Notes under the pieces: generated by a model | Seen by the model: only the letters and a program-made list of their open reading frames with translations | Databases searched by the model: none | What the model was told of the DNA's origin: nothing | Program-made: the position numbers and the translations under genes | Part shown: positions 1-64,000 of the stretch, piece by piece | How positions within the stretch are numbered: the first letter of the stretch is position 1 | How the letters are laid out: every line of letters starts with the position of its first letter | From: Halobellus litoreus | Lineage (GTDB): Archaea; Halobacteriota; Halobacteria; Halobacteriales; Haloferacaceae | NCBI RefSeq assembly: GCF_024464595.1 | Contig: NZ_JANHAW010000001.1 | Location: forward strand, 1,071,083-1,135,082 | Direction: 5' to 3' | DNA length: 64,000 bases

Positions 1-1443
1 GTGGTAGAAGATCGTCCCCACGAAGATCTCGGCCTCGATCTTCTCGCCGGTGACGCCGGAGTACATAACCTCCTTGCCGGAGGACTTGAACCCGTGGTCT
101 TCGAGCGCGCCGCGGAGTTCGTCCTCGGACTCTCCCTGGAAGGCGGTCCCGTCGACGCGTCGACCTTCGAGCGCGCCGACCTTCCCGCCGAGCATCTCCA
201 GCACGTGGCCGACCGTCATCCGCGACGGCAGCGCGTGCGGGTTCAACACGAGGTCGGGCACGACGCCCTGCTCGGTGAAGGGCATATCCTCCTGAGGGGC
301 CAGGTGCCCGACGACGCCCTTCTGGCCGTGCCGGGACGCGAACTTGTCGCCGAGTTCCGGGATCCGCTGGTCGCGGACGGAGACCTTCGCGAGCTTCGAG
401 CCGTCCTCGCCCTCCATCAGGGTGACCGTGTCGACGACGCCGGATTCGCCCGAGCGCATCGTGACGGAGGTCTCGCGTCGCTTCTGCGGCGAGAGCCCGC
501 CCATATCGTCGGGCTCTTCGAGGAATCTCGGGGGAGAGGTCTTCCCGAGGAGCACGGAGTTCTCGTCGACTCGAGTCTCGGGATTGACGAGGCCGTCCTC
601 GTCGAGGTGCGTGTACGCGTCTTCCCCGCGCGCACCGCGGACGTCCTGACTCGGGACCTCGAAGCGGTCCTCCTGACCGCCGGGATAGCGTCGTTCCTCG
701 CCCTCGTAGGTCCGGAAGAAGTGCGAGCGGGCCATCGCCCGGTCGACCGAACCCTGGTTCATCACGAGCGCGTCCTCGATGTTGAACCCCTCGTAGCTCA
801 TCACGGCGACGACGAAGTTCTGCGCCGCCGGCCGCTCGTCGAACCCGATCTGTTCTGTGGTCTGGGTCTTGACCATCGACAGCTGCGGGTAGTGGAGGAG
901 GTGCTGTCGCGTGTCGGGGCGGATGCGGTAGTTCGCCGCGGGCAGCCCCAGCGACTGCTTCATCATCCCCGCGCCCATCGTAATGCGCGGCGAGGCGTTG
1001 TGCTCCGGATAGGGAATCATCCCCGCGCCGATCCCGAAGATGAGCTGCGGGTCGATCTCGAGGTGCGTGTGATCCTCGTCGATCTCGTCCTCGTCGACGG
1101 CGACGTAGATGTCCTCTTCCTCCTCGGCGTCGATGAACTCGACGTAGCCGCGCTCGACGAGGTCCTCGAACTCCAGGGACCCCTCTTTGACCGCCTCGAT
1201 CTCCTCGTCGCCGAGGAGCGGTTCGCCGTTCTCGACGACGATGAGCGGCCGGCGCGCGCGGCCGGCGTCGGCGTTGACGATGACCTCGCGGGTGCGCTCT
1301 TTCACCGAGACGTTCACCATCTCGCTGACGTCGCCGCGGCGACGGGCCTCTCGGATCTGTTCTGCGAGCTGTTCGGGGTCGGGGTGCGTCCCGACCAGAC
1401 TGCCGTTGACGTAGACTTTCGCCTCTCGTTGTGCCTGAGCCAT
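1..1443 (-). CDS. rpoB1: RNA polymerase subunit B' (RpoB', C-terminal half of the beta subunit), partial
   Basis: This is the second half of the split archaeal RNA polymerase B subunit, which forms part of the active-centre cleft. The start is ATG at 1443-1441 (protein begins [14 protein letters not shown]), and the reading frame runs off the left edge of the window after 481 codons, so the C-terminus is missing. Typical beta-subunit motifs are visible: a [15 protein letters not shown] stretch, an [14 protein letters not shown] motif and an [12 protein letters not shown] segment. It starts 3 nt after the rpoB'' stop codon, so the two halves are almost certainly co-transcribed and translationally coupled. 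A split B subunit is normal for haloarchaea and not a frameshift. Confidence 0.97.
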
Positions 1444-1446
1444 TTT

Positions 1447-3015
1447 CTAGTCGTCCGCGGGTGTGCCGGCCGCCGGTCCCTCGATGCCGGGGATTCCTTC
1501 GACGCCCATCGACGCCAGTTCGCGCTTGAGCGACTGTTCGTCCTCGATGTTCTGTGAGAGCTCCATCGCCTGCGCGAAGTTCTTCACGAGTCCACAGTTC
1601 GGTCCCTCGGGGGTCTCGGAGGGACAGATGCGACCCCACTGGGTCGCGTGCAGGTCGCGCGCCTCGAAGTGCGGCTGGCTCCGCGAGAGCGGGCTACGGA
1701 GCCGACGCAGGTGCGAGAGCACGCCCATGTAGTCCGTCCGGTCGACGAGCTGTGAGACGCCGGAGCGACCGCCGACCCAGTTCCCCGTCGCGATCGGGTG
1801 TTCGAGCCGTTCGGTGAGCACGTCGGAGCGGACCACGGTGCTGACGGTGAGGTCCCGGTTCCGCATATTCGCCCGTTCGAGCTGGTACTTCACGTCGCGT
1901 GCGAGCTTGTTCAGCGCGGTCCGGAACAGGTCCTTCATCAGGTCGCCGGAGACCTTCAGCCGCTTGTTGGCGTAGTGGTCCTTGTCGTCGGACTCGCGGC
2001 GGTTCAGCGCGAGTTCGAAACACGCCTCGGCCATCCGACAGAGGTAGTAGGCCTTGTTGATGCGGACGTCCTCGTCCTCGACGCCGTCCTCGTGGAGGTG
2101 CGGCAGCAGGTAGCGGTCGATGACGTAGTTCGCCCGTTTCAGCTGGTAGTTCTTGCCCTGGCCGCCGGCGACGCGCTCGCCGAGGGTCTCGATCGCGGCC
2201 TGCTCGGTCTGGACGTCGGCCTCCTCCAGGTTTTCGAGCATGAACTTCACGATCTCGGGGTCGTCGGAGACGCGGTGGACGATCTCCTCGTCGGATTCGA
2301 GGCCCAGCGCGCGGACGAGCGTCACGAAGTTGACGCTGCCGGAAACGGAGGGGAACGAGACTTCGAGCAGCCCCTCCCGGTTGCGCTCACAGAGGACGAG
2401 CGCGCGGTAGCCACGTCGCTGCGAGAACGTCTTCGCGACCTGGATTTCGTCGCCGTATTTCGAGTCGTACTCCGCGAGGATCTTGTTCGGTGCGAGGTCC
2501 TCGCTCGTCATCAGCACCCGCTCGGAGCCGTTGACGATGAAGTAGCCGCCGGGGTCGACGGGGTCCTCGCCGATCTCGACGAGGTCCTCGTCGGAGAGCC
2601 CGTCGATGTTGCACTTCGAGGAGCCGACCATAATGGGCATCCGACCCACCTTCGTCTCGGTCGTGTCGACGACCATCTCCTCTTCCTCCTCGCCGCCGCG
2701 GACGATGGACATCTCCATAAACACCGGCGCGGCGTAGGTGATGTTCCGGAGACGGGCCTCCTGCGGGAACAGCAGTTCCTCGGAGCCGTCGGCCTCGCGG
2801 ACGCGCGGCGTCTCGATGCGGACGTCGCCGAGTTCGACGAAGACGGGCTCTTCGCCCTCCTTGTCGCCGATGTCGGTCTCGATCCGTTCCTTCTCGGTGA
2901 CGACGTCCTGCATCCCCCGCTCGAGGAAGTTGTTGAACGAGCGGAAGTGGTGTTCTGCGAGCCGTTCCTCGGAGAAGTACTCTCGCGAAACTGCGCGTCG
3001 GTCCTGTCGGTTCAT
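1447..3015 (-). CDS. rpoB2: RNA polymerase subunit B'' (RpoB'', N-terminal half of the beta subunit)
   Basis: This 522-residue protein is the N-terminal half of the archaeal RNA polymerase B subunit. It opens with [14 protein letters not shown] and carries the protrusion and lobe regions, including [18 protein letters not shown]. Near the C-terminus (about residues 465-480) it has the conserved [18 protein letters not shown] motif, after which bacterial beta would continue without a break. The start overlaps the rpoH stop by 4 nt (ATGA), and the stop is 3 nt before rpoB'. The order H-B''-B' is the standard archaeal RNA polymerase operon, whose next genes would lie beyond the left edge. Confidence 0.98.
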
Positions 3016-3239
3016 TCGATCACCAGTCGGTACGATACCGCTTTGTCTGTGGTTCGGGAGTCGCGGACGATCTTGACGACGTCACCGACCTCGGCGTCGT
3101 CGGGCAGCGCCGGGTCCTTCCGCTTGATCTTCGGAAGCTCCGCGCGCTTGACCTCGTACTCCGTCAGCATCGATTCGACCTCATCCTCGTCGATGAGCGT
3201 GTGCTCTGGGACGAGCTCGTGTTGGCTTACGTCTACCAT
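3012..3239 (-). CDS. rpoH: RNA polymerase subunit H (RpoH, Rpb5 C-terminal homologue)
   Basis: This 75-residue protein begins [20 protein letters not shown] and ends with AVSYRLVIE, the usual size and ending of archaeal RpoH, the assembly-jaw subunit equivalent to the C-terminal domain of eukaryotic Rpb5. The frame stays open upstream to 3599, but the family start is clearly the ATG at 3239-3237. The upstream codons lie across the likely promoter. It is the first gene of the RNA polymerase operon and overlaps rpoB'' by 4 nt. Confidence 0.97.
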
Positions 3240-3311
3240 ATCTGGGTGTGCTGGGTGTTGATTGGGGAAGAAGTTGTCACGGGATACTACAGGCCGGTTC
3301 GGATGGGAGCC

Positions 3312-3317
3312 ATTTAA
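3312..3317 (-). promoter_or_regulatory. TATA-like box of the rpoH-rpoB''-rpoB' operon
   Basis: On the minus strand the sequence reads GGGTTAAATGG around this site. Transcription would start about 25 nt further on, near 3288, leaving a leader of roughly 48 nt before the rpoH ATG. The call rests on sequence and spacing only. Confidence 0.5.
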
Positions 3318-3453
3318 CCCTTGCCAACTCCGGGTCGGATAAGCGCGGCTCACCATCACGAGTACCCCCAGCACTCGTGTTGCGTTGACACACGTGATTC
3401 CCCGATAAAGGTGTTGCGGCGAGCGGGGGCGAGCGTCCCGGTTTCGACGAGGG

Positions 3454-3460
3454 TTTATTA
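3454..3460 (+). promoter_or_regulatory. TATA-like box for structured RNA copy A
   Basis: TTTATTA is centred 27 nt before the conserved GTGATCTGA at 3484. The other two copies of the RNA have TTTATATC and TTTATATA at the same distance, which makes this a credible promoter rather than a chance AT-rich patch. Confidence 0.65.
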
Positions 3461-3483
3461 CCCGGGACGAGGCCAGCAGCCCC

Positions 3484-3597
3484 GTGATCTGACAGCGACC
3501 TCGCGCCGTGTCGCGGTTGCTCGGCACAGCGGCGCGGGAACAGGGATACCGCACGACAGCGGGGTGTCCCAGAGCGCGTGCCGACTGTTCGCCAGAC
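3484..3597 (+). ncRNA. Candidate structured non-coding RNA, copy A of a three-copy family
   Basis: The segment begins GTGATCTGA. A 7-bp hairpin P1 pairs CGCGCCG (3502-3508) with CGGCGCG (3530-3536). A second hairpin P2 pairs GGGATACC (3543-3550) with GGTGTCCC (3563-3570). TCGGCAC in the P1 loop (3521-3527) is fully complementary to GTGCCGA (3578-3584), giving a possible pseudoknot. The tail GACTGTTCGCC is shared with the other copies. It lies between the rpoH promoter and the 3' end of pgi, running against pgi. No protein frame is conserved between copies. The family was not recognised as tRNA, SRP RNA, RNase P RNA or a C/D guide RNA. The 3' end is estimated from where similarity stops. Confidence 0.72.
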
Positions 3598-3646
3598 AAC
3601 GGTACGTCAGCGTCGACACGTCAGCCGCCCAGTCGTCGTCCGCGAG

Positions 3647-4939
3647 CTATTCGACGACGAGGCTCGTCCGCTCGTCGACGGCCTCCGCCTCCTCGAAGTC
3701 GCCGCCGCCCAGCAGGCCGCGGGCCGCCTTCTTCCCCCACTCGACGGCCGGCTGCGTGAACGTCGAAACCGCCGCGAGCTCGCCGTACAGGACGCACGCG
3801 GCTTCCATCTCGTAGAGCAGCGAGCCGAGGCTGTACTCGTCGACGGCGTCGATCTCGACGCGGATCGCCGGGACGCCCGACTCGACGAGGCTGGCCTCCG
3901 TCGCCTCGAACTCGGCGTCGAGCAGGTCGCCGAGCGAGGACCCGCCGAGGTACGACAGCCCGTCGAGGTCGGTCTCGGGGATCGGCCGGTCCGAGTAGTT
4001 GCGCGGCCGAACGAGCGTCACGAGTTTGTCGCGGGGGCCGGCCCGGTACAGTTGCAACTGCGAGTGCTGATCCGTGGCGCCGAGCGCCCGAGCGGGCGTC
4101 TGGCCGAGGCCGTCCTTCCCGAGGCTCTCCGCCCAGAGCTGCGCGAACCACTCGGCGAACGTCTCCAGGCGCTCGGCGTACGGCATCATCGCGTTCGTGA
4201 GCGCGCCCCGGCCCGCGAGCGCGTACGTCGTCGCGCCGTAGGCGTACGCCGGCGTCTCGAACAGCGATCCGGAGAGGCCGTCGGCGGCGTCCGCCGCGCC
4301 CGTTCGGATCGCCTCCAGGTCGTGGCCCTGGATCGCCGCCACCGCCAGGCCGACCGTCGAGAGCGCCGAGAACCGGCCGGGGACGCCGTCCGGGACCGAC
4401 AGCGAGGGGAGATCGTGCGTCGTCGCGAGCGACCTGAGGTTCCCGGACTCGCCGGTCGTCACGAACGTCCGCTCGGTCCAGTCGACGCCGGCGTCGGTCA
4501 TCGCCTCGCGGACGACGAGGAAGTTCGCGAGCGTCTCCGCCGTCGTCCCCGACCGGGAGACGACGTTGACGACTGTCCGGTCGAGCGGGAGCGAGTCGAG
4601 CAGTCGCGAGACGTGCGCGGGATCGACGTTGTCGAGGAAGTACGCCTCGGGGTCGTCGGGGCCGGCGAGGGCGTCGGCGAACGTCGCCGCACCGAGGGCG
4701 CTCCCGCCGATGCCGACCGTGAGCACCGCCTCCGCGTCCTCGAACGGAGCGACCGCGGCGCGGATCGCGTCCAGATCGACCGTGGAGGGGAGGTTCAGCG
4801 CCTCGTAGCCGTGTTCGTGAGCGTCGCGGCCGGCTTCGATCCGCTCGTGAGCGGCCGCTATCTGGTCGTCCAGCCGCTCCAGCGACTCCCGGGAGACGCC
4901 GGGCGTCGCGTCGAGTGAACTGCCGAGATCGACGTGCAT
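3647..4939 (-). CDS. pgi: Glucose-6-phosphate isomerase
   Basis: This cytosolic 430-residue enzyme interconverts glucose-6-phosphate and fructose-6-phosphate. It has two sugar-isomerase folds: VGIGGSALG at about 75-83, SRSGTTAET at 128-136 (phosphate-binding SIS motif), ATDQHSQLQLY with a catalytic-type His, and the C-terminal family signature QPAVEWGKKA at about 396-405. The length matches the shorter PGI form of haloarchaea and Gram-positive bacteria. It starts at ATG 4939-4937, since MHVDLGSSLDA matches the family start. It stands alone and faces the structured RNA copy A tail to tail. Confidence 0.96.
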   Translation of the reverse strand: MHVDLGSSLDATPGVSRESLERLDDQIAAAHERIEAGRDAHEHGYEALNLPSTVDLDAIRAAVAPFEDAEAVLTVGIGGSALGAATFADALAGPDDPEAYFLDNVDPAHVSRLLDSLPLDRTVVNVVSRSGTTAETLANFLVVREAMTDAGVDWTERTFVTTGESGNLRSLATTHDLPSLSVPDGVPGRFSALSTVGLAVAAIQGHDLEAIRTGAADAADGLSGSLFETPAYAYGATTYALAGRGALTNAMMPYAERLETFAEWFAQLWAESLGKDGLGQTPARALGATDQHSQLQLYRAGPRDKLVTLVRPRNYSDRPIPETDLDGLSYLGGSSLGDLLDAEFEATEASLVESGVPAIRVEIDAVDEYSLGSLLYEMEAACVLYGELAAVSTFTQPAVEWGKKAARGLLGGGDFEEAEAVDERTSLVVE

Positions 4940-5058
4940 ACCTCGCTAACGACGGTCCGCGACGAAAAAGCGGTCGGTCTATGGATCGAGGTGCGCAGAC
5001 CCGAGGCCCACAGCCAGCGACCGGTTCGTTCAAACCGTCTCGCGTCCAACTCCAATCG

Positions 5059-5592
5059 ATGGCATCCGGCTACGACGGCGTCTTCGGCGCGTTCCCGTAC
5101 GCGTTCCGCTCCAGCGAGTCGCGGCTGTTCAAACTGTACGTCGTGGCGAGCGCGCTCGCCATCGGACTCATCGCGCTGTTCGTCGGCATCGCGGTCGTCG
5201 TGCTGATCGGTCAGACGGCCGCCGTGCAGGGCGGCTCGCTCACGCTGTCGCGTGCGTTCTACATCGTTGTCGGACTGCTGGTCGTGTTGCCGGCGATCGC
5301 GCCGGTCCTGATCGTCGCCCGTCGCCGTCGACGGGAGGTGGCGTCCTCGTCGCGTCACGAGGCGGCGCTCGCGGCCGCCGGGTTCGTCTTCCTCCTCTCG
5401 CTGTATCTCGGCCTGGTCGCGTCGATGCCGGAGACGTTCGTGCTCGACGGAGAGACGGTGACGCGCCCGCAACCGAGCGGCCTCCTCGGACCGCTGATCG
5501 CGGGCTTGTACGCGATCCCGCCCCTGTTCTCGTGGACAGTTCCGCTCGTCGGAGCGCTGCTGGTCGGCCTGGCGCACCGGCTCTTCCGGTGA
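5059..5592 (+). CDS. Small integral membrane protein of unknown function
   Basis: The 177-residue protein starts at ATG 5059 (MASGYDGVFGAFPYAFRSS). The frame stays open further upstream, but that part is not membrane-like and overlaps the region upstream of pgi. Four hydrophobic segments are visible at about residues 28-50, 63-85, 98-118 and 140-172, separated by short charged loops such as RRRRREVASSSRHE. There are no catalytic motifs. The gene lies divergently from pgi and upstream of a conserved acidic protein and secFD. The short N-terminal FGAFPYAFRSSESR stretch looks like a conserved haloarchaeal family, but I cannot name it. Confidence 0.78.
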   Translation: MASGYDGVFGAFPYAFRSSESRLFKLYVVASALAIGLIALFVGIAVVVLIGQTAAVQGGSLTLSRAFYIVVGLLVVLPAIAPVLIVARRRRREVASSSRHEAALAAAGFVFLLSLYLGLVASMPETFVLDGETVTRPQPSGLLGPLIAGLYAIPPLFSWTVPLVGALLVGLAHRLFR

Positions 5593-5662
5593 ACGGGCGT
5601 CCTCGCGAGCGGCGCGTTCGCCGACGAAACCCGCAAGTGCGCTGACCGACTACGGCGCGCCA

Positions 5663-6190
5663 ATGACTGATGCCGATCACGACGCCGACGGGCCGGACGA
5701 AGCGAGCGCCGCCAGCGACGAGAGCGAGCGGGTCGAAGGGACGTTTCTCGTGACCGCCGCCGAAGCGGATTCGGCGGTGCTCAAGGACGTCGAGAGCGGG
5801 CAGGTTCACACGCTCTCTTCGAACCCCGGTGTCGAGTGCGACGACGTCGTCGAGGGCGTCGTCGCCCCCGATCCGCCGCTGAACGTCTCGTATCAGCTCG
5901 TGGAGACGCACTCGCGCCGCTCGCTGTCGGTCGAGCGGAGCGACGAACCGCCGACGGCGCACTCGAAAGAACTCGCCGCAACGCAGGACGTGGGCGGTCT
6001 CACCCGCGAGGAGCGCGCCGGAACCGGTGAAATTCACGTGATCACGGTCCCGGAAGACGGCACTCGGACAGCCGTCGACGACGTGCTCGAAGACGAGGAA
6101 CAGTTGCGCTCGCGAGCGGCACGGCTCGGCGTAAACCGGGTCGAGATTCGCTCGTCACCGGGTGTGCTCTCGGTTCGGTATATGCCGTAG
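5663..6190 (+). CDS. Conserved haloarchaeal acidic protein (DUF5812-like)
   Basis: This 175-residue soluble protein has a disordered acidic N-terminus (about 1-25), then a folded region from EGTFLVTAAEADSAVLKDV onward that suggests a small beta-rich domain (GQVHTLSSN, GVVAPDPPLN). Its C-terminal region is GEIHVITVPEDGT to SVRYMP. From memory it resembles haloarchaeal DUF5812 proteins, which have no known function. It ends 101 nt before secF on the same strand, but a separate TATA-like box precedes secF, so co-transcription is uncertain. Confidence 0.75.
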   Translation: MTDADHDADGPDEASAASDESERVEGTFLVTAAEADSAVLKDVESGQVHTLSSNPGVECDDVVEGVVAPDPPLNVSYQLVETHSRRSLSVERSDEPPTAHSKELAATQDVGGLTREERAGTGEIHVITVPEDGTRTAVDDVLEDEEQLRSRAARLGVNRVEIRSSPGVLSVRYMP

Positions 6191-6261
6191 GACAGCAGTT
6201 CGATGCCCGTGCACGCGAAGCCGGGTTGGGAGGTCACCGCGCATAGCCGAGCATAAGAAGG

Positions 6262-6267
6262 CTTATT
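6262..6267 (+). promoter_or_regulatory. TATA-like box of secFD
   Basis: CTTATT lies 25-30 nt before the secF ATG at 6292, which would give a leaderless or nearly leaderless transcript, common in haloarchaea. Confidence 0.4.
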
Positions 6268-6291
6268 CGGCGCGGCTCTCCACCGGAATCT

Positions 6292-7173
6292 ATGGTCGAG
6301 TTTACGGTACCGGAAGTCGATTACACCCGGTACACGAACCGCCAGCTCGCGGCGATCCCGCTCGCCGTGCTGGCGGTCGCGCTCCTCATCATCGCGGGCT
6401 GGTTCGTGATGACCGGTTCACCGGTGAACCAGGGCATCGCGTTCACCGGCGGAACGGAAGTACAGGTCGCCATCGACGGACCGCAGGGAGAGGCCGAACA
6501 GCAGATCCGCGCCGCGTTCTCCGCGGAGCCGGAGTCGATCAGATCGGTCCCGGCACAGAGCGTCTACGTCGTGACGTTCCAGTCCGAAACGGGATCCGTC
6601 GGGGCGACGGAGTTGGAGCAACAGGCCGAAGCCGCCGGACTCGACGTCCGGTCGATATCGACCGTCTCAGCCAGCTTCGGGGGCGATACGCAGACCCTCG
6701 CACTCGGCGGGCTCGCAGTCGCGTTCCTCGGGATGAGCGTGCTCGTCTTCGCGATGTTCCGCGTGTTCGTCCCATCGATCGCCGTCGTCATCTCGGCGTT
6801 CTCGGACATTATGATTCCGCTGGCGTTGATGAACGTGCTCGGGATCGAACTGTCCCTGGGAACCGTCGCGGCGCTGCTGATGCTCATCGGGTACTCCGTC
6901 GACTCGGACATCCTCCTGAACAACCACATCCTCCGCCGCTCGGGTGACTTCTACGAGTCGACGTACCGGGCGATGCGGACCGGCGTGACGATGACGCTGA
7001 CGTCGATCGTCGCGATGGTCGTGATGACGATCACGGCGACGCTGTTCGGCATCCAGCTCCTGGCGGCGATCGGAACGGTGCTCGTCTTCGGACTCGCGAC
7101 CGACCTTATGAACACCTATATGTTGAATCTGAGTCTGCTTCGCTGGTACAAGTTCGAGGGGGTGAACCGCTGA
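6292..7173 (+). CDS. secF: Protein translocase subunit SecF
   Basis: SecF works with SecD as a membrane motor that helps complete protein export through SecYEG. The 293-residue protein has an N-terminal membrane segment (about 20-40), a first extracytoplasmic domain with GTEVQVAIDGPQGE, and a cluster of five hydrophobic segments in the second half. The transmembrane-4 region carries GYSVDSDILLNNHILRR, the archaeal version of the SecF motif with acidic residues in the membrane. It overlaps secD by one nucleotide (TGATG), so the two are translationally coupled. Confidence 0.95.
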   Translation: MVEFTVPEVDYTRYTNRQLAAIPLAVLAVALLIIAGWFVMTGSPVNQGIAFTGGTEVQVAIDGPQGEAEQQIRAAFSAEPESIRSVPAQSVYVVTFQSETGSVGATELEQQAEAAGLDVRSISTVSASFGGDTQTLALGGLAVAFLGMSVLVFAMFRVFVPSIAVVISAFSDIMIPLALMNVLGIELSLGTVAALLMLIGYSVDSDILLNNHILRRSGDFYESTYRAMRTGVTMTLTSIVAMVVMTITATLFGIQLLAAIGTVLVFGLATDLMNTYMLNLSLLRWYKFEGVNR

Positions 7174-8780
7174 TGGTCGACGTCCGCGACAACTGGCGGG
7201 TGTTCCTCCTCGTGATCTTCCTGCTCATCTCCGCGTTCGCGCTCTTCTCGCCGACGCTGGCCGCAGACGACGGCGGCGAGGGCGGCAACGTCGCGGGCGG
7301 GAGCAACGTGACCAACCTCCAGTACGGACTGGAGCTCTCCGGCGGGACGCGCGTCAGAGCGCCGCTCGTCGGCGTCACCGCCGAGGGCGTCGACTTCGTC
7401 GGCGACGAACCACGGACGGTCGAACAGAACGTCGCTTCCGAGCTCGAAAACGCGAGTCCGGCCGACGTCATCGCCCGTGCAGAGGCCCGACCCGGCGGGC
7501 AATCGACCGCACAGCCCCAGTCGAGCCCTGGCAACACCGTCGAGGTGACTGCCGAGGGAATCGCGACCGACGACCTCGCTGCCGCCCTCGACGCCGCCGA
7601 GTACGACCACGAGACGGTCCGAACGGGCGTCACGGAGACGACGCGGGAAGAGGTCGTCCGGATCCTCCAGAACAAGATCAACGAGGCCGGGCTCTCCGGC
7701 GGGACGGTCCAGCAGGTGACGACCGCACAGGGCGACAACTACGTCCTCGTCGAGGTGCCGAATCAGGACGCCTCGTCGGTCCGCGACCTCGTCGGCGAGC
7801 GCGGGACCGTCGTGATCGAGGCGTACTATCCCACCGAAAACGGCAGCAGTTACGCCCGCGACGTCGTCCTCCAGCAGGAGGACTTCCAGAGCATCGGGAC
7901 CGCCCAGGAGAGCGACGCCGGGGGCGCGTACGTCCCGGTGACGGTCTCTGAGTCCGTCGCGCCGGATTTCCAGACGGCGATGCAGGACACCGGACTCGCA
8001 CAGCCCGGCGGGACGCGATGTACGTATCAGGCCGACACCGAGAGCACGGAGCCGTGTCTCCTCCTCGTCGTCAACGGCGAGGTGACGAACGCCTTCGGGA
8101 TGAGCCCCGGACTGGCCGATAGTATGCGAAGCGGCGAGTGGGCGGGCAACCCCGTCTTCCAGCTGCAGACCACGAACGTCTCGGAGGCCCAGGAGGTCTC
8201 GATCAACCTCCGCGCCGGTGCCCTCCCGGCGCAGCTTGACTTCTCCCGTGAGAGCGGCGGAACGACCTCCTACATCTCCCCCTCGCAGGGTGCGGACTTC
8301 CGGTTCAACTCGCTCCTGACGGGGATCATCGCCGTCCTCGCGGTCAGCGGCACGGTCTTCGCCCGCTACAGGGACGTTCGCGTCGCCGCGCCGATGGTCG
8401 TGACCGCGCTCTCGGAGGTCGTCATCCTCCTCGGGTTCGCGGCCGGGATCGGCTACCCGCTGGACCTGTCGGTCATCGCCGGCTTCATCGCCGTCATCGG
8501 GACCGGCGTGGACGACCTCATCATCATCGCCGACGAGGTGATGGCCGAGGGGCAGATCGACTCCAGACGCGTCTTCCAGTCGCGCTTCAGGAAGGCGTTC
8601 TGGGTGATCGGCGCGGCGGCCGCAACGACGATCATCGCGATGTCGCCGCTGGCGATCCTCTCGCTCGGGGACCTGCAGGGCTTCGCCATCTTCACCATCC
8701 TCGGCGTCCTCGTCGGGGTGCTCATCACCCGGCCGGCGTACGGTGACATCCTCCGGTCGCTGACGACGGTCGACCGGTAG
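7173..8780 (+). CDS. secD: Protein translocase subunit SecD
   Basis: This 535-residue partner of SecF has one N-terminal membrane segment, a large extracytoplasmic region (about 30-370) and five membrane segments at the C-terminus. Recognisable features are LQYGLELSGGTRV near the start of the first external domain, the repeat-like VRILQNKINEAGLSGGTVQ segment, and AVIGTGVDDLIIIADE in the fourth membrane helix with the conserved acidic pair. The order secF then secD with a 1-nt overlap supports one transcript. Confidence 0.95.
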   Translation: MVDVRDNWRVFLLVIFLLISAFALFSPTLAADDGGEGGNVAGGSNVTNLQYGLELSGGTRVRAPLVGVTAEGVDFVGDEPRTVEQNVASELENASPADVIARAEARPGGQSTAQPQSSPGNTVEVTAEGIATDDLAAALDAAEYDHETVRTGVTETTREEVVRILQNKINEAGLSGGTVQQVTTAQGDNYVLVEVPNQDASSVRDLVGERGTVVIEAYYPTENGSSYARDVVLQQEDFQSIGTAQESDAGGAYVPVTVSESVAPDFQTAMQDTGLAQPGGTRCTYQADTESTEPCLLLVVNGEVTNAFGMSPGLADSMRSGEWAGNPVFQLQTTNVSEAQEVSINLRAGALPAQLDFSRESGGTTSYISPSQGADFRFNSLLTGIIAVLAVSGTVFARYRDVRVAAPMVVTALSEVVILLGFAAGIGYPLDLSVIAGFIAVIGTGVDDLIIIADEVMAEGQIDSRRVFQSRFRKAFWVIGAAAATTIIAMSPLAILSLGDLQGFAIFTILGVLVGVLITRPAYGDILRSLTTVDR

Positions 8781-8836
8781 GACCCGGGGTCGACCTCGCG
8801 CGACCGCGAATCCCACCCTACAGGAATAGGCGACTG

Positions 8837-8844
8837 TTTAAATA
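8837..8844 (+). promoter_or_regulatory. TATA-like box before the small DUF7511-type gene
   Basis: TTTAAATA is a good haloarchaeal TATA match. A start site would fall near 8866, leaving a leader of about 60 nt before the ATG at 8928. Confidence 0.5.
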
Positions 8845-8927
8845 CGATACCGCGACAACGTCGAGGTGTACCGGGCGACGACCGAAGCCGCCCCGCCGTC
8901 GGAACACGGCGGACGACGAGACTCACG

Positions 8928-9152
8928 ATGGCCACCGATACAAACCTCCCCACCGACGCCCCGCACGCCGACGCTGACGCGCCGCACGTCGGCGACGCCC
9001 GCGAGCAGGTCCTCCTCGCGCGGGTCGAGGAGTACGACGACGACCCCGACGAGTGCACGATCTATCCGGCGAACGCGACCGCGACGGAGCTCCCGACGAC
9101 GTGGGTCACCGCCGAAGAGGGGTCCTTCGTCTCGCTGGACGAGATGCGCTGA
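8928..9152 (+). CDS. Small acidic haloarchaeal protein (DUF7511-like)
   Basis: The protein has 74 residues, with a disordered first third (TDAPHADADAPH) and then a compact conserved part containing ARVEEYDDDPDECTIYP and TTWVTAEEGSFVSLDEMR. From memory this pattern (YDD-PDECTIYP followed by TTW-A---FV-LD-MR) is typical of haloarchaeal DUF7511 proteins, whose role is unknown. It has a clear upstream TATA-like box and stands alone, convergent with rnhB. Confidence 0.75.
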   Translation: MATDTNLPTDAPHADADAPHVGDAREQVLLARVEEYDDDPDECTIYPANATATELPTTWVTAEEGSFVSLDEMR

Positions 9153-9194
9153 TCGGCGGTCGTCGCTCCTCTGTCCTCCCGGAAGCCGTCCCGA

Positions 9195-9872
9195 TCAGAA
9201 CTCCGAGAGCCCGGACTGCTCGGCGGCGGCGAGCACGTCCGCCGACGTCGACCACGACGCCCTGGCGCAGTCGGGGAGTTCGCCCGTCGCGGCGACGTAC
9301 CGGCGGAGGAAGTCCCGCGTCGTCGGGTCGCTCGGGTATCCGCTCCCGACCGGACCGAACTCGGCGTACTCCTCGTCGAGCGCGTCGATCCGGGCGTCCC
9401 GCCGGACCTTCGCGACGACCGACGCGGCGGCGACGAGCGGATACGACTCGTCGGCGCCGTGCTCGGCGTTGACGGTCACAGTGGCCTCCGATCCGGCGTC
9501 AGCGAGGCCCTCCCGAACGCGACGCGCGAACCGCGACTCGCTGACGTCGCCGGCGTCGGCGACGACCGCGTCGCCGTCGCGGGCGACCGCGGCGACGGCC
9601 TCGGCGTGCGCCGCCACGGTGAGCGTGTTCATATCGGTCTCGGGATCGTCGATGCGATCGGTCGAGACGACCGCGACGCCGATCGCGATGTCGTCGCGGT
9701 CGCGAATCGTCTCGGCGATCGACTCCCGTGTGGCGGGCGACAGCCGCTTGGAGTCGTCGACGTCGTCCGGGAGCAGTCCCGGCGGCGCGCGCACCGCCGC
9801 GGCGACCATCGGCCCGAGGACGGGACCCTTGCCAGCCTCGTCGCTGCCGATTTTCGCTTCCCCGGCGGTCAT
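9195..9872 (-). CDS. rnhB: Ribonuclease HII
   Basis: RNase HII cuts the RNA strand of RNA-DNA hybrids and starts removal of ribonucleotides built into DNA. The 225-residue protein shows the DEAGKG motif at 11-16 with the first two catalytic acids, a third acid in AVVADAGDV, and a fourth in the ESYPLVAAASVVAKVRRD region. The start ATG overlaps the pus10 stop by 4 nt (ATGA), so rnhB is translated from the same message as pus10. Confidence 0.95.
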   Translation of the reverse strand: MTAGEAKIGSDEAGKGPVLGPMVAAAVRAPPGLLPDDVDDSKRLSPATRESIAETIRDRDDIAIGVAVVSTDRIDDPETDMNTLTVAAHAEAVAAVARDGDAVVADAGDVSESRFARRVREGLADAGSEATVTVNAEHGADESYPLVAAASVVAKVRRDARIDALDEEYAEFGPVGSGYPSDPTTRDFLRRYVAATGELPDCARASWSTSADVLAAAEQSGLSEF

Positions 9873-11230
9873 TCCTCGGAGGGGGTGCCGTCGTCGGCGG
9901 GATCGCGGTCGTCAACCGACGCGGTATCGCTCGCGGAGTCGACCCGCTCGTCGCGGAAGAACGACTCGTCCTCGAACGGTTCGTCCTCGCCGTAGACGCC
10001 GACGACGTCGAGGGCGGTCACCTCGGCGTCGACGTCGAGCAGTCCCGCGAGACTCGGGTTCGTCCGTCCCTCGTCGCCGGAGATCAGTTCCTTGATGTAG
10101 AGCCCGCCCGCCCCGTGGATCTCGACGGTCGCGTGGGTCTCGTCGTCGAGTTCGCCCGCAGTCTCGTAGACGTCCCGCTCCCGGGTCAGACTCGCTCGGC
10201 GGTGATCCACCCGATGGGGCGTGTACTGCTCGATGGTCGCGCCCTCGAGTTCGGCGAGGGCGGCCGCGAGGCCGTCGGCGTCGACCGGACCGCCGAACGC
10301 CACCTCGGCGCGGTAGCGCTTGGAGGCGTCGAGGCCCTTGACCCGCTCGACCATCTCGTAGTCCGCGAGGCGGAGCCCCTCGACTTCGACGCGGCCCTCG
10401 GCGAAGGCGTTGATGTCGCCCTCCAGGCGCTCGACGTCGACCCGGCGGCGACGCGGCTCCATCACTTCGATGACGAACGGGCGACCCGTGCCGAGCATCC
10501 GCGCGTCGACGTCCTCCCTCCCAGCGCCGTGGAACTTCGTGTCGGTGCCGTCCATCACGTCGCGGACGACCGGCGCGGTCAGGCCCTCGACGCTGTCCTG
10601 ATAGAGATAGCCCGTCCCGTCGCACTTCTCGCAGGGCTGTTTGCCGATGTATCCCGACCCCTCGCAGTCGTTGCACGGCCACTCGGTCTGCGGGATGTCG
10701 CGTTCGAGCTTTCGATACCGACCGTAGACGAACGCCGAGTGGACGTCGACCTCGACGAGGTCGGCTTCGAGATCGAGCGTGAACTGCACGTCCGGCCGTC
10801 CGAAGTCGACGGTCGTGTCCGTGAGTCGACCGACGCGCTTGCCGACTTCGCGGTTTAACTCCGATTTGAACAGTTCGCCCGCGTCCTCGTCGAGGTCGGC
10901 CCCCTCGCGGAGCAGGATCTCGTTCTCCTCGATCAGCGGCGGCGTTCGCGTGCCGACCTGGTACGTCTCGAACTCGACGTCCTCGACTTCGGCCGCGCAG
11001 CGTTCCGCCCACTCGTCGAACCGGGCGCAGAGCCCCTCGCACACCCAGCACTCGGTCGTGTCGGCCGGTTCGTACGGTTCGTCGTCGTCCAGCGCGGCGG
11101 CGATGCGGAGACTTCGGCCCCGCTCGGCGTTCGTCAGTCCGTGGCTCCGATCCGCGAACGCTCGCCCGAGGCAGGCGTCACAGACGGGGTCCTGCGCGGC
11201 GAGCGCGCGGGCGTCGGCGAGAATGCTCAT
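9869..11230 (-). CDS. pus10: tRNA pseudouridine synthase Pus10
   Basis: Archaeal Pus10 makes pseudouridine at tRNA positions 54 and 55 in the T loop. The 453-residue protein starts at ATG 11230-11228 (MSILADARALAAQDPVCDAC), because the open frame upstream lacks family sequence. It has N-terminal zinc-binding pairs CDAC and CWVC, then a four-cysteine knuckle CNDCEGSG...CEKCDGTG. The catalytic motif is GREDVDARMLGTGRP, with the Asp of VDAR as catalytic residue, and IEQYTPHRVDHRRA lies near the C-terminus. The trmY gene at 16060 encodes the enzyme that methylates the pseudouridine-54 made here. Confidence 0.95.
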   Translation of the reverse strand: MSILADARALAAQDPVCDACLGRAFADRSHGLTNAERGRSLRIAAALDDDEPYEPADTTECWVCEGLCARFDEWAERCAAEVEDVEFETYQVGTRTPPLIEENEILLREGADLDEDAGELFKSELNREVGKRVGRLTDTTVDFGRPDVQFTLDLEADLVEVDVHSAFVYGRYRKLERDIPQTEWPCNDCEGSGYIGKQPCEKCDGTGYLYQDSVEGLTAPVVRDVMDGTDTKFHGAGREDVDARMLGTGRPFVIEVMEPRRRRVDVERLEGDINAFAEGRVEVEGLRLADYEMVERVKGLDASKRYRAEVAFGGPVDADGLAAALAELEGATIEQYTPHRVDHRRASLTRERDVYETAGELDDETHATVEIHGAGGLYIKELISGDEGRTNPSLAGLLDVDAEVTALDVVGVYGEDEPFEDESFFRDERVDSASDTASVDDRDPADDGTPSEE

Positions 11231-11360
11231 ACGGGTACCAGAGACGGCGCTCGCTTCTGTCTTGTCCTTTCGCGCGGGCGGAGCGATCGGGGGCAGAAAA
11301 GCAGCGACGCGCAGCGCGGAAGGCGTGGAACGGGAAAGCGGGAAACGGGGAACACGGTGG

Positions 11361-12020
11361 CTACACAACGCCCGCGACGCCGAACAGCCACCAAAGCGTC
11401 GCGACCACGGCCGCGCTGACGGTCAGGACGCCGACGAAGACGGCGATACCGAGGACGATCACGACGCGCCTGTCCCGGCGCTCGGCTGTCGGGTCCGCCA
11501 GCCGGGCTTCGAGCAGGCGGACGTTCCGGTCGTTGGCCCGCCAGACGACGTCGAACGCGTCGCCGACGAGCGGGATTGACCCGAGGAGCGCGTCGACGAG
11601 GAGGTTCAGGCACATCCGGGCGAGCGTCGCTCGGGGCGCGCCGAGGGCGGCCGCTTCCGCGACGACGTACGCCGACGCGGCCGTGGCGGTCGCGTCGCCG
11701 ACGCCCGGAAGCAGGCCCAAGAGCGGGTCGAGACCGACCCTGACGTTGACGCCGGGAATCTCGACCGCGCTGTCCAGCAGCCGGCTCACCCGACGGAGTC
11801 GGGCCAGTCGTTCCGGGTCCGCGACGTCGACTGTGCGAGGGCGGGCCGTCGGCCCCGCCGCGTCGAGACCGATCGTCGGTTCCGCGGTATCTGGGTGGCC
11901 CGCCGATTCGGCGGTATCTGGGTGGCCCGCCGATTCCGCTGTCTCCGGCCGAGCCGCCGATTCCGCTGTCTCGGGCGACTTCGACGGGTCCGCCGCGTCG
12001 GAACGGTTCTCCGAGTCCAC
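11361..12020 (-). CDS. DUF4112 membrane protein with a repetitive N-terminus
   Basis: The 219-residue protein has an acidic, disordered N-terminus (1-65) with a 9-residue repeat (TAESAGHPD and variants), then the DUF4112 domain from about 75 to 160: LLDSAVEIPGVNVRVGLDPL, LLPGVGDATATAASAY, RMCLNLLVDALLGSIPLVGD and FDVVWRANDRNVRLL. A final membrane helix lies at about 185-212. The function of the family is unknown, and the glycine-rich hydrophobic stretches suggest a membrane-associated protein. The gene lies divergently from the ABC transporter and on the same strand as pus10, but separated from it by 130 nt. Confidence 0.85.
   Translation of the reverse strand: MDSENRSDAADPSKSPETAESAARPETAESAGHPDTAESAGHPDTAEPTIGLDAAGPTARPRTVDVADPERLARLRRVSRLLDSAVEIPGVNVRVGLDPLLGLLPGVGDATATAASAYVVAEAAALGAPRATLARMCLNLLVDALLGSIPLVGDAFDVVWRANDRNVRLLEARLADPTAERRDRRVVIVLGIAVFVGVLTVSAAVVATLWWLFGVAGVV
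11884..11964. repeat. 27-bp tandem repeat inside the DUF4112 gene
   Basis: Three consecutive 27-bp units are present at 11884-11910, 11911-11937 and 11938-11964. The first two differ at one base, and a partial fourth follows. They encode the 9-residue repeat in the N-terminal tail of the DUF4112 protein and keep the frame, so copy number could change without breaking the gene. Confidence 0.85.
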
Positions 12021-12163
12021 GGTGGAACGTCACGGTCGACGGGCATCGGTGTTTCGCCGTCCCGGTCGACTTCGGTTGCCGAGACCGGGCGCTCACCGAG
12101 CAAAAGGGGAGACAGAATCCGACTTCGTGGTCCTTAGGTCCGCGCGGAACCGACGGAGAGTGA

Positions 12164-13120
12164 ATGGAGTCTGCGATCGAGATCAGCGATCTACGGAAGT
12201 CCTACGGCGACGTACAGGCGCTCGACGGGGTCGATCTCACGGTTCCGGCGGGGTCGTTCTTCGGTCTCCTGGGCCCGAACGGCGCGGGCAAGACCACGTT
12301 CATCAACGTGCTCGTCGGACTCGTCCGCAAGTCGGGCGGCGACGCGCGGGTGTTCGGCTACGACGTCGAGGACGACTACCGCGAGGTCCGCGACCGGATC
12401 GGCCTCGCCCCGCAGGAGTTCAACGTCGACCGCTTCTTTCCGATCCGTGAAGTCCTGGAGCACAAAGCCGGTTACCACGGGATATCGAGGGCGCGCGCCA
12501 GCGAACGGACCGAGGAAGTCCTGAAGCGCGTTGGCATCTACGAGAAGCGCGACACGCGGTTCGACTGGCTCTCCGGCGGGATGAAGCGCAGGTTTATGCT
12601 CGCGCGGGCGCTCATCACCGAACCCGACCTCCTGATCCTCGACGAACCGACCGCCGGAGTCGACGTCCAACTTCGCCACGAATTGTGGGAAACCATCGTC
12701 GACTTGAACCAGCGGGGGACGACGATCCTGCTCACGACCCACTACATCGAGGAGGCCGAGCGGCTCTGCGACGAGGTCGCGATCCTCGACTCGGGCCGCG
12801 TCCTCGACGTCGCGAGCCCCGAGGAACTGATGGACCGCGGCACCGACGACGTCGTCGTCCAGTTACGCGAGGAACCGACCGCCGTGCCGGACTTCGCGGC
12901 GCTCGACGAGCGCGTGGAGGCGGTCGAACTGGACGGAGCGCGCCTCGTCGTCACCGCGCGGCAGGGGGGACTCGTCGCACCCGAAGTCGTCAGAGACCTC
13001 GACGAGGCCGGTCACGAGATCGTCGACCTGGAGATCAAGCGCACCTCCCTGGAGGAAGTGTTCGTCGAGATGACCAGGGCCGGGGAAGGCCGGGCGACCC
13101 CGGAGGTGTCCTCGCAGTGA
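12164..13120 (+). CDS. ABC transporter ATP-binding protein (ABC-2 type, DrrA-like)
   Basis: The 318-residue ATPase drives the permease encoded next to it. It has a Walker A GPNGAGKTTF at about 39-48, the signature LSGGMKRR at about 140-147, Walker B LLILDEPTAGVD and the switch histidine in LLTTHYIEEAE. The roughly 90 residues at the C-terminus match the extension seen in DrrA/NatA-type exporters. The stop overlaps the GTG start of the permease by 4 nt. The substrate cannot be told from sequence; drug, lipid or polysaccharide export are typical for the family. Confidence 0.93.
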   Translation: MESAIEISDLRKSYGDVQALDGVDLTVPAGSFFGLLGPNGAGKTTFINVLVGLVRKSGGDARVFGYDVEDDYREVRDRIGLAPQEFNVDRFFPIREVLEHKAGYHGISRARASERTEEVLKRVGIYEKRDTRFDWLSGGMKRRFMLARALITEPDLLILDEPTAGVDVQLRHELWETIVDLNQRGTTILLTTHYIEEAERLCDEVAILDSGRVLDVASPEELMDRGTDDVVVQLREEPTAVPDFAALDERVEAVELDGARLVVTARQGGLVAPEVVRDLDEAGHEIVDLEIKRTSLEEVFVEMTRAGEGRATPEVSSQ

Positions 13121-13884
13121 GTTTCGACACCACCGGGTTTCTCGCGCTGTTGCGCCGGGAGGTGCTGCGGTTCCTCCGCCGGCCGCGGAACACCTTCCTC
13201 CCGCCCTTCATCACCAACGTCCTGTACTTCTCGGTCTTCGGCGTCATCCTCGGCGAGCGCATCGACCAGATCGCGGGCGTCCCGTACATCCTCTTCATCC
13301 TCCCCGGTCTCGTCGTGCTGGGGGCGATCTCCAACGCCTTCGAGAACACCTCGTTCAACATCTTCCACGGCCGCTGGAACCGCTACATCGAGGAGGTGCT
13401 CACGTCGCCGCTGTCGTACCGGACGATGGTCGGCGCGTACGTCCTCGCAGCGGCGACTCGCGGAGCGATCGTCGGGATCCTCATCGCGCTCATCGGCGCG
13501 TTCTTCACCTCTGTCGGCGTCGTCCGGCCGCTGTATCTCGTCGCGTTCGGCGTCGTCATCACAGTGTTGTTCGCGGGACTCGGGGTCGTCGCCGGGCTGT
13601 GGGCCGACGACTTCGACGACCTGACGATGCTGAACCAGTTCATCCTCCGGCCGCTGGTGTTCTTCGGCGGCGTCTTCTACTCGCTGAACGAGCTGCCGGG
13701 AACGGTCCAACAGGTGTCGCTGCTGAATCCGATGATCTACATGGTCAACGGCGTTCGATACGGCTTCCTGGGCGTCAGCGAGGTCGATCCCGACGCGTCG
13801 CTCGCGGTTCTCTCGGGGCTCGCCCTCGTGGTCGTCGGACTCGACGTGGTTCTCTTCCGCCGGGGATACGGTCTCTCCGAATGA
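13117..13884 (+). CDS. ABC-2 type transporter permease
   Basis: The 255-residue membrane partner of the preceding ATPase starts at GTG 13117, which overlaps the ATPase stop (GTGA). Six hydrophobic segments are visible, and a typical ABC-2 signature region occurs toward the C-terminus (LRPLVFFGGVFYSLNELPGTVQ, followed by LNPMIYMVNGVRYG). Choosing an earlier start would place non-membrane sequence antisense to nothing but inside the ATPase gene. The pair forms a complete two-gene exporter. Confidence 0.92.
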   Translation: MSFDTTGFLALLRREVLRFLRRPRNTFLPPFITNVLYFSVFGVILGERIDQIAGVPYILFILPGLVVLGAISNAFENTSFNIFHGRWNRYIEEVLTSPLSYRTMVGAYVLAAATRGAIVGILIALIGAFFTSVGVVRPLYLVAFGVVITVLFAGLGVVAGLWADDFDDLTMLNQFILRPLVFFGGVFYSLNELPGTVQQVSLLNPMIYMVNGVRYGFLGVSEVDPDASLAVLSGLALVVVGLDVVLFRRGYGLSE

Positions 13885-14026
13885 CCGGTCAGCGCGGTCG
13901 ACACGCGTCGATCGACCTCGACGGACCGTCGACCGCCCCCGAAGACACCAGGCGAAGCGTCGACCGCAGCCGACGACACCGAACGGACCGACGTGGGTGA
14001 AATCCGCGTTTTCGTCACACGAACGT

Positions 14027-14033
14027 CTTTAGG
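14027..14033 (+). promoter_or_regulatory. TATA-like box of sppA
   Basis: CTTTAGG lies about 28-34 nt before the sppA ATG at 14061, consistent with a leaderless transcript. The match is weaker than a canonical TATA box. Confidence 0.35.
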
Positions 14034-14060
14034 AATCGACCGACACCGCCGTAATGCAGT

Positions 14061-14966
14061 ATGAAACGCAAACCATCCGCGGCGTCGGCGAAGACGGTTT
14101 TCGTCGTCGCTATCGCCGCGGCCGTCCTGGTGAGTGCGGTACTCGCCCCCATTGCCTACGACTACGGCTCCTCCGCGCAGTCTGACGGGACGGTGTCGGT
14201 CATCACGATCTCCGGCACCATCTCCGCGACGACGGTGGACGGGATTTCGGAGGACCTCCGCGACGCCCGGACCAACGAGTCCGTGAAGGCGGTCGTCCTC
14301 AAAGTCGACAGCGGTGGCGGCGCCGTCGCTCCCAGCGAGCGATTGTACCTCGAAGTGTTGCGAACGGCAGAACAGATGCCCGTGGTCGCGTCGGTGCAGG
14401 GCACCGGCGCGTCCGGCGCGTACTACGGAATGCTCCCGGCGGACGAGATATTCGTCCTCTCCTCGACGCAGATCGGCAGCGTCGGCGTCATCGGGTCCGG
14501 CGGCAGCATTCCCTATCCGGATTCGGTGATCCGAACCGGCCCGGATAAGGCACAGCCGACCACGGATCAGCGGGAACGGACGGTCGAGTCTCTCAAGCGA
14601 CAGTTCGTCGGCCGAGTGATGGAGCACCGCGGCGAGAACATCAGCCTCTCGCGCGAGGAGGTCGCCTACGCGCGGACCTACCTCGGGCCCGAGGCCGTCC
14701 AGAACGGCTACGCCGATAGCATCGGCGCGCTCCCGACGGCGATCGATCACGCCGCGGAGCTGGCCGGGATGGAGAACTACGACGTGGTCAGACACGAGCC
14801 GCCGGGTTCGCTCGGCCTCATCTTCCTGGCGAGCCAGACCGACAATGGAACAGCGATCTACAAGCGCAGCGATCAGACGAACGGCCTCGTCCCCGTCACG
14901 GAACCGCTGATGGTGGACGAAATCGCCCATCACGACCCGGAGGTGGTCGCCAATGCAAGCGCGTGA
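14061..14966 (+). CDS. sppA: Signal peptide peptidase SppA (S49 serine protease)
   Basis: This 301-residue membrane-anchored protease degrades leftover signal peptides after export. It has an N-terminal anchor helix (about 10-30), then an S49 fold: KVDSGGGAVAPSE, the nucleophile Ser118 in GTGASGAYYG, and a Lys in RTGPDKAQ (Lys163), a plausible general base by family position. The size is that of the short archaeal SppA with one protease domain. It overlaps the next gene by 14 nt. In context with SecFD it points to protein export clean-up, though the genes are not adjacent. Confidence 0.92.
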   Translation: MKRKPSAASAKTVFVVAIAAAVLVSAVLAPIAYDYGSSAQSDGTVSVITISGTISATTVDGISEDLRDARTNESVKAVVLKVDSGGGAVAPSERLYLEVLRTAEQMPVVASVQGTGASGAYYGMLPADEIFVLSSTQIGSVGVIGSGGSIPYPDSVIRTGPDKAQPTTDQRERTVESLKRQFVGRVMEHRGENISLSREEVAYARTYLGPEAVQNGYADSIGALPTAIDHAAELAGMENYDVVRHEPPGSLGLIFLASQTDNGTAIYKRSDQTNGLVPVTEPLMVDEIAHHDPEVVANASA

Positions 14967-15942
14967 TCTGACCGCCCCCGCCGTGGCGTTCGTCGTGATC
15001 GTCGCCGTCGTCGTCGGCGGTGCCGCGGTCATCCCGCTCGTCTCCGGCGGCGACACGCCCGAGGTGACGAACCTCGCCGAACGGCAGACCGACCTCGACG
15101 CGGTCCGCGTCGACCCCGCCGAGGAGACCGGCGAGATCACGATGGACAGCGGCGCGTCGGGCAAGACGATCCTCGTCGACCAGGCGCACGGGAACGAACT
15201 CTCCGACGAGAAACTCTCGACGCTCACGACCACGCTGGTCGAGAACGGTCACGAGGTTCAGTTCGTGACCCGTGAGCAGGCCCGCGGCCAGGCCTGGAAC
15301 CAGTCGCTCCGGAGCGCCGACGCCCTCCTCGTCGCGAACCCGGGACAGCCGTACACGCCCGAGCAGATCGCCGGCGTCCGCGCGTTCAACGAGGCCGGCG
15401 GCCGCGTCGTGCTGCTCTCGGATCCGGCCTCGGCGTCAGGCGCGGGCGCGCTGACGAGCCTGCTGGGACTGAGCGTCCAGCAGCCCGCAAGCGGCGGCCC
15501 CGGGCTGGGTTCGACGCTCGGCGTCGCGGGGCAGTCGGGCTACCTGTTCAACATGCACGAGTACCAGCATAACTTCGAGAGCATCTACGCGACGAGCGGA
15601 AGCGGCTCCCTCTCGCAGGGCGTCGACCGCGTCGTCTTCCACGACGCGCGTGCCGTCACGACCGCACGCGGACAGACCGCGCTCTCGGCGGTCGAACAGA
15701 CGCGGCTGTCGACGACGCGCCGCGCCGACACCTACGCCGTCGCGGCGCAGTCCGGCGACGCCGCGATCGTCGGCGACACCGACTTCCTCGCGCCGACGAA
15801 CGCGTACACGGCCGACAACGAGGCGTTCGTCGGCAACCTCGCGGACTTCCTCGTGAGCGGGCAGAAGACCGGGAACGCCCCGGCGCCGCCGTCGCCCGAA
15901 CAGGGCGGTAGCGCGGCACCTCGACCGGCTCCGACCCCGTAA
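14953..15942 (+). CDS. DUF4350 membrane-anchored protein with a glutamine-amidotransferase-like fold
   Basis: The 329-residue protein has one N-terminal helix (about 9-32), then a DUF4350-like domain. ILVDQAHGNELSDEKLSTL is the family start, followed by ADALLVANPGQPYTPEQI and AGGRVVLLSDPAS, a flavodoxin/GATase-like beta-alpha pattern. The C-terminal tail (about 300-329) is Pro/Gly/Ala-rich and probably disordered. It overlaps sppA by 14 nt, so the two are very likely one operon and may work at the same membrane site. The biochemical function is unknown. Confidence 0.85.
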   Translation: MQARDLTAPAVAFVVIVAVVVGGAAVIPLVSGGDTPEVTNLAERQTDLDAVRVDPAEETGEITMDSGASGKTILVDQAHGNELSDEKLSTLTTTLVENGHEVQFVTREQARGQAWNQSLRSADALLVANPGQPYTPEQIAGVRAFNEAGGRVVLLSDPASASGAGALTSLLGLSVQQPASGGPGLGSTLGVAGQSGYLFNMHEYQHNFESIYATSGSGSLSQGVDRVVFHDARAVTTARGQTALSAVEQTRLSTTRRADTYAVAAQSGDAAIVGDTDFLAPTNAYTADNEAFVGNLADFLVSGQKTGNAPAPPSPEQGGSAAPRPAPTP

Positions 15943-16059
15943 CCGGTTCGAGACCGGCTTGGTAACCGATTCCGAACCACCCCGCGCACTCGCTTCTTTC
16001 GACGTGACCTGTCGGGCCGCGAACGGTCGACTCATAGTGATCGAGCGGCGAGCAACGCT

Positions 16060-16656
16060 ATGCGACAGTTCCTGATCGTCGGCCACGACGCGCCGACGAC
16101 GCCCGAGTTCTCCCTCGACGACCTCGCCGGCGGCGCGGGACGGCTCGACGTCCTTTGCCGCTGCGTCAACAGCGCCTTCTTCCTCTCGCACTCGATCCGA
16201 GAGGACGTGCGAGTCCATCTCGTGCTCGGCGACGAGTTCACCGTCCGCTTCGAGGGAGCCGACCTCCGTCGACTCAATCCCGACGAGCGGAGCACCGCCG
16301 CGCTCGTCCGGCAGGCCTTGGAGCACCGCGAGGACGCGATCGGACACGTCCCGGCCGAGAGCACGCCCGGCGTCTCGATCCGACGAATGGGGTTCGAGGA
16401 GACGCTCGATCACGTCGCCGACGGAACCACTGTCTTCGAACTGCACGAGGACGGCGACCCGATCGCCGACGTCGAGCCACCCGCCGACCCCCTGTTCGTG
16501 CTGTCGGACCACAACGAGTTCGCCGACCGTGAGCGCTCGCTGCTCGACGCGGAAGCGGACCGGCGAGTCCGAGTCGGGCCGAAAGTGCTCCACGCAGACC
16601 ACACGATCACCGTCGCCCACAACTACCTCGATACCGAAGGCTACACCACGTATTGA
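16060..16656 (+). CDS. trmY: tRNA (pseudouridine-54-N1)-methyltransferase TrmY
   Basis: TrmY uses S-adenosylmethionine to turn pseudouridine-54 in the tRNA T loop into N1-methylpseudouridine. The 198-residue protein is a SPOUT-family (trefoil knot) enzyme. Visible marks are the start [22 protein letters not shown], the [17 protein letters not shown] segment, [10 protein letters not shown], and the knot region [17 protein letters not shown]. The length matches other archaeal TrmY proteins. The substrate modification is made by Pus10, encoded at 9869-11230. Confidence 0.95.
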
Positions 16657-16660
16657 GAGG

Positions 16661-17095
16661 ATGGACGACGATCCTGCTCGTAGACGGCGAGACGTGGACG
16701 ATCCCCCGTCGACAGGCGACGACGAGAGTCGAGGCCGTCGGACGACACACGCCCCCGCCGTCGACGACCGATTTGCGGTTCCGCTCCGCGGCGTCGCTGT
16801 CGACGCCGAGACGCGGTGTGCACACTGGGACGACGACGTCGACATCGTGGCGCTCAGATTCGGGTGCTGCGAAAAGTTCTCGCCGTGTCACGCCTGCCAC
16901 GTCGAAACAGCCGATCACGACCCCGAACCGTGGGCCCGAGAGCGCTTCGACGAACCCGCGGTGCTGTGTGGCGTCTGCGGGACGACGCTGTCGGCGCGGA
17001 CGTACCTGAACGGCGAGGACGCGTGTCCGAGCTGCGGCGCAGCGTTCAATCCGGGGTGTCGTCGCCACCGGGACCGGTACTTCGAAAGGTGGTGA
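16661..17095 (+). CDS. CHY zinc finger protein
   Basis: The 144-residue protein has a disordered Asp/Arg-rich first 40 residues followed by a CHY-type zinc finger. Its Cys/His ligands are RCAHW, GCCEKFSPCHACH, LCGVCG, CPSCG and NPGCRRH, with HRDRYF at the end. The fold can bind three zinc ions. Related CHY domains occur in yeast Hot13 and in plant and animal RING proteins; the archaeal role is unknown. The start ATG lies 4 nt after the trmY stop, so the two are co-transcribed. Confidence 0.88.
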   Translation: MDDDPARRRRDVDDPPSTGDDESRGRRTTHAPAVDDRFAVPLRGVAVDAETRCAHWDDDVDIVALRFGCCEKFSPCHACHVETADHDPEPWARERFDEPAVLCGVCGTTLSARTYLNGEDACPSCGAAFNPGCRRHRDRYFERW

Positions 17096-17169
17096 GACGG
17101 GCCGCAGGAGCGCTGCGAGGTCGTTGTGGGGGACATCGGCGCCGGCCGTTCGAATCCGGTTCGGAAGCG

Positions 17170-17177
17170 TTAAAAGA
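17170..17177 (+). promoter_or_regulatory. TATA-like box of tRNA-Pro
   Basis: GTTAAAAG is centred about 28 nt before the first base of the tRNA, the expected archaeal distance. Confidence 0.55.
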
Positions 17178-17201
17178 ACGAGCGGCGACTGTTGAGATGC
17201 G

Positions 17202-17274
17202 GGCCGGTGGGGTAGCTTGGTATCCTTCGGCCTTCGGGTGGCCGTAACCGCAGTTCGAATCTGCGCCGGCCCAT
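17202..17274 (+). tRNA. tRNA-Pro (anticodon CGG)
   Basis: A complete 73-nt cloverleaf: acceptor stem GGGCCGG/CCGGCCC, anticodon stem CGGCC/GGCCG with loop TTCGGGT giving anticodon CGG (reads CCG), T stem CGCAG/CTGCG with loop TTCGAAT, and discriminator A. No CCA is encoded. A copy of its 3' part lies 139 bp downstream. Confidence 0.95.
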
Positions 17275-17281
17275 TTCTGCC

Positions 17282-17327
17282 CGCGTTTCACACTACTGCG
17301 AGCGAAGCGAGCAGTCTGAAACGCGGA
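17282..17327. repeat. Perfect 10-bp inverted repeat (stem-loop) just behind tRNA-Pro
   Basis: CCGCGTTTCA at 17282-17291 is the exact inverse complement of TGAAACGCGG at 17318-17327. The 26-nt loop holds an inner CTGC/GCAG pair and GAGCGAAGCGAGCAGTC. It begins 7 nt after the tRNA and may help 3'-end formation. A very similar stem-loop follows tRNA-Arg at 40272-40315. Confidence 0.8.
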
Positions 17328-17392
17328 CGGAAGTCGTCAAGCGGATTCGAGCCAGTCAGTCGCGCGCAGCGAAGCGAGCACGTCTGACGCGG

Positions 17393-17450
17393 TTCGACAT
17401 CTGCGCCGGCCCACTTCTCCCGCATTCCGCACGACTACGAGCGAAGCGAC
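17393..17450 (+). repeat. Diverged direct repeat of the tRNA-Pro 3' end and its flank (att-like scar)
   Basis: This 58-nt stretch repeats 17254-17312. It holds the T-loop GTTCGA, ATCTGCGCCGGCCCA (3' end of tRNA-Pro) and the beginning of the stem-loop flank with GAGCGAAGCGA, with roughly a dozen differences. A truncated second tRNA 3' end downstream of an intact tRNA gene is the classic mark left by site-specific integration. No integrase gene is seen between the copies, which are only 139 bp apart start to start. Confidence 0.75.
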
Positions 17451-17471
17451 CGTACGTGAACCGTCCGGAGA

Positions 17472-17813
17472 TCACAACACTGCAGCGACGATCACGGCCC
17501 CGTTCCACACCGTGATGAGGAAGCCGAGTGCACACAATCCGAGCGGGACGCCGAGGTTGTGTGGTTCGGGAACGAGTCGATAGAGCCCGTAGAACCCACA
17601 GATGACGGCCAGTTTGAGCGGGACGATCAGCACCAGACCGTGAGCGTTGATGAGCCAGGCGGCGACCGGACTGGCCTCTACGATCGTCTGCAGTTGGAGA
17701 CCGACGAGCGTGGTGACGGTATCACCGACGAGAAAGAACGCGATGGCACCGTACCACCACAGCCGCGTGTGTGCTTCGAGAATCTCGACGGACGAATCGA
17801 AATCCGAGAGCAT
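17472..17813 (-). CDS. Small membrane protein, DUF5658-like
   Basis: The likely protein of 113 residues begins MLSDFDSSVEILEAHTRLWWYG, with three hydrophobic segments. AIAFFLVGDTVTTLVGLQL followed by EASPVAAWLI resembles the haloarchaeal DUF5658 pattern (D-TT--GL ... E-P) as I remember it. The frame extends upstream to 17873, but those 20 residues (MATIFVRLQTDSPERRPSKT) look less family-like, so the start is uncertain. Codon use and GC are slightly less extreme than in the neighbours. It sits directly beside the duplicated tRNA-Pro end and could have arrived by integration there. Confidence 0.7.
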   Translation of the reverse strand: MLSDFDSSVEILEAHTRLWWYGAIAFFLVGDTVTTLVGLQLQTIVEASPVAAWLINAHGLVLIVPLKLAVICGFYGLYRLVPEPHNLGVPLGLCALGFLITVWNGAVIVAAVL

Positions 17814-17952
17814 AGTCTTGGAAGGCCGTCTTTCGGGGCTGTCGGTCTGAAGGCGAACGAAGATGGTCGCCAATTTCCGACCGTGAAAGTGTATTCTCAG
17901 CGACGAGTACTAAGCATTGGGATCGGGTACCGAAACTGCGGACCGAGTGCGG

Positions 17953-19044
17953 CTACGACGAGAGGAGATACACCACGAGGTACGCGACGGCGGAAAGGGT
18001 GAGTGTCGTCAGGCCGGTTAGCGTCCCGATGGTGGCTCCGAAACGGTGTCGGCCCCAACCCAGCGACCCCGAGGATCCAGACGTGGGGGGAGATCGGCCG
18101 TTCGCACGTCCGGCCCAGAGACCGACAGCGACCGCCAACGGCACGATAGTGAATCCGAGCCAGTGGGCGTCGGTGATCGTCGGTCTCGGGAGGACGAAGA
18201 CCGCGACCCCATAGGAGAGACCCGCCGCTGATCGGACGCCGATCACGTCCCGAAGGCCACTTAGTCCGCCATCGATGCCGACGAACTCGCCCGCACCGAG
18301 TCGTGACGCGACGGCGATCCCGAACCACACAACCGCGAGTTCGACGAACAGGACCGCGAGGATCTCGACCGTCGGATCAGTCGCGAGGCTGACTCGCTCG
18401 GTGAACAACGGCGGACCGACCGGTGAGAGCATCGGCGGTGGAACGGCCAGGAAGACGTCGCCGAACGGATGCGTGAGAAATCCGGCACCTGCCGCTACGG
18501 CCAGTGACGCGGTCGAAGCGCTCGTCCAGCGACCGACCAGAGCGCCGGCGACACCGACGGCCGAGAGGTAGGCGGCGGCCACGGTCGCGGCAGTCCTGTC
18601 GAGACTCTGCCAGAATGCCGGGAGTAGAACCGCAATGCCGACCGCAGCGGCGAGCGCGGCGACCACCGTTCCGAGAGCGTTTCGCGCGTGGACCGAGAGA
18701 ACGGGCGAGGACGCCGAACTTCGGAGAACGGACCGTGAGTCCGCCCTGACGAGCGCAGCGGCTGCGGCGAAGACGAGCGTCGCGACGACACCGACGGGAA
18801 GTGGGTGCGTGACCACCCGGTGGACGCCGTTGGCGACCCCCCAGAACGGTTCCCACCCGAACGGGGTCCCGGTACCGACGGCGACCGCGTAGGTCGCCGC
18901 CGCGTAGACGACGTCGAGGTCGGGGAGCAGGCTTGCGAGCGCTGCGACCCCGCCGAGGATCAGTGCGGTACGGTCGTCGGTACCGACCCGCCGAGCCCCC
19001 CAGCCGACGAGAGCGAACGCGAGGAACTCGTGGCCGACGAACAT
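17953..19044 (-). CDS. Membrane-bound metal-dependent hydrolase (DUF457/YdjM-like)
   Basis: The 363-residue protein has eight or more hydrophobic segments. The N-terminus MFVGHEFLAFALVGWGARR with LASLLPDLDVVY and later NGVHRVVTHPLPVG gives the His/Asp pattern of the YdjM/DUF457 family, described as membrane-bound metal-dependent hydrolases. LTHPFGDVFLAVPPPMLSP further on repeats the H/D pattern. The exact substrate is unknown. It lies downstream of tRNA-Pro and its duplicated end, on the strand opposite to the tRNA. Confidence 0.85.
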   Translation of the reverse strand: MFVGHEFLAFALVGWGARRVGTDDRTALILGGVAALASLLPDLDVVYAAATYAVAVGTGTPFGWEPFWGVANGVHRVVTHPLPVGVVATLVFAAAAALVRADSRSVLRSSASSPVLSVHARNALGTVVAALAAAVGIAVLLPAFWQSLDRTAATVAAAYLSAVGVAGALVGRWTSASTASLAVAAGAGFLTHPFGDVFLAVPPPMLSPVGPPLFTERVSLATDPTVEILAVLFVELAVVWFGIAVASRLGAGEFVGIDGGLSGLRDVIGVRSAAGLSYGVAVFVLPRPTITDAHWLGFTIVPLAVAVGLWAGRANGRSPPTSGSSGSLGWGRHRFGATIGTLTGLTTLTLSAVAYLVVYLLSS

Positions 19045-19208
19045 CGATCACGTCGGACCTCCCCGTCGGGGAGAATAGGTCTTCGGGTGTGAGTCCGTCG
19101 ACGGTCCAACGCGAAGGCAGTCGGGGTCCTGCGAAGAGCAGTCGGGCGCGGTGCGGGTAGGTTACCCTCGCCACGCGGACTTTTGTCGTCCCGGTCCGTA
19201 CCCCGAGT

Positions 19209-19610
19209 ATGAACGGAACGGCGATCGATCACGTCAAACTTCGAATCCCCGAGGACGGGATCGAGACCGCGCGATCGTTTTACCGCGATGCCCTCGGTTT
19301 CGGTATCGACGGGATGGACTTGTACGAGGCCGGCGAGAAACCGTTCTTCTCGGTTCGGATCGCTCCCGGAGCCGTCATCCATCTACAGCCGGACGCCACC
19401 GGCGAACGACCCGGAACCGACCGGTCCGGTTACGATCACGTCGCCATCCGCGTCGACGACACCATCGAGGGAATCGAGTCGGAACTGGACGACGCCGGCG
19501 TCGCGATCGACCGACGACTCGATCCGCTGGGAGCCACCGGAGTCGCCCCGGCGGTGTACGTCACCGACCCGTTCGGCTACCGGCTCGAACTGAAGGCCGA
19601 ACGGGAGTGA
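19209..19610 (+). CDS. VOC family protein (glyoxalase/dioxygenase fold)
   Basis: This 133-residue single-domain protein has paired beta-alpha-beta-beta-beta units: IDHVKLRIPEDGIETARSFYRDALGF in the first half and YDHVAIRVDDTIEGIESEL to PFGYRLELK in the second. Metal ligands of the family would be His of DHVK, His of DHVA and Glu of LELK. The substrate is unknown; such proteins serve as glyoxalases, dioxygenases or resistance proteins. It appears to be monocistronic. Confidence 0.88.
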   Translation: MNGTAIDHVKLRIPEDGIETARSFYRDALGFGIDGMDLYEAGEKPFFSVRIAPGAVIHLQPDATGERPGTDRSGYDHVAIRVDDTIEGIESELDDAGVAIDRRLDPLGATGVAPAVYVTDPFGYRLELKAERE

Positions 19611-19695
19611 CCCCGGCCGATTCGACGGCGACCCGTCTCCCCAACCCCGATATCGAACCGCTTTTCTCGTCGGTGGTGTTTGACCTATCCAATCG

Positions 19696-20991
19696 ATGCG
19701 TGCCCTGATTACCCGGGGTAGTGGCTCCCGATCCGGACGGCGAGCGGGCGCTGCACTCGTCGCGTTCGGCGTCCTCCTCCTCGTCACCTCGCTCGTCCTC
19801 GGCGCTGCGCTCGCGCCGGACGTCGGGTCCGCGGAAGACGGCGGAGCCCGCCAGACCCTCGTCGGATCGCAGGGCGGCGGCCCCGGGCTCCACGACCACG
19901 GCTCGGTCTACCTGCTCGACGGTCGCGAGACGGCGTGGCGAACGGGCGACACGGACAGCTACTTCGACGTGACGATGCTGGACAACGGCAGCGTAATGGC
20001 CGGCTTCATGGACGACGGCTACGAGGACTGCGGCCCCTACGAGTCGCCGTGTACCCACACCGGGTTCCGGCTCATCGATCCGAACGCCGACAGCGCCGCC
20101 GCTCCCGAGATCGAACACGAGTACTCCTTCCCGGTTCGAACTCGCGCCAACAGCGAAGTTCACGACGTGGAACGGCTCGACTCCGGCGAGTTCCTCGTGA
20201 GCGATATGGAGCACGAACGGATCTTCACGGTGAAAGACGGCGCGATTACCTGGCAGTGGAACGCCAGCTCGCGCTACGAGGCGCCCGACGACCCCACGCG
20301 GACCGACTGGCTCCACATCAACGACGTCGACGTCATCGGCGAGGACCGCTACCTCGTCTCCGTCCGCAACGCCCACCAGCTGGTGATCGTCGAGCGCGGC
20401 GAGGGCGTGGTCGAAGTCATCAACGGCGACGAGGCGACCACCGAGGGCGACCCGACGCTGCTCCGCCAGCAGCACAACCCGCAGTGGCTCGGCGAGGGCA
20501 GCGTCCTCGTCGCCGACAGCCACAACGACCGGATCGTCGAACTCGAACGGACCGACGGCGGCGACTGGGAGGTCGCCTGGGAGATTTACGCGGCCGAGGG
20601 CGTCAACTTCAATTGGCCGCGCGACGCGGACCGGCTCCCCAACGGCAACACGCTGATCACCGACTCGCTGAACCAGCGGCTCGTCGAGGTCGATCGAAAC
20701 GGCACGACGGTCTGGAGTTACGGGACGCCGCAGGTCCCCTACGAGGCCGAGCGACTGCCGGCGGGCGAGACCGTCGGCGGCGTCTCTTACGCCGACGGCG
20801 GCGACGAACCGACGACGATCGGAACCGGCTCCGACGTCCCGGTCCTGTCGTTCCTCCTCGTGATCTTCCAGACCGGGTTGCAGACGCCCTTCTGGTTCAC
20901 CGAAGTGCACGTCGCTGTGACGATCGTCTCCCTCCTGTCCGTCCTCGCCGGCGTCGGACTCGTCGTCCGCGATCGGCGTCGGCGACGGTAG
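19696..20991 (+). CDS. Arylsulfotransferase (ASST)-like beta-propeller membrane protein
   Basis: The 431-residue protein has an N-terminal hydrophobic anchor (about 20-45), a large extracytoplasmic repeat domain and a C-terminal helix (about 398-420) with an RDRRRRR end. Repeated blade-like motifs such as FDVTMLDNGSVMAGF, RLDSGEFLVSDMEHERIF, NAHQLVIVERG, GSVLVADSHNDRIVELER and RLPNGNTLITDSLNQRLVEVD fit the arylsulfotransferase/propeller family. The catalytic His of true ASST enzymes could not be assigned confidently, so the enzymatic role is an inference. Confidence 0.82.
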   Translation: MRALITRGSGSRSGRRAGAALVAFGVLLLVTSLVLGAALAPDVGSAEDGGARQTLVGSQGGGPGLHDHGSVYLLDGRETAWRTGDTDSYFDVTMLDNGSVMAGFMDDGYEDCGPYESPCTHTGFRLIDPNADSAAAPEIEHEYSFPVRTRANSEVHDVERLDSGEFLVSDMEHERIFTVKDGAITWQWNASSRYEAPDDPTRTDWLHINDVDVIGEDRYLVSVRNAHQLVIVERGEGVVEVINGDEATTEGDPTLLRQQHNPQWLGEGSVLVADSHNDRIVELERTDGGDWEVAWEIYAAEGVNFNWPRDADRLPNGNTLITDSLNQRLVEVDRNGTTVWSYGTPQVPYEAERLPAGETVGGVSYADGGDEPTTIGTGSDVPVLSFLLVIFQTGLQTPFWFTEVHVAVTIVSLLSVLAGVGLVVRDRRRRR

Positions 20992-21079
20992 CCGGGCCTC
21001 GGGCGGCGGGGCAGCGTCGCTGCCGCGGCCGTCCGACAGCGTCGCTGCCGGGTCCTCTGTCGACACCCCTCGGCCGAGT

Positions 21080-21196
21080 GTGATAGCGAACAGTCGGCAC
21101 CTGCGTCGACGACACCGCTCCGCAGTGCCGTCGCTCTCGCTCCCGCGTCGACGTGCCGAACACCCGCTGCCCGACGCGAGACGGCTCTCAGATCAC
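21080..21196 (-). ncRNA. Candidate structured non-coding RNA, copy B of a three-copy family
   Basis: Read on the minus strand it begins GTGATCTGA (21196-21188). P1 pairs CGCGTCG (21178-21172) with CGACGCG (21150-21144), the P1 loop holds TCGGCAC (21159-21153), and GTGCCGA (21100-21094) near the end is fully complementary to that loop. A 9-bp P2 hairpin (CGACGGCAC with GTGTCGTCG, one G-U) lies between. The tail GACTGTTCGC is shared with the other copies. In this copy GTGAT at the 5' end can also pair with ATCAC at the 3' end. It lies between the ASST-like gene and the Nudix gene. Confidence 0.72.
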
Positions 21197-21218
21197 GGGG
21201 GTGCTGGTCGCCCGGTAG

Positions 21219-21228
21219 GATATAAATC
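21219..21228. promoter_or_regulatory. TATA-like box for RNA copy B, possibly shared with the Nudix gene
   Basis: The plus strand reads GATATAAATC and the minus strand GATTTATATC. On the minus strand its centre is about 26 nt before the RNA start at 21196. On the plus strand it would give a start near 21249, 32 nt before the Nudix ATG. Confidence 0.6.
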
Positions 21229-21280
21229 TCCGCGACTGCGACACCCTCGATTTCTTGCCGATCCGGCGAGATGGTCCGAT

Positions 21281-21847
21281 ATGACCGACGACACGCGCGA
21301 AGACGAGTTGCGGTGGCGGACGGCGGACAGCGAGATCGACTACGCCTGCCCCGGCTTCGACGTCCGCCGCGACGACGTGGTCCTCCCGGACGGCACCGAG
21401 ACCGATTTTCACTACGTCGACGAACCGCCGGCGGTCGTCGTCCTCCCGTTCACGCCCGACGGCGACGTCGTGGTGATCGAGGAGTGGCGACAGGCCGTCG
21501 GGCGTGTCAACCGCGGACTGCCGGCCGGGAGCGCCGAGCGGGCGGACGACGGTCTCGCCGCGGTCGCCCGTCGGGAGCTGACCGAAGAGACGGGGTACGA
21601 GGCGGAGACTGTCGAGCGCCTGTTCGCCACCGAGCCCGCGAACGGACTGTTGAACAGCGTCCACCACTACTTCGTCGCGCGAGGGTGTGAGCCGACCGGA
21701 GCGCAGAACCTCGACTTCAACGAGAGCATCCGGGCGGAAACCGTCGACTACGACGACTTGCTCGAAGCCGTCCTCGACGGCGACGTCCGCGACGGTCGGA
21801 CGGTCGCCGGCGTCACCCGGTACGAACTCGCCGAGCGGTGGCGTTGA
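21281..21847 (+). CDS. Nudix hydrolase (ADP-ribose pyrophosphatase type)
   Basis: The 188-residue protein starts at ATG 21281 (MTDDTREDELRWRTADSE). It has the Nudix box core RRELTEETGY, with the metal-binding REL-EE intact, preceded by RGLPAGSAERADDG, where the first Glu of the consensus box is replaced by Asp or shifted. The N-terminal part (FDVRRDDVVLPDGTETDFHYV) and VVVIEEWRQAVGR resemble ADP-ribose pyrophosphatases. The likely role is hydrolysis of a nucleoside-diphosphate derivative. It is monocistronic. Confidence 0.9.
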   Translation: MTDDTREDELRWRTADSEIDYACPGFDVRRDDVVLPDGTETDFHYVDEPPAVVVLPFTPDGDVVVIEEWRQAVGRVNRGLPAGSAERADDGLAAVARRELTEETGYEAETVERLFATEPANGLLNSVHHYFVARGCEPTGAQNLDFNESIRAETVDYDDLLEAVLDGDVRDGRTVAGVTRYELAERWR

Positions 21848-21885
21848 CGGGTGAACTCAGACCCTCGGGGTGAGTCGAGCCCGAT

Positions 21886-22698
21886 TCAAAACGCGAGAAC
21901 GGCCTGCTGGAGCTGTTCGGCGTCCATAAACTGAAGCGTGACGTACAGCAGCGAGAACAGCGTCGCGTTGTACGCCCCGTGGATCAGCGCCGGCACGACG
22001 ATGTTGTCGGTGAGTTCGTACATCGTCCCGAACACGAGCGTCGGTAGGACGAGCACCGAGATGCTAACCAGTCGCGCCTGCGGCGCGCCCGACAGCGAGA
22101 AGAAGTGGATCGACGCGAAGATGAGGCTGGCGAGGAAGATGGCCACGGGCGCGGGGAGTGCCTCGCTCAGGCGGTTCTGGACCACGCCGCGGTACAGCAG
22201 TTCCTCGCCCGGTCCGATCAGGAGCAGCGACGCCGGGATCAGGAGGAGCAGGATCTCGGGGTTCTCCATCCCCATCTCGGCGGTGGTGTTGGGGGCGGGC
22301 TCGGCCCCGACCGTCGAGATGACGACCGACGCGAGCACGAGCAGCGCGAACGACGCGACGTAGCCCGCGACGACGAAGGCGACGTCGCGCAGCGACGGGA
22401 CGTCGATGCCGACGTAATCGAGTCCGAGACCGCGGTAGCGGAGATAGCCCAGCGCGACGCCGCCGAACCCGACCCCGGTTGCGAGCGCCAGCGAGATGAC
22501 GATGCTCAAGAGCGGAGTCACGGAGACGCCGGCGAGGAACAGTACGAGGACGGCCGCGCCGACGAGGAGCCCGCCGACGCCGATACCGACGACGGCGAGG
22601 AGGAGCGCCACGACGAGTGCGCGGAGGACGTCGACGAGCGGATCCGACGACGGTACTGAATCGCCCGCCCCGTCGACGACATCTGATTCGGAGGACAC
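21886..22698 (-). CDS. CPBP-family intramembrane metalloprotease (CAAX/Abi type)
   Basis: The 270-residue protein has about eight hydrophobic segments. The family motifs are in order: PGEELLYRGVVQ (EExxxR), FASIHFFSL (His motif 2) and PALIHGAYNAT (third motif). This arrangement marks the Rce1-like glutamic intramembrane proteases. The N-terminal 25 residues are acidic and cytosolic. The substrate is unknown: prenylated-protein processing, bacteriocin immunity or membrane protein turnover are known roles in the family. Confidence 0.92.
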   Translation of the reverse strand: MSSESDVVDGAGDSVPSSDPLVDVLRALVVALLLAVVGIGVGGLLVGAAVLVLFLAGVSVTPLLSIVISLALATGVGFGGVALGYLRYRGLGLDYVGIDVPSLRDVAFVVAGYVASFALLVLASVVISTVGAEPAPNTTAEMGMENPEILLLLIPASLLLIGPGEELLYRGVVQNRLSEALPAPVAIFLASLIFASIHFFSLSGAPQARLVSISVLVLPTLVFGTMYELTDNIVVPALIHGAYNATLFSLLYVTLQFMDAEQLQQAVLAF

Positions 22699-22793
22699 AG
22701 CCTACGTACGTGCTGGGGAGTCAAAATCCTTCGTCTCCCCCGACTCGTCTCGATCGCCGTGCTTCGTCTGATTTTCCTCCGGGCTCGGGTCGC

Positions 22794-23084
22794 TCAGATC
22801 AGCGTCCACGCGAAGTACAGGCCGCCGAGGGCCAGCGCGACGCCGACGACCTGCACGAGTCGTCGCCACCGCGTGGGAACGGCCGAGCCAGCGCCCGAGC
22901 CGTCGGAGTCGGATCGGCCGTCACCACCCGCCTCTGAGACGCCGTCCTCGCCGTATCGGCCGCGGCGGTCCTGCGGGAGTCGACCGGCGCTCTGCACCTG
23001 AACGATCGTCTCTGGAGCGGCCAGGAACAGGAGCCCCAGCGCGACCCCGAGGACGGCGGCCGCGAGCGTCCGAACGTCGACCAT
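22794..23084 (-). CDS. Small two-helix membrane protein coupled to htpX
   Basis: The 96-residue protein has a hydrophobic N-terminal helix (about 6-24, AAAVLGVALGLLFLAAPE), a charged glycine/serine/aspartate-rich middle and a C-terminal helix (about 76-94). Its ATG overlaps the htpX stop codon (ATGA), so it is translated from the htpX message. That suggests a helper or modulator of the HtpX membrane protease, but no domain is recognised. Confidence 0.75.
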   Translation of the reverse strand: MVDVRTLAAAVLGVALGLLFLAAPETIVQVQSAGRLPQDRRGRYGEDGVSEAGGDGRSDSDGSGAGSAVPTRWRRLVQVVGVALALGGLYFAWTLI

Positions 23085-23911
23085 CAGCCCCGGAGCCGCT
23101 CGATGCGCTTCTCCATCGGCGGGTGGGTCGCGAAGAGCCGCGCGAGGCCGCGCTCCTCGCCGAAGATGCAGAGCGCGTTCACCTGGGAGTCGACCGCGGA
23201 GTCCTGACTCCGCTCGTTGCCGCGGCTGATCTTCTCCAGGGCGCGGGCCAGGGGTTCACCGCCGCCGATGGCGTCGGCGGCGTCGCCGTCGGCCACGTAC
23301 TCTCGGTAGCGGGAGATGGCGAAGACGAAGAGCATCACGAGCATCTGGGTGATCTGGCCGACGACGATCGCGAGGAAGAAATCGGCGATGTCGTTGTCGC
23401 CGGTCAGGAGCACGGCCCACTGGGCGACGATGGCGACGATGGAGGCGACGCCCTGCCCGAGGACCATCATCACCACGTCGCGGTTGCGGATGTGCGCGAG
23501 TTCGTGAGCGAGCACGCCCTCGACCTCCTCGGGGTCCAGGCGTCTGAGCAGCTCCTCGCTCACCACGACCGTCCCCGCGCCTTTCCGCCCGACGGCGAAG
23601 GCGTTGGGGACACCCATCCGCGCGATCATCAGCCGGGGCTTGTCGATCCCCATCGACTCCGAGAGCGACTCGACGCGCCGGTGGAGGTCGGCGTAGCGGT
23701 CCTCCGGCAGGTCCTCGGCACCGACGCTCCGCAGCGCCATCCACTTGCCGACCTTGTACTGGACGCCGACGAAGGCGACGCTTCCGACGAGGATGAGCGG
23801 CAGCAGTCCCTCGCCGAACATCGCCATCAGCACCACGGCCGCGACGGCGTAGAAGGCGAACAGGATCGATCCGACGATCGCCATCCGCGCTTTCAGTCCG
23901 AGGTGTCGCAT
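23084..23911 (-). CDS. htpX: Membrane zinc metalloprotease HtpX (M48 family)
   Basis: HtpX degrades misfolded membrane proteins. The 275-residue protein starts at ATG 23911-23909 (MRHLGLKARMAIVG); the longer open frame upstream crosses the promoter of RNA copy C. It has two N-terminal helices (about 10-50), the zinc motif HELAH at 136-140, two more helices and the third ligand Glu in SRYREYVADGDA. The C-terminal LFATHPPMEKRIERL is the family ending. A small membrane protein follows with a 4-nt overlap. Confidence 0.95.
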   Translation of the reverse strand: MRHLGLKARMAIVGSILFAFYAVAAVVLMAMFGEGLLPLILVGSVAFVGVQYKVGKWMALRSVGAEDLPEDRYADLHRRVESLSESMGIDKPRLMIARMGVPNAFAVGRKGAGTVVVSEELLRRLDPEEVEGVLAHELAHIRNRDVVMMVLGQGVASIVAIVAQWAVLLTGDNDIADFFLAIVVGQITQMLVMLFVFAISRYREYVADGDAADAIGGGEPLARALEKISRGNERSQDSAVDSQVNALCIFGEERGLARLFATHPPMEKRIERLRG

Positions 23912-23967
23912 ACTGCGATTTCGTTGTCCGTCCGGACACAAATGCTCGGTGGTTCCAGCACGGCGAT

Positions 23968-23977
23968 TGTTTATATA
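23968..23977. promoter_or_regulatory. TATA-like box for RNA copy C, possibly shared with htpX
   Basis: The plus strand reads GTTTATATAC, a near-palindrome. On the plus strand its centre is about 27 nt before the conserved RNA start at 24000. On the minus strand it would place the htpX start site near 23947, 36 nt before the ATG. Confidence 0.65.
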
Positions 23978-23999
23978 CCAGTGCGCGGCCATCACCGCC

Positions 24000-24123
24000 G
24001 TGACCTGAGAACGGCACCGCGTCGTGCAGCGATTGTTCGGCACAACGACGCGGGAGACGGGCGACAACGACGGTGCTGTGGCGGCCGCCGTCGCGCGTCG
24101 CGAGCGGGTGTCGACTGTTCGCC
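24000..24123 (+). ncRNA. Candidate structured non-coding RNA, copy C of a three-copy family
   Basis: It begins GTGACCTGA. P1 pairs CGCGTCG (24018-24024) with CGACGCG (24046-24052), and the loop contains TCGGCAC (24037-24043). P2 pairs CGACGGTG (24068-24075) with CGCCGTCG (24086-24093) and is extended by an outer GCGAC/GTCGC pair. GTGTCGA (24108-24114) matches the P1 loop with one G-U pair. The tail is GACTGTTCGCC. The segment fills most of the gap between htpX and tgtA. No shared protein frame exists between copies. Confidence 0.73.
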
Positions 24124-24232
24124 AAACCGATCAGCGACCGGTCCGACGAGACGGTCGATGTCGTGAGACGGCTCGACCGTCCCCTCGCCACGAAAGCGAC
24201 GGTACTTACGGGGTCGCCGCCGACACCCGAGT

Positions 24233-25720
24233 ATGCGCGATCACTTCGAGCTCCGCGACGGGGACGCCGCCGGCCGCATCGGCGAACTCTCGGTCCCCAG
24301 AGCGGGGGTCACGGTCGAAACGCCGGCCCTGATGCCGGTCATCAACCCGAACATCCGCACGGTCGCCCCCGCCCGTCTCGAATCGGAGTTCGGCGCGGAG
24401 ATCCTGATCACGAACTCCTACATCATCCACACGAACGAGGACCTCCGCGAGGCGGCACTCGAAGTCGGCCTCCACGAACTGCTCGATTTCGACGGGGCGA
24501 TCGTCACCGACTCGGGGTCGTTTCAGCTCGCCGAATACGGCGACATCGAGGTGACCACCCGCGAGATCCTCAGATTCCAGCGGGACATCGGCTCGGACGT
24601 CGGCACGCCGGTCGACATCCCGACGCCGCCGGACGTCTCCCGAGAGCGGGCCGAGGAGGACCTCGCGACGACCGAGAGAGCGCTCGCGGACGCCGAAGCC
24701 GTCGACGCCGGCGAGATGCTCGTGAACGCACCGGTCCAGGGATCGACGTATCCGGATCTCCGCGAGACCGCCGGCCGACGCGCCTACGAGACCGACCTTG
24801 ACGTCTTCCCCGTCGGCGCGGTCGTCCCCCTAATGAACAGCTACCGCTACGCGGAGATGATCGACGTCGTCGCCGGCGCGAAGCGCGGGCTCGGCCGCGA
24901 CGCTCCCGTCCACCTCTTCGGCGCGGGCCACCCGATGATGTTCGCGCTGGCGGTCGCCGCCGGCTGCGACCTCTTCGACTCGGCGGCGTACGCCATCTAC
25001 GCCCGCGACGACCGCTACCTGACGGTCCGTGGCACGGAACACCTCGAAGACCTGGCGTACTTCCCCTGCTCGTGCGCGGTCTGCTCGGAGCACGACCCCG
25101 ACGACCTCCGCGCGCTGGACGACGCCGAGCGCGAGCGGCTGCTCGCCGAGCACAACCTCCACGTCTCCTTCGCGGAGATCCGCCGGATCAAGCAGGCGAT
25201 CCGCTCGGGGAACCTTCTCGAACTGGTGGAGTCGCGGGCGCGCTCGCACCCGGCGATGCTCGACGGGTACCGCGCGCTGTTGGATCACGCCGACCAGCTC
25301 GAACGCGAGGACCCCGTCTCGAAGGGGTCCTTTTTCTACCTCTCCGAGGACTCCGCGCGGCGTCCGGAGGTCGCGCGACACCACGAGCGGATCGGCCGCC
25401 TCGACGCCGGCGGGCGAGTTCTGCTCACGGAGGGCGGCAAACCCTCCGGCGACGCCTACGACGCCGCCTGGCGCGTGGTCCCGCCCTTCGGGCCGTTCCC
25501 GCGGGCGCTCTCGGAGACGTACCCCCTCACGGCCGAGGTGCCGGAGCGGCTCGACCGCGCGGCCTACGAGGCGGCCGCCGACGGCGTCGCCCGGGTTGTC
25601 GACGCCAACCCCGACTCGTCGTTCACACTCGCGCACGACGACTGGCCGAACTCGGCGCTGGCGCGACTCCCCGACGGCGTCGACCTGGAGAACCTCCGGC
25701 GCGACGAGCAGTTCGAGTGA
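24233..25720 (+). CDS. tgtA: tRNA-guanine(15) transglycosylase TgtA (archaeosine pathway)
   Basis: TgtA exchanges guanine-15 in the tRNA D loop for preQ0, the first tRNA step of archaeosine formation. The 495-residue protein has the catalytic barrel with TDSGSFQ at 92-98 (Asp93), [14 protein letters not shown], and [26 protein letters not shown], which holds the second Asp. The zinc site is CSCAVC plus a downstream His. The C-terminal third belongs to the archaeal-specific extension. The partner ArcS is encoded at 26507-28333. Confidence 0.96.
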
Positions 25721-25822
25721 CGTGTCGAGGCACATCCCGACGCTCCCCTCGGAGGCCACCGCCGGCGTCGGTCTCCTGCCGGAGCCATTGCCGGCGTCGG
25801 TCCCCTGACGTCGCCAGCGAGG

Positions 25823-26368
25823 TCACTGCTCGGAATCGACTATCGACACGTCCGCCATTCGCTCGGTGAAGTCCCAAGAGTGCAGTCGCTCCGGCCTGAT
25901 TCGGATTCGGACTTCCTCGCGGTCGGGGTCGAGGAGGAACGCCCCGAGGTCGTTGTCGGTCCCGCCGAGGTAGCGCTCGAAGAGCGAGCGCAAGAGCCGC
26001 TTGTCGGTGTCGGGTTCGATCGATGCGGTTCCCCGGCCGCGGACGCCCTTGTAGGGCGCGTCGTTGGTCGACACCTCGAACGCGACTTCGGGGTCGTTGC
26101 GGAGGTACTCGACGACGGCCGCGTCGGCACTCGTCGCACAGCGGAGTTCGGGCGTCGCCGCGGCGTCTTCGCCGGCAGTTGCCGCCTCGTCGACCGGCGC
26201 TGCGACGCCGACAGCACCGTCTCTCTCGTCGGCGTCGACCCACGCGAACCACAGCGAGAGCATCCAGAGGTGCCCACTGGGCGTGTGGCACCCGAGGCGG
26301 ACGGGAACGCGCGCCGCGTCGAGGAACGCTCCCACCTCTTCCACGGACCAGGGACCGGTGACGTGCAT
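25823..26368 (-). CDS. Pyridoxamine 5'-phosphate oxidase-like flavin-binding protein
   Basis: The 181-residue protein resembles the split-barrel FMN-binding fold: WSVEEVGAFLDAARVPVRLGCHTPSGHLWMLSLWFAW at the start, EVAFEVSTNDAPYKGVRGRGTASI in the middle and a helical part with LRSLFERYLGG. An insertion of about 35 acidic, Ala-rich residues after WVDADERDG makes it longer than most. It lies between tgtA and arcS on the opposite strand. The substrate is unknown; F420 or FMN binding is possible. Confidence 0.85.
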   Translation of the reverse strand: MHVTGPWSVEEVGAFLDAARVPVRLGCHTPSGHLWMLSLWFAWVDADERDGAVGVAAPVDEAATAGEDAAATPELRCATSADAAVVEYLRNDPEVAFEVSTNDAPYKGVRGRGTASIEPDTDKRLLRSLFERYLGGTDNDLGAFLLDPDREEVRIRIRPERLHSWDFTERMADVSIVDSEQ

Positions 26369-26506
26369 ACCCGGGTTTGGGAGTCCCCCCGCAAAAGCGC
26401 GCGGGCCGACTCCGTCGGATCAGACGGCCGGCAGCGCCGACCGGGAGGAGCGCCGTCGGGCGCGCGAACAGACAGATAATTCACGCTCGACGGCACATAC
26501 GGGAGT

Positions 26507-28333
26507 ATGACCGACTACTTCGAGATCCACGGGCGCGACGGGGCCGCCCGGCTCGGGGAACTCCGGCTCTCGGATCCGCTGACGACGCCCGCGCTCGTCG
26601 ACGACAGCATCGACGACGGCGGCAGCCTCTGGACGGGGGAGCGGGACGTCCCCAAGGGGTATCGAGAGATCCTGACGGTGCTTCCCCACCGTGCGTTCCC
26701 GGCCGGGACCGACGAGCGCGTGCAGGAGACGTTCGCCGTCGACTACCCCGACGTGGACTACCCGAGCGCGGCGGTCGTGACCGCCGAAACCGCCGCAGAC
26801 TACGGCTCCGACGCCTACGTGCTCTCGGACGCACAGGGGTTCGTCGGCCACGCCGCTGCGTTCCGCGAGGAGATCATCGCCGCGCGGGAGGCGCTCCCCG
26901 CCGACACGGCGCTGTATCTCTCCGGCGTCGCGACGCCGCGAAACGCCGCGACGCTGGTGTACGCCGGCGTCGACCTCCTCGACGCGAAGCGGGCGCGCGT
27001 CCGCGGTCTGGAGGGCTTCTATCTCACCTCGGAGGGCGAGTACTTCCTCGAGGATCTGGAGGAACTGCCGTGCACCTGTCCGGCGTGCCAGGGCAAGCGT
27101 CTCGATATCGATCCCGACGCGGCCGACACCAACGCCGCGCGCGCCGCCGCGTTCGACCGCGAGGACTGCGCCGACCACAACGAGTACGCGCTGGAGTCAG
27201 AACTGGCGACGATTCGCCGACGGATCCGCGACGGCCGCCTCCGCGACTACGTCGAGGGACAGGCGCGGCACGACCAGTGGCTCACGGCGGCGTTCCGCGA
27301 GTTCGATCAGCAGTACGAGTACCTCGAGGAGCGCACGCCGGTCATCCGCGACACCGAACTCACGGCGGCGACCGAAGACACGCTCCGACGCGTGGAGATC
27401 CAGCGCTTCGCGGAACGGGTGACCGAGCGATACCGGAACCGGTTCGACAATCCGCTCGTGCTCGTGCCGTGCTCGGCGACGAAGCCGTACAGCGAATCGC
27501 AGAGCCACGCGCAGTTCCACGACGCGATTCAGTACCGCGGCCATCAGGTCTCGATGACCTCGCCCATCGGCGTCGTCCCGATGGAACTGGAACTCACTTA
27601 CCCCGCCCAGCACTACGACGCCGTCGTGACGGGCCGGTGGTCCGAAGACGAGAAATCCTTCGTCGCCCGCGTGCTCCGGCGGTACCTCGAACGCAACGAG
27701 TACCCGCGCGTGATCGCACACGTCCCCGACGAGGGATACCGCGACATCGTCGAGCGCGTCGAGGCCGACGTCGACCTCGACTTCGAGTACACCGTCGAAG
27801 AGCACCCGACGGCGACGGAGTCGATCGCGAACCTGATGTCGGCGCTCGACGGCGATCTGAAGTACGGGAAACGGAAGCGTCAGCACAACACGATACGAGC
27901 GCTCGCGGACTATCAGTTCGGCCCCGACGCCGGCGACGACCTGTTCGCGGACGTGGAGCTGCGAACCACGAGCCGCTACCCCAAACTCCAGGTCCGAGAC
28001 GGGGGCAGCGAGGGCGACGACGGCGGTCCTGGCGAGCAACTCGCGACGATGGTCCCCCAGTACGGCGTGCTCTCGTTCACGCTCGCCGGCGCGCGCGTCT
28101 GGGCCGAGTCGGACGCGCCGACGAAGCGCGTCGAAATCGACGAGTTCGTCCCGCACGGCAGCGTCCTCGCGCCGGGCGTCGTCGACGCCGACGCTGACAT
28201 CCGGGTCGGCGACGAGGTCGTCGTCGAGGGGCCGAAGGCCTTCGCGGTCGGCCGCGCGCAGATGTTCGGCTCGGAGATGGTCGAGTCGACGCGCGGCGAA
28301 GCGGTGCAGGTCCGACACGTCGAGGAACTGTAG
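26507..28333 (+). CDS. arcS: Archaeosine synthase ArcS (TgtA2)
   Basis: ArcS acts on preQ0-modified tRNA at position 15 to help form archaeosine; it descends from TGT but has lost the TGT active site. The 608-residue protein has a degenerate TGT-like N-terminal half, CTCPACQG zinc ligands, the ArcS-specific motif PCSATKPYS at about 320-330, and a C-terminal PUA domain (EIDEFVPHGSVLAPGVVDAD, VGDEVVVEGPKAFAVGRAQM). Together with TgtA it forms a complete tRNA part of the archaeosine pathway in a 4-kb region. Confidence 0.95.
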   Translation: MTDYFEIHGRDGAARLGELRLSDPLTTPALVDDSIDDGGSLWTGERDVPKGYREILTVLPHRAFPAGTDERVQETFAVDYPDVDYPSAAVVTAETAADYGSDAYVLSDAQGFVGHAAAFREEIIAAREALPADTALYLSGVATPRNAATLVYAGVDLLDAKRARVRGLEGFYLTSEGEYFLEDLEELPCTCPACQGKRLDIDPDAADTNAARAAAFDREDCADHNEYALESELATIRRRIRDGRLRDYVEGQARHDQWLTAAFREFDQQYEYLEERTPVIRDTELTAATEDTLRRVEIQRFAERVTERYRNRFDNPLVLVPCSATKPYSESQSHAQFHDAIQYRGHQVSMTSPIGVVPMELELTYPAQHYDAVVTGRWSEDEKSFVARVLRRYLERNEYPRVIAHVPDEGYRDIVERVEADVDLDFEYTVEEHPTATESIANLMSALDGDLKYGKRKRQHNTIRALADYQFGPDAGDDLFADVELRTTSRYPKLQVRDGGSEGDDGGPGEQLATMVPQYGVLSFTLAGARVWAESDAPTKRVEIDEFVPHGSVLAPGVVDADADIRVGDEVVVEGPKAFAVGRAQMFGSEMVESTRGEAVQVRHVEEL

Positions 28334-28506
28334 TCGTCCCGGATCCGGCGGGGGTTTCCCGAGGGAACCTCCGATCCTCGACCGCGCCGATCACCCTCAC
28401 GTCGGCGTCGATAGCCAGTCCCGCCGGAGAGGGCCGTATCGCCCCCGAGAACGGTACCGCTCGACAAGACGAGAGTATTTACCCGACGGGGACGCTATCG
28501 CGAGTG

Positions 28507-29637
28507 ATGTCGGACTCCGGGCTCTCTGCGGGTACCGCGCGAAAAGAGCTGTACGAAGTGATGCGGCTCGATCTCCCGTTCGAGGAGAAGGCGACACGGG
28601 CGCTCTCGGTCGGCGAACGCTTTCTGGGCGTCGACAACGGTCACGTGACGCGTATCGATCCCGAGAGCAACTACTGGCAGGCGGTCGCCAGCACGGACCC
28701 GCCAGACGGGTCGTTTCCAGCGGGGTTGGTAACCGACTTCGACGCGACGTACTGTCGGCGAGCGATCGAGAGCGGCGGTTCGCTCGCGCTTTCGGACGCG
28801 CCCGAAGCGGGGTGGGGTGACGACCCGGCCTTCGAGGCGCACGGACTCCACTGTTATCACGGCACCCCGCTCGTCGTCGACGGCGACCTCTACGGGACCG
28901 TCTGCTTCGTCTCCGAGGCACCCAGAGAACGGCCGTTCAGCGAGGTCGAGACGACGTTCGCGGAACTCCTGGCGCGGATGCTGGAGCGCGAACTCGAACG
29001 GCGACAGATGACGGCGACGATCGAGCGCTACGAGGAGTTTGCGAGCGTCCTCTCGCACGACCTCCGAAACCCGCTGAACGTCGCCCAGGGACGCGTCGAC
29101 CTCGAGCGGAGCGAGCGGGAGAGCGAGAACCTGGCGGTCGTGGCACGGTCGCTGGATCGCATCGAATCGATCATCGCCTCGGTTCTCAGGGTGGCGCGGG
29201 AGGGGCGCGACATCGACGCGACGTCGGTCGTCTCGCTGTCGACGCTTGCCGAGCGGTGCTGGGAGTCGATCGATGTCGCCGACGCGACGCTCGTCGTCGA
29301 CGAGGAGTTCACCTTCCGCGCCGACGCCGAGCGGGTCCGCGGCATCTTCGAGAACCTGTTTCGGAACGCGGTCGAACACGGCGGCGACGACGTCACGATC
29401 CGGGTGGGTCCGCTCGACGGCGGCGAGGGGTTCTACGTCGAAGACGACGGGCCGGGGATCCCGGAGTCCGACCGCGAGACCGTCTTCGACCCCGGCTACA
29501 CGACTGGCCGGGAGGGCGTCGGCCTGGGGCTGTCGATCGTCGAGGGCGGCGTGGAAGCGCACGGCTGGCGCATCGAGGCGACCGACGCCGAGACCGGCGG
29601 GGCCCGCTTCGAGATCAGAGACGTCATCCCGGCCTGA
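28507..29637 (+). CDS. GAF-domain sensor histidine kinase
   Basis: The 376-residue soluble protein starts at ATG 28507 (a GTG one codon upstream is the alternative). A GAF-type sensor region spans about 20-160 and includes CFVSEAPRERPFSEVE at its end. The dimerisation/phosphorylation helix has SVLSHDLRNPLN, with the histidine phospho-acceptor. The ATP-binding domain shows NLFRNAVEHG (N box), VEDDGPGIPES (G1) and GVGLGLSIVEGG (G2). No response regulator gene is adjacent, which is common in haloarchaea, so the output is unknown. Confidence 0.93.
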   Translation: MSDSGLSAGTARKELYEVMRLDLPFEEKATRALSVGERFLGVDNGHVTRIDPESNYWQAVASTDPPDGSFPAGLVTDFDATYCRRAIESGGSLALSDAPEAGWGDDPAFEAHGLHCYHGTPLVVDGDLYGTVCFVSEAPRERPFSEVETTFAELLARMLERELERRQMTATIERYEEFASVLSHDLRNPLNVAQGRVDLERSERESENLAVVARSLDRIESIIASVLRVAREGRDIDATSVVSLSTLAERCWESIDVADATLVVDEEFTFRADAERVRGIFENLFRNAVEHGGDDVTIRVGPLDGGEGFYVEDDGPGIPESDRETVFDPGYTTGREGVGLGLSIVEGGVEAHGWRIEATDAETGGARFEIRDVIPA

Positions 29638-29716
29638 GCGTCTCGCCTCGCCCGGGCCGTCGCCGGGCAGAAGTCGGCAGCGGAGCCTTTTGTCGTCGGC
29701 GTCTGTGAGAAGCGGT

Positions 29717-30232
29717 ATGGTACTCCTTTCTGTCGGGGTCGCCGTCGGCGTGGTTACCGTCCTCGTGGGCGTGAGCGCGTTCTTTTCGAGCAGCGAGACG
29801 GCCATCTTCACGCTCCCTGAATCGTGGTTCGAGTCGTCCTCGTCCTCGGACGACGCCCGGTTCGCGACGCTTCGGGGGCTCCGAGACGACCCGCATCGAC
29901 TGCTGGTGACGCTTCTGGTCGGGAACAACGTCGTCAACGTGGCGATCGCGAGCATCACCACGCTGGTCTTCACCGAACACCTGCCGGCCGGGGTCGCCGT
30001 GTCGGCGTCGACCGTGGTCGCGAGCGCAGTCGTCCTGATATTCGGCGAGATCGTCCCGAAGTCTTACGGCCTGGGCCACGCCGAATCCTGGGCGCTCAGC
30101 GTCGCCCGGCCGATCCAGGTCGTCGGGCGAGTCCTCCTCCCGCTCGTGGTGCTTTTCGACTGGATCACGCGACAGTTGAACGACGCCATCGGCGGCGAAC
30201 CGCGGATCGAAAAGACGCACGTCGACGAGTGA
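29717..30232 (+). CDS. DUF21 (CNNM transmembrane) protein
   Basis: The 171-residue protein has three to four hydrophobic segments. The DUF21 hallmarks are FFSSSETAIFTLPESW near the N-terminus, LLVTLLVGNNVVNVAIASI and LIFGEIVPKSYGLGHAE, matching the transmembrane part of CNNM/CorC magnesium transport-related proteins. The CBS pair and CorC domain of full-length members are absent: the frame ends with a short charged tail (EKTHVDE). The short form may be complete, because the tail looks natural and no CBS remnant follows before the next gene. Confidence 0.85.
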   Translation: MVLLSVGVAVGVVTVLVGVSAFFSSSETAIFTLPESWFESSSSSDDARFATLRGLRDDPHRLLVTLLVGNNVVNVAIASITTLVFTEHLPAGVAVSASTVVASAVVLIFGEIVPKSYGLGHAESWALSVARPIQVVGRVLLPLVVLFDWITRQLNDAIGGEPRIEKTHVDE

Positions 30233-30305
30233 CGCGGGGAGTCGCAATCGCGTCCGCGCGCCGTCGGCGGAACGTTGATTTCGCGGCGGCGAGTATCTCG
30301 AACGG

Positions 30306-31202
30306 ATGAGACAGTCGTTCCTTACCGATTTCCGCAACCCGGAACATACCGGCGAAAACCGCTGTTGGCCGTGTACCGCGGTCAACGTCGCGATCGTCGG
30401 CGTCGCCTCGGCGGTGCTGTTCCCGGTCTCGCCGGTCCTGTCGGTCGTGGCCGCGGCAGTCGGGCTGCTTCTCGTCGTCGTCCGGGGATACGTGATCCCG
30501 GGTACGCCCCGGTTCGCGCCGCGCCTCGTCGCGCGGCTCCCCGGCGGCGACGCGCTGTTCCACGACGCCCCCGAGGAACCGTCCGGGTCGCTGAGTCCCG
30601 ACGGGGGCGCGTCAGAGTCGGACCGCGCGGTCGGCGGCGGGGAACCCGCGGGTGACGACCCGCCCGGCCACGCCGACGAGTCGGCCGAGTCGCCGGACCG
30701 CGGCGTGCTCCTCGAACGACTCGTCGAGGCGGGCGTACTCGACGACGACGGGGAGCGGGTCGCGCCGACCGCGGCGTTCGAGGAGCGGTGGCACGCGGAG
30801 ATGGCCGAACTGCGCGACGCGGATACCGAGGCCTTGGCCGATGCAGCCTTGGAGATCTCGCCGGCGACGGAGTCGCACGCGGTTCGACAGGACGGCCAAG
30901 AGTGGGTGGCGCTCTCGTCGGGTGCCGAGCACGCGATCGAGGAGACGTGGCTCACCCGACCGATCGCCATCGCGGAGATCGGCGGCGGCCGCGCGGCCGC
31001 GGACTTCGTCGACGACGACGAGACCGCGCTCGCGGCGGCACAGACGTGTCGGATGTTCCTGGAAGACTGCCCCGACTGCGGGACCGAACTCGAACGCGGG
31101 GACGACGCGTCCTGCTGCGGCGGGTATCACGGCTCCGGTGGGGTCCCCTCGGAGACGCTCTTTTGCCCGTCCTGTGAGGCCCGGGTCTACACTTTCGAGT
31201 GA
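30306..31202 (+). CDS. Haloarchaeal membrane protein with a C-terminal zinc ribbon, function unknown
   Basis: The 298-residue protein begins MRQSFLTDFRNPEHTGENRCWPCTAVN, with CWPC close to a pair of membrane helices (about 28-65). An acidic disordered linker follows (about 85-125), then a helical soluble domain (GVLLERLVEAGVLDDDGERVAPT to ISPATESHAV). The protein ends in a zinc ribbon with CPDCG and CPSCEARVYTFE. I do not recognise the family. The PEHTGENRC WPCT start looks conserved, and the two Cys pairs suggest metal binding on the cytoplasmic face. It appears to be monocistronic. Confidence 0.82.
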   Translation: MRQSFLTDFRNPEHTGENRCWPCTAVNVAIVGVASAVLFPVSPVLSVVAAAVGLLLVVVRGYVIPGTPRFAPRLVARLPGGDALFHDAPEEPSGSLSPDGGASESDRAVGGGEPAGDDPPGHADESAESPDRGVLLERLVEAGVLDDDGERVAPTAAFEERWHAEMAELRDADTEALADAALEISPATESHAVRQDGQEWVALSSGAEHAIEETWLTRPIAIAEIGGGRAAADFVDDDETALAAAQTCRMFLEDCPDCGTELERGDDASCCGGYHGSGGVPSETLFCPSCEARVYTFE

Positions 31203-31301
31203 GGTCCGGCGGAGCGCTTCCAAGTAGGACCCAACGGAACGTCTCCGGGTAGGACCCGACGGAGCGTCTCCGAGTGGGATCCCACGGAACCCCGCCGCTA
31301 T
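31203..31301. repeat. 25-bp tandem repeat, four degenerate units
   Basis: The units at 31203-31226, 31227-31251, 31252-31276 and 31277-31301 follow the pattern GGACCCRACGGARCGTCTCCGRGTA. They fill the gap between the zinc-ribbon membrane protein and the convergent GH13 gene. A terminator or protein-binding role is possible, but no stem-loop stands out. Confidence 0.8.
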
Positions 31302-31309
31302 CCGATCCG

Positions 31310-32974
31310 CTACGCCGACTGTCCGTACAACCGCGCTTCGTAGGGGCCGAGTTCCAGCGGCCCGTTCGGCTCGGCGGCGACGTCGTCGTAGTTGCCGCAG
31401 AGTAGCGAGGCCTCGGCGTCCAGCGCGTCGAGGTCGGCGGTCGCGGCGCTGTCCGAGAAGTTTATGACGACGACGACCTGGTCGTCGTCCAGCGTCCGCG
31501 TGTACACGAACAGTTGCTCGTCGTCGGGGCGGTGGATGTCGTAGCTCCCGTAGACGAGCGCCTCCCGCTCCCGCCGGAGGTCGATGAGCGCCTCGTAGAA
31601 GGAGAGCACCGACGGCGTGCGTTCGCGCTCGCTGGCGACGTTGATGTCGGCGTAGTTCTCGTTGACCGGGATCCACGGCTCGCCGTCGGTGAACCCGGCG
31701 TGGGCCGTGTCGTCCCACTGCATCGGCGTCCGCGCGTTGTCGCGGGTGCGGTGCTCGACCACGTGCCGGATCGACTCGTAGTCCGCGACGGCCCCGGCCG
31801 CGATCAGTTCCCGGACGTTTCGGACCGTGTCCACGTCGCTGATGTCGTCGAGGCTCTCGAAGGTGCCGTTCGTCATCCCGATCTCCTGGCCCTGGTAGAC
31901 GAACGGCGTCCCGCGGAGCGTCAGGAGGATCGTCGCGAGCGCCGTCGCCGACTCGTAGCGGTAGCGCTCGTCGTCGCCGAACCGGGAGACCGAGCGGGGC
32001 TGGTCGTGGTTCTCGAAGAACAGGCTGTTCCAGTCGAGGCCGCCCTGCCAGCGGTCCAGCGTCTCCTTGAGATCGAGGAGGTCCCAGTCGCCGACGTCCC
32101 AGCGCCCCCGTTCGCCGAAGTCGAGTCCGACGTGCTCGAAGTGGAAGACCAGGTCGAGCGGGCCGTCGGGAGCCGTGTACCGCCGCGCGTGCTCGAGGTC
32201 GAGATTCGGCATCTCGCCGATGGCGACGGCGTCGGTGCCGGCGAACACGTTCTCGTGAATCTCGTCGAGGTACTCGAAGATCCGGGGCCCGTTGACGAAG
32301 TGTTCGCTCCCGGTCCAGTCGTTGCTGGGGTCGCCGTCGGGGAGGCCCTCGGCCTTCGAGAGCAGGTTGACGACGTCCAGTCGGAACCCGTCGATTCCCT
32401 TCTCCAGCCACCAGTTCATCGTGTCGGCCATCGCGTCGCGGACGTCCGGGTTCCGCCAGTTGAGGTCGGGCTGGCTCACGTCGTAGAGGTGGAGGTACCA
32501 CGCCTCGCGCTCGGCGTCGTACTCCCAGGCTGACCCGCCGAAGAACGATTCCCAGTTGTTCGGCGGCTCGTCGGGGTCGCCGTCGCGCCAGATGTAGTAG
32601 TCGCCGTACTCGCCGTCCGGCTCCGATCGCGACCGCTGGAACCACTCGTGGTCGGAGGACGTGTGGTTCGGGACCATATCCATCACGAGTCGGATGTCCC
32701 GTGCGTGGAGTTCCTCGAGCAGTCGGTCCCAGTCGTCCATCGTCCCGAACTCGGGGTAGATCGCGCGGTAGTCGCTGACGTCGTAGCCGTTATCGCGCTG
32801 CGGGGACTGATACACCGGGTTGAGCCAGACGCAGTCGACGCCGAGTCGTTCGAGGTGATCGAGACGGTCGATGACGCCCGGCAAGTCCCCGAACCCGTCG
32901 CCGTCGGCGTCGCTGAAGCTCTTCGGATAGATCTGATAAACGACCGCTTCCTTCCACCAGGTGCGTTCTGTCAT
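31310..32974 (-). CDS. Alpha-glucosidase, glycoside hydrolase family 13 (oligo-1,6-glucosidase type)
   Basis: The 554-residue cytosolic enzyme opens with WWKEAVVYQIYPKSF, the standard start of oligo-1,6-glucosidases. The catalytic residues are visible: nucleophile Asp200 in GFRLDVV, acid/base Glu254 in IGEMP, and stabiliser Asp324 in ENHDQPR. The Val after Asp200 is the residue that, in characterised family members, goes with alpha-1,6 preference. There is no signal peptide. It lies divergently from a GH32 gene and near a GH68 gene, so the likely diet is sucrose, isomaltulose or similar sugars. Confidence 0.93.
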   Translation of the reverse strand: MTERTWWKEAVVYQIYPKSFSDADGDGFGDLPGVIDRLDHLERLGVDCVWLNPVYQSPQRDNGYDVSDYRAIYPEFGTMDDWDRLLEELHARDIRLVMDMVPNHTSSDHEWFQRSRSEPDGEYGDYYIWRDGDPDEPPNNWESFFGGSAWEYDAEREAWYLHLYDVSQPDLNWRNPDVRDAMADTMNWWLEKGIDGFRLDVVNLLSKAEGLPDGDPSNDWTGSEHFVNGPRIFEYLDEIHENVFAGTDAVAIGEMPNLDLEHARRYTAPDGPLDLVFHFEHVGLDFGERGRWDVGDWDLLDLKETLDRWQGGLDWNSLFFENHDQPRSVSRFGDDERYRYESATALATILLTLRGTPFVYQGQEIGMTNGTFESLDDISDVDTVRNVRELIAAGAVADYESIRHVVEHRTRDNARTPMQWDDTAHAGFTDGEPWIPVNENYADINVASERERTPSVLSFYEALIDLRREREALVYGSYDIHRPDDEQLFVYTRTLDDDQVVVVINFSDSAATADLDALDAEASLLCGNYDDVAAEPNGPLELGPYEARLYGQSA

Positions 32975-33243
32975 AGTTGGGAGGTGTAGACGGGGATCCG
33001 ACGGTCCCCCCGGCGTCCGTCTCGTCGACGAGTGCGCGGGCCGGACGCGAAGTCGCGTCGGTCCGCCGAGCCGCCCGGCGAACAGCGAGCGTGAGCGAGG
33101 GAGTCGCCGCCGGATCCCGTTCGTCGTCTCCGATTCCGCCCGTTCCGTATTAACCGTTGTGAGAACTACCCGGCGGCGAGTTAATAATTCGTCGACGGCG
33201 GCGGATGGGTTGCGTTTTTATTCGGTGGCGAAGTAATCTCGGT

Positions 33244-35391
33244 ATGGTTGCGACGCCGGTTCGCGTCGGGTTTGTCGTCGACGGCGGCCCGAGCGATCGA
33301 CAGGAGGCCGCGAGAGCGTGGGCGAGCGCCCGATATCGACTCGACGTGATCGGGACCGACGACCTCGCTCCGTCGATGCCCTACGACGTGATCTGGTGGC
33401 ACACGGACGAGGAACTGCTCGACATCGACGCGACCGTCGCGAGGGCGCTCGAGGAGTACGTCCGCGGCGGCGGCGGCCTCCTCCTCGGCCTCCGGGCGGT
33501 GAGCGCGGTCGAACCGCTCGGGATCGATTCGGTCGCGCCGGACGCCGTCGGCACGAGGAGCGTGTCCGCCCCGACCGGGTTGCTGTGGCGGTCCGTGTAC
33601 GACGACCACCCCGCAGTCGAGGGATTCGACGGCTTGCGGATCCCGATCGCGGACCACGGGACGGTCCCCTTCGCGCGGTACGAGTCGGTCCTCCCCGCGG
33701 AGGGCGAGGTGCTCGCTTCGACCGTCGAGGGCGAGCACGACCGCCCCGTGCAGACGTCGGTGGTCTCGTGGCACCACGGCGACGGCGCGGTGCTTGGAGC
33801 CAGCACGCTGGCGTTCAGGGCCGATCCGGCGCCGGAGTACGCCGCGAACCGCGACCGCGTCGCCGAGGGCTTCGTCGAGTCGCTGGCGGCCGGCCCCGAC
33901 CCCCGGTTCGACCGTCCCACCGACCGGGCCGGCTTCGAACGCCTCCGCGCGCGCCTCCGCGACGACCCGCACCGACCGCGGTACCACGTCACGTCGCCGG
34001 CGAACTGGATCAACGACCCGAACGGGCTCATCGAGCACGAGGGACAGTACCACGTGTTCTACCAGTACAACCCGGCCGGTCCCTACCACCACGCGATCCA
34101 CTGGGGCCACGCCGTCAGCGACGATCTCGTCCACTGGCGGGACGAACCGCTCGCGCTCGCGCCCTCGCCCGACGGCCCCGACCGCGACGGCTGCTGGTCG
34201 GGGTGTGCGATCGACGACGGGGGGGCGCCGACCCTCCTGTACACCGGCGGGCGCGGGCGCAGACAGCTCCCCTGTCTGGCGACCGCGACAGACGGGTCGC
34301 TCCGGTCCTGGATCAAGGACACGGAGAACCCGATCATCGAGGAGGCGCCGACCGACATCGACGTCCTGGAGACCGAACACTGGGAGGCCGAGTTCCGGGA
34401 TCACTGCGTCTGGCGCGAGGACGGCCTGTGGCACCAGATCATCGGGTCGGGCGTCACCGGCGTCGGCGGGACGGCGTTACACTACACCGCCGAGAACCTC
34501 CGCGATTGGACGTACGAAGGACCGCTGCTGGTCGGTGAAGGGCCGGACGCCGGGGCCGTCTGGGAGTGTCCGGAGCTGCTGCGGCTGGGGGAGAAAGAGC
34601 TCCTGCACGTCTCCAACTACGAGACGGTACTGTACTTCGTCGGCGAGCGCCGCGACGGCGGGTTCGAGGTGGAGTCGCGGGGGGTACTGGATCACGGCGA
34701 CTTCTACGCCCCGCAGTCGATGCGGGTGGACGACGGCTACCTGACCTGGGGGTGGCTCCCGGAGGCCCGCGACGACGAGACCCAGTGGGACGCCGGCTGG
34801 TCGGGGGCGCTGTCGGTGCCGCGGCGTATCGAAATCGACGAGTCCGGGGAACTCAGGCAGCGTCCGGCGGCGGAACTGACCGCGTTGCGGGGAACGCAGT
34901 ACGTCGATGGAACGTCTCGGTCACTCCGCGACGAGCGCCAGGAGCTCCCCGCCAGCGGCCGGGCCCTGGAGCTGACGGCGACGATTTCGCTCCGCGACGC
35001 CGACGCCGTGACGCTGTCGGTCTTCGAGTCGCCGGACCGGCGAGAGCGGACCGAGATCAGGTACACGGCCGCGAACGAACTGATCGTGGACCGGTCGAAC
35101 GCCAGCGAGGACCCGCGAGTGCAGAGCGACGAGCAGCGGCTGGAAGTCACGCCGTACGACGAACCGCTGTCGCTGCGGTTGTTCCTCGACGGCTCCGTGA
35201 TCGAGGCGTTCGTCAACGACCGCCACTGCCTGACGAGTCGCGTCTACCCGACGCGGGACGACAGCACCGGGGTCGCGGTCGAAGCCGCGGGCGGGCGCGC
35301 CGAAATCACCGACCTGTCGGTGTGGGAACTCGAGGACGCGTGGTCGGCGAGCGAGGACCGCGCGCCGCGATCGACGGCCCCGACGCGATAA
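33244..35391 (+). CDS. Glycoside hydrolase family 32 beta-fructosidase with an N-terminal ThuA/amidotransferase-like domain
   Basis: The 715-residue protein starts at ATG 33244; a TATA-like TTTTTATTC lies 20-28 nt upstream. Residues 1-215 form an extra domain with a flavodoxin-like pattern (RVGFVVDGGPS, YDVIWWHTDEELL, EEYVRGGGGLLLGL, SVVSWHHGDGAVLGAS). Residues 245-705 are the GH32 five-blade propeller and beta-sandwich. Active-site residues are nucleophile Asp258 in WINDPNG, stabiliser Asp386 in FRDHCVW (most relatives have RDP), and acid/base Glu441 in WECPELL. There is no signal peptide. The likely role is hydrolysis of sucrose or fructans inside the cell. Confidence 0.92.
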   Translation: MVATPVRVGFVVDGGPSDRQEAARAWASARYRLDVIGTDDLAPSMPYDVIWWHTDEELLDIDATVARALEEYVRGGGGLLLGLRAVSAVEPLGIDSVAPDAVGTRSVSAPTGLLWRSVYDDHPAVEGFDGLRIPIADHGTVPFARYESVLPAEGEVLASTVEGEHDRPVQTSVVSWHHGDGAVLGASTLAFRADPAPEYAANRDRVAEGFVESLAAGPDPRFDRPTDRAGFERLRARLRDDPHRPRYHVTSPANWINDPNGLIEHEGQYHVFYQYNPAGPYHHAIHWGHAVSDDLVHWRDEPLALAPSPDGPDRDGCWSGCAIDDGGAPTLLYTGGRGRRQLPCLATATDGSLRSWIKDTENPIIEEAPTDIDVLETEHWEAEFRDHCVWREDGLWHQIIGSGVTGVGGTALHYTAENLRDWTYEGPLLVGEGPDAGAVWECPELLRLGEKELLHVSNYETVLYFVGERRDGGFEVESRGVLDHGDFYAPQSMRVDDGYLTWGWLPEARDDETQWDAGWSGALSVPRRIEIDESGELRQRPAAELTALRGTQYVDGTSRSLRDERQELPASGRALELTATISLRDADAVTLSVFESPDRRERTEIRYTAANELIVDRSNASEDPRVQSDEQRLEVTPYDEPLSLRLFLDGSVIEAFVNDRHCLTSRVYPTRDDSTGVAVEAAGGRAEITDLSVWELEDAWSASEDRAPRSTAPTR

Positions 35392-35418
35392 GAGCGGGGA
35401 TTGCGCCGAATTGCCGCG

Positions 35419-36858
35419 CTACGTCGAGTAGCTGCCGTACGATCCCGGGGACTCGATCCACGTCTCGCCCGTACCGCCGTCGGTCGCCGAATCGTCGCGG
35501 TCGACGTACTCGGCGTCCCGGAAGTCGCGTCGGGCCGACGGCCCGAGCGGTCCGTCCTCGTCCTCGGGGACGGGTCCGGCGGGGTCGTCGACGTCGAAGC
35601 CCGGCAGCGACTCGTTCAGCGTCGGGATGTGCCAGTGATCGAGCGTGCCGAGCACTCGCGTGCGGTCGCCGTCGACGGTGAGGCGGATCGTCGGGCCCAG
35701 GGTCCCACCGAACCGGCGTCGCTGTTCGCGCTCCGTGAGGTGCGCGATCTCGTCGAGGGAGTCGCCGGCGAAGTCGAAGTAGTTGAAGAAGCTCTCGACG
35801 AGGATCTCCTCGTGGTGGGGGAACGCCATCCACGAGTACGCCTGGAACGGGGCGTTGTGGGGGTTCGTGACTACCAGTCCGGACTCGTTCAGCGGTCGGT
35901 AGGGCCCGCCTAGGGAGTCGGCCACGAAGCCGTAGAGCGCGTCGTACCCGTCGAGTCCCGGCGCGAACGTGTGCATATGGCTGGAGACGAAGAGGTAGTA
36001 CCGACCCTCCCAGTGGACCACGTGCGGCCGTTCGAGTTCCTGGTTGGTACAGATGCTCTCGAGGATCGGCGGGCGGAGTTCCCACTCCATCGGATCGCCC
36101 GAGGGCGACACCGCGACGCCGACGGCCCCGTTGAACTCCTGCAGCGCGGCGTCGCCGCCGCAGCGGTCGCTGCCCTCCGGGACCGGCGCGTTGGCCTCGA
36201 ACAGCAGGCAGACCTCGCCCGTCTCGGGGTCCTCGTAGAACCACGGATCGCGGAAGGTGTAGATCATCCCGCGAGACTGCGATTCGGTCTCGTACCACTC
36301 GCCGTCCGGCCTGAGAAGTTCCCGGTGCGTCCACGGACCGTCGACCGAGAGCGACGATTCGGTCGTCGTGATCGTCCCGCCGGAGGCCCCCACGAGGCGC
36401 TGCGTGTACGTGAGTTCGGACGCGGTCTCCGTTCCCGCGGCGGTGTAGTAGAGGTAGACGTCGCCGTCGTCGTACAGCGCCGACCCGGCCCACTGCCGCT
36501 GACCGAGGGCGTCGTCGGCGAACACGGGACCGCCGTCGTGCCACTGCCGGCCGTCGCGGGAGTAGAAATACCGGATCCGAGCCACGTCGTGACGCTTGCC
36601 CGGGAGGAGGTCGCTGGGGGCCGTGAGCGAGAACACGACGCGCCAGCCGTCGACGTCCGCCAGCCGTCCGTGTCGGTCCCGCAGCAGCCACGTGTCCCAG
36701 ACGTGAACGTCCTCGGCGGGCGTCGATTCCGGCGGGTAGATGATGGGGGCGACCGTCTCGGGAGTGCGCTCGATCCCGGCGGCCTGCTCGCGACTCCACT
36801 GTGAACGCGGCGGATCACCGCCGACGTCCGGGTCCCTGTTGGACGGTCGATTGGGCAT
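35419..36858 (-). CDS. Levansucrase-type fructosyltransferase, glycoside hydrolase family 68
   Basis: GH68 enzymes split sucrose and polymerise the fructose to levan or inulin. The 479-residue protein has nucleophile Asp55 in HVWDTW, stabiliser Asp204 in FRDPW and acid/base Glu276 in ELERPH. Other family segments are GSALYDDGDVYLYYT, FEANAPVPEGSDRCGGDAALQEFNGAVG and LVVTNPHNAPFQAYSWM. The first 30 residues are polar, with no signal peptide or twin-arginine motif. It is convergent with the GH32 gene; an AT-rich TTAT box centred near 36885 fits a leaderless transcript. Confidence 0.94.
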   Translation of the reverse strand: MPNRPSNRDPDVGGDPPRSQWSREQAAGIERTPETVAPIIYPPESTPAEDVHVWDTWLLRDRHGRLADVDGWRVVFSLTAPSDLLPGKRHDVARIRYFYSRDGRQWHDGGPVFADDALGQRQWAGSALYDDGDVYLYYTAAGTETASELTYTQRLVGASGGTITTTESSLSVDGPWTHRELLRPDGEWYETESQSRGMIYTFRDPWFYEDPETGEVCLLFEANAPVPEGSDRCGGDAALQEFNGAVGVAVSPSGDPMEWELRPPILESICTNQELERPHVVHWEGRYYLFVSSHMHTFAPGLDGYDALYGFVADSLGGPYRPLNESGLVVTNPHNAPFQAYSWMAFPHHEEILVESFFNYFDFAGDSLDEIAHLTEREQRRRFGGTLGPTIRLTVDGDRTRVLGTLDHWHIPTLNESLPGFDVDDPAGPVPEDEDGPLGPSARRDFRDAEYVDRDDSATDGGTGETWIESPGSYGSYST

Positions 36859-37046
36859 CGTGAAAAAGTGAACTCACCTCGAAATAACTCTTTTTACTCG
36901 GGGCCCCAGCGACGGTCCTGCACTCGGCGGAGAGACGACTTGCCCGACCGAACCGGTCGGTTGGTCGAATTGTATCAAATATTAACTCAGATCTAAGTAA
37001 AAATCTCAAAAGATTCAAGTAGCTGTGGCGCGTTGGTACAACTACG

Positions 37047-37526
37047 ATGAGTATGAATACAGTACTGCTGGCCTTCAGCAGAAACGACGAACAGCGAATC
37101 GACGAACTCTTCGACACGGCGACCTCGATCGTCGATCCCGACGGCACGATCGTCCTGCTCCACGTCTTCGACCGAGAGCAGTACGACACGATCTCGACGA
37201 AACTGAACATCGACGACGACTCGGAGGTCACCCCCGACGACATCGCGCGCCGGTCGCGGATCGGCCGCGAGATTACGACCCGGCTCGACGACGCGGGGGT
37301 CGACTACGTCGTCCGCGGTGCGCTCGGCGAGACCAGCGACGCCATCCTCCGACAGAGCGAGTCTGACGACGCCGACCTCGTCGTCGTCGGCGGCCGCAGC
37401 CGCTCGGCGACGGGCAAAGCCCTGTTCGGATCGACGGCGCAGAAGGTGCTGGTCGAGGCCGACTGCCCGGTGACGTTCGTCAAGGAACAGTCCGAAGAGA
37501 AGAAGAAGGCCGCCGCGCCCGCGTAA
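37047..37526 (+). CDS. Universal stress protein (UspA family)
   Basis: The 159-residue protein is a single UspA domain beginning MNTVLLAFSRNDEQRIDE (ATG 37047, or 37053 two codons later). The ATP-binding signature is GGRSRSATGKALFGSTAQKV. The C-terminus is lysine-rich (EEKKKAAAPA). It lies behind an AT-rich stretch of about 90 bp that may hold its promoter. It is likely a stress or nucleotide-responsive protein; its partner is unknown. Confidence 0.9.
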   Translation: MSMNTVLLAFSRNDEQRIDELFDTATSIVDPDGTIVLLHVFDREQYDTISTKLNIDDDSEVTPDDIARRSRIGREITTRLDDAGVDYVVRGALGETSDAILRQSESDDADLVVVGGRSRSATGKALFGSTAQKVLVEADCPVTFVKEQSEEKKKAAAPA

Positions 37527-37572
37527 TCCCGGACGCGACGTCCCGGAAGCCGTTCGACGGGGGCTCTACTCT

Positions 37573-38289
37573 CTACTTCTCGAACAGCCCCGAAACGTCC
37601 GACTCTCTGCTTCGACGCCGTTCGACGTGTCCCCGCAGCCGCTCGTAGACGATCGACCGCTGGTCGCGGTCGGCGGCGAACGCGAACAGCATCCCGACGA
37701 AGCCGCGGGAGCGCCGCTGCGGGGTTCCCCGAGGTGAACTGTCGTCTCCCAACTCCTCGCGAGCGTAGCGGACCGCGTCGTCGACGACCGCCGCGTCGAA
37801 CGCGTCGTATTCGCTCGCCAGGAGCGTCACCGCGGTCGCGACCGCCTCGAACGACAAGTCGGTCGGTTCGATAGCGTCGCCCGCATAGCGGAGCGCGGGC
37901 GGCCGACGGCGCTCCGCGAGTTCCGGGTCCGCAGCGAGGCGGCGCAGATACGCTCGGATCTCGTCGACGTTGACCGGGCACCCTTCGTCGACGGCCGCGA
38001 GATATCGCTCACCGCTCTCGGCCAGTCCGCGCTGGCCGCTCCAGTTTCGGCGACGGCCGTGGTGAACCGCCGCGGCGTACTGGATGAGGCCGTGGAGTAA
38101 CCGTTCCTCTGACGTTCCCTCCGCCAAGGCGAGCCACGGCTCTTCCCAGGCCTCGTGGGCGACGTGGTAATCGCCCGCGTTGAACACCGCGATCCCGATT
38201 CGGAGCGCCTCCTGCACGCTCGGAAGTCGTCGTCGCGCGAGTAAATAGTCGACGCTCGCGGGCGAAACGAGTCGACACGCGGCGGACAC
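37573..38289 (-). CDS. DUF309 domain protein
   Basis: The 238-residue protein carries the DUF309 helical pattern at about 28-95: GIAVFNAGDYHVAHEAWEEPW followed by LLHGLIQYAAAVHHGRRRNW. This small alpha-helical domain is widespread and of unknown function, possibly a metal-binding hydrolase-like fold because of the conserved His/Glu. The remaining C-terminal 90 residues are archaeal-specific. The start at 38289 is the first in frame, and a later ATG is not obvious. Confidence 0.85.
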   Translation of the reverse strand: MSAACRLVSPASVDYLLARRRLPSVQEALRIGIAVFNAGDYHVAHEAWEEPWLALAEGTSEERLLHGLIQYAAAVHHGRRRNWSGQRGLAESGERYLAAVDEGCPVNVDEIRAYLRRLAADPELAERRRPPALRYAGDAIEPTDLSFEAVATAVTLLASEYDAFDAAVVDDAVRYAREELGDDSSPRGTPQRRSRGFVGMLFAFAADRDQRSIVYERLRGHVERRRSRESDVSGLFEK

Positions 38290-38461
38290 ACGTCCTCGGC
38301 GCGCTGACGACGAGGCAGCGTCGATGCGCGGAGGACGGGAAAGCGTCCTCGGCCCGCAGACGACGTGCGTCCTCCGTCGGTGACGAACTTATCCGACTGC
38401 GGCCCCTTCGAACACTCGCACGCACGATGATCAAACACCCCGCCTACCCACGCCGAGACCG

Positions 38462-38695
38462 ATGACGCGGACGCACGTGACCTGCCTCGACTGCGGGACG
38501 GAGTTCGTCCGGCCGAACGGCTACGCCGGCAATTACTGCCTCTCGTGCCACGAGTCGTGGACGGCGGACGAAGACTCGCGCTCGTCGTCGACGGAGGAAT
38601 CGAAGCCGCGGCGACTTCGAAGTGGGACGACGTCCTCCGTTCGGCCGGCCGACGACGACGCGTCAGACGCGCCGTCGCGGTACGAGGAGGAGTGA
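38462..38695 (+). CDS. Small zinc-ribbon protein
   Basis: The 77-residue protein has one zinc-binding domain at the N-terminus (CLDCGTEF and YCLSCHESW, four cysteines), then a serine/arginine/acidic tail that looks disordered. Many haloarchaea encode such short zinc-finger proteins; the regulatory or RNA-binding role is unknown. Confidence 0.72.
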   Translation: MTRTHVTCLDCGTEFVRPNGYAGNYCLSCHESWTADEDSRSSSTEESKPRRLRSGTTSSVRPADDDASDAPSRYEEE

Positions 38696-38761
38696 ACCGG
38701 GCGCGGCTCCGGGCGGATCCAGTCGGACGTGCGAGCGTCCGGGGCCGCCCGGCGTCGCTCG

Positions 38762-39784
38762 TCAGCCGAACACGAGGATCGAAGCGAGGAGAGACAGGAC
38801 GCTGACTGTTCCGAGCGCCGTCAAGACGACGAGCAGCGGTTCGATGCCGGTGTTCCGGAGGTTCTCGATTTCGATGCTCGTTCCCAGACCGACGAACGCG
38901 AGGAGAAACAGCCACTGGTAGCCGCGTTCGAAGAGCGAGACGACGCCCGGTGAGAGCAGTCCCGCGCTGGCGACGGCCGCGACGGCGACGAACCCGAGCA
39001 CGAACGTCGGAAACTGCGCCCAGAGGGACCGCCAGTCGGCGACTCCCGTCGCGTCGCCGACGCTATCGCGCCGGGCGTAGTAGACGGCGTACAGGACGGC
39101 GACGACCCCGATGAACACGTTCCGGCCGAGTTTGGTGATCGTCGCCCACTGACCCGCCTGCTCGGAGTAGGCGAATCCGGCCGCCACGACCGGACCCGTG
39201 CTGACCATACTGATCCCGGACCAGACGCCGAAGACGACGTCCGGGAGGGCGAGCAGGCGTCCGATCACCGGGTAGATCGCGAGCGTCATCGCGTCGAAGA
39301 GGAGGATCGTCGCGACCGCGTAGGCGATCTGTTCGCCCTTCGCGCGAACCCCGCTCGAAACCGCGACGATGGCTGAGACCCCGCAGATCGAGTACCCCGC
39401 GGCCAGCAGCGACCCGAGCCGATCGGGAATCCCGAACACCTCCCGGGCCAGGAGTTCGACGAACACGAGACTGAACGCCAGGAATCCGACGACGAGCAAG
39501 AGGAGCGTCGGGCCCGTCGCCAGCAACTGATCGACCGCGACCCGGGCACCCATCAGGACGATGCCGAGTTCCAGCCAGCGGTCGCGCGTCTCGACGCCGG
39601 CCGCGGCCCAGTCGGGAACGCCGACGGCGTTCGCGAGCAGGACGCCAAGCCCGACCGCCAGGAGCAGTCGATTGACGCCGAGGACCGTCGTCGCAAGCAG
39701 GTGCGCGAGGACGCCGCCGACGGCGAGGAGAGCGATGCCGGGGAGCGAGCGCGTTACGTCGCGCCGTGTCATATTCCGGAACAT
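38762..39784 (-). CDS. YeiH-family (UPF0324) membrane transporter, putative sulfate/anion exporter
   Basis: The 340-residue protein has about ten hydrophobic segments. Family landmarks are LAVGLGVLLANAVG, LELGIVLMGARVAVDQL, AAGYSICGVSAIVA with a conserved Cys, and KLGRNVFIGVVAVLYAVYYARR, ending with RGYQWLFLLAFVGLGTSIEIENL. Members are annotated as putative sulfate exporters, although the substrate is little tested. The start may be the ATG at 39784 or the one at 39772 (MTRRDVTR). Confidence 0.88.
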   Translation of the reverse strand: MFRNMTRRDVTRSLPGIALLAVGGVLAHLLATTVLGVNRLLLAVGLGVLLANAVGVPDWAAAGVETRDRWLELGIVLMGARVAVDQLLATGPTLLLLVVGFLAFSLVFVELLAREVFGIPDRLGSLLAAGYSICGVSAIVAVSSGVRAKGEQIAYAVATILLFDAMTLAIYPVIGRLLALPDVVFGVWSGISMVSTGPVVAAGFAYSEQAGQWATITKLGRNVFIGVVAVLYAVYYARRDSVGDATGVADWRSLWAQFPTFVLGFVAVAAVASAGLLSPGVVSLFERGYQWLFLLAFVGLGTSIEIENLRNTGIEPLLVVLTALGTVSVLSLLASILVFG

Positions 39785-40197
39785 TCGTGTACAGTCGGAT
39801 GTGTGACGTGTCGGCCGCGGGTGCGGGGTACGCCGGTCACGGACGAGCGGCGCGAAGCTGACGATTCCTCGGTTCTGAGCGCCCGTGCAACCGGATTCAC
39901 ACTAGGCGTTCAATCGCGGTTCCCCGTCAGATCGCACCGCGATGCGGAAATTACTCGACCCTACCGTGTCCGAGATACCGGAAGCATTTAGCGCTATTCG
40001 TTCGACGCGGCCGCAGCAAGCCGACCTGGTGAGTCGGGGCGGGCACCCCCCGCAGCGACGCCGTCGGGTCGTCAGGCGGAATCGGAATCGTGACCGTCGG
40101 CTGCGCGCGTGCCGCCCAGCGCTGCCGCCGTCGGCGAGTCGATTCACGAAAACGCCGGCCGCACGCGACGCTCGTCGCGTAGCGCCGGTACAATGTA
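39785..40197. other. Intergenic region with no confident gene
   Basis: This 413-bp gap between the YeiH-type gene and the duplicated tRNA-Arg end has no convincing coding frame. A plus-strand frame at 39942-40217 starts with a protein-like MRKLLDPTVSEIPEAF but continues as an arginine-rich shadow with no family resemblance, so it may at best be the stump of a lost gene. The region is GC-rich, with scattered short inverted repeats. Confidence 0.5.
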
Positions 40198-40221
40198 GCG
40201 TCCTGACGAAGATTTGAACTC
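40198..40221 (-). repeat. Direct repeat of the tRNA-Arg 3' end (att-like scar)
   Basis: This 24-bp segment matches 40320-40343 at 23 of 24 positions. It reproduces the T loop, T stem and acceptor 3' half of the neighbouring tRNA-Arg plus its discriminator base. It lies 122 bp beyond the tRNA 3' end, on the side where an integrated element would be. Confidence 0.78.
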
Positions 40222-40271
40222 ACTCGCAAATCACAGATTTGCTCGCTGCTCAAACCTCCGGTCGGAGTTTC

Positions 40272-40315
40272 GCGAGACGCAGACTCCTCGCTCCGCTCGT
40301 CGTGTTGCGTCTCGC
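40272..40315. repeat. Perfect 10-bp inverted repeat (stem-loop) just behind tRNA-Arg
   Basis: GCGAGACGCA (40272-40281) and TGCGTCTCGC (40306-40315) form a perfect stem. The loop on the tRNA strand contains GAGCGGAGCGAGGAGTC. It starts 5 nt beyond the tRNA 3' end. The element behind tRNA-Pro at 17282-17327 has the same size, position and loop motif. Confidence 0.8.
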
Positions 40316-40320
40316 AGAAG

Positions 40321-40393
40321 CGTCCTGACGGAGATTTGAACTCCGGTCCCTGGCTCCGCAAGCCAAGAGGATAGTCCACTACCCTACCAGGAC
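40321..40393 (-). tRNA. tRNA-Arg (anticodon GCG)
   Basis: A complete 73-nt cloverleaf on the minus strand: acceptor GTCCTGG/TCAGGAC (one G-U), anticodon stem TTGGC/GCCAG with loop TTGCGGA giving anticodon GCG (reads CGC), T stem CGGAG/CTCCG with loop TTCAAAT, and discriminator G. No CCA is encoded and no intron is seen. Confidence 0.94.
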
Positions 40394-40722
40394 TCATCTC
40401 TCCGTACTGCGGGTTCACTTATGAGGGTTACGATGCGACGAGACCGCGGCACTGCAGCACACGCCGACGAACCGCCGCAGTCGGGTCCGAATCGCGCGTT
40501 CAAGCAGCAATATTTTCTGTCATCTATGGGGATCCGACATTTCGTTCTACGGGCGATATGCCGGGCGGAGAAAAACAAGACACAGAGTACCCGGCTGTAA
40601 TTGACTTACTTCTAGAATACTTCGGAATGACCGGACATATCTACAGAACCTCGTCGTCAGAGTTGGCTTCAGATGCTGACAGAACGCGGGGGCCTTTAGG
40701 TACCTGTATCTTGCGCTCACGT
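40394..40722. other. AT-richer intergenic region between tRNA-Arg and the symporter gene
   Basis: This 329-bp stretch is less GC-rich than its surroundings, most clearly at 40500-40680, for example AGCAATATTTTCTGTC and GACTTACTTCTAGAATAC. No gene of its own is recognised. It should carry the tRNA-Arg promoter on the minus strand and ends with a TATA-like CTTTAGG at 40694-40700, 23-29 nt before the symporter ATG. The lower GC could be a remnant of foreign DNA. Confidence 0.5.
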
Positions 40723-42027
40723 ATGGCGAATCCAGTCAGTTCCCTCTGGCGACAATACCGATCCGTCGCGCTCATCTATCGGATCTTCGTCGCCTTCGTG
40801 CTCGGCTCCGCAGCGGGCATCGTCTTCGGCGAGCAGATGGCCGTCGTCGCGCCGCTGGGCGACCTGTTCCTTCGGCTGCTCAATATGCTCGTCATCCCGA
40901 TCATCGTGTTCACGCTCCTGACCGGGATCAGACAGCTCTCGCCCGCTCGGCTCGGCCGGATCGGCGGGGCGACCGTCGGGCTATACGCGGTGACGACGAC
41001 CATCGCCGGAATCATCGGACTGGCCGTCGCGAACGTCCTCCAGCCGGGTCGCGGCGTCGAGTTCGCCGGCGGCGAGGCGCAGTCGCAGGCCCCGCCGGCG
41101 GTCACGGAGGTCCTCCTGGGCCTCGTCCCGAACAATCCGGTTGCGGCGATGGCCGACGGCAACCTCCTCGGAACGGTCTTCTTCGTCATCGTCTTCGGCA
41201 TCGCGCTCACCTACGTTCGCGCGCGGAAGGAGGAGTACGCCGAGAGCGTCGACTCCGTGTTCGAGGCCTTCGAGGTCGGCGCGGAGGCGATGTTCGTCGT
41301 CGTCCGCGGCGTGCTCGAATACGGCGTCGTCGGCGTCTTCGCGCTGATGGCCGCCGGGATCGGAACCGAAGGGATCGGCGTGTTCACCTCGCTCGGCGCG
41401 CTCGTCCTGGCCGTTGCGGTGGGCATCACGCTCCACATCGTCTTCACGTATCTGTTCCTCCTGATGGGCGTCGTCGCCGGCGTCTCGCCGATTGCATTCC
41501 TCGCGGGCGCGAAGGACGCGATGCTGACCGCGTTCGCGACGCGCTCCTCCAGCGGCACGCTGCCCGTGACGATGCGGAACGCCGAGGAGGACCTGCGGAT
41601 CGAAGAGCGCGTCTACTCCTTCGCGCTCCCGGTGGGCGCGACGGCGAACATGGACGGGGCGGCCATCCGGCAGGCGATCACGGTGATGTTCGCGGCCAAC
41701 GTCGTCGGCCAGCCGCTCGCGCTGACCGAGCAGGCGTTCGTCCTCCTGGTCGCCGTCCTCATCAGCATCGGCACCGCGGGCGTCCCCGGCGCGGGGATCG
41801 TGATGCTCACGGTCATCCTCACGCAGGTCGGCCTCCCGCTGGAGGTCGTCGGCTTCGTCGCCGGCGTCGACCCGATCCTCGGCCGGATCGCGACGATGAA
41901 CAACGTCACCGGCGACCTCGCCGTCTCGACCGTCGTCGGCAAGTGGAACGACGCGCTCGACCTCGACGACGGCGTCTGGGCGCACGGGAGAAATCGACTC
42001 GGCAACGTCGTCCCCGGCGGCGACTGA
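40723..42027 (+). CDS. Dicarboxylate/amino acid:cation symporter (DAACS, GltP-like)
   Basis: The 434-residue transporter starts at ATG 40723 (MANPVSSLWRQYRSVALIYRIFVAF); the open frame further upstream is AT-rich and not family-like. Recognisable motifs are LGDLFLRLLNMLVIPIIVFTLLTG, the serine-rich hairpin motif RSSSGTLPVTMRNAEE, VGATANMDGAAI and GTAGVPGAGIVML. These form the substrate and sodium-binding core of glutamate/aspartate or C4-dicarboxylate symporters. The exact substrate cannot be told. Confidence 0.94.
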   Translation: MANPVSSLWRQYRSVALIYRIFVAFVLGSAAGIVFGEQMAVVAPLGDLFLRLLNMLVIPIIVFTLLTGIRQLSPARLGRIGGATVGLYAVTTTIAGIIGLAVANVLQPGRGVEFAGGEAQSQAPPAVTEVLLGLVPNNPVAAMADGNLLGTVFFVIVFGIALTYVRARKEEYAESVDSVFEAFEVGAEAMFVVVRGVLEYGVVGVFALMAAGIGTEGIGVFTSLGALVLAVAVGITLHIVFTYLFLLMGVVAGVSPIAFLAGAKDAMLTAFATRSSSGTLPVTMRNAEEDLRIEERVYSFALPVGATANMDGAAIRQAITVMFAANVVGQPLALTEQAFVLLVAVLISIGTAGVPGAGIVMLTVILTQVGLPLEVVGFVAGVDPILGRIATMNNVTGDLAVSTVVGKWNDALDLDDGVWAHGRNRLGNVVPGGD

Positions 42028-42138
42028 GTCGTCGCCGACGCGCGCTTCGACGGCGCATCCGACTGCGACGTCCGGATGGGACAAGGGTCCGTTTGAATCT
42101 CCGGCACGCCTTTTGAACCACCCGTCCTACGGTACGGT

Positions 42139-42657
42139 ATGCGACGTCGAACCGTCCTGTCCGGCCTCGCTGTCTCCCTCCCGCTCGCACTCGCCGGTTG
42201 CACCGGCGATTCCGGCCCGGACGATCCAGGGGGGACGGACACCACCGACGAGCAAAGCGAGACGGAGACGCCGAGCGACGAGCCCGACACGCCCGACGGC
42301 ACAGTGACGCCGGGACGCGTCTCGGCCACACTCGTCCCGCGCGAGGAGTGTCCGAATCCGGGCGAGGCGACAGTGAGTTTCGGCGACGAGGCGATCTCTG
42401 TCGTCGGGTGCGTCGTCGGGAACAACGGCTGTAACGTCCAGCGGTTACAGGAGGTCGATTACGACACCGAAACGGAAGCACTGACCGTCGTCGTCGCGGC
42501 CGTCGAGGAGCGCGAAGAGGACGAGGCGTGCACCGAGGCGCTGGTGAACTTGGGGTACGAGGTCGACATCGAGACGGACGGTACGAGCGTCACGAGCGTC
42601 CGCGTCGTCCACGATGACGTCGATGGGCGTCGAACAGTCGTCGACGTGACGAGGTGA
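42139..42657 (+). CDS. Tat-exported lipoprotein of unknown function
   Basis: The 172-residue protein has a twin-arginine signal with a lipobox: MRRRTVLSGLAVSLPLALAGC, Cys21 being the lipidation site. A Ser/Thr/Asp/Pro-rich linker (about 22-60) leads to a small C-terminal domain with four cysteines (ECPNPG, VGCVVGNNGCNVQ, DEACTEAL), probably two disulfides outside the cell. Haloarchaea carry many such lipoproteins; the function is unknown. Confidence 0.85.
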   Translation: MRRRTVLSGLAVSLPLALAGCTGDSGPDDPGGTDTTDEQSETETPSDEPDTPDGTVTPGRVSATLVPREECPNPGEATVSFGDEAISVVGCVVGNNGCNVQRLQEVDYDTETEALTVVVAAVEEREEDEACTEALVNLGYEVDIETDGTSVTSVRVVHDDVDGRRTVVDVTR

Positions 42658-42861
42658 GCGGCCGGACGTACGTGGGATTCCCGGCCGCGAACGTTCTTAT
42701 ACGAAGCCGGGACCACACCCGGTGTGCCAGGAATCGACAGCGGAATCGAGAGACTGCGAGGGGTCGTAGCCGGCGGTGCGCGGGAGAGGACCGTGGCCCG
42801 ACTCCGGATCGACACCGCCGACAAGACAACGCTTAAGCGGCGTCCTGCCTTGGCTGTGGAT

Positions 42862-42942
42862 ATGTCTGTGGCCGTAGCCGTTCGAACCGCGGGTTTCGCG
42901 CTCGGACCCGACGGCCGTCGGCGCGACGGGGGTGTCGCGTAG
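42862..42942 (+). CDS. Candidate 26-residue leader peptide upstream of the RPA gene
   Basis: The frame MSVAVAVRTAGFALGP... ends with TAG immediately before the RPA ATG at 42943. A TATA-like CTTAAG at 42832-42837 is about 27 nt before its ATG, so it could begin a leaderless message. A longer in-frame version from GTG 42724, itself about 25 nt after a TATA-like CTTATACG, would add 46 residues. Either form would couple to RPA translation. It is not proven to be translated. Confidence 0.4.
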   Translation: MSVAVAVRTAGFALGPDGRRRDGGVA

Positions 42943-44427
42943 ATGGGCGCGATCGAGGACGTGTACGAGGATCTCGACACCGACGTCGACTTCGAGGAGT
43001 TCGAGGCCGCCGTCGAGGACAAGGTCGAACAGATGGGCGGCCTCGCCGACGAGGAGACCGCGGCGATGCTCATCGCCCACGAACTCCGCGACGAGGAGGT
43101 CGAGGGCGTCGCCGACGTCGCGCCGGGGATGGACGACGTGAAGTTCCTCGCGAAGGTGATGAGCGTCGGCGACATCCGAACCTTCGACCGCGACGGCGAG
43201 GACGAGGACGGGAAGGTCGTGAACGTCGACGTCGCCGACGAGTCCGGCCGGATCCGGATCACGATGTGGGACGATATGGCCGAGGACGCCGTCGAGAGCC
43301 TCGAAACCGGGCAGACCCTCCGCGTGGCCGGCCGGCCGAAGGACGGCTACAACGGGATCGAGGTCGACGTCGACAAGGTCGAACCCGCCCCGGACGCCGA
43401 GGTCGACGTGCAGGCGCAGGACGCCTACCGCGTGGAGGACCTCGCGCTCGGGCTCTCCGACGTCAACCTGAAGGGTCGGGTGCTGAGCACCGACAGCGTG
43501 CGGACGTTCGACCGCGACGACGGCTCGGAGGGCCGCGTCGCGAACCTGACGCTCGGCGATCCGACCGGCCGGATCCGCGTGACGCTGTGGGACGAGAAGG
43601 CCGACGTCGCGACCGAGTTCGAGGCCGGCGAGTCGGCGGAGGTCGTCGACGGCTACGTCCGGGAGCGCGACGGGACGCTCGAACTCCACGTTGGCAACCG
43701 CGGCGCGGTCGACGAGATCGACGAGGAGATCGAGTACGTCCCCGACACCCGCGAGGTCGAGTCGCTCGAGATCGGCGAGACCGTCGACATCGCCGGCGGC
43801 GTCATCGAGACCGACCCGAAGCGGACGTTCGACCGCGACGACGGCTCCGAGGGGCAGGTCCGAAACGTGCGGGTGAAAGACGACACCGGGGACATCCGCG
43901 TCGCCCTGTGGGGCGACAAGGCCGACCTCGACATCGACCTCGCGGACTACGTGGTCTTCACCGACGTGGAGATCCAGGACGGCTGGCAGGACGACCTCGA
44001 AGCTTCCGCGGGGTGGCAGTCGACGGTCAGCGTGATGGACGACGCGCCGGAGGACGCCGCCGACACCGACACGGAGGCGGCGCAGTCGACGGGACTCGGG
44101 GCGTTCGAGGCGGGCGGATCGGCGGAAACGAGCGGTTCCGGGTCCGATTCGACCGCTTCCGCCGCTGGGGGCGCAGCCGGCGACGTCGGCGGCAACTCCG
44201 CCGCGGCGGCCGTCGCGGAGCGTCCAGCGGGGGCCGACGGCGAGGCCGAGACCGAGACGTTCACCGGGACAGTCGTCCAGGCGGGGAGCCCGGTCGTCCT
44301 CGACGACGGGAGCGAGACCCGCAGCGTCGAGACCGACGAGTCGCTACGGCTCGGCGAGAAGGTGACCGTGAGCGGCCCCGTCGCCGACGGGACGATCACC
44401 GCCGAGGACGTCGAACGGTCGAACTGA
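42943..44427 (+). CDS. Replication protein A (single-stranded DNA-binding, RPA2-like)
   Basis: RPA coats single-stranded DNA in replication and repair. The 494-residue protein has an N-terminal helical part (GAIEDVYEDLDTDVDFEEFE) and three OB folds with the recurring theme RTFDRD...GRIRITMWDD, each about 100 residues apart (about 65-150, 165-255 and 275-355). An acidic Ser/Gly/Ala-rich linker follows, and then a fourth small OB-like end (ETFTGTVVQAGSPVV to ERSN). There is no C-terminal zinc finger. It resembles haloarchaeal RPA2, which I recall lies beside a histone gene as it does here. Confidence 0.92.
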   Translation: MGAIEDVYEDLDTDVDFEEFEAAVEDKVEQMGGLADEETAAMLIAHELRDEEVEGVADVAPGMDDVKFLAKVMSVGDIRTFDRDGEDEDGKVVNVDVADESGRIRITMWDDMAEDAVESLETGQTLRVAGRPKDGYNGIEVDVDKVEPAPDAEVDVQAQDAYRVEDLALGLSDVNLKGRVLSTDSVRTFDRDDGSEGRVANLTLGDPTGRIRVTLWDEKADVATEFEAGESAEVVDGYVRERDGTLELHVGNRGAVDEIDEEIEYVPDTREVESLEIGETVDIAGGVIETDPKRTFDRDDGSEGQVRNVRVKDDTGDIRVALWGDKADLDIDLADYVVFTDVEIQDGWQDDLEASAGWQSTVSVMDDAPEDAADTDTEAAQSTGLGAFEAGGSAETSGSGSDSTASAAGGAAGDVGGNSAAAAVAERPAGADGEAETETFTGTVVQAGSPVVLDDGSETRSVETDESLRLGEKVTVSGPVADGTITAEDVERSN

Positions 44428-44588
44428 GCGGGCGGCCGACAGACGTTCCCGAACCGGTGGCCAGACGATAGACGTCCCCGAGCGCGTCGGCTTGGCGACC
44501 GCCCCACTGCGTCCGGTCGCGCCGGTCCGATCGAGAGCCGCAGCACCGTCGAGAGCGCCGAAGGCGGGAGGAGCGGCCTACGGAAAGG

Positions 44589-44595
44589 ATTATAC
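44589..44595 (+). promoter_or_regulatory. TATA-like box of the histone gene
   Basis: ATTATAC is centred about 29 nt before the histone ATG at 44621, consistent with a near-leaderless transcript that continues into the deacetylase gene. Confidence 0.5.
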
Positions 44596-44620
44596 GCCGG
44601 TCGAACACGATATAGTGGTA

Positions 44621-45052
44621 ATGAGTGTCGAGTTGCCGTTCGCCCCCGTGGACGCGATCATTCGACGGAGAGCCGGCGACCTCCGGGTGAGTTCGGGTGC
44701 CGCCGAGGAGCTCGCTCGCCGCGTTCAGGCGCACGGGGCGGCGCTCGCCGTCGACGCCGCCGAGCGGGCGGCCGCAGACGACCGGAAGACGCTGATGGCC
44801 GAGGACTTCGACGTCCAGCAGGTCGTGAGCCGCCGCGACCTCGAACTGCCGATCGCACCGATCGACCGCATCGCCCGCCTCCGGATCGACGACCGTTACC
44901 GCGTCTCGATGGATGCACGGATCGCGCTGGCGGACATCCTCGAGGACTACGCCGACAACGTCGCGAGCGCGGCCGCGACGCTCGCCCGGCACGCGGACCG
45001 TCGGACCGTCCAGGCCGAAGACATCGAGACGTACTTCGCCCTCTTCGAGTAG
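44621..45052 (+). CDS. hstA: Archaeal histone, tandem double histone fold
   Basis: The 143-residue protein contains two histone folds in one chain, as in haloarchaeal HpyA/HstA. Each begins with the same pattern: LPFAPVDAIIRRRAGDLRVS (fold 1) and LPIAPIDRIARLRIDDRYRVS (fold 2). Each ends with a TLMAEDFD or TVQAEDIETYF helix. The fused dimer acts as one acidic histone unit and may work more as a regulator than as a packager. It starts at ATG 44621; the deacetylase-like gene follows 2 nt after the stop. Confidence 0.95.
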   Translation: MSVELPFAPVDAIIRRRAGDLRVSSGAAEELARRVQAHGAALAVDAAERAAADDRKTLMAEDFDVQQVVSRRDLELPIAPIDRIARLRIDDRYRVSMDARIALADILEDYADNVASAAATLARHADRRTVQAEDIETYFALFE

Positions 45053-45054
45053 CG

Positions 45055-46071
45055 ATGCAGTTCGGCTACAGCGAGACCTGCCTCGCACACGACACCGGCG
45101 AACGGCACCCGGAGACGGCCGACCGCCTGCGGGCCATCCGCCGCGCGCTCGCGAAGCGACACGGAATCTCCTACGTCGAGGCCGACCCGGCCGGCGAGGA
45201 CTCGGTCGCCTCGGTCCACGACGACGACTACGTCGAGGAGATCCGCGAGTTCTGTCGAGACGGCGGCGGCAACTGGGACCCCGACACCGTCGCCTCCGAG
45301 GACACTTGGGCGGCCGCGACGGCGTCGGCGGGACTCGCGCAGTGGGCCGCGCGGGAGGCCGCCGAGGGAGCGAGCGGCCGCGACACGCCGTTCGCGATCG
45401 GTCGGCCGCCCGGCCACCACGCCGTCGCGGACGACGCGATGGGATTCTGCTTCATCAACAACGCCGCCGTCGCCGCCCAGACGCTCCTCGACGACCCCGA
45501 CTCCGGGGTCGAGCGCGCGGTCATCTTCGACTGGGACGTCCACCACGGCAACGGCACGCAGGACATCTTCTACGACCAGAGCGACGTCCTCTACGCGTCG
45601 ATCCACGAGGACGGGCTCTATCCCGGGACCGGCGAGGTCGACGAGACCGGCGCGGGCGACGGCGAGGGGACCACGCTGAACGTGCCGCTGTCGGCTGGCG
45701 CGGGCGACGAGGACTACCTCCTCGCGGTCGAGGAACTGCTCCGCCCCGTCGTCGAGCGGTTCGATCCGGACCTCTTCGTCGTCAGCGCCGGGTTCGACGC
45801 CCACCGTCACGATCCGATCTCGCGGATGCGCGTCTCGACGGAGGGGTACGCCCTCCTGACGGACCGCGTTCGCTCGATCGCCGACGACACCGACGCGGGG
45901 CTGGCGTTCGTTCTGGAGGGCGGCTACGGCCTCGACACGCTCTCTGAGGGCGTTGCGACCGTCCACGAGACCTTCGACGGACGGGCGCCGATGGAACCCG
46001 ACGACGGGCCCAGCGAGTCGACCGAGCAACTCGTCGCGGACGTGCGCCGGGCGCACGGTCTCGACGACTGA
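45055..46071 (+). CDS. Histone deacetylase family protein (class II-type, acetylpolyamine amidohydrolase-like)
   Basis: The 338-residue protein has the zinc-dependent deacetylase core: IGRPPGHHA with the two active-site His, FCFINNAAVAAQTLL, and FDWDVHHGNGTQDIFY with zinc-binding Asp and His. VVSAGFDAHRHDP contributes the third ligand and LEGGYGLDTL the Gly/Tyr motif. It lies 2 nt behind the histone gene, so both come from one transcript. I recall that haloarchaeal HdaI is encoded near the histone gene. The true substrate may be lysine-acetylated proteins or acetylpolyamines. Confidence 0.94.
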   Translation: MQFGYSETCLAHDTGERHPETADRLRAIRRALAKRHGISYVEADPAGEDSVASVHDDDYVEEIREFCRDGGGNWDPDTVASEDTWAAATASAGLAQWAAREAAEGASGRDTPFAIGRPPGHHAVADDAMGFCFINNAAVAAQTLLDDPDSGVERAVIFDWDVHHGNGTQDIFYDQSDVLYASIHEDGLYPGTGEVDETGAGDGEGTTLNVPLSAGAGDEDYLLAVEELLRPVVERFDPDLFVVSAGFDAHRHDPISRMRVSTEGYALLTDRVRSIADDTDAGLAFVLEGGYGLDTLSEGVATVHETFDGRAPMEPDDGPSESTEQLVADVRRAHGLDD

Positions 46072-46177
46072 CCCACCGCCGCGGCGGGTCCTCGATCCGC
46101 GAACCTGTCTCCCCGGCGTTCGATCTGAACGCCAGGTGTCAGTATCGATCGCAGTCGGGCGTCGGTATCGATCGCAG

Positions 46178-46897
46178 TCAGCCGTCGGTGTCGCGGACGA
46201 CGAGCACCGGACACTCGGTCCGTTCGAGTACCCGTGTCGGAACGTCGCCAAGGATGTGCTCGATCAGCGACGGTTCCGTCTCGCCGATGACCAGGACGTC
46301 GTGGTCGGCCGCGGCGTCGACGATGTCGTCGACCGGCGACTCGCTCTCGACAGTGGTGGTGGCGATCCGGTCCGGATCGACGCCCGCATCGGTCAGGCGG
46401 TCGACCGCCCCCTCCAACAGCGTCCGCCCGACGGACGGGTCTTCGTCGCCCGCCGGCGCGGCGTGGAACAGCGTGACCGACGCCTCGCTCTCCGCCAGCA
46501 GGGTCGCGACGACCGAGAGGATCCGATCGAGATTCACGTCTCCGCGGACGGGCACAAACACCCGTTCGACGACCCGAACGTCCCGGGGAACGACGATCAC
46601 CGACGCGTCGTACTCCTCGGCGACCCGGTCGACCGTCTCCGACCGGTCGGGCGTGAACACGACCAGCGTCTCGATGTCGCTGTCTTCGGGGAACGTCGAC
46701 GCCACCTCTTCGATGCGTTCGACGGCCGCCGCCTCGTGTTCGTCTCGCATCTGTTCCGGGGTGACCTGGTCGGGGACGGGATACCACCCGACCAGCACGA
46801 CCGTCGCGGGCCGGAGCAGATCGAGCAGATCCGGATCGGGTCGCTCGTGGTTCGAGACGTCGACCGGAACCAGGACCGTGGGGACGCCCCCGGTCAT
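46178..46897 (-). CDS. Two-domain UspA-type protein (permease-associated), copy 1
   Basis: The 239-residue protein contains two Usp-like folds, the second typical (EASVTLFHAAPAGDED, HDVLVIGETEPSLIEHILGDVPTRVLERTECPVLVVRD). It starts with VLVPVDVSNHERPDPDLLDLLRP. It is paralogous to the gene upstream (same length and architecture) and overlaps it by 4 nt (ATGA). Such proteins correspond to the soluble C-terminal Usp part found fused to some archaeal APC permeases. It probably regulates the nearby amino acid permease. Confidence 0.85.
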   Translation of the reverse strand: MTGGVPTVLVPVDVSNHERPDPDLLDLLRPATVVLVGWYPVPDQVTPEQMRDEHEAAAVERIEEVASTFPEDSDIETLVVFTPDRSETVDRVAEEYDASVIVVPRDVRVVERVFVPVRGDVNLDRILSVVATLLAESEASVTLFHAAPAGDEDPSVGRTLLEGAVDRLTDAGVDPDRIATTTVESESPVDDIVDAAADHDVLVIGETEPSLIEHILGDVPTRVLERTECPVLVVRDTDG

Positions 46898-47613
46898 CCG
46901 CCTCGCTCCTTCCGGACGACGAGAACCGCCCGGCCGGTGGTATCGTGAACGCTGTTCGGTAGATCGCCGATAACGCGCTCCCGGATGCCGGGTTCGTGTT
47001 CACCCATCACGACGAAGTCGTGAGATGCCGCCAGGTCCAGAAGGTCACTCCGCTGTGTCTCGGCGGTCGGTTCCTTCCAGAAGATCGACTCCCGGGACAA
47101 CCCCTGCTCGACCAGCCAGTCGGTCGCCCCACGGAGGTAGAGTTCCGACCTGGCGCTGCCCTGCTCGACGCTGTCGGCGTGAAACAGCGTCACCTCGAGG
47201 TCATTCCCCTCCATAATGAGCCTGATCACGTCGAGGACGCGGAACATATTCTGTTCGTCCTTGAGCGACACGAGCACGCGAGACAGCGTCGTGACTTCGC
47301 CGGTGACGAGCACGGCGTCGCAGTCGTACTCGTTGGCGACGCGATCGGTCGTCTGGACGCGGTCGCGGGTGAACACCAGCACCGATTCGAGGTCGGTCCC
47401 GGCGTCGGCGAAGCGTCGAGCGCTCGCCACCAGGGCGTCCTTGGCGTCCTGTTCGTACGCTTCCCGGATCTGTTGCGGTGGCGTCTGATCGGGCACCGGG
47501 TAGTACCCGAGGAGGACGATGCGGAGCGGTCGCAACGCTCCGATCAGGTCCAGCGCCGGTTCGTCCGGGTCCGATACGTCGATCGGTACCAGTATCCTGG
47601 GGTTCTCGATCAT
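46894..47613 (-). CDS. Two-domain UspA-type protein (permease-associated), copy 2
   Basis: The 239-residue paralogue of the next gene begins MIENPRILVPIDVSDPDEPALDLIGALRP and contains LRIVLLGYYPVPDQ, matching VVLVGWYPVPDQ in its sister. Its second half has LEVTLFHADS and FVVMGEHEPGIRERVIGDLPNS. It lies 72 nt downstream of the permease gene and overlaps the next gene by 4 nt, so the three likely form one operon. Nucleotide binding is possible but the glycine-rich loop is degenerate. Confidence 0.85.
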   Translation of the reverse strand: MIENPRILVPIDVSDPDEPALDLIGALRPLRIVLLGYYPVPDQTPPQQIREAYEQDAKDALVASARRFADAGTDLESVLVFTRDRVQTTDRVANEYDCDAVLVTGEVTTLSRVLVSLKDEQNMFRVLDVIRLIMEGNDLEVTLFHADSVEQGSARSELYLRGATDWLVEQGLSRESIFWKEPTAETQRSDLLDLAASHDFVVMGEHEPGIRERVIGDLPNSVHDTTGRAVLVVRKERGG

Positions 47614-47685
47614 ACGTGATCACCGCTGAACGTCGGCGTCCGCACCGCTGTCCGCACCGCGGGGGTTGTGGCCGGCCGACGCCAG

Positions 47686-49149
47686 TCAGGCATCTGAACC
47701 ACCCCCGCGGGCCGCCGCAGCCTCGTCCGTCGAAAGATCGAAGTCGACCTCGACCTCGACTTCGACGTCCGGCGGCGAGCGATATCGGGCCAGCGCACTC
47801 GTGTCTTCGACCCGCTTCCGAACGTACACGACGTACCAGACGACGCCGCCGACGACCAGCGCGCCGGCCAGCAGTATCTGTTGGAGGTCCATAAAACCGA
47901 TCAGCCCGAACGACAGGAGCGCTCCGAGCACCGGGACGACGGGGTAGCCGGGGGCCTCGAACCCGGGGTCGTAGCCCATCGCCTCCGTCTCGCGCATCGC
48001 GATGAGCGAGACGTTCAGCAGCCCGTACACGAGGAGGTGGAGAACGCTCCCCGCCTTCGCGAGCGCGTTGACCTTCCCCGCGATAATGAACACCACGATG
48101 AGTGCTCCAGTCAGCGCAATCGACCGGTAAGGCGTGTTGAACCGGCTGTGAATCGCCGAGAGCCGCTCGTCCATCAGGCCGTCTCGGCCCATCGCGTAAT
48201 TGATGCGCGAGGCCGACAGCACTGACGCGTTCGCCGACGACGCGGTCGCCAGCAACCCGCCGAACGTCAGCAGCCCGACGCCGACGAGGCCGATCCCGAA
48301 CCCGTCGAAGACCGCTCGCGCCCCGATGGCGATCGCGGTCCCCTCGCCGGCGATGCGGTCCAGCGGGACGACGCCCAGGAGGACGAGCATCGACACCGCG
48401 TAGATCACCGTCACGAGCAGGACGCTGCCGACCATCGCCCGCGGGAGGTTCGTGCCGGGTTGCTTGATCTCGCCGGCGACGGTCGCCACCTGCGCGAATC
48501 CCAGGTACGACACGAACACCAGGGCGGTCGTGGGGAGGATCGCACCGGGACCCGTCGTCTGCGGAAAGAATGGCGTCAGTTCCGCGAACCGGACCTGCGT
48601 CGCACCCAGCGCCATAAACACCCCGAGGATCGCCAGCAGGACGATCACGATGACGTTTTGCAGGTCGCCCGTCCCGTCCGTACTGAGGTAGTTGACGGCG
48701 ATGAACACGATGGCGGCGACGAGCCCGCCGATCTGTGCGCCGCTCAGCGGGACCGCGGCGGCGACCCCGAGATTCAGGTTCAACCCGGCCACCAGCGGAG
48801 AAACGTAGTTTCCGAAGCCCACCGCGTAAAACGCCGTCGCAAACGCCAGTCCGAGCCAGTTGCCCAGCCCGGCGATCGAGCCGAAGAGCGGTCCAAGCCC
48901 CCTGTTGATGAAGTGGTACGGGCCGCCCGACGCCGGCATCGCCGTCGCGAGTTCGCTGGCCGACAGCGCGGTTAGCATAGCGATACCGCCGGCGACCGCG
49001 AACGCCGCCGCCGACGCCGGGCCGGCCAAGGCGGCCGCCGCCCCCGGGAGAACGAAGATGCCGGCACCGACCATCGTCCCCACACCGATCATCAACGCCT
49101 CCGTCAGCCCGAGCGTTCGTTCGAGTTGCGTCTCCGTCTCCGAGGCCAT
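47686..49149 (-). CDS. APC-family amino acid permease
   Basis: The 487-residue transporter has twelve hydrophobic segments and begins MASETETQLERTLGLTEALMIGVGTMVGAGIFVLPG, where GVGTMVGAGIF is the amino acid permease signature. Further family marks are SASELATAMPASGGPYHF, and GFAQVATVAGEIKQPGTNLPRAM in the middle. The ATG at 49149 is preferred over a GTG one codon upstream. The C-terminus is acidic (VEVEVEVDFDL) and cytosolic. Two UspA-type proteins follow in the same direction. The substrate is unknown; leucine/alanine-type or cationic amino acids are possible. Confidence 0.93.
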   Translation of the reverse strand: MASETETQLERTLGLTEALMIGVGTMVGAGIFVLPGAAAALAGPASAAAFAVAGGIAMLTALSASELATAMPASGGPYHFINRGLGPLFGSIAGLGNWLGLAFATAFYAVGFGNYVSPLVAGLNLNLGVAAAVPLSGAQIGGLVAAIVFIAVNYLSTDGTGDLQNVIVIVLLAILGVFMALGATQVRFAELTPFFPQTTGPGAILPTTALVFVSYLGFAQVATVAGEIKQPGTNLPRAMVGSVLLVTVIYAVSMLVLLGVVPLDRIAGEGTAIAIGARAVFDGFGIGLVGVGLLTFGGLLATASSANASVLSASRINYAMGRDGLMDERLSAIHSRFNTPYRSIALTGALIVVFIIAGKVNALAKAGSVLHLLVYGLLNVSLIAMRETEAMGYDPGFEAPGYPVVPVLGALLSFGLIGFMDLQQILLAGALVVGGVVWYVVYVRKRVEDTSALARYRSPPDVEVEVEVDFDLSTDEAAAARGGGSDA

Positions 49150-49354
49150 CACCTTGCTACATGTGACCCACTATCAAAACGTTTGCAGCCGTCCGCCGTT
49201 GCGCGGCCCGCGTGCGTCGCCCGAGGTACCGCCCCTGACCGGCGAGACCGTCGACGTCCGTCAGCGAGTACGGTGATCGGCGAGGCGAGGAGCCGACGAG
49301 TAGACGTTCTGGTCCGCAGACGCCATCGCGTCCGGAACTTTCGTTCGCGGGCAG

Positions 49355-50743
49355 TCAGGGCCGCGGATCGAAGTACGACGCCAACTCGCGTCCGAACTCC
49401 TCACAGAGCGCCGCGACCTCGCTGCCGACGAGCACGTCGTACTCGGTTTCGAGCGCCGTTTCGACCCGAGCGCCGAGTCCGACGGCGAACAGTTCCGCCG
49501 AGCGGAGCAGTTCGGCGGCGTCGGTGAACTCCCGCTCGCGCTCGACGACGTACCGCTCCCCGTCGACGAACGGACCGTAGGTGTCCGGCGGGGCGTCGTC
49601 CGCACCCTCCGACGGGTCGTCCGCGTACGCCTCGTAGAACCCCTCGGCGTGCTCGCGGACGTGCACGGGCGGCCCGTCGTGGCGTTCGATCGCCGGGAGC
49701 GTCCGGTGGGCGAGTTCGACGAACAGGACGGCGCGGTCGTCGGCGAACGTCGTCGCCCGAATCGGGTCGAACCCCCGGCGGTCGAGTTCGTCGCGGACGC
49801 CCGCCAGCGACTTCCGGAGCTGGGGGTAGAGCTGGTCGTCGACGAGGTCCGGGGCGTCGAAGACGACCGCGACGGGCGTCGTCCCGCGGCGATCCAGATG
49901 CGCTTCGGCGGCGTCCGGTCCGATCGGCTCGGGCTCCCGCGGCTCGAAGAGGTCCTCGCTCGGGGCCGTCAGAAACGCCCGAGCGTAGTGCTGGAGGCGG
50001 GCGACGTTCTCCGCGGCGCAGACCGCCGCGACGTTCCGCGCGGGATCCGTCGGGTCGACCACCACGAGCGGGTCGTCGTGCGATTTCGTCCCGTGGGCTT
50101 CGGGGTCGAAGACGACCGGCGGGTGCCAGTCGGCCGCCGCGGCCAGGAGCGTCTCCACGTCGCCGTGTTCGAGAACGAGCAGTTCCGAGAGGTAGCCCGA
50201 GAAGCCCCGGGTTCGGAGGTTGCTGCCGTAGACGCCGATCCCCTTCAGGAACTGCTTGAAAACGCGCATCTCCCCGGCGAGGTCGTCGTCGATCCGTTCG
50301 CGCAGGTAGGCGTTGTGATGCGGCGTCCGGTCGACCGCCGACTGGAGCGCGGCGCCGTCGCCGACGTCGTAGCAGGGCACGAGGTCGACGTCGAACCCCT
50401 CGAACTCGCCGGTCACGTACGGGTGTTCGGCGTACTCCTCGTGGCCGTCGGGGAGGACCGCGTTGCCGATTTCGAGGCCGTAGCGCTCCAGCGTCTCCCG
50501 GTCGAGGTCGGACGGAAACCGCACGAAGAGATCGATGTCTCGGTCGCCGGCGAGCCACGTCCCGCGGGCGGTCGATCCGACCTGGACGACGTCGGCGTCG
50601 ACGGGGAGGGCCGCGAGTTCCGCTTCGATCCCATCGGTGAGCGTCGAGACCGCGGCTCGCATCGCCTCGCGTTCGGCCGCGTCGGGGGTGACGCGTTCGC
50701 GAACCCGCTCTATCACCCGGCGTCGCTCGTCGGCGTCGGCCAT
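49355..50743 (-). CDS. cca: CCA-adding enzyme (archaeal class I tRNA nucleotidyltransferase)
   Basis: This enzyme adds the CCA end to tRNAs without template, essential here because the tRNA genes in the window lack CCA. The 462-residue protein starts at ATG 50743 (MADADERRRVIERVRERVTPDAAE). It has the class I nucleotidyltransferase motif VQVGSTARGTWLAGDRDIDLFVRF with the metal-binding DID, and a third Asp in EGFDVDLVPCY. The palm and body domains follow with RTPHHNAYLRERI and FKQFLKGIGVYGS. Two tRNA genes lie just upstream on the other strand. Confidence 0.96.
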   Translation of the reverse strand: MADADERRRVIERVRERVTPDAAEREAMRAAVSTLTDGIEAELAALPVDADVVQVGSTARGTWLAGDRDIDLFVRFPSDLDRETLERYGLEIGNAVLPDGHEEYAEHPYVTGEFEGFDVDLVPCYDVGDGAALQSAVDRTPHHNAYLRERIDDDLAGEMRVFKQFLKGIGVYGSNLRTRGFSGYLSELLVLEHGDVETLLAAAADWHPPVVFDPEAHGTKSHDDPLVVVDPTDPARNVAAVCAAENVARLQHYARAFLTAPSEDLFEPREPEPIGPDAAEAHLDRRGTTPVAVVFDAPDLVDDQLYPQLRKSLAGVRDELDRRGFDPIRATTFADDRAVLFVELAHRTLPAIERHDGPPVHVREHAEGFYEAYADDPSEGADDAPPDTYGPFVDGERYVVEREREFTDAAELLRSAELFAVGLGARVETALETEYDVLVGSEVAALCEEFGRELASYFDPRP

Positions 50744-50901
50744 CGTTGTCACGGCTTCGAGAGGGTCCGGCGAAAGGGTGTCGATGCGGCCGGGACGCGA
50801 GCGGTTCGTCGCGGTCGGCGTGCCGTCACCTCGCACCCGTGCGGTGAAAACGAAAGCCCTATCATACTACCTCGGTGTACGTTCGTGTGCAGGCACACCG
50901 A

Positions 50902-50974
50902 GCCGTCGTAGCTCAGTTGGTAGAGCACCTCGCTGTTAACGAGGTGGTCCCAGGTTCGAGCCCTGGCGACGGCG
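50902..50974 (+). tRNA. tRNA-Asn (anticodon GTT)
   Basis: A complete 73-nt cloverleaf: acceptor GCCGTCG/CGACGGC, D arm GCTCAGTTGGTAGAGC, anticodon stem CCTCG/CGAGG with loop CTGTTAA (GTT), T stem CAGG/CCTG region with loop TTCGAGC, and discriminator G. No CCA is encoded and no intron is seen. It is divergent from cca. Confidence 0.95.
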
Positions 50975-51082
50975 TCACTTCCTCTCGACGCCGACTTCGG
51001 AGCGTCCGCCTCGGCTCTCGTTCGCGCCCGCTCGCCCACCAACGACACGTCTAAGGGGGAGACCGCGGAACGGTAGACCGCG

Positions 51083-51157
51083 GGGCCCTTAGCTCAGTCT
51101 GGTCAGAGCGCTCGGCTCATAACCGGGTGGTCAGGGGTTCGAACCCCCTAGGGCCCA
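51083..51157 (+). tRNA. tRNA with anticodon CAT (elongator Met, or Ile2 needing agmatidine)
   Basis: A complete 75-nt cloverleaf: acceptor GGGCCCT/AGGGCCC, anticodon stem CTCGG/CCGGG with loop CTCATAA (CAT), T stem GGGG/CCCC with loop TTCGAAC, and discriminator A. It lacks the three-GC anticodon-stem mark of an initiator (GGG/CCC). The GGGCCC...GGGCCCA acceptor resembles tRNA-Ile, so it may be the Ile2 isoacceptor whose C34 is changed to agmatidine. Confidence 0.9.
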
Positions 51158-51299
51158 TTTCGAAACGTCCCGTTACTGTCGTCTCGCACAACGCACCGTG
51201 GCCGCGTGAGACCGGACTCGAAACCGAGCACCGCCGCCAGTATTCCGGGATTGCCGCAGGCCCCAGCGACCCGGAGCCGCCACGGTTCGACGGGCAGAT

Positions 51300-52370
51300 T
51301 CAGCTCGTCGTCTGCTGTCGGTGGTGACGGCGGAGGACGCCGACTTTGTTCGCTACCGTCGCCGCCAGGTCCCGAAACGCCTCCGCAGTCTCCCCCGCGT
51401 CGCGGCAGACGATCGGCTCGCCGGCGTCGCCACCCGAACGGATCGCCGGATCCAGCGGGAGCGATCCGAGGTACGGAACGTCGACCGCGTCGGCGAGCGA
51501 TCGGCCGCCGTCCTCGCCGAAAATGTCGTGTGAATCCCCGCAACTGGGGCAGACGAACCCGCTCATATTTTCGACGACGCCCAAGACGTTGGTCCGGTAC
51601 TCGCCGAACAGCTCGACGCCGCGACGGGCGTCGTCCACGGCGACGGACTGCGGCGTGGTGACGACCACGGTTCCAGTGACGGGAAGCTGCTGAAGGACCG
51701 TCAACTGAACGTCACCGGTTCCCGGGGGGAGATCGACGATCAGGTAATCCAGCGACCCCCACGAAACGTCGCTGAACAGGTCGGTGAGCGTGTTCTGTGC
51801 GACCGGACCGCGCCAGACCACCGGATCGTCGTCGTCGATCAGCAGTCCGACGCTCATCAGTTCGAGCCCGTGGGCGGTCGACGGCTGGATCCGGTCCTCG
51901 CCGTCGACGGTCGTCACGTCCGGGTCGTCGTCGACACCGAGCATTCGAGGGACGTTCGGCCCGTAGACGTCGGCGTCGAAGAGCCCGACGTTCGCCCCGC
52001 GATCGGCCAGACCGGCGGCGAGGTTGACGGCGACGGTACTCTTCCCGACGCCGCCCTTGCCGGAGGCGACGGCGATCACGTTTCGAACGCCGGGCAGGAC
52101 CGACGATTCGGCGGCGTCGAACAGCGGGACGTGGGCCGAGAGTTCGACCTCGATTCCCGCCTCCTCGGCGACCGCACGGACGCGGTCCGCGATGGCGGAC
52201 TCGTCCGGTGCGTACGGTGCGCCGAGCGCGAGTTCGATGGCGGCCGTCCCGCCTTCGAGAGCGATGTCGGTGACGAGTCCGGCGCTGACGATGTCTGTGT
52301 CGAGCACCGGATCGTCGATGTCGCGGAGGCGATCACGGAGGTCGGCATCGGAAGTGGGTGTCGTGGTCAT
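51300..52370 (-). CDS. apbC: ApbC/Mrp-type P-loop ATPase, iron-sulfur cluster carrier
   Basis: The 356-residue protein starts at ATG 52370 (MTTTPTSDADLRDRLRDIDDP). Residues 1-90 form a MIP18/DUF59-like domain, and residues 95-345 the Mrp/NBP35 ATPase with deviant Walker A ASGKGGVGKST, LFDADVYGPNVPRM, VDLPPGTGD and a bridging-cluster CPSC motif. It carries and delivers Fe-S clusters. It lies 7 nt after the stop of the TorD-like chaperone gene, in the same direction, so it probably belongs to the molybdoenzyme operon, whose subunits need several 4Fe-4S clusters. Confidence 0.93.
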   Translation of the reverse strand: MTTTPTSDADLRDRLRDIDDPVLDTDIVSAGLVTDIALEGGTAAIELALGAPYAPDESAIADRVRAVAEEAGIEVELSAHVPLFDAAESSVLPGVRNVIAVASGKGGVGKSTVAVNLAAGLADRGANVGLFDADVYGPNVPRMLGVDDDPDVTTVDGEDRIQPSTAHGLELMSVGLLIDDDDPVVWRGPVAQNTLTDLFSDVSWGSLDYLIVDLPPGTGDVQLTVLQQLPVTGTVVVTTPQSVAVDDARRGVELFGEYRTNVLGVVENMSGFVCPSCGDSHDIFGEDGGRSLADAVDVPYLGSLPLDPAIRSGGDAGEPIVCRDAGETAEAFRDLAATVANKVGVLRRHHRQQTTS

Positions 52371-52377
52371 TGGGTGC

Positions 52378-53154
52378 TCACGGTGATTCGGGGTCGGACG
52401 GCCGCGGGTCGGCGGCGGCGAGTTCCTGTGCGTCCCACGCGGTGAACGTCCGAGCGATGCGAGCGATCGTGGCGAAGACGCCCTCGACCGTGTCGTGGCT
52501 CCCGACGGCCGCCTCGAACCGATCGAGCCACCCCAGTCGCGAGAGCGTTCGGGTCTGGAGTTCGCGGACGGCTTCGAGGCGGCCCTCGCTCGCACCGTCG
52601 TCGAGGAGGGCTGCCTCCCGTTCGCACAGCGCGCGCATAAACTCGAAGTACGCGGCCACGTGATCGGGGATGTCGTCCCCGCGTCGGGGCGTGAACCCGG
52701 CGGCGGCGTACAGCCGCGCCATATCGGCGGCCGGATCGCCGAGGAGTTCGCCGGCCTCGCCGGCGGTGTGATACCGCGAATCGGACTCGAACTCCTCGCT
52801 CGGGTCGGTCGCGTGCGCCGACGCGAACGGGGGGACGTAGTGGCTCCCCGGCACGACGAACAGGTTGTCGTACCCGATGGCGAGCGACTCGGCGTCGTGG
52901 TCGCCGCCGCCAAGTGCGGCCGTCTCGATGTCGACCGGGAGCGCGTCGGCGAGGGTGGCGAACGTGCCCCGGTCGATCGCCGCGGCGATCGCCTCCGTCT
53001 CGCCGTCGAAGGTCGCGGCCAGCACCCCATACAGGCGAGCGCGGGCCGTCGCCATCGCGGCGTCGTCCGAATCGGCCGGGTCCTCGGGAATCGCTGGATC
53101 GTCGTCGACCGGCGACGCGCCGGCACGGTCGTCGTCGCGTGCGTTCCGTTTCAT
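52378..53154 (-). CDS. dmsD: TorD/DmsD-family molybdoenzyme chaperone
   Basis: This 258-residue all-helical cytosolic chaperone inserts the molybdenum cofactor and holds the catalytic subunit until Tat export. The start ATG is 53154 (MKRNARDDDRAGA). The family core has RARLYGVLAATFDGETEA, YDNLFVVPGSHYVPPFASAHA (the conserved Pro-rich segment), AGEAGELLGDPAADMARLYAAAGF and PDHVAAYFEFMRALCERE. The N-terminal 30 residues are acidic and disordered. It lies 5 nt after the catalytic subunit stop and 7 nt before apbC. Confidence 0.9.
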   Translation of the reverse strand: MKRNARDDDRAGASPVDDDPAIPEDPADSDDAAMATARARLYGVLAATFDGETEAIAAAIDRGTFATLADALPVDIETAALGGGDHDAESLAIGYDNLFVVPGSHYVPPFASAHATDPSEEFESDSRYHTAGEAGELLGDPAADMARLYAAAGFTPRRGDDIPDHVAAYFEFMRALCEREAALLDDGASEGRLEAVRELQTRTLSRLGWLDRFEAAVGSHDTVEGVFATIARIARTFTAWDAQELAAADPRPSDPESP

Positions 53155-53159
53155 TCGGC

Positions 53160-56100
53160 TCACCGCCGCTCCACCTCGACGAAGGCGTCGTACTGTGCGT
53201 TGCTCCCGCCGACGAGGTCCGAGAGGCCGGTGTCGCCGAGTGCCTCGTCCAACGGTTGGACGTGGTTGATCGCGAAGCCGGCGTCGCGGCCCTTCGCGTA
53301 TCCGGCCTCCTCGGCCATCGGTTCGTCGAACTGGTAGGAACTGTGGCCGTCGGCCTCGACCGGCGGCCGCGTGTCGCCGCCGATGGTCTCGGCCGTCGCC
53401 CCGTCTCCGGTCCGGCCCCATCCCCACATCGCGCCGACGACGCCGGGGCGGATCCCACCCGTGACCATCGCGACAGCGTCGACGGTCTCGCGGCCGGCGT
53501 CGAGGACGATCTCGTCGCCGTTCTCGATGCCGCGTTCCTCGGCGTCCCGGGGGTTGATCCACACCGGGTTCTCCGGGCGGGTCTCGCGAAGCCACGGGCT
53601 GTTCTGGGTGCGGTGCATCCCCTGGGTCCGCGGCTTCCAGTTGATCAGCCGAAGCGGGCGCTCGCGCTCGTCGTCGCCGCTCACCGCGGCCTGCACGGTG
53701 CCGTCGTAGTGCTCGACGTCGGCGACCTTCGGGAGCGGGTCGAACCGCTCGCCGGTGAAGGAGTGTTTCCCGTTCGGGACGACTTCGCTGTAGAAATCGA
53801 CGCGCGATTCGAGTTTGTACCGCAGGTGCTCGCCGTCGTAGGCGTTCGAGTCGTCCCGGCGTTCGGCGTAGTCGTAGTCGTGACCGTGCTCGGCGAACGC
53901 CTCGTCGTAGTCGTCCGTCGGTTCCTCGAAGCGGCCGCCCCGGTTCAACACGGTGACCACCTTCGGCCACTCCTCGTCGGAGACCGCCGCCCGCCAGCGC
54001 GCTACGTCGAACTGGTCGCCGAGGCCGTTCTCGTGGCTCTCGCGGAACACCCGCAGTTCGTCCTCGCTCGCGTCTGCGACCGGATCGCGGGCGTACGCGA
54101 TGTTGGCCGCGAGCTTCAGGTAGAAGTCCTCGGCCCGTTCGAGCGGCCACAGGTTTCCGTCCGCGTCCGGGATCGCGTCATCGCCGACGCCGGGGAGGTC
54201 GAGCTCCGACCACAACTCGATCAGGACGTCCTCGAACGGGCGCGCGTCGGGAACGACCGAGACCGCCGGCTGGCTGATCTTCTCGTCTGCGAGCCGCTTG
54301 TTCGGGTAGGTGCCGAAGTTCTCCCACCGCTCGAGGTAGGTCGGCTCGGGCAGGATGTAGTCGGCGTACTGGCTCGTTTCACCGATGACGGTGTCGGCGG
54401 CGACGATCAGCGGGATCGTGTCGGTGTCCTCGAGAATCGCTGGGATCTCGTCGCCGCCGGCGACCGCCATCACGTGGTTGTTCGAGTACGGCCGAATGAA
54501 CAGCGCCTCGACGCCGTAGGGGTACTCCGCTGCGGCGCTGCCGTAGAGTTCCTGGGTCGCCTGCGGCGGCGCGACGGGGAACCACGGCCGCTTCGCCGGG
54601 TACCCGTCGTCGCGCTCGAACAGCGAGGTGTCCTCGTAGTTGACCCCGCCGCGCAGTAGCGGGATTCCCCACGGCGAATACCCGTCGGGCACCGTGCCGA
54701 GTTCGTACCGCCCCGACATCGTGTCGTAGCCCGCGTAGGGCGTGATCTGGCCGCCCTTCCAGTCGTAGTTCCCGATGAGGTGCTGGAGCGTGGCGATCGC
54801 TCGCGTGTTGTAGAAGCCGTTCGTGTGCTTGGCGGGGCCGCGGTACGCCATAATCGCCGCGCGCTTACCGTGACTGGTGAACTCGTCGGCGAGGTCGGCG
54901 ATCTGCTCGGCCGGGACGCCCGCCATCTCGGCGTACTCCGCGACAGTGTGCTCGAAGACGCGCTCGCGGTACTGGCTCCAGACGCTTCGAACCCCTGTCC
55001 CGTCGATAGCCACGTCGACGTCGAGGACCGCCGTCTCGACCTCGCTCGCGGGACGCGGCTCGCCGGTCTCCGCGTCGATCACGACGAAATCGTCGGCGGC
55101 GTCGGCGCCCTCGTCGACGAGTCCGAGGTCGCCGGCGCGGGCCTTCGGTCCCGACGGCTCGTCGACGAGGACGAGGTGGGTCGCGTCGCTCCACGTCGGT
55201 TCGTCGTCGTCGCTCGCAGCCGACCGCGAGGGGTTCTGGAGGTACGTCAGGTCGTGCCGGTCGTGCTCGATGATCCACCGCGCCATCCCGAGCGCGAGCG
55301 CCCCGTCGGCACCGGGTTCGACCGGCACCCACGTGTCGGCCTTCTCGGCGGTCTTCGAGAGCCGCGGATCGACGACGTCCATCCGCATCCCGTCCTCGAT
55401 GGCGTTCGTCAGCTTCGGCGCGAGCCACGTCGGCCCCTTGTTGGCGACCATCGGGTTGGTCCCCCACGCGATCAGGTACTCGCAGTTCTCGATGTCGGGG
55501 TACTGTCGCTTCTTCGGGGCGTCGTGGGAACGAACGTTTCCCATCACGCTCGAGACGCCGCAGGTGCCGGCGTGGTGGACGCTGTTTATCGATCCCAGCC
55601 CCTGATGCCAGAGGCGGTTACGGATGAAGTTGCGGCGGAACCCACCGACGTCGACGATCTGGTTCGACTTCGGTCCCAGGTCTGGGTGGTCGGTGTCGAT
55701 GAGTTCGTCGGCGTACTTCTCGTCGAAGTCCGCCTTCGACAGTTCGCCGTTCTGCACGGCCTCCCAGTCGCTCATCACCGCCTCCTGGGGAGCGTACCCC
55801 CAGATGTCTTTCAGCCCGGGATGCCCGAGTTCGTCGTCGCCGTCGAGGATGTCCTGAAGCGCCTGCTCCCAGGAGACCGTCTTCCACTCGCCCGATCCGC
55901 GCGGCCCGACCCGTTTCATCGGCTTGCGGACCCGGTAGCTGTCGAAGGCCGTCTGGATGCCCGCCTGTCCCTTCAGGCAGATCCGGCCGCCCGAGAGCGA
56001 CCAGCGGTCGCGGTCGACGTCGCCGCTCCCCTCGACGTCGCCCATCGCCACGTCCTCGGGATCGCTCCCGTAGGGGACCTGCGAGAACGGCTGCGTGTTG

Positions 56101-56414
56101 AGGAACGAGTAGGGGTTCCCCGCGAGCTTCCGGACGAGCGAACTGTACTCGCCGGTGCCGCTCCCCTCGGCGAGCCGTACCTTGATCGGACAGAACGTGT
56201 TGCACTGTCCGCAGGTCGTGTGGATCACGTCGCTCGCGTCGTACTCGCCGTACTCCTCGCCGACGTAGTGCTGCTCGCCGTCCGTCCACAGCTCGTTCAC
56301 GTCCATCTCGACCGCGGCGGTGCTGGCCGCCGCGACGAGCCCGATGCTCCCGGCCGCTTTGAAGAAGTCGCGCCGCGATATCTCGGCGCGATCGTCGGTG
56401 TCGTTCGTGCTCAT
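53160..56414 (-). CDS. Molybdopterin oxidoreductase catalytic subunit (DMSO/tetrathionate/polysulfide reductase superfamily)
   Basis: The 1084-residue exported enzyme has a Tat signal (SRRDFFKAAGSIGLVAAAS, about 13-31). A 4Fe-4S motif uses C68, C71 and C75 (TTCGQCNTFCP) plus C146 (GRICLKG), followed by the bis-MGD domains. The likely molybdenum ligand is Cys285 in HHAGTCGVSS; classic DMSO reductases use Ser. That points to a PsrA/TtrA/PhsA-type enzyme for sulfur compounds rather than true DMSO reductase. The C-terminal domain has NGDEIVLDAGRETVDAVAM. It overlaps the NrfD gene by 4 nt. Confidence 0.93.
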   Translation of the reverse strand: MSTNDTDDRAEISRRDFFKAAGSIGLVAAASTAAVEMDVNELWTDGEQHYVGEEYGEYDASDVIHTTCGQCNTFCPIKVRLAEGSGTGEYSSLVRKLAGNPYSFLNTQPFSQVPYGSDPEDVAMGDVEGSGDVDRDRWSLSGGRICLKGQAGIQTAFDSYRVRKPMKRVGPRGSGEWKTVSWEQALQDILDGDDELGHPGLKDIWGYAPQEAVMSDWEAVQNGELSKADFDEKYADELIDTDHPDLGPKSNQIVDVGGFRRNFIRNRLWHQGLGSINSVHHAGTCGVSSVMGNVRSHDAPKKRQYPDIENCEYLIAWGTNPMVANKGPTWLAPKLTNAIEDGMRMDVVDPRLSKTAEKADTWVPVEPGADGALALGMARWIIEHDRHDLTYLQNPSRSAASDDDEPTWSDATHLVLVDEPSGPKARAGDLGLVDEGADAADDFVVIDAETGEPRPASEVETAVLDVDVAIDGTGVRSVWSQYRERVFEHTVAEYAEMAGVPAEQIADLADEFTSHGKRAAIMAYRGPAKHTNGFYNTRAIATLQHLIGNYDWKGGQITPYAGYDTMSGRYELGTVPDGYSPWGIPLLRGGVNYEDTSLFERDDGYPAKRPWFPVAPPQATQELYGSAAAEYPYGVEALFIRPYSNNHVMAVAGGDEIPAILEDTDTIPLIVAADTVIGETSQYADYILPEPTYLERWENFGTYPNKRLADEKISQPAVSVVPDARPFEDVLIELWSELDLPGVGDDAIPDADGNLWPLERAEDFYLKLAANIAYARDPVADASEDELRVFRESHENGLGDQFDVARWRAAVSDEEWPKVVTVLNRGGRFEEPTDDYDEAFAEHGHDYDYAERRDDSNAYDGEHLRYKLESRVDFYSEVVPNGKHSFTGERFDPLPKVADVEHYDGTVQAAVSGDDERERPLRLINWKPRTQGMHRTQNSPWLRETRPENPVWINPRDAEERGIENGDEIVLDAGRETVDAVAMVTGGIRPGVVGAMWGWGRTGDGATAETIGGDTRPPVEADGHSSYQFDEPMAEEAGYAKGRDAGFAINHVQPLDEALGDTGLSDLVGGSNAQYDAFVEVERR

Positions 56415-57682
56415 TCGTGGTCACCTCCCGAAAGCGGCGTCAGCGGAAGCAGCTCCGCCCCGACCGTGTAGAGCAGGAAGCCGACGCCGATGATGCCGAT
56501 GCTCGTCCCCCACTCGACGGGCGTGGGGAAGTACGACCCGTGCGGGAGCCCCTCCAGCACGGGGGTGATCTGTGCGGGTATCACGATGTTGAACCGGACC
56601 GCGACGACGCCGACGACGGTACTCAACCCGGCGAGCACCATCGCCGACGGCGTCCGTCGCCAGGCGCGCTTGCTGAGAAGCACCATCGGGAACACCCAAC
56701 TGGCCCCGACCATGAACCACCAGAACGACCACGACATCTCGCCGAACAGGACGACGAGCCACGTCTCGACAGCGTGCGGGTGGAAGCTCGTGAACGCGAT
56801 CAGCGCCTCGATGGCCGTGAGGGCGACGTCGATGACGATGAAGCCCAGCAGCAGTTGGGCGAGTTGATCCAGGAGGTCCCGGTCGACGGCAGCCCCGTCG
56901 AACAGTCGCGTCCGGAGGACGTAGATCATCATCACCAGCGCCGTTCCGCTCAACAGCGCCGAGACGATGAATATCACCGGGAAGAGACCGCTGTTCCAGT
57001 ACGGGCGGGCCTTCGAGACCGCGAACAGCACGCCCGTCCCACCGTGGACCATAAAGATCGCGAGCGGAATCCCGACGATCCCGACGCGTTTGAGCCAGCG
57101 CTCGTCGACGGCTCGCGACGCCTCGCTCGTGTCGACGCGGCCGACCGCGAGCAGCCGGTAGAGCGTCGCCCGCGGTCCGTCGAGCCGCGTCGCGAGGCGG
57201 GCGAGATCGATCCGCATCGAGAAGTACAGCTCCGCGACGAGGATCCCGATGTACGCCACGTAGGCGTGGACCTCCCACGAGAGCGCGGAGGTGAGTTGCC
57301 GCCAGACGAACGGGTAGTACATCCGGTCCATCCGCCCGAGGTCGATCCAGACGAACAGCAGCGCTACCCCCATACTGATGATGGCCGCGAACAGCGCGTC
57401 GCGGTCGATTCGGTGCATCGCCCCGATGTCGAAGACGTTCGCCAGCGTGCTCACGAGGAACGCGCCGGCCGAGAGGCCGACGAAGTAGATGTAGAAGGCG
57501 ACCCACGCGCCCCACGGAACGACGCTCGTGAGGTTGGTGCTCGCCATCCCCCGCGTGAGCCGCAGGTACGTCGCGTACGCGCCGCCGGCGACGAGCACGG
57601 CGACGAAGGCGTACCAGGCGAGCCGTAGCCGGTCGTCTTCGAACCCCGGAGCGAACTCGACATGTGAACCTTGCGTTGCCAT
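56411..57682 (-). CDS. NrfD/PsrC-type membrane anchor subunit
   Basis: The 423-residue membrane protein anchors the enzyme and takes electrons from quinol. It has about nine hydrophobic segments, including PWGAWVAFYIYFVGLSAGAFLVS, the PsrC-type signature region, and EMSWSFWWFMVGASWVFPMVLLS. It is longer than minimal NrfD, with a cytosolic loop at about 175-195 (RVDTSEASRAVDERWLKR). It follows the Fe-S subunit by 4 nt and overlaps the catalytic subunit gene by 4 nt. The set Fe-S/NrfD/Mo is the PsrABC/TtrBCA arrangement. Confidence 0.93.
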   Translation of the reverse strand: MATQGSHVEFAPGFEDDRLRLAWYAFVAVLVAGGAYATYLRLTRGMASTNLTSVVPWGAWVAFYIYFVGLSAGAFLVSTLANVFDIGAMHRIDRDALFAAIISMGVALLFVWIDLGRMDRMYYPFVWRQLTSALSWEVHAYVAYIGILVAELYFSMRIDLARLATRLDGPRATLYRLLAVGRVDTSEASRAVDERWLKRVGIVGIPLAIFMVHGGTGVLFAVSKARPYWNSGLFPVIFIVSALLSGTALVMMIYVLRTRLFDGAAVDRDLLDQLAQLLLGFIVIDVALTAIEALIAFTSFHPHAVETWLVVLFGEMSWSFWWFMVGASWVFPMVLLSKRAWRRTPSAMVLAGLSTVVGVVAVRFNIVIPAQITPVLEGLPHGSYFPTPVEWGTSIGIIGVGFLLYTVGAELLPLTPLSGGDHE

Positions 57683-57686
57683 CGGC

Positions 57687-58721
57687 CTATTTGAGGTAGT
57701 AGACGTTGGGGTCGGTCCCCTCGTCTTCTTTCAGTTGGAACGCGCGAGACGAACTGGCCATCTGTGCCACGTCGCTGTCGGGGTCGTCGAGGTCGCCCAT
57801 ATTCCGGGCGTCGCCGATGCAGGTCTCGACGCAGGCCGGCTCTTCGCCGCGCTCCAGCCGGTGCGTGCAGAAACTGCACTTTCGGATGTTGCCGATCGGC
57901 GACTCGCCCTCCTCGCGTGGCCCCCGGTCGACGCCGTATTCGGGACTCGTCACCTCGCCGGCCCCGTCGACCTCCTCGTCGTAGTTCTCGCCGAAATCGA
58001 AGTACCGCGCGCCGTACGGACAGGCGATGTTGCAGTACCGGCAGCCGATACAGCGGTCGTAGTCGATGTTGACGACGCCGTCGTCCATCTTGTACGTCGC
58101 CGAGACCGGGCACACCTGCACGCAGGGCGGGTTGTCGCACTGCATACACGGGCGCGGGACGTTCGTTCGCGTGACGTTCGGGAACTCGCCGTGTTCCTCC
58201 TCCATCACGACGTTGTACGAGACGCCCGGCGGCGTTCGGTTCTCGGACTTACACGCGACCGTACACGAGTCGCAGCCGACGCACTTCTGGAGGTCGATCA
58301 CCATTCCCCACTTCTCGTCGCCCGCGCCGATGCCGCCCTCGGAGCCGTCGCCGTCGACCTGCGCGGCTTCCATCGAAACAGCGTCCATCGATCCGACGGT
58401 GCAGCTCAGCGACTCGGCCGTCTCCGTCGAGACGGTCTGGTCGCCGGCGTCGACCGCCGGGTTCGGCGTCTCGCGATACGCGTCACCGAACTCGGCGGCG
58501 GCGGCCTCGTCGTACTTCTCCCAGTAGTCGTCGCCGGAGAGTTCCCCGCGCGCGACCCGCTGTGCGTCCTCGGCCATCGCGATACCGAGGTCGGTGTCCG
58601 CCTCGACGTCTGCGAGCTCTTCCCGCGGGTCGGGTCGCTCGTTCTCCACCATCGCGTCGAGGTCGTCCGTCCCGACATCGGGGATGCCCGGGAGGGCGCC
58701 CCCGTCGTCTGCGGAGCTCAT
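57687..58721 (-). CDS. Iron-sulfur electron transfer subunit with four 4Fe-4S sites (DmsB/PsrB/TtrB-like)
   Basis: The 344-residue protein starts at ATG 58721 (MSSADDGGALPGIPDVG). The first 130 residues are acidic with no recognised fold. The ferredoxin-like core begins at MVIDLQKCVGCDSCTVACKSEN and continues with RPCMQCDNPPCVQVCPVSATYK, CIGCRYCNIACPYGARYF and CSFCTHRLERGEEPACVETC, giving four clusters. It passes electrons between the NrfD anchor and the molybdenum subunit. It is the first gene of the operon, divergent from the regulator. Confidence 0.93.
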   Translation of the reverse strand: MSSADDGGALPGIPDVGTDDLDAMVENERPDPREELADVEADTDLGIAMAEDAQRVARGELSGDDYWEKYDEAAAAEFGDAYRETPNPAVDAGDQTVSTETAESLSCTVGSMDAVSMEAAQVDGDGSEGGIGAGDEKWGMVIDLQKCVGCDSCTVACKSENRTPPGVSYNVVMEEEHGEFPNVTRTNVPRPCMQCDNPPCVQVCPVSATYKMDDGVVNIDYDRCIGCRYCNIACPYGARYFDFGENYDEEVDGAGEVTSPEYGVDRGPREEGESPIGNIRKCSFCTHRLERGEEPACVETCIGDARNMGDLDDPDSDVAQMASSSRAFQLKEDEGTDPNVYYLK

Positions 58722-58831
58722 CGCCACCACCCGGTATCGGTCGCGCCGTCGACGGTCGGCCGGGGTCCCGCCGGACGGTTGGTCGTGTGGGTCATACACC
58801 TCAATGTACGCAGACGGTCGTGGAAAGCCCG

Positions 58832-58850
58832 ATACCAATACTGTTTGAAC
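58832..58850. promoter_or_regulatory. Operator-like direct repeat 1 in the molybdoenzyme control region
   Basis: ATACCAATACTGTTTGAAC, whose first 16 bases recur exactly 53 bp further on. It lies 111 bp before the Fe-S subunit ATG. The core ACCAATACTGTTTG fits ACC(7)TTnG, close to the haloarchaeal bop/Bat upstream activating sequence as I remember it (ACCcnactagTTnG). Confidence 0.65.
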
Positions 58851-58884
58851 CGGTCGGGCTCCGCGAAGACACCCCATATCGGGC

Positions 58885-58904
58885 ATACCAATACTGTTTG
58901 GAAC
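58885..58904. promoter_or_regulatory. Operator-like direct repeat 2 in the molybdoenzyme control region
   Basis: ATACCAATACTGTTTGGAAC, sharing ATACCAATACTGTTTG with repeat 1. The start-to-start spacing of 53 bp is about five helical turns, so both sites would face the same side of the DNA. It lies between the operon and the divergent regulator. Confidence 0.65.
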
Positions 58905-58960
58905 GGGGTGCATAGCGCCGAACCGGGCCGCGGCGCGGCCCAGAGCGCCGACCACGGACA

Positions 58961-58966
58961 TTTATG
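58961..58966 (+). promoter_or_regulatory. TATA-like box of the regulator gene
   Basis: TTTATG lies 24-29 nt before an ATG at 58990 that opens a 26-codon upstream frame, which then overlaps the regulator start. Confidence 0.45.
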
Positions 58967-58989
58967 ACCGAGAACGGTAACCCCCGAGT

Positions 58990-59070
58990 ATGAACTGGTC
59001 GTGCCGAGGCGGACGCACGGTCGACGAACCCGGGGCGTTCGACCGTCGAGAACGGACACGGATCGCATGA
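58990..59070 (+). CDS. Candidate 26-residue leader peptide overlapping the regulator start
   Basis: The frame begins MNWSCRGGRTVDEP and stops with TGA at 59068-59070, overlapping the regulator ATG at 59067-59069 in an ATGA arrangement. Its ATG sits at the expected transcript start from the TATA-like box. The first nine bases ATGAACTGG are identical to the start of the regulator itself (MNW). Both length and arrangement resemble the candidate leader before RPA. Translation is not demonstrated. Confidence 0.4.
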   Translation: MNWSCRGGRTVDEPGAFDRRERTRIA

Positions 59071-60914
59071 ACTGGATCATCGGCCTCTCGATCGGACTCC
59101 GGCTGCTCGGCGTCGTCTACTCGATCCTGCTGCTCGCCCGCACCCGAGACCGTCGATTCGGCTTCCTGACGCTGCTTTTGTCGTTCATGGCGCTTCGACA
59201 ACTGCTCACCGTGCAGACGGCGAGCACCGGGCTCGAAGAACTCCCCGGCCTCGTCGTGAGCACGCTCGCCTTGCTGACGGTGTACTACTTCTCCGAATAC
59301 ATCGAGGAGGAAACCGCCATCAAGACGCAACTGCAGACGGTGAACGAGCGGCTTCGCGGCTTTCAGAAGGCCATCGAACACGCCGGACACGCGATCTTCC
59401 TCACCGACACGGACGGGACCATCGAGTACGCGAACCCGGCCGTCGAGTCGGTCACCGGATACGAACCGGACGAGGTGACCGGAGAGAACCCGCGGATCTG
59501 GCAGTCAGGAACGCACGACGAGGCGTTCTACGCGGAGCTCTGGGAGCAGATCGAGTCGGGGTCGGTGTGGGAGGGCGAACTCACGAACCGACGGAAATCG
59601 GGCGCGCTCTGCTGGGTCGACACCACCATCGCGCCGATCACCGACGGCGGCGACGTTGAGCGGTACGTCGCGATCGAACGCGACATCACCGAGCGAAAGG
59701 AGCGCGAGATGCGGATCGAGGATCAGAACGAGCGGTTGACGCTGCTGAACAACACGAACGAGGTACTCCGCGACATCAACCGCGAACTGGTCGCCGCGTC
59801 GACGCGCCAGGAGATCGAGTCTGCCGTGTGCGAACGGTTCGCTCAGTCCGACCTCTTCGACGTGGCCTGGATCGGGTCCCGAGGGCTCGTCGACGGGACA
59901 GTGAGTCCGCGCGCGTGCGCCGGCACCGACCGCGAATCGCTCGACGGTCACATCGAGCGGCTGTGCGCCGCCGATCCGACGCCGATCGAGCAGGCGCTGG
60001 ACGAGCAGCAGCCCGTGTTCACCGAGCGAGAGAACGACCCGTTGCAGGCGGCCGGCGAGACACGGAGCGTCGTGGTTCCGCTCACTTACCGCGGTGCGGA
60101 GTACGGCGTCCTCGTCGCCGTGACTAACCAGGCGAACGCGTTCGATTTGATCGAACTGAACATCTTCGCCGAACTCGGCGGCACCGTCGCGGACGCGATC
60201 AGCGCCGTCGAGTCAAAGCGGACGCTCGCTTCCGACAGCGTCACCGAACTGACGTTCCAGTTGGCGGGCATCGACGAGCCGTTGGCGAACATAGCCGACC
60301 AGCTCGACTGTACGGTCACCGCCGAGCACATCGTCGACGACGGCGACGGCGATCGTGTCCAGTACGTCACCGTCACCGACAGCGACCCGGAAGCCGTCAC
60401 CGAGTACGTGAACAGAGCCGACGGCATCGACAGCGCACAGCACGTTTGCACGCACGGGGACCGTGCGTTGTTTCGGCTGTCGATCGGCGAGCGGTCCATC
60501 GTCGCGACGCTGGCACAGTACGGCGCGGCCATCGAATCGCTGTCGCTCACCGGAGCGAGCGGTGAACTGGTCGCACAGGTCGCGAGCTCGAACGACGTCC
60601 GATCCGTCGTCGACGCGCTCCGGACGAGGTACGACGACCTGACGCTGGTCGCACAGCGGGAGTGCGAGCGGGACGTGCAGACCGAAGCCGCCTTCCGGGA
60701 GCGGCTGTCGGCGGCACTGACGGACCGACAACGCGAGGCGGCACGGACCGCGTACTTCGCCGGGTTCTTCGAGTGGCCGCGGGAGCACAGCGGCGAAGAG
60801 GTGGCGTCGATGATGGACATCTCACAGACGACGTTCACGCAGCACCTCCGGGCGGCCGAGAACAAGCTCTTCGCCGCCCTGTTCGACGAGACGATGGGGA
60901 ACCGAACGGGGTGA
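59067..60914 (+). CDS. Bat/DmsR-like transcription regulator (membrane, PAS, GAF, HTH-10)
   Basis: The 615-residue protein starts at ATG 59067 (MNWIIGLSIGLRLLGVVYS) with two or three N-terminal helices (about 1-75). A PAS domain follows (about 95-215, HAGHAIFLTDTDGTIEYANPA to YVAIERDITERKERE), then a GAF domain (about 235-385). Next are the bacterioopsin-activator region (about 390-545) and a C-terminal HTH-10 domain (LTDRQREAARTAYFAGFFEWPREHSGEEVASMMDISQTTFTQHLRAAENKL, given here as known motif words only: LTDRQREAARTAYFAG, MMDISQTTFTQHLRAAE). It is divergent from the molybdoenzyme operon, like dmsR in Halobacterium, and is its likely activator. Confidence 0.9.
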   Translation: MNWIIGLSIGLRLLGVVYSILLLARTRDRRFGFLTLLLSFMALRQLLTVQTASTGLEELPGLVVSTLALLTVYYFSEYIEEETAIKTQLQTVNERLRGFQKAIEHAGHAIFLTDTDGTIEYANPAVESVTGYEPDEVTGENPRIWQSGTHDEAFYAELWEQIESGSVWEGELTNRRKSGALCWVDTTIAPITDGGDVERYVAIERDITERKEREMRIEDQNERLTLLNNTNEVLRDINRELVAASTRQEIESAVCERFAQSDLFDVAWIGSRGLVDGTVSPRACAGTDRESLDGHIERLCAADPTPIEQALDEQQPVFTERENDPLQAAGETRSVVVPLTYRGAEYGVLVAVTNQANAFDLIELNIFAELGGTVADAISAVESKRTLASDSVTELTFQLAGIDEPLANIADQLDCTVTAEHIVDDGDGDRVQYVTVTDSDPEAVTEYVNRADGIDSAQHVCTHGDRALFRLSIGERSIVATLAQYGAAIESLSLTGASGELVAQVASSNDVRSVVDALRTRYDDLTLVAQRECERDVQTEAAFRERLSAALTDRQREAARTAYFAGFFEWPREHSGEEVASMMDISQTTFTQHLRAAENKLFAALFDETMGNRTG

Positions 60915-61041
60915 CAGGCGGCGACACTGACGGGGTCGGTCGGGAACCGACCGCGTCGGTCCGGAACTGACGGCTCCGGTCTCGAACGTCGAGCCGCGTG
61001 TCATCACGGTCCGAGGTCCGGATCGGGGCGGACGAGAGCGC

Positions 61042-61926
61042 TTACCCCAGCGAGATGTCGAGATACAGCATCACCACGACGCCGATGATCGTGCCGAGCG
61101 TCGCGATCCGCTCGTGGCCGCCGGTGTGGGTCTCCGGGACGATCTCGTCGCTGATGACGAACAGCATCGCGCCGGCGGCGAAGCCCATCGCGTAGGGCAG
61201 CAGCGCCGAAATCGTCTGGACGGCGTAGGCCCCGAGGACGGCCAGCGGGATCTCGACGATTCCCGACCGGATTCCGGTGAAGACGGCGTACGCGCGGCGG
61301 TTGAGGCCGGCGTTGACCGCCGCGACGGACACCGCGAGCCCCTCGGGGATGTTCTGGATGCCGATCGCGAGCATCAGCGGGATCGCGCCCGCGACGTCGC
61401 CGCTGCCGAACCCGACGCCGACGGCGAGGCCCTCGGGCATGTTGTGGAGCGTGATCGCGAAGATGAAGAGCACGACCGGGGCGAGCCGTTCGTCGTCGAG
61501 CGGGAGCGCCTCGCTGGGGTTGGCCGCGTCGGCACGCCGACGGCCCGTGAGGAGGTAGTGCACGTGGGGGACGAGGCCGTCGGACCGGTCGAGAAAGAGC
61601 GCGCCGAGCAGCACGCCGACGAGGGTCGGGATCGGGTTCCCGCCCGAATAGATCTCGATCCCCGGGATGATCAGACTCGTGAAACTGGCGGCGAGCATCA
61701 CGCCCGCGGCGAAGCCGAGCGCGCCGTCGAGCGCCCGCTCGGACGGGTCCCGCCAGACGAACACCAGCGACGCCCCGAGGAGGTTCATCCCGGCGATGAC
61801 GAGTCCGCCGACGAGGCCGTGGACGACCGGGTTCGAGCCGAACCACTCGACGAACAGGTCCGCGATCACGTCGTCGCCTCCGGGTCGGTCCGGCGCGTCG
61901 GCGCGGCGCGCGCGATCGCCGTCCAT
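61042..61926 (-). CDS. ZIP-family metal transporter
   Basis: The 294-residue membrane protein has eight hydrophobic segments. The ZIP metal-binding motifs are in helices 4 and 5: ITLHNMPEGLAVGVGFG and IGIQNIPEGLAVSVAAV. The loop between helices 3 and 4 is short and contains HVHYLL. It is likely to take up zinc or another divalent metal. The first 20 residues are Arg/Asp-rich; a GTG start at the VIADLFVEWFG segment would make a more typical N-terminus. Confidence 0.92.
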   Translation of the reverse strand: MDGDRARRADAPDRPGGDDVIADLFVEWFGSNPVVHGLVGGLVIAGMNLLGASLVFVWRDPSERALDGALGFAAGVMLAASFTSLIIPGIEIYSGGNPIPTLVGVLLGALFLDRSDGLVPHVHYLLTGRRRADAANPSEALPLDDERLAPVVLFIFAITLHNMPEGLAVGVGFGSGDVAGAIPLMLAIGIQNIPEGLAVSVAAVNAGLNRRAYAVFTGIRSGIVEIPLAVLGAYAVQTISALLPYAMGFAAGAMLFVISDEIVPETHTGGHERIATLGTIIGVVVMLYLDISLG

Positions 61927-62183
61927 CGGCGTCTCGGGTCGGTGCGATCGGGGCCCGCGGTCCGACGTCTCGAACAGGTGACCATAGCAACGGGCTGATC
62001 GCGGAACGTCTTATAGTGTCGGTCGGCTCCAGGACGGCAGCAGCCCGGAACCCCGCTCGTGGCGGGATCGCGAGAGCTCGCGCTCGCGATGCTGTTTCTC
62101 TCCACTGCGAGTCCCAACTCGCACGTCACCACGCAGTATCTCGGTGGGGACGCTTTTTGTACTCGCCGGCGATGGGTCGGGGT

Positions 62184-62969
62184 ATGCCGACGCCTGTCGC
62201 GGCCTGCCAACTCGCGCTCTCAGATCTCGACGCCGAGGCGAACCTCGCAGCCGTCGAGTCGCGCGTTCGCGGACTGCCCGACGAGGTCGCGGTCGCGCTC
62301 TTCCCCGAGTACGCGCTCACCGGCTTCGTCGCCGACCAGCGCGTCGCCGAGGTCGCGCTCTCCCGAGACGGGCCGGAAGTCGAGCGCCTCGAATCGCTCG
62401 CCCGCGAGTCGGGGACGGCGCTTCTCGTCGGGTTCGTCGAGCGCGCGGCGGACGGCGAACGCGGGCGGGAGGCACTCTACAACACGACAGTGTACGTCGC
62501 GCCGGACGGCGCACGCGCGTTCTATCGGAAGCGACACCTGTGGGAAGGCGAGCGCGAGGTGCTCGACGCCGGCACCGAGCGGGTCGTCGTCGACACCCCC
62601 GTCGGGAAAGCGGGGATCCTCACCTGTTACGATCTCAACTTCGTCGGCGACAGCGCGGCGTTCACGCGGGACCGGGTGGACGCGCTGTTCGTGGTCGGCG
62701 CGTGGCCCGCCGCCTACAGCGAGAACTGGACCCTGCTCCTCCGCGCTCGGGCCCTGGACGGCGTCCGCTGGGTCGTCGGCGCGGGGCGGACGGGTCGCCG
62801 CGAGGTCCCCGACGCCAGGGCCGTCGCGTACGCCGGGCGATCGCTCGTCGCACGGCCGGACGGCGGGATCCACGCGTCGCTCGACCGACGGGAGGACGAC
62901 CTCGTCGCCGAACTAGATCCCGAGACCCTCGCCGCACAGCGGGACCTCGTCGGAATCTACGGCGAGTAG
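62184..62969 (+). CDS. Carbon-nitrogen hydrolase (nitrilase superfamily)
   Basis: The 261-residue enzyme starts at ATG 62184 (MPTPVAACQLALSDLD); an ATG four codons earlier is possible. The catalytic triad is Glu42 in LFPEYALTGF, Lys116 in FYRKRHLWEGE and Cys148 in ILTCYDLNF. The single-domain size fits omega-amidases and N-carbamoyl hydrolases. CYDLNFVGDSAAF departs from the common CYD-RFPE motif, so the substrate may be unusual. It stands alone. Confidence 0.92.
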   Translation: MPTPVAACQLALSDLDAEANLAAVESRVRGLPDEVAVALFPEYALTGFVADQRVAEVALSRDGPEVERLESLARESGTALLVGFVERAADGERGREALYNTTVYVAPDGARAFYRKRHLWEGEREVLDAGTERVVVDTPVGKAGILTCYDLNFVGDSAAFTRDRVDALFVVGAWPAAYSENWTLLLRARALDGVRWVVGAGRTGRREVPDARAVAYAGRSLVARPDGGIHASLDRREDDLVAELDPETLAAQRDLVGIYGE

Positions 62970-63047
62970 GACCGGGGCCCGGGACGACCGCCCGCGCGAC
63001 GCGTCGCCGACGGCGACTTTTTCACGTCGGCCGCCCTCGGTCGAGGT

Positions 63048-63458
63048 ATGACAGACAACGCGTCGGAGACCGACCGCGAACTCTCACTCGGCGTCCCCAG
63101 AGGCGTCCTCGAATCGCTCCCCGACGACGGCGACAGCGCCGTCGCGGACATGAAGCAGGCCGTCGCTGGGTTAGAGGGGAGTCTCGAAGACGCGATCGAG
63201 TCGGCCGACTCCGACGCGGAGGCGGCGAGTTACGCCGTCGACGTCGTCGAGCACCTCGAAGACCGGATGGAGACGTACGACGAGTTCGTCCCCGAACTCC
63301 GGGCATGGGGACAGTCGCCGATCTACGCCATCGCCTGGCGGAACCTCTACGCGGAACTGATCGCGCAGATCTACGAACACAAGTGGCTCGCCGCCCACAT
63401 CGACCGCGAGCGGAACTACCGCCTCGTCGAGGACGGGATCCGCTTCGGCGACCGCTGA
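63048..63458 (+). CDS. Small helical conserved haloarchaeal protein, function unknown
   Basis: The 136-residue acidic protein looks all-alpha. A conserved-looking block is GVPRGVLESLPDDGDSAVADM, followed by helices and PELRAWGQSPIYAIAWRNLYAELIAQIYEHKWLAAHIDRER. Aromatic and His residues in the last helices suggest a packed core or ligand site. No family is recognised. It lies 75 nt before the SAMP-like gene in the same direction. Confidence 0.78.
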   Translation: MTDNASETDRELSLGVPRGVLESLPDDGDSAVADMKQAVAGLEGSLEDAIESADSDAEAASYAVDVVEHLEDRMETYDEFVPELRAWGQSPIYAIAWRNLYAELIAQIYEHKWLAAHIDRERNYRLVEDGIRFGDR

Positions 63459-63533
63459 CCGGTCGCCACCGGGAACGGCGCCGGCCCCGCACGGGCGCGC
63501 ACCTTTTTTGCCCGCTGCGCCCCAGAGTCGAGT

Positions 63534-63827
63534 ATGTCCGTTCAACTGCGGTTTTTCGCCACCTTTCGCGAAGCGGTGGGGACGAAGACGATCACCCGAG
63601 AGTACGACGCCAGGACCGTCGGCGACGTCCTCGTCGCCCTCGAAGACGAGTTCGAGGGGTTGGCCGGCGAGATTCTCGAAAACGGGACGGTGCGACCGCA
63701 GGTCAACGTCCTCCTGAACGGCCGCGACGTCGAACACGAACGGGGGATCGAGACGCCGATCGAACCCGACGACACGCTGAGCATCTTTCCGCCGGTCGCC
63801 GGCGGTGCGCGGGGAGGGGTTCCGTGA
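63534..63827 (+). CDS. samp3: Ubiquitin-like small archaeal modifier protein (SAMP3/MoaD-like)
   Basis: The 97-residue protein has a beta-grasp fold: MSVQLRFFATFREAVGTKTI, RTVGDVLVALEDEFEGL, VRPQVNVLLNGRDVEHERGI and DDTLSIFPPVAGG. From memory it resembles Haloferax SAMP3, whose Gly-Gly end is activated by E1-like UbaA and joined to lysines or used in sulfur transfer. Here six residues (ARGGVP) follow the Gly90-Gly91 that should be the C-terminus. Activation would therefore need processing. The stop overlaps the GTG of the next gene by 4 nt. Confidence 0.88.
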   Translation: MSVQLRFFATFREAVGTKTITREYDARTVGDVLVALEDEFEGLAGEILENGTVRPQVNVLLNGRDVEHERGIETPIEPDDTLSIFPPVAGGARGGVP

Positions 63828-64000
63828 GCGACGCGCGAGTACGCAGAGAGAAGTCCTTCCGCGGGATCTCTCTCAGACTGGCGCGACACTACCTCGAAAA
63901 ACTCGGCGGCGACGCCGTCAGCGACGACCGCGTCGCGGCCGAGGACTGGACGGCATCGCTGTCGGCGGAGAAGGTCTCGATCGGCCCGACGCTGAAACTC
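63824..64000 (+). CDS. Haloarchaeal protein of unknown function, partial at the right edge
   Basis: A GTG start at 63824 overlaps the SAMP-like stop (GTGA) and opens a frame that stays open to the window end (59 codons). It begins MSDARVRREKSFRGISLRL and has a predicted helix, RHYLEKLGGDAV, followed by a beta-like SAEKVSIGPTLKL. The regular codon use and tight coupling support a real gene. The family was not recognised; the position suggests a link to SAMP or molybdopterin sulfur transfer. Confidence 0.7.
   Translation, partial: MSDARVRREKSFRGISLRLARHYLEKLGGDAVSDDRVAAEDWTASLSAEKVSIGPTLKL

Follow-up and report, generated by a model that had tools for sequence, protein, structure and literature searches.

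Comparative sequence analysis establishes a family of small RNA loci in Halobellus litoreus that is characterized by a conserved promoter geometry, an H-type pseudoknot, selection for a stop codon at the third codon from the predicted transcription start, and an intergenic context that mostly opposes the neighboring genes. Three copies lie in the window, i.e., the whole stretch of 64,000 nucleotides analysed here (Table 1), and the genome holds about 50, far beyond the three-copy family proposed in an earlier note on this DNA. The explanation we favor, with a confidence that stops just short of calling it probable, is that these are independent RNAs engaging ribosomes via a leaderless two-codon minigene placed against a pseudoknot, like the lambda bar minigenes. 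The succession of a 5'-terminal start codon, one further codon, a stop codon and a tight knot points to an RNA whose design would let it capture a ribosome for one step.

A covariance-model search of the window returned the three copies with E-values of 2.8e-21, 3.1e-18 and 3.0e-17, followed by a next best match at 0.1; since the model was built partly from these same copies, the wider searches serve as the independent test. Twelve Halobellus genomes carry 18-59 copies each and members occur in many haloarchaeal genera (114 of 293 sampled haloarchaeal genomes); outside the haloarchaeal order, the wider searches found none. Among the megaplasmids of other genera, clear copies were seen only in Halobellus limi. 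Chance is excluded because a composite motif pattern occurs eight times in the genome and not once in the reversed control; in the species collection it was found in 13 stretches, all 13 from Halobellus. With Rfam 15, only tRNAs were detected in the window at the gathering score, and a permissive search (E up to 10) of six loci from different genomes gave no match over the RNA. The family has no Rfam entry and we found no description in the literature searched. The earlier note, which did not recognize it either, had proposed an Rfam comparison and a homologue search; the former assigned no family and the latter revealed abundant homologues with compensatory changes.

Table 1. Elements of the three copies located in the window (TATA, promoter-proximal element, mini-ORF, helices and tail).
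Copy	Element	Sequence	Position	Strand	Remark
1	TATA box	TTTATTA	3454..3460	+	first base at -30 from predicted start
1	promoter-proximal element	GNGRCCA	3469..3475	+	conserved, -15 to -9
1	predicted start site and leaderless mini-ORF	GTG ATC TGA	3484..3492	+	start 3484
1	stem P1, 5' arm	CTCGCGCCG	3500..3508	+	partner 3530-3538
1	pseudoknot helix, 5' arm	TCGGCAC	3521..3527	+	partner 3578-3584
1	stem P1, 3' arm	CGGCGCGGG	3530..3538	+	
1	pseudoknot helix, 3' arm	GTGCCGA	3578..3584	+	
1	conserved 3' tail	CTGTTCGCCA	3585..3594	+	end of conservation
2	TATA box	TTTATAT	21220..21226	-	
2	promoter-proximal element	GNGRCCA	21205..21211	-	
2	predicted start site and mini-ORF	GTG ATC TGA	21188..21196	-	start 21196
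2	stem P1, 5' arm	CTCGCGTCG	21172..21180	-	partner 21142-21150
2	pseudoknot helix, 5' arm	TCGGCAC	21153..21159	-	partner 21094-21100
2	stem P1, 3' arm	CGACGCGGG	21142..21150	-	
2	pseudoknot helix, 3' arm	GTGCCGA	21094..21100	-	
2	conserved 3' tail	CTGTTCGCTA	21084..21093	-	
3	TATA box	TTTATAT	23970..23976	+	
3	promoter-proximal element	GNGRCCA	23985..23991	+	
3	predicted start site and mini-ORF	GTG ACC TGA	24000..24008	+	start 24000
3	stem P1, 5' arm	ACCGCGTCG	24016..24024	+	partner 24046-24054; outermost pair A-G non-standard
3	pseudoknot helix, 5' arm	TCGGCAC	24037..24043	+	partner 24108-24114, one G-U
3	stem P1, 3' arm	CGACGCGGG	24046..24054	+	
3	pseudoknot helix, 3' arm	GTGTCGA	24108..24114	+	
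3	conserved 3' tail	CTGTTCGCCA	24115..24124	+	

Each locus can be regarded as a putative stand-alone small-RNA gene with a TATA promoter and a conserved GNGRCCA element. The promoter geometry is conserved at fixed spacing in the sequences compared, with the TATA box at -30, a pyrimidine at -1 and a purine at +1, which puts the start codon at the predicted +1. For the predicted protein genes of the window, the distance from TATA-like box to start codon is most often 29-30 nt (8 of 13 occurrences). Counted through the last base of the conserved tail, the RNAs of the window copies would measure 111, 113 and 125 nt. Three intergenic segments sharing a GTGAYCTGA start, a CGCGYCG hairpin, a YTCGGCAC loop and a GACTGTTCGCY tail behind a TATA-like box had already been singled out in the earlier note; all these elements were recovered in each of the three, and the first base of the box lies exactly 30 nt 5' of the shared G in every case.

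The shared start, however, is not a plain sequence box but reads as start-codon-stop. Codon 3 is a stop in 220 of 226 anchored copies (TGA 193, TAG 18, TAA 9); of the six exceptions, two reach their stop one in-frame codon later (L116, GTG CCC GAC TGA; L145, GTG CAT CGA TGA), one is a spurious half-hit, and TGG occupies codon 3 in one anchored copy. The type of stop differs between orthologous loci, yet it is always a stop: TAA-TGA in L046/L009, TAG-TGA in L048/L012 and L085/L211, TGA-TAG in L028/L225, TGA-TAA in L022/L228, and TAA, TGA and TAG among the orthologues of L094, where the orthology of L028/L225 and L094/L224 is based on one matched flank. Codon 2 drifts between orthologous copies while codon 3 stays a stop, and in copies with T followed by purines, G occurs at position 9 only if A is present at position 8 (12 of 12; Fisher p 8e-15, relatedness ignored). 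Judged by these comparisons, selection keeps a stop at codon 3. The start codon is GTG, rarely ATG, and the resulting mini-ORF of a start, one sense codon and a stop, i.e., the layout of a two-codon minigene, would be translated. The earlier description of independent small RNAs is supported, but not as purely noncoding RNAs, since it overlooks this conserved mini-ORF at the predicted 5' end. Counting against a minigene, about 3% of the copies have neither GTG nor ATG where it is expected (ATC, ATA or GTA stands there, or the codon is shifted). In Haloferax reporter tests, GUG without a leader initiates weakly (2.6% of the AUG value in one), which also counts against a minigene, although 118 native leaderless transcripts with GUG are reported (PMC4983044).

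Likewise, the hairpin described earlier is present, but the pairing of its loop UCGGCAC with GUGCCGA before the tail had been missed. Covariation supports an H-type pseudoknot composed of a 9-bp stem P1 and a 7-bp loop-to-tail helix: 98.5% of the helix cells are paired, double changes occur at all 16 pairs (9/9 in the stem, 7/7 in the pseudoknot helix), and 198 double-change cells were observed versus 42 in shuffles. The pseudoknot helix was no part of the model that served for the alignment. The helices contain 38 G-U versus 5 A-C and the RNA is therefore this strand. The spacer between stop codon and P1 measures 7 nt in 47 of 61 cases and 6-8 nt in 60, a distance at which the pseudoknot would sit at about the mRNA entry of a ribosome halted on the stop. 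The loop GCGR and the tail CUGUUCGCYA are near-invariant and conserved as strongly as the mini-ORF, which does not explain them; this counts against the minigene as well, as does the fact that the analysis identified no common target or partner protein. Several additional roles for these elements were considered, and all but the first of those given here were dropped. A longer pseudoknot helix via loop GCGR and tail UCGC is feasible in most sequences but lacks covariation and is not claimed; pairing of GNGRCCA with the tail is suggestive in some copies, yet the positions vary without compensation. An intrinsic terminator is not apparent, given a T-run within 80 nt past the tail in 0 of 45 own copies and 6 of 117 others. 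Mimicry of the 23S A-loop by the tail, suggested by the E. coli sequence, was given up, since the genome's own 23S resembles the tail at a single place, TTGTTCGCC, with an 8/9 match. Finally, GTGATCTGA has a perfect 9-nt complement in the 16S-23S spacer, which has a probability of about 3% by chance and is unlikely to hold for other codon-2 variants.

In the model that we propose, transcription would start on the first base of the GTG (rarely ATG), yielding an RNA in which start, variable codon and stop are followed by the 6-8 nt spacer, the H-type pseudoknot and the fixed tail. A ribosome would bind the 5'-terminal start codon, form at most one peptide bond and, on reaching the stop codon, face the pseudoknot at its mRNA entry; it would then terminate or drop off. 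Dozens of copies would supply an RNA pool that transiently engages ribosomes and the codon-2 tRNA, thereby acting in trans on translation; pausing or drop-off of ribosomes, like any regulatory effect at a global level, is what we infer from this arrangement. By extension, and more speculatively, haloarchaea could possess a dedicated set of such loci, spread over the genome and each with its own promoter, whose leaderless 'one-step' RNAs make a ribosome initiate, incorporate a single amino acid and halt at a pseudoknot; as a trans-acting buffer or brake on translation, they would be without described counterpart. If ribosomes do read the conserved start-codon-stop, the 'product' of such an RNA would be a single translation step and the family would represent a new mode of translation control, as well as a natural system for probing, unusually directly, how archaeal ribosomes initiate without a leader, drop off early and terminate. 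The puzzling class of archaeal small RNAs that are found on ribosomes without a protein product may find part of its explanation here as well.

A structured sRNA of a conventional kind, acting in trans or binding a protein, is an alternative that we take seriously, though we would not expect it to be correct. Here, the pseudoknot, the loop and the tail would be the functional parts and the start-codon-stop would either shield a GUG-starting RNA from translation or be a by-product. The near-invariance of loop and tail, the very strong selection on the pseudoknot and the many ribosome-occupied sRNAs without protein in Hfx. volcanii (PMC12482152) fit this well. A shield, however, leaves both the strict GTG/ATG at +1 and the fixed stop-to-pseudoknot distance unexplained, and dropping the start codon would be a simpler way out of translation.

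That the loci are dispersed mobile DNA elements (MITE- or REP-like), numerous by spread and not by function, appears improbable. Up to 59 copies per genome, presence or absence at orthologous sites between close species and the near-identity of L040 and L046 across their 5' half agree with such elements, but functional constraint is evident from compensatory changes and from the exchange of one stop for another between orthologous loci, copies are always intergenic with their own promoter and fixed spacing, both flanks are orthologous in 30 pairs of loci, and viral contigs and phages contained no match to the family. Empty orthologous sites were seen, without a clean boundary. Given the multiplication of copies, a mobile origin followed by an acquired function is possible. 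The gain and loss of copies between close species, together with the many haloarchaeal genomes without a match, makes the housekeeping role suggested in the earlier note doubtful.

We consider control of the downstream gene in cis, by a leader, riboswitch or attenuator, very improbable and largely refuted by orientation, even though the H-type pseudoknot is a common riboswitch fold and tgtA, in the same orientation as copy 3, follows it after about 105 nt. In 54 of 79 copies, the next gene downstream is encoded on the other strand, both neighbors are same-strand in 13 versus opposite in 36, and the neighbors are unrelated; being intergenic and preferentially opposed to their neighbors, the copies are not leaders, in agreement with the earlier proposal of independent, promoter-driven RNAs at unrelated loci. 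Stop-codon readthrough into a longer peptide, stimulated by the pseudoknot, is hardly credible: a stop, 6-8 nt and an H-type pseudoknot recall retroviral gag-pol signals (PMC3835772), but the post-stop frame shows no greater openness than the other two (19 of 124 copies from other genomes have in-frame stops within the RNA, versus 11 and 11 for the other frames) and linker lengths vary freely, therefore no peptide is conserved.

Compared with known systems, the family shares with box C/D and H/ACA guide RNAs that these are small structured archaeal RNAs, and its 5' motif holds GUGA and CUGA. Box C/D RNAs carry a C box RUGAUGA and a D box CUGA near both ends. Here, however, CUGA is lost in the TAG and TAA copies (27 copies have GUAG, GUAA etc. 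instead), the two ends carry no C/D pair, and the tail is CUGUUCGCYA and not ACA, so that both assignments were rejected. Retroviral readthrough pseudoknots of the Mo-MuLV type similarly place a stop, a short spacer and an H-type pseudoknot at the mRNA entry (PMC3835772), whereas the haloarchaeal RNAs have no conserved downstream reading frame. By description, not by sequence, the family can be likened to the Haloferax volcanii sRNAs of similar length that are abundant and ribosome-associated with no detectable peptide, e.g., sRNA_61 with 111 nt, ribosome occupancy and no protein (PMC12482152). The lambda bar and other two-codon minigenes, which cause peptidyl-tRNA drop-off, tRNA depletion and codon-2-dependent effects, have the same ORF of a start, one sense codon and a stop (PMC8012679; PMC8708949). 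Those minigenes are bacterial, led by a Shine-Dalgarno sequence and located inside longer transcripts, and neither form a family of stand-alone RNA genes nor carry an attached conserved pseudoknot, whereas the haloarchaeal RNAs are leaderless, archaeal and present in up to 59 copies.

The three intergenic segments described in the earlier note are real: on alignment they have the 5' motif, hairpin, loop and tail in common, and in all three the first base of the TATA box lies exactly 30 nt upstream of the common G. In the window, a covariance model returned exactly three significant matches, the runner-up having E 0.1. The family is, however, much larger than the three copies then counted. With a model built from 21 Halobellus copies, about 50 were found in this genome (GCF_024464595.1); counts in twelve Halobellus genomes are 18-59. 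A genome scan for the composite pattern GTGAYCTGA-N20-45-TCGGCAC-N55-85-GACTGTTCGC gave 8 matches vs 0 in the reversed control, and a search of the species collection with it found 13 stretches, all from Halobellus, with Halobellus rarus, rufus and captivus as named hosts. Halobellus limi is also a named host; its plasmid copy lies between the msrA and dihydrofolate reductase genes, under no annotated feature. The search for homologues across Halobacteria gave matches at E up to 0.01 in 114 of 293 sampled genomes of the order (47 of 87 genera), about 80 of them below 1e-4, while chance probably accounts for a few of the weakest. A further model, made from 59 diverse copies, detected 1-29 copies in each of the other matching genomes of a family sample, and every match among 148 genomes of the phylum fell within the same family or order. 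Rfam 15, the database check the earlier note had proposed, gave no match for these RNAs, and no copies were found in IMG/VR viral contigs and phage records. Five genomes of the same genus (G060, G437, G439, G440 and G441) yielded no copies, and a first look turned up very few candidates in them; either the family is absent there or the sequences are too AT-rich for the model (locus L260 of G440 has 48.5% G+C vs 68% in this genome). The literature searched, open-access papers, held no description of the family, though one may exist elsewhere.

The copies are intergenic; among 79, one runs into a weak predicted frame and another into a gene end. Their neighbors are unrelated, as had been noticed for the window (rpoH, pgi, ASST-like, NUDIX, htpX, tgtA), and form a mixture elsewhere. 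Relative to the RNA, the strands of the upstream and downstream genes are (-,-) in 36, (+,-) in 18, (+,+) in 13 and (-,+) in 12 cases. In total, 54 of 79 downstream genes lie on the strand opposite the RNA (p 0.0015); both neighbors are opposed rather than co-directional in 36 vs 13 (p 0.0014). This bias argues against leaders, in line with the original view that neighbors are not controlled in cis, and for putative stand-alone transcription units. Persistence at orthologous loci was seen in 30 pairs matched on both flanks. Seven Halobellus genomes, this one among them, have the htpX-tgtA copy and four lack it without visible remnant, which implies turnover as well as descent.

Coordinates of promoter elements (relative to +1), window copies (predicted start site) and individual loci
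Feature	Position	Strand	Sequence
TATA box	-30 to -24		TTTATAT
Promoter element	-22 to -20		CGA
Promoter element	-15 to -9		GNGRCCA
Start-site bases	-1 and +1		pyrimidine, purine
Window copy	3484	+
Window copy	21196	-
Window copy	24000	+
L040 copy	1501-1639
L046 copy	1501-1622
L092 copy	1464-1656
L090 copy	1554-1788
L161, first copy	363-458	-
L161, second copy	523-620	+
L269/L270, contig C9	about 2045		TCAGATCAC

Several individual loci stand out. Two unlinked copies of this genome, L040 and L046, are nearly identical in their 5' half (GTGATATAA plus stem), which suggests that one was recently duplicated or that gene conversion has occurred between them; the H. rarus copy orthologous to L046 (L009) has GTGATCTGA in place of GTGATATAA. 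The 16S-23S spacer (L269/L270) contains a 9-nt perfect complement of GTGATCTGA, probably by chance. The variable linker of the L092 copy includes an inverted repeat, ATACTGATTACTCTC...GAGAGTAATCAGTAT, which resembles a small MITE insertion within the RNA gene, and the htpX-tgtA intergenic region of genome G216 (L255), without the RNA, carries a different one, CTATAGTAGCGTTTGCA...TGCAAACGCTACTATAG, possibly a different MITE. The L090 copy was matched as two halves because its linker is much enlarged by GTCGTCGCCGTAGGAGTCGACCGCGAT-like repeats. At L161 two copies point away from each other across a gap of about 65 nt and seem to have a divergent promoter region in common.

By covariation, the RNA is an H-type pseudoknot, in which stem P1 has 9 pairs and seven bases of the loop, with consensus XCGRCAC, form a helix with GUGYCGX' directly before the tail. 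In an alignment of 61 copies from other genera, standard pairs fill 98.5% of cells and double changes occur at 16 of 16 pairs (198 double-change cells vs 42 in shuffles, with far lower counts in slid controls). Since the alignment was made with a model without the pseudoknot helix, support for this helix is independent of it; the top three of all column pairs examined for mutual information are pseudoknot pairs. G-U outnumbers A-C in the helices (38 vs 5), which places the RNA on this strand. Orthologs at htpX-tgtA show a compensatory change as well: where most species have the stem CGUCG/CGACG, genome G436 has CGCUG/CAGCG. The loop GCGR-NNGY and the tail CUGUUCGCYA are conserved but unpaired, and conservation ends abruptly past the tail.

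The promoter layout is that of a predicted transcription start at the first base of GTG; for the window's predicted protein genes, the commonest position of TATA-like boxes is 29-30 nt upstream of the start codon (8 of 13 occurrences). From +1 onward, the motif spells a start codon, a single further codon and a stop. A GTG or ATG served to anchor 226 of the 233 distinct copies, the stop not being used for this, and codon 3 is a stop in 220 of the 226 (TGA 193, TAG 18, TAA 9); the copies are related and these counts are not independent events, but stop-to-stop switches span several genera and several loci. Codon 2 varies widely, with Thr, Ile, Arg and Ser making up most cases. Among the exceptions, two have one added in-frame codon before the stop and a third is a spurious half-hit. 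Comparison of orthologous loci shows at least six cases in which one type of stop has replaced another, against a single loss (TGG, L241). Such switching would be expected of a reading frame, not of a plain sequence motif.

Our tentative preference, held at slightly under even odds, is that these are leaderless minigene RNAs that engage ribosomes for one step against the pseudoknot and act in trans. Transcription would begin at the GTG, as the promoter geometry suggests, and initiation would be leaderless on the 5'-terminal start codon; Haloferax has native transcripts with a leaderless GUG, though single examples tested were weak (PMC4983044). After a single peptide bond the ribosome would meet the stop while the pseudoknot sits at its mRNA entry, as selection on the stop and the spacing suggest. 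In 60 of 61 copies pairing begins 6-8 nt past the stop, which is roughly how far the mRNA entry lies from a stop codon held in the A site. The main rival, possible but somewhat less probable, is a structured trans-acting or protein-binding RNA in which start-X-stop serves only to keep ribosomes out. The family, the pseudoknot and the selected stop codon stand under either reading. Readthrough as the purpose is ruled out, since the frame past the stop is not kept open.

Among known systems, the 111-nt, ribosome-associated sRNA_61 of Haloferax volcanii, for which no peptide was detected (PMC12482152), is only a lead to a possible relative. The stop-to-pseudoknot spacing falls within the 6-9 nt spacer range of viral recoding pseudoknots (PMC3835772). 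The last step of the minigene reading, in which drop-off or termination may tie up ribosomes or a tRNA and so act in trans, is modeled on bacterial minigenes (PMC8012679, PMC8708949).

Follow-up and report, generated by a model that had tools for sequence, protein, structure and literature searches.

The closest described counterpart of the locus reported here is the RtT repeat of E. coli, from which an RNA is released out of the tyrT transcript. Two further systems are built on short hairpins: integron cassettes carry genes in arrays that gain and lose units, and their attC sites are imperfect hairpins that are folded and bear an R-box consensus; REP/BIME elements are short GC-rich intergenic palindromes. 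Second tRNA 3' ends are also familiar from mobile DNA. Displaced tRNA fragments of genomic islands are duplicate tRNA 3' ends lying downstream of a complete tRNA gene (Islander, PMC4383910), phage Ms6 has its attachment site in the T-loop (PMC1762012), and archaeal integrases favor tRNA genes (PMC8371274).

For comparison, we examined the tyrT/tyrV locus of E. coli K-12, in which tail copies lie 178, 356, and 534 bp downstream of tyrV. As a positive control, the RtT model (RF00391) matched tyrTV four times, i.e., in the units behind tyrV and once between tyrT and tyrV. In addition, we observed that ten bases of the tail recur three times behind tyrV in inverted orientation and without a change.

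The module behind tRNA-Pro(CGG)

The window (the whole stretch of 64,000 nucleotides of Halobellus litoreus DNA that was analyzed) contains three tRNAs at gathering level in an Rfam scan, and ARAGORN together with the sequence places a tRNA-Pro(CGG) gene at 17201..17273 (+), one nucleotide before the start of 17202 given in the original prediction. Its tail (positions 53-73, 17253-17273; GTTCGAATCTGCGCCGGCCCA) recurs at 17392..17413 (+) as GTTCGACATCTGCGCCGGCCCA, with one extra C in the T-loop and zero substitutions; thus, the second tRNA 3' end that had been claimed behind an intact tRNA-Pro is real. Tail and copy are 140 bp apart end to end, and the 118 bp between them (17274-17391) contain hairpins only. 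More specifically, the tRNA is followed by a trailer (17274..17340, +) with an inverted repeat (stem at ~17281-17326, loop with GAGCGAAGCGAG), by this tRNA's T-arm in inverted orientation (17341..17353, +; GCGGATTCGAGCC), evident from the sequence and a model match, and by an imperfect stem core (17354..17391, +) that is apparent in alignment, fold, and sequence and that we assigned by eye to type B of the core types defined below. A second trailer (17414..17465, +) lies behind the tail copy, and its nucleotides 17419-17449 are 84% like 17280-17310, in agreement with the repeated downstream flank reported at the outset. Consistently, covariance model R1, which was built from 25 modules of this genome, matched window positions 17341-17404 (C1:1088423-1088486).

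The trailer hairpin and the inverted T-arm between the copies had been overlooked in that first inspection, as had a tail copy behind a second tRNA gene of the window, tRNA-Arg(GCG) (40321-40393, -, called by ARAGORN). The module at the latter gene (40199..40320, -) has a type C core, and its tail copy (40199-40219), 122 bp downstream, carries 1 mismatch to the gene's own tail. No own-tail copy was found for the tRNA-Asn and tRNA-Met of the window (last 20 nt, ≤4 mismatches, 400 bp downstream). The tRNA-Arg(GCG) module has 44 nt of core and T-loops identical to those of a tRNA-Ser(TGA) module in a congener (L227 of G009). Upstream of tRNA-Pro(CGG) lies an RNA methyltransferase gene (PF04013; 16060-16656, +), which is present in 27 of the 30 tRNA-Pro loci compared below and which we take to be TrmY, acting on T-loop position 54.

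The original prediction took the second 3' end as typical of the integration of a genetic element, which would be a virus or plasmid that had entered at tRNA-Pro and lost its cargo, and the known preference of archaeal integrases for tRNA genes (PMC8371274) is consistent with such an origin. In that prediction, the element was either almost fully lost from between the copies or located to the right, at 17.4 to 19 kb. However, the 118 bp between the copies leave no space for an integrase, and the same plan of interval occurs downstream of 20 further tRNA genes in this genome as well as in other haloarchaea, which argues against a larger element having been lost there. To the right of the module lie a DUF5658 gene (17472-17873) and, further on, a YdjM-type gene (17953-19044). 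Genes of these kinds also stand beside tRNA-Pro in relatives without the copy, and a right-hand element was rejected on the basis of this synteny. DUF5658 flanks the same tRNA in six relatives lacking a tail copy (L004, L009, L014, L018, L019, and L029), with a spacer between tRNA-Pro and DUF5658 of ~70 bp in L014 and L018 versus ~200 bp in the window. By eye, L004 has kept the trailer and inverted arm of a module with the tail copy absent, and L029 has a degenerate tRNA-like stretch and no tail copy. Nor is the arrangement an ancient structure fixed in all relatives, an outcome that the original prediction had considered: among the best-scoring 30 tRNA-Pro(CGG) loci from a search of 60 genomes, 14 have the copy under a loose criterion (≤5 mismatches or one insertion). 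Elsewhere (L008, L023, and L027), a variant occurs at this tRNA in which a longer tRNA stretch is repeated and two hairpins lie just before the T-loop, and in L012 the module behind tRNA-Pro(CGG) contains a short GGCTTTCATTTGTGAC-type repeat.

Two integrase-bearing loci of the same genome illustrate what an inserted element looks like. At C1:762602-766493 (L290), ~3.8 kb separate tRNA-Gly(GCC) from a module with a changed tail copy, and the interval holds an integrase frame with one TAG. Likewise, at C2:1064372-1085148 (L291 ~4373-5574, and L292), tRNA-Val(TAC) and a module whose tail copy is exact lie 20.7 kb apart, with a 335-aa tyrosine integrase just inside the far end of the interval. In congeners, the Val(TAC) module stands 104 bp behind its tRNA (G011) and the Gly(GCC) module 167 bp behind its tRNA (G006), which suggests that in H. 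litoreus elements landed between each tRNA and a pre-existing module. Both cases differ from the tRNA-Pro locus, which has nothing of the kind. Overall, we consider a cargo-less remnant at tRNA-Pro very improbable.

Own-tail modules across the genome and the haloarchaea

Scanning the H. litoreus genome in the same way (last 20 nt, ≤4 mismatches, within 400 bp downstream) revealed an own-tail copy behind 21 of 44 ARAGORN-called tRNA genes, 15 of them exact. The corresponding upstream scan returned 1 of 44, a tandem tRNA-Asp gene, and swapping tails among tRNAs for different amino acids (200 rounds) gave a mean of 0.015 of 44 tRNAs and a maximum of 1, which excludes chance as the source of the copies. 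The two tandem tRNA-Asp genes have one module in common, and the second gene supplies part of the first one's signal. Copies are multiple behind Leu(CAA) (three) and behind Lys(TTT), Arg(TCT), and Arg(CCT) (two each). These counts refer to the 44 genes that ARAGORN called in the fetched loci; Rfam also gave 44 matches, from which tRNA-Pro(CGG) was missing and one of which (C1:548596-548689, L073) was not called by ARAGORN and lies outside the 44.

The modules follow a common plan, in which a trailer hairpin comes first and is followed by the T-arm of the respective tRNA in inverted orientation, an imperfect stem, and the tail copy. They typically span ~95 to 150 bp, and none of the modules read contains a gene, for which their lengths are too short. 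By eye, the cores fall into a few types that recur behind different tRNAs, namely, A (TCAGGGAG..CGACCGTGG), B (CCTGCCAGTCGC..GCACGTCTGGCTTCGG and relatives), and C (CAGCGAG..GAGTGAG).

We then measured how closely the inverted arm follows its tRNA. When the sequence upstream of 171 distinct copies (those with ≤2 mismatches to the tail) was searched freely, the complement of the own T-arm was found with a mean of 2.67 mismatches in 13 positions, as compared to 3.77 for arms of other modules (lowest of 100 rounds, 3.60), 5.54 for shuffled, 5.30 for direct, and 6.24 for reversed controls. An arm with ≤4 mismatches was present at 154 of the 171 copies (reversed control, 5) and absent at 17. Similarly, the 75 copies from loci not chosen by core pattern gave 2.80 for the own arm versus 3.84 for others' (lowest, 3.47), and where T-stems among these 75 differed by at least 2, the own arm fitted better in 60 cases and worse in 14. 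The inverted arm is therefore tRNA-specific.

Pairing of the arm was tabulated for 145 modules with ≤4 arm mismatches, a set that favors the own arm, as arms were taken at the own T-arm's site and copies exceeding 4 mismatches (19 of 175) were dropped; the free search, which kept all 171 distinct copies, is the fair control. Opposite base 57, these modules have A-T in 126, G-C in 13, and other combinations in six; opposite base 59, they have A-T in 123, T-A in 18, and others in four. Of the 145, 81 come from loci found by a pattern fixing most of the T-loop; the remaining 64 show the same picture at base 57 (A-T in 50, G-C in 11, others in three).

The limits of the copies are well defined. 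At positions 49 to 51, outside the copy, identity to the tRNA is 31 to 34% in H. litoreus, 18 to 40% in the named set, 3 to 23% for Leu(CAA), 11 to 44% for Ser(TGA), and 13 to 60% for tRNA-Pro(CGG), and this left-hand drop is sharp in four of the five sets. On the right, identity at position 74 is 62% (H. litoreus), 43% (named set), and 43% (Leu[CAA]), i.e., a sharp limit; in the Ser(TGA) set the drop first occurs at position 77, and the tRNA-Pro set retains 53 to 87% beyond position 73 because its trailer is also repeated. Identity within positions 54 to 73 is partly imposed, since copies were chosen by similarity there, but the drop outside is not. All 20 nt agree with the tRNA in 16 of 29 copies of H. 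litoreus and in 72 of 108 of the named set, and 8 of the 29 have a disturbed T-loop, often with one extra base, next to an intact acceptor part, as does the window copy. The limits of the second 3' end at tRNA-Pro, from T-loop to discriminator, match those expected if recombination takes place within a T-loop and the tRNA is repaired. In this respect, the integration hallmark recognized by the original prediction fits, whereas the lost or right-hand element that it postulated is not supported.

Beyond this genome, the exact type A pattern yielded at least 120 stretches with 129 sites in a collection of one genome per species (84,980 species), and among the 80 matches listed, the titles are haloarchaeal except for one "Euryarchaeota archaeon" MAG. 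A same-strand tRNA lies upstream within 3 kb at 120 of the 129 sites, at a distance of 33 to 386 nt (median, 51), and none of the 129 has only an antisense tRNA. The neighboring tRNA's tail is matched with ≤3 mismatches at 114 of these 120 sites and with >3 at six, and the tRNAs are those for Leu, Ser, Val, Arg, Lys, Trp, Thr, Gly, Met, Ala, Asp, Glu, Ile, and Phe. The other nine sites are without a tRNA, five of them lying ≤450 nt from the upstream edge of their stretch. Modules without a called tRNA in the stretch were seen at ~6700-6900 of L140, preceded by an acceptor end resembling tRNA-Arg(TCT), and at ~950-1100 of L118.

The covariance model located 25 places in the H. litoreus genome with E below 2e-4, of which, by coordinates, 23 are directly behind tRNA genes and two are displaced; most of these had served in building the model, and the tRNA-Arg(GCG) module, used likewise, was missed. 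Matches occurred in 51 of 294 genomes of the phylum, all from the own genome, the same genus, family, or order, and the 20 negatives listed, next to 223 that were not, comprise two genomes of the same order and 18 from beyond it. Within the genus, 12 of 17 genomes have 8 to 25 matches and five (G001, G008, G010, G012, and G016) have none. Since the module-free congeners are GC-poor at the loci measured (one each; 0.49 to 0.50 versus 0.61 to 0.70 in five module-bearing congeners), the absence of modules may follow from base composition; genome completeness is 68% for G001, 72% for G016, and 89% for G010. By the tests used, five of the 17 congeners and roughly half of the tRNAs are without modules, which are thus dispensable. 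Neither the three core patterns in viral contigs nor one module in phage and plasmid collections gave any match, and the literature searched, which excluded most subscription papers, contained no description of these modules.

Both RtT repeats and modules are repeated directly downstream of a tRNA and close with its 3' end, starting within the T-loop. In both, part of the tail also stands in inverted orientation ahead of the tail copy, which for E. coli is an observation of this report. Tandem units with a tRNA 3' end, as in RtT, are likewise found among the modules, tRNA-Pro itself having one extra copy only. In contrast, the repeats of tyrT/tyrV, the sole E. coli locus examined, have a period of 178 bp with CCA within the repeat, whereas the modules stand behind about half of the tRNA genes, are mostly 95 to 150 bp long, and differ in sequence; the RtT model (RF00391) gave no match in window 17100-17600 at E up to 5. 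With the same layout but not the same sequence model, the modules are best classed as a variant of the RtT kind and not as members of the RtT family.

Strand bias, turnover, and concerted change

As predicted RNA, 139 of the 145 modules fold more stably on the tRNA-sense strand, with mean folding energies of -31.6 kcal/mol (sense), -24.6 kcal/mol (antisense), and -16.1 kcal/mol (shuffled). The sense strand is the better one in 93 of 93 type A, 25 of 30 type B, 7 of 7 type C, and 14 of 15 other modules, and in 59 of 64 outside pattern-chosen loci. DNA parameters point in the same direction more weakly (132 of 145). The bias is weakest in type B, the window's type (25 of 30 by RNA, 20 of 30 by DNA parameters). 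The 145 modules are not independent, because the bias partly reflects common core motifs. Departures from pairing in the arm at positions 53 to 55 are G-T in 101 and A-C in 2 cases; at positions 61 to 65, they are about equal (G-T in 59, A-C in 51), and pairing there is therefore not clearly selected. The same strand test is weak in pattern-chosen modules (G-T in 37, A-C in 28). Taken as model calculations, these biases favor a structure of the single-stranded sense sequence, most simply RNA.

Modules are gained and lost between congeners and form tandem arrays. Behind tRNA-Ser(TGA), seven of 17 congeners have one or two copies and ten have none (one of them with a truncated module), and empty and filled sites are comparable because the same gene start follows in several; by eye, trailer and core types are differently combined at these loci. 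Three congeners (G006, G009, and G011) carry modules behind many of the tRNAs that bear them in H. litoreus, with differing numbers and periods; their loci had been selected by a match to model R1 or in a previous search, which makes absences uninformative. At tRNA-Pro(CGG) of G015 (L008), exact tail copies stand at 131, 262, and 393 bp, in a 131-bp tandem unit. The tRNA-Leu(CAA) array is alike in nine Halorubrum loci, whose sequence further out is not, and in one Halorubrum (L153) a C-G pair of the trailer hairpin has become T-A by compensatory change; these nine loci were picked by core pattern, which biases core conservation.

Such findings could also be expected of a functionless tandem duplication of tail and trailer by slippage or unequal exchange, with hairpins accumulating neutrally. 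The 131-bp tandem unit suits this explanation, as do the empty sites and truncated modules among congeners. However, an inverted, tRNA-specific arm and common core types demand more than duplication, and the sense-strand folding bias and the conservation in Halorubrum while outer sequence diverges (at loci picked by core pattern) speak against neutrality as well. We regard neutral duplication as distinctly unlikely.

Copies and tRNAs were further compared across genera in Leu(CAA) arrays with a common downstream hairpin. In L221 and L220, both tRNA and copy read CCCTTCC; the copy carries one further change in L215 and two in L219. Conversely, in L218, L205, and L210, with the same downstream hairpin, both tRNA and copy read CCCTCCC. 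These alignments indicate that tRNA and copy can change together, i.e., in a concerted manner.

Interpretation of the module family

We interpret the locus as belonging to a haloarchaeal family of tRNA-anchored modules, short and gene-less, that would be transcribed in an RtT-like manner and kept uniform by recombination between tails, and we assign this reading a probability of roughly 55%. The module would be transcribed behind its tRNA, and its sense strand would fold into a long hairpin, as happens with RtT at E. coli tyrT. By recombining with the tRNA's genuine tail, the copies would allow modules to be added, removed, and tandemly repeated; this would also hold copy and tRNA to the same sequence, since any copy turned into the tRNA 3' end must work. 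Anatomy, tRNA specificity, limits, polarity, the folding bias between strands, turnover, and concerted change are observed; that modules are transcribed and recombine in this way, and that the cell gains from them, is inferred. As a single locus, the arrangement is ordinary; as a system, it is unusual.

The main rival to this reading is that the modules are folded recombination sites, i.e., cargo-less miniature cassettes whose single-stranded hairpin (inverted T-arm, core, and T-arm) is used, in an attC-like manner, by a tyrosine recombinase for crossing over at the T-loop. Limits at the T-loop and the discriminator, mismatched stems with polarity, and the gain, loss, and tandem repetition of modules are all consistent with this possibility, as are the 44 nt of core plus T-loops identical between tRNA-Arg(GCG) and the tRNA-Ser(TGA) of G009 and the PF00589 integrases found in all 17 congeners. 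The likeness to integron arrays extends to an imperfect hairpin on inverted ends, to units that are gained and lost, and to the start of copy identity at G53-TT. Imperfect hairpin and polarity are thus observed, while similarity to the attC R-box consensus is only loose. On the other hand, no gene was seen in any module, module ends are tRNA-specific, viral contigs, phages, and plasmids gave zero matches, and tails with >3 mismatches to the neighboring tRNA are rare (6 of 120 type A sites). No recombinase is linked to the modules, and tyrosine integrases are uninformative in this regard because module-free congeners have them too. Folded recombination sites are therefore possible, if unlikely. 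A bolder form of this idea, which we hold to be rather doubtful, is a cargo-less integron-like system in which the universal tRNA T-loop serves as the site, sense hairpins as folded attachment sites, and a haloarchaeal recombinase swaps these hairpins at G53; if true, arrays of spare tRNA tails would stand behind about half of the tRNA genes.

With REP/BIME and other intergenic palindromes the modules share short GC-rich hairpins, often with GAGCGAAGCGAG-type loops, but they are tied to tRNA tails, and PF01797 was unmatched in the five module-bearing congeners G003, G004, G006, G009, and G013. An IS200/605-type transposase (PF01797) was rejected as a mover, since its distribution is the opposite of that needed, with 10 to 17 matches in each of the five module-free congeners. 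Like island tRNA fragments, the modules repeat a tRNA 3' end behind the complete gene, but they are without integrase and cargo and follow a recurring hairpin plan at many tRNAs.

Returning to our favored reading of a transcribed, tail-recombining module family, the modules open the little-understood E. coli RtT repeats to comparative study, as strand bias, tRNA specificity, and concerted change are testable in haloarchaea with modules behind about half of their tRNA genes, next to congeners in which none was found. As tRNA genes are classic landing sites of mobile DNA, a second 3' end is easily misread as the border of an island; in haloarchaea, such a reading would often be wrong.

Follow-up and report, generated by a model that had tools for sequence, protein, structure and literature searches.

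Haloarchaea encode many HTH-10 regulators of the Bat type (the genome studied here holds 28 HTH_10 matches), and to our knowledge few operators are known for them. The closest described element is the upstream activating sequence (UAS) of the bop promoter, a target of a Bat-family regulator, the consensus of which we take to be ACCnnACTAGTTnGG, its fixed letters presumably being ACC-N7-TTnG. As at the locus described here, the DmsR and NarO systems place the gene for a regulator with a Bat-like HTH beside an anaerobic molybdoenzyme operon, that of DMSO and of nitrate reductase, respectively. DmsR is described as a positive regulator of the dms operon, and the TATA box of bop as departing from the consensus (both in PMC1447603). 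DmsR and NarO are reported without PAS and GAF domains (PMC11218638). Additionally, PMC10062603 reports CGAAYATDKTYG as a motif of haloarchaeal denitrification promoters.

Here, we present an analysis of a 16-bp direct repeat in a 64,000-nucleotide stretch of DNA from Halobellus litoreus (hereafter the window), located between an operon encoding Fe-S, NrfD-like and molybdoenzyme subunits and a divergent gene for a Bat/HTH-10 sensor-regulator. Judged from comparative sequence analysis, the repeats very probably form a tandem operator (UAS) through which this regulator would activate the operon. Our literature search found no publication describing this operator or an operator for this operon, and a search with the motif spellings returned one match, a Geobacillus phage paper which, by its listing, has no evident haloarchaeal link and is taken as chance. 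With its strict spacing rule, adjacent candidate activator, TATA-less promoter and leader ATG, the locus offers a sharp and portable test system in which a poorly understood type of archaeal gene switch becomes directly testable.

Operon, regulator gene and leader reading frames

The features of the locus are compiled in Table 1. Family searches place the operon's molybdoenzyme as only TtrA-like: the NCBIfam equivalog for TtrA, of the tetrathionate reductase TtrABC, has a cut-off of 1750 bits, and the enzyme scores 400.5. The regulator has the domains of a Bat-like sensor, with HTH_10 (PF04967) at 69.3 bits against a Pfam cut-off of 23.1, BAT (PF15915) at 138.8 bits against 25.8, and both PAS_9 and GAF_2 above cut-off; its PAS and GAF domains set it apart from DmsR and NarO as these are portrayed in PMC11218638. 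It is well separated from the paralogs in its own genome, the best full-length-type paralog being 35% identical, and a comparison of its HTH region with solved structures gave no credible match.

Table 1. Window coordinates of the operon, the divergent regulator gene and the elements between them
Feature	Position	Strand	Remarks
TorD/NarJ-type chaperone gene	52378..53154	-	start codon inferred from reading frame
Molybdopterin oxidoreductase gene, 1084 aa, nearest NCBIfam model TtrA (below cut-off)	53160..56414	-	
NrfD-like membrane subunit gene	56411..57682	-	profile matches
Fe-S subunit gene, 4Fe-4S, DsrO/TtrB/ArrB-like, first in operon	57687..58721	-	profile matches
Operon leader ORF, 25 aa (MTHTTNRPAGPRPTVDGATDTGWWR)	58718..58795	-	TGA overlaps Fe-S gene ATG; own ATG at 58795
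Operon core-promoter region, -36 to -19 from leader ATG	58814..58831	-	no A/T-rich TATA box
Proximal operator site (putative)	58832..58847	-	CAAACAGTATTGGTAT in operon direction; first base 52 bp before leader-ORF ATG
Distal operator site (putative)	58885..58900	-	CAAACAGTATTGGTAT in operon direction; 53 bp upstream of proximal site
TATA-like TTTAT, regulator promoter	58961..58965	+	about 25-29 bp before regulator leader-ORF ATG
Regulator leader ORF, 26 aa	58990..59070	+	TGA overlaps regulator ATG; own ATG at 58990
Regulator gene, 615 aa: hydrophobic N-terminus, PAS, GAF, BAT, HTH_10 (Bat family)	59067..60914	+	

Each of the two divergent transcripts seems to open with a leader ORF. On both sides the stop codon of this ORF overlaps the start of the following gene, and the ATGA overlaps suggest translational coupling. 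Termination-reinitiation at such overlaps has been shown in Haloferax volcanii for annotated gene pairs (PMC6728339), whereas in the putative coupling proposed here the upstream partner is a leader ORF. Short leader ORFs (13-27 aa) recur in relatives on both sides. No Rfam match to an RNA element was found between window positions 58500 and 59300. Downstream of the chaperone gene, a frame at 51300-52380 on the minus strand reads as an Mrp/ApbC-type ATPase, a name given by reading the sequence only, and may be part of the operon. The distribution of the operon is patchy: the order sample contains six further genomes of the genus to which the window belongs, all of them lacking the operon, and one ortholog (L012) is plasmid-borne.

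The repeat pair and its conservation

The word ATACCAATACTGTTTG is present on the plus strand in two exact copies with a start-to-start distance of 53 bp, just as the first-pass annotation had described it, and the copy pair extends to 22 bp at 91% identity. Scanning the 64 kb window with up to three mismatches returned these two matches only, compared with a mean of 0.02 in 100 dinucleotide shuffles of the window, none of which (0/100) held two. The 14-nt core, ACCAATACTGTTTG, has exactly two exact copies in the 3.86 Mb genome, both belonging to this pair. A genome-wide search with the degenerate motif at two or fewer mismatches yielded 14 matches, of which 2 are exact and 12 have two mismatches. 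As the reversed control yielded 17, the additional matches are attributed to chance, and a wider regulon was rejected on this ground.

Orthologous loci were collected by two routes. The first provided 43 loci in named genomes, of which the 26 haloarchaeal ones were used and the 17 bacterial ones (L029-L045) were left out of the site survey, and the second found 39 of 392 genomes of the order to be operon-positive. The resulting 56 haloarchaeal loci, minus 16 with an identical upstream region, gave 40 distinct loci, and nine regions were added to complete the 39 operon-positive genomes, for a total of 49 regions that include some close relatives (e.g. L156 and L158 with L024). When these were searched on the operon strand with the relaxed core C.[AG]....TAT.GG, the two-site layout was found in 48 of the 49, with the proximal site 51-53 bp before the leader ATG in all 48. 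Among the 40 distinct loci this distance is 52 bp in 36 and 51 or 53 bp in the remaining four. The orientation of the sites relative to the operon is conserved as well. The motif is therefore kept at orthologous loci; a lack of such conservation had been named beforehand among the outcomes that would refute the operator reading.

The spacing between the two sites falls into two narrow classes, namely 42 bp (7 loci) and 51-53 bp (51 bp in 1 locus, 52 bp in 24 and 53 bp in 16), and in none of the 48 loci are the paired proximal and distal sites spaced by 43-50 bp. Given that B-DNA has 10.5 bp per turn, these classes correspond to four and about five helical turns. Changes between the classes number at least three on the Fe-S tree and four on the regulator tree. 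In Halapricum-type loci the distal site is diverged but present at exactly 42 bp, and Halohasta (L019) carries a third site another 42 bp upstream. The rule was also recovered independently: a scan of the 392 genomes for two exact-type cores at any spacing of 31-61 bp, in which the exact core misses most of the 39 operon-positive genomes, gave one match in each of eight genomes, all eight at this operon and spaced by 42, 51, 52 or 53 bp, and the reversed control gave none.

In the operon direction, the relaxed core of the conserved sites is C.R....TAT.GG. Its dyad symmetry is partial, being confined to the outer positions, with the inner positions matching no better than the column composition predicts, and a perfect dyad was consequently rejected as the form of the site. 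Near-perfect dyads (6/7 pairs) occur in three distal sites, those of L160-L162.

Core promoters and proposed activation

The two divergent promoters differ in composition. Taking a 7-mer with at least 6/7 A/T between -36 and -19, anchored on the leader ATG, as an A/T-rich box, none of the 40 operon promoters has one, compared with 25 of the 31 regulator promoters scored in the same way, these being the ones with an overlapping leader ORF found. Where the operon's TATA box would be expected, an ACGCTC-like element is conserved instead, with C at one position in 40/40; the copy in the window, GGGCTT, is among the more divergent. The element hints at non-standard TBP/TFB recognition or at an activator-dependent core promoter. 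The near-constant placement of the proximal site relative to the leader ATG leads us to infer that operon transcription starts at or beside this ATG.

In the mechanism we propose, the mRNA would be leaderless, with its start at or next to the leader ATG, so that the proximal site would span roughly -52 to -37 and immediately precede the core promoter. Both sites would be occupied by the regulator on the same face of the helix, probably as contacting dimers, and once bound it would recruit TBP/TFB to a promoter that would be weak by itself. The PAS/GAF sensor part, together with the membrane-like N-terminus, might report a redox or acceptor signal, and ribosomes finishing the overlapping leader ORF (ATGA) would reinitiate to translate the Fe-S subunit.

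The same geometry could in principle serve the opposite sign of control, with a repressor, or the same regulator acting as one, shutting off the operon promoter when oxygen is present. Since the proximal site borders directly on the core promoter, a protein bound there could also block TFB/TBP, and in H. volcanii NarO is reported both as an activator of nar and as a nitrate-dependent repressor of dms (PMC10062603). We nevertheless regard repression as unlikely, as 40/40 operon promoters are without an A/T-rich TATA box, which fits the need for an activator, and a site upstream of the core promoter holds the place of the bop-type activating sequence.

On the operon strand, many loci share an A/T element of the TAT type with G's behind it, located 20-28 bp past the first base of the distal site (window 58872-58880); the proximal site has no equivalent of it. 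This element could represent a former TATA box or an alternative one.

Link to the adjacent regulator

The repeats had been put forward as a candidate operator for the neighbouring Bat/HTH-10 regulator, and the layout conserved in 48/49 regions at 42 or 51-53 bp lends support to this proposal of a putative operator. A divergent homolog of the HTH-10 regulator adjoins the operon in 40/40 distinct loci and in the eight further site-bearing loci, that is, in 48/48. In G010 (L169), the sole region without sites, the operon is present and no HTH-10 regulator was found within the 10 kb fetched; its divergent neighbour is instead an AsnC-type HTH gene with a TRASH domain (3764-4369, minus strand), possibly a replacement of the regulator. 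The joint absence of sites and regulator comes from this single genome. Taken together, the co-occurrence is strong circumstantial evidence that would tie the sites to the HTH-10 regulator.

A further possibility is that the sites are bound by another DNA-binding protein, encoded elsewhere, and that the adjacent HTH-10 gene only travels with the operon. The genome offers candidates in its 28 HTH_10 matches and many other regulators, and binding by the adjacent regulator is itself predicted from sequence. We give this explanation slightly less credit than repression, considering that sites and adjacent regulator occur together in all 48 loci and are both gone at G010, where the AsnC/TRASH-type gene stands instead, and that the genome has no further sites, as would be expected for a local and dedicated regulator.

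The recognition helix was also compared with the sites in 42 of 44 regulators, leaving out L009 (frame interrupted) and L011 (duplicate). Following Q[ST]T[FY], 20 regulators carry T, S or H, and each of these goes with A at position 1 of the proximal site; the other 22 carry L or M, and for 19 of them this position is not A. Striking as it looks, this covariation is confounded by descent, amounting to only two phylogenetically independent comparisons, and therefore proves nothing; it was set aside as evidence. The loose frame CC.AA.......GGT was also counted around the other HTH_10 genes of the genome, in loci with the HTH and not the promoter at their centre; its 8 matches in 88 kb only slightly exceed the 2 of the reversed control.

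The geometry of the sites would tie them to the operon and not to the regulator's own promoter. The first-pass annotation had argued from the direction of the sites, which point toward the regulator when read as ACC-N7-TTnG, that autoregulation is possible in addition to control of the operon. The argument from direction falls, given that sites of the bop type are found before opsin ATGs in either orientation, and autoregulation is left without specific support because the fixed distance is the one to the operon start. A chiefly autoregulatory role of the repeats, acting on the regulator gene, is thus very improbable: they do lie in the shared divergent intergenic region, but the distance from the distal site to the regulator start varies from 89 to 216 bp (32 loci), whereas the proximal site lies 51-53 bp before the operon leader ATG in 48/48, and the regulator promoter has a TATA-like box of its own. 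Hardly credible at all is a chance word or a recent duplication of a functionless one, as the identical window copies might suggest, since 48/49 loci keep the layout at Fe-S identities down to about 69% with an unconserved spacer, and dinucleotide shuffles of the 49 regions, with 0.045 core sites per region, reproduced it in 0/19,600 cases.

Relation to the bop-type activating sequence

The resemblance to the bop UAS noticed in the first-pass annotation holds for the outer letters, as ACCAATACTGTTTG agrees in both copies with ACC-N7-TTnG, taken here as the fixed letters of the consensus. The ACTAG letters inside the bop UAS are not found, the window sites reading AATACTG there, and no exact copy of ACCnnACTAGTTnGG exists in the window genome. 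This consensus occurs in 72 of the 392 genomes, and 30 of all its matches were examined at the locus level. Five of these 30 lie 55-58 bp before the ATG of PF01036 opsin genes, in both orientations, close to the 51-53 bp found here in 48/48 loci; the consensus thus marks a genuine site. A sixth (L149) precedes a short frame that resembles an opsin start by reading, and others stand before genes for chemotaxis transducers or DUF4397 proteins, or before no evident gene.

The two systems thus have in common a Bat-family regulator, the outer letters (CC.A......T.GG, or ACC-N7-TTnG) and a position about 50-58 bp before a start codon; in addition, the operon promoter here is without a normal TATA box, and that of bop is reported to deviate too. 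They differ in the inner letters (CAGTAT here, ACTAGT in bop), in the phased pair of sites (once three) and in the orientation, which is fixed here and goes both ways among the opsin sites. As outer letters and position are common and the inner letters differ, the window sites are, by their sequence, bop-UAS-like and not members of the bop UAS. By reading, neither copy fits the denitrification/NarO-type motif CGAAYATDKTYG, the conserved core being C.R....TAT.GG.

Tentatively, and with somewhat less than even confidence, we suggest that Bat/HTH-10 operators share the frame CC-N-A-N6-T-N-GG, with the inner letters choosing the regulator, and that the phased pair replaces a TATA box by positioning TFB/TBP on the ACGCTC-type core, which would make these promoters a distinct, activator-dependent and TATA-less archaeal class with obligatory leader ORFs. 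If the frame is true, the targets of many orphan HTH-10 regulators could be predicted.

Among the other bop-type matches, the one in L129 (around position 1500) overlaps the end of a gene that reads as a Bat-like HTH gene, with the ATG of an MCP gene following at a distance of 51 bp, and those in L127 and L140, from two genomes, are located about 63 bp before DUF4397-domain genes.
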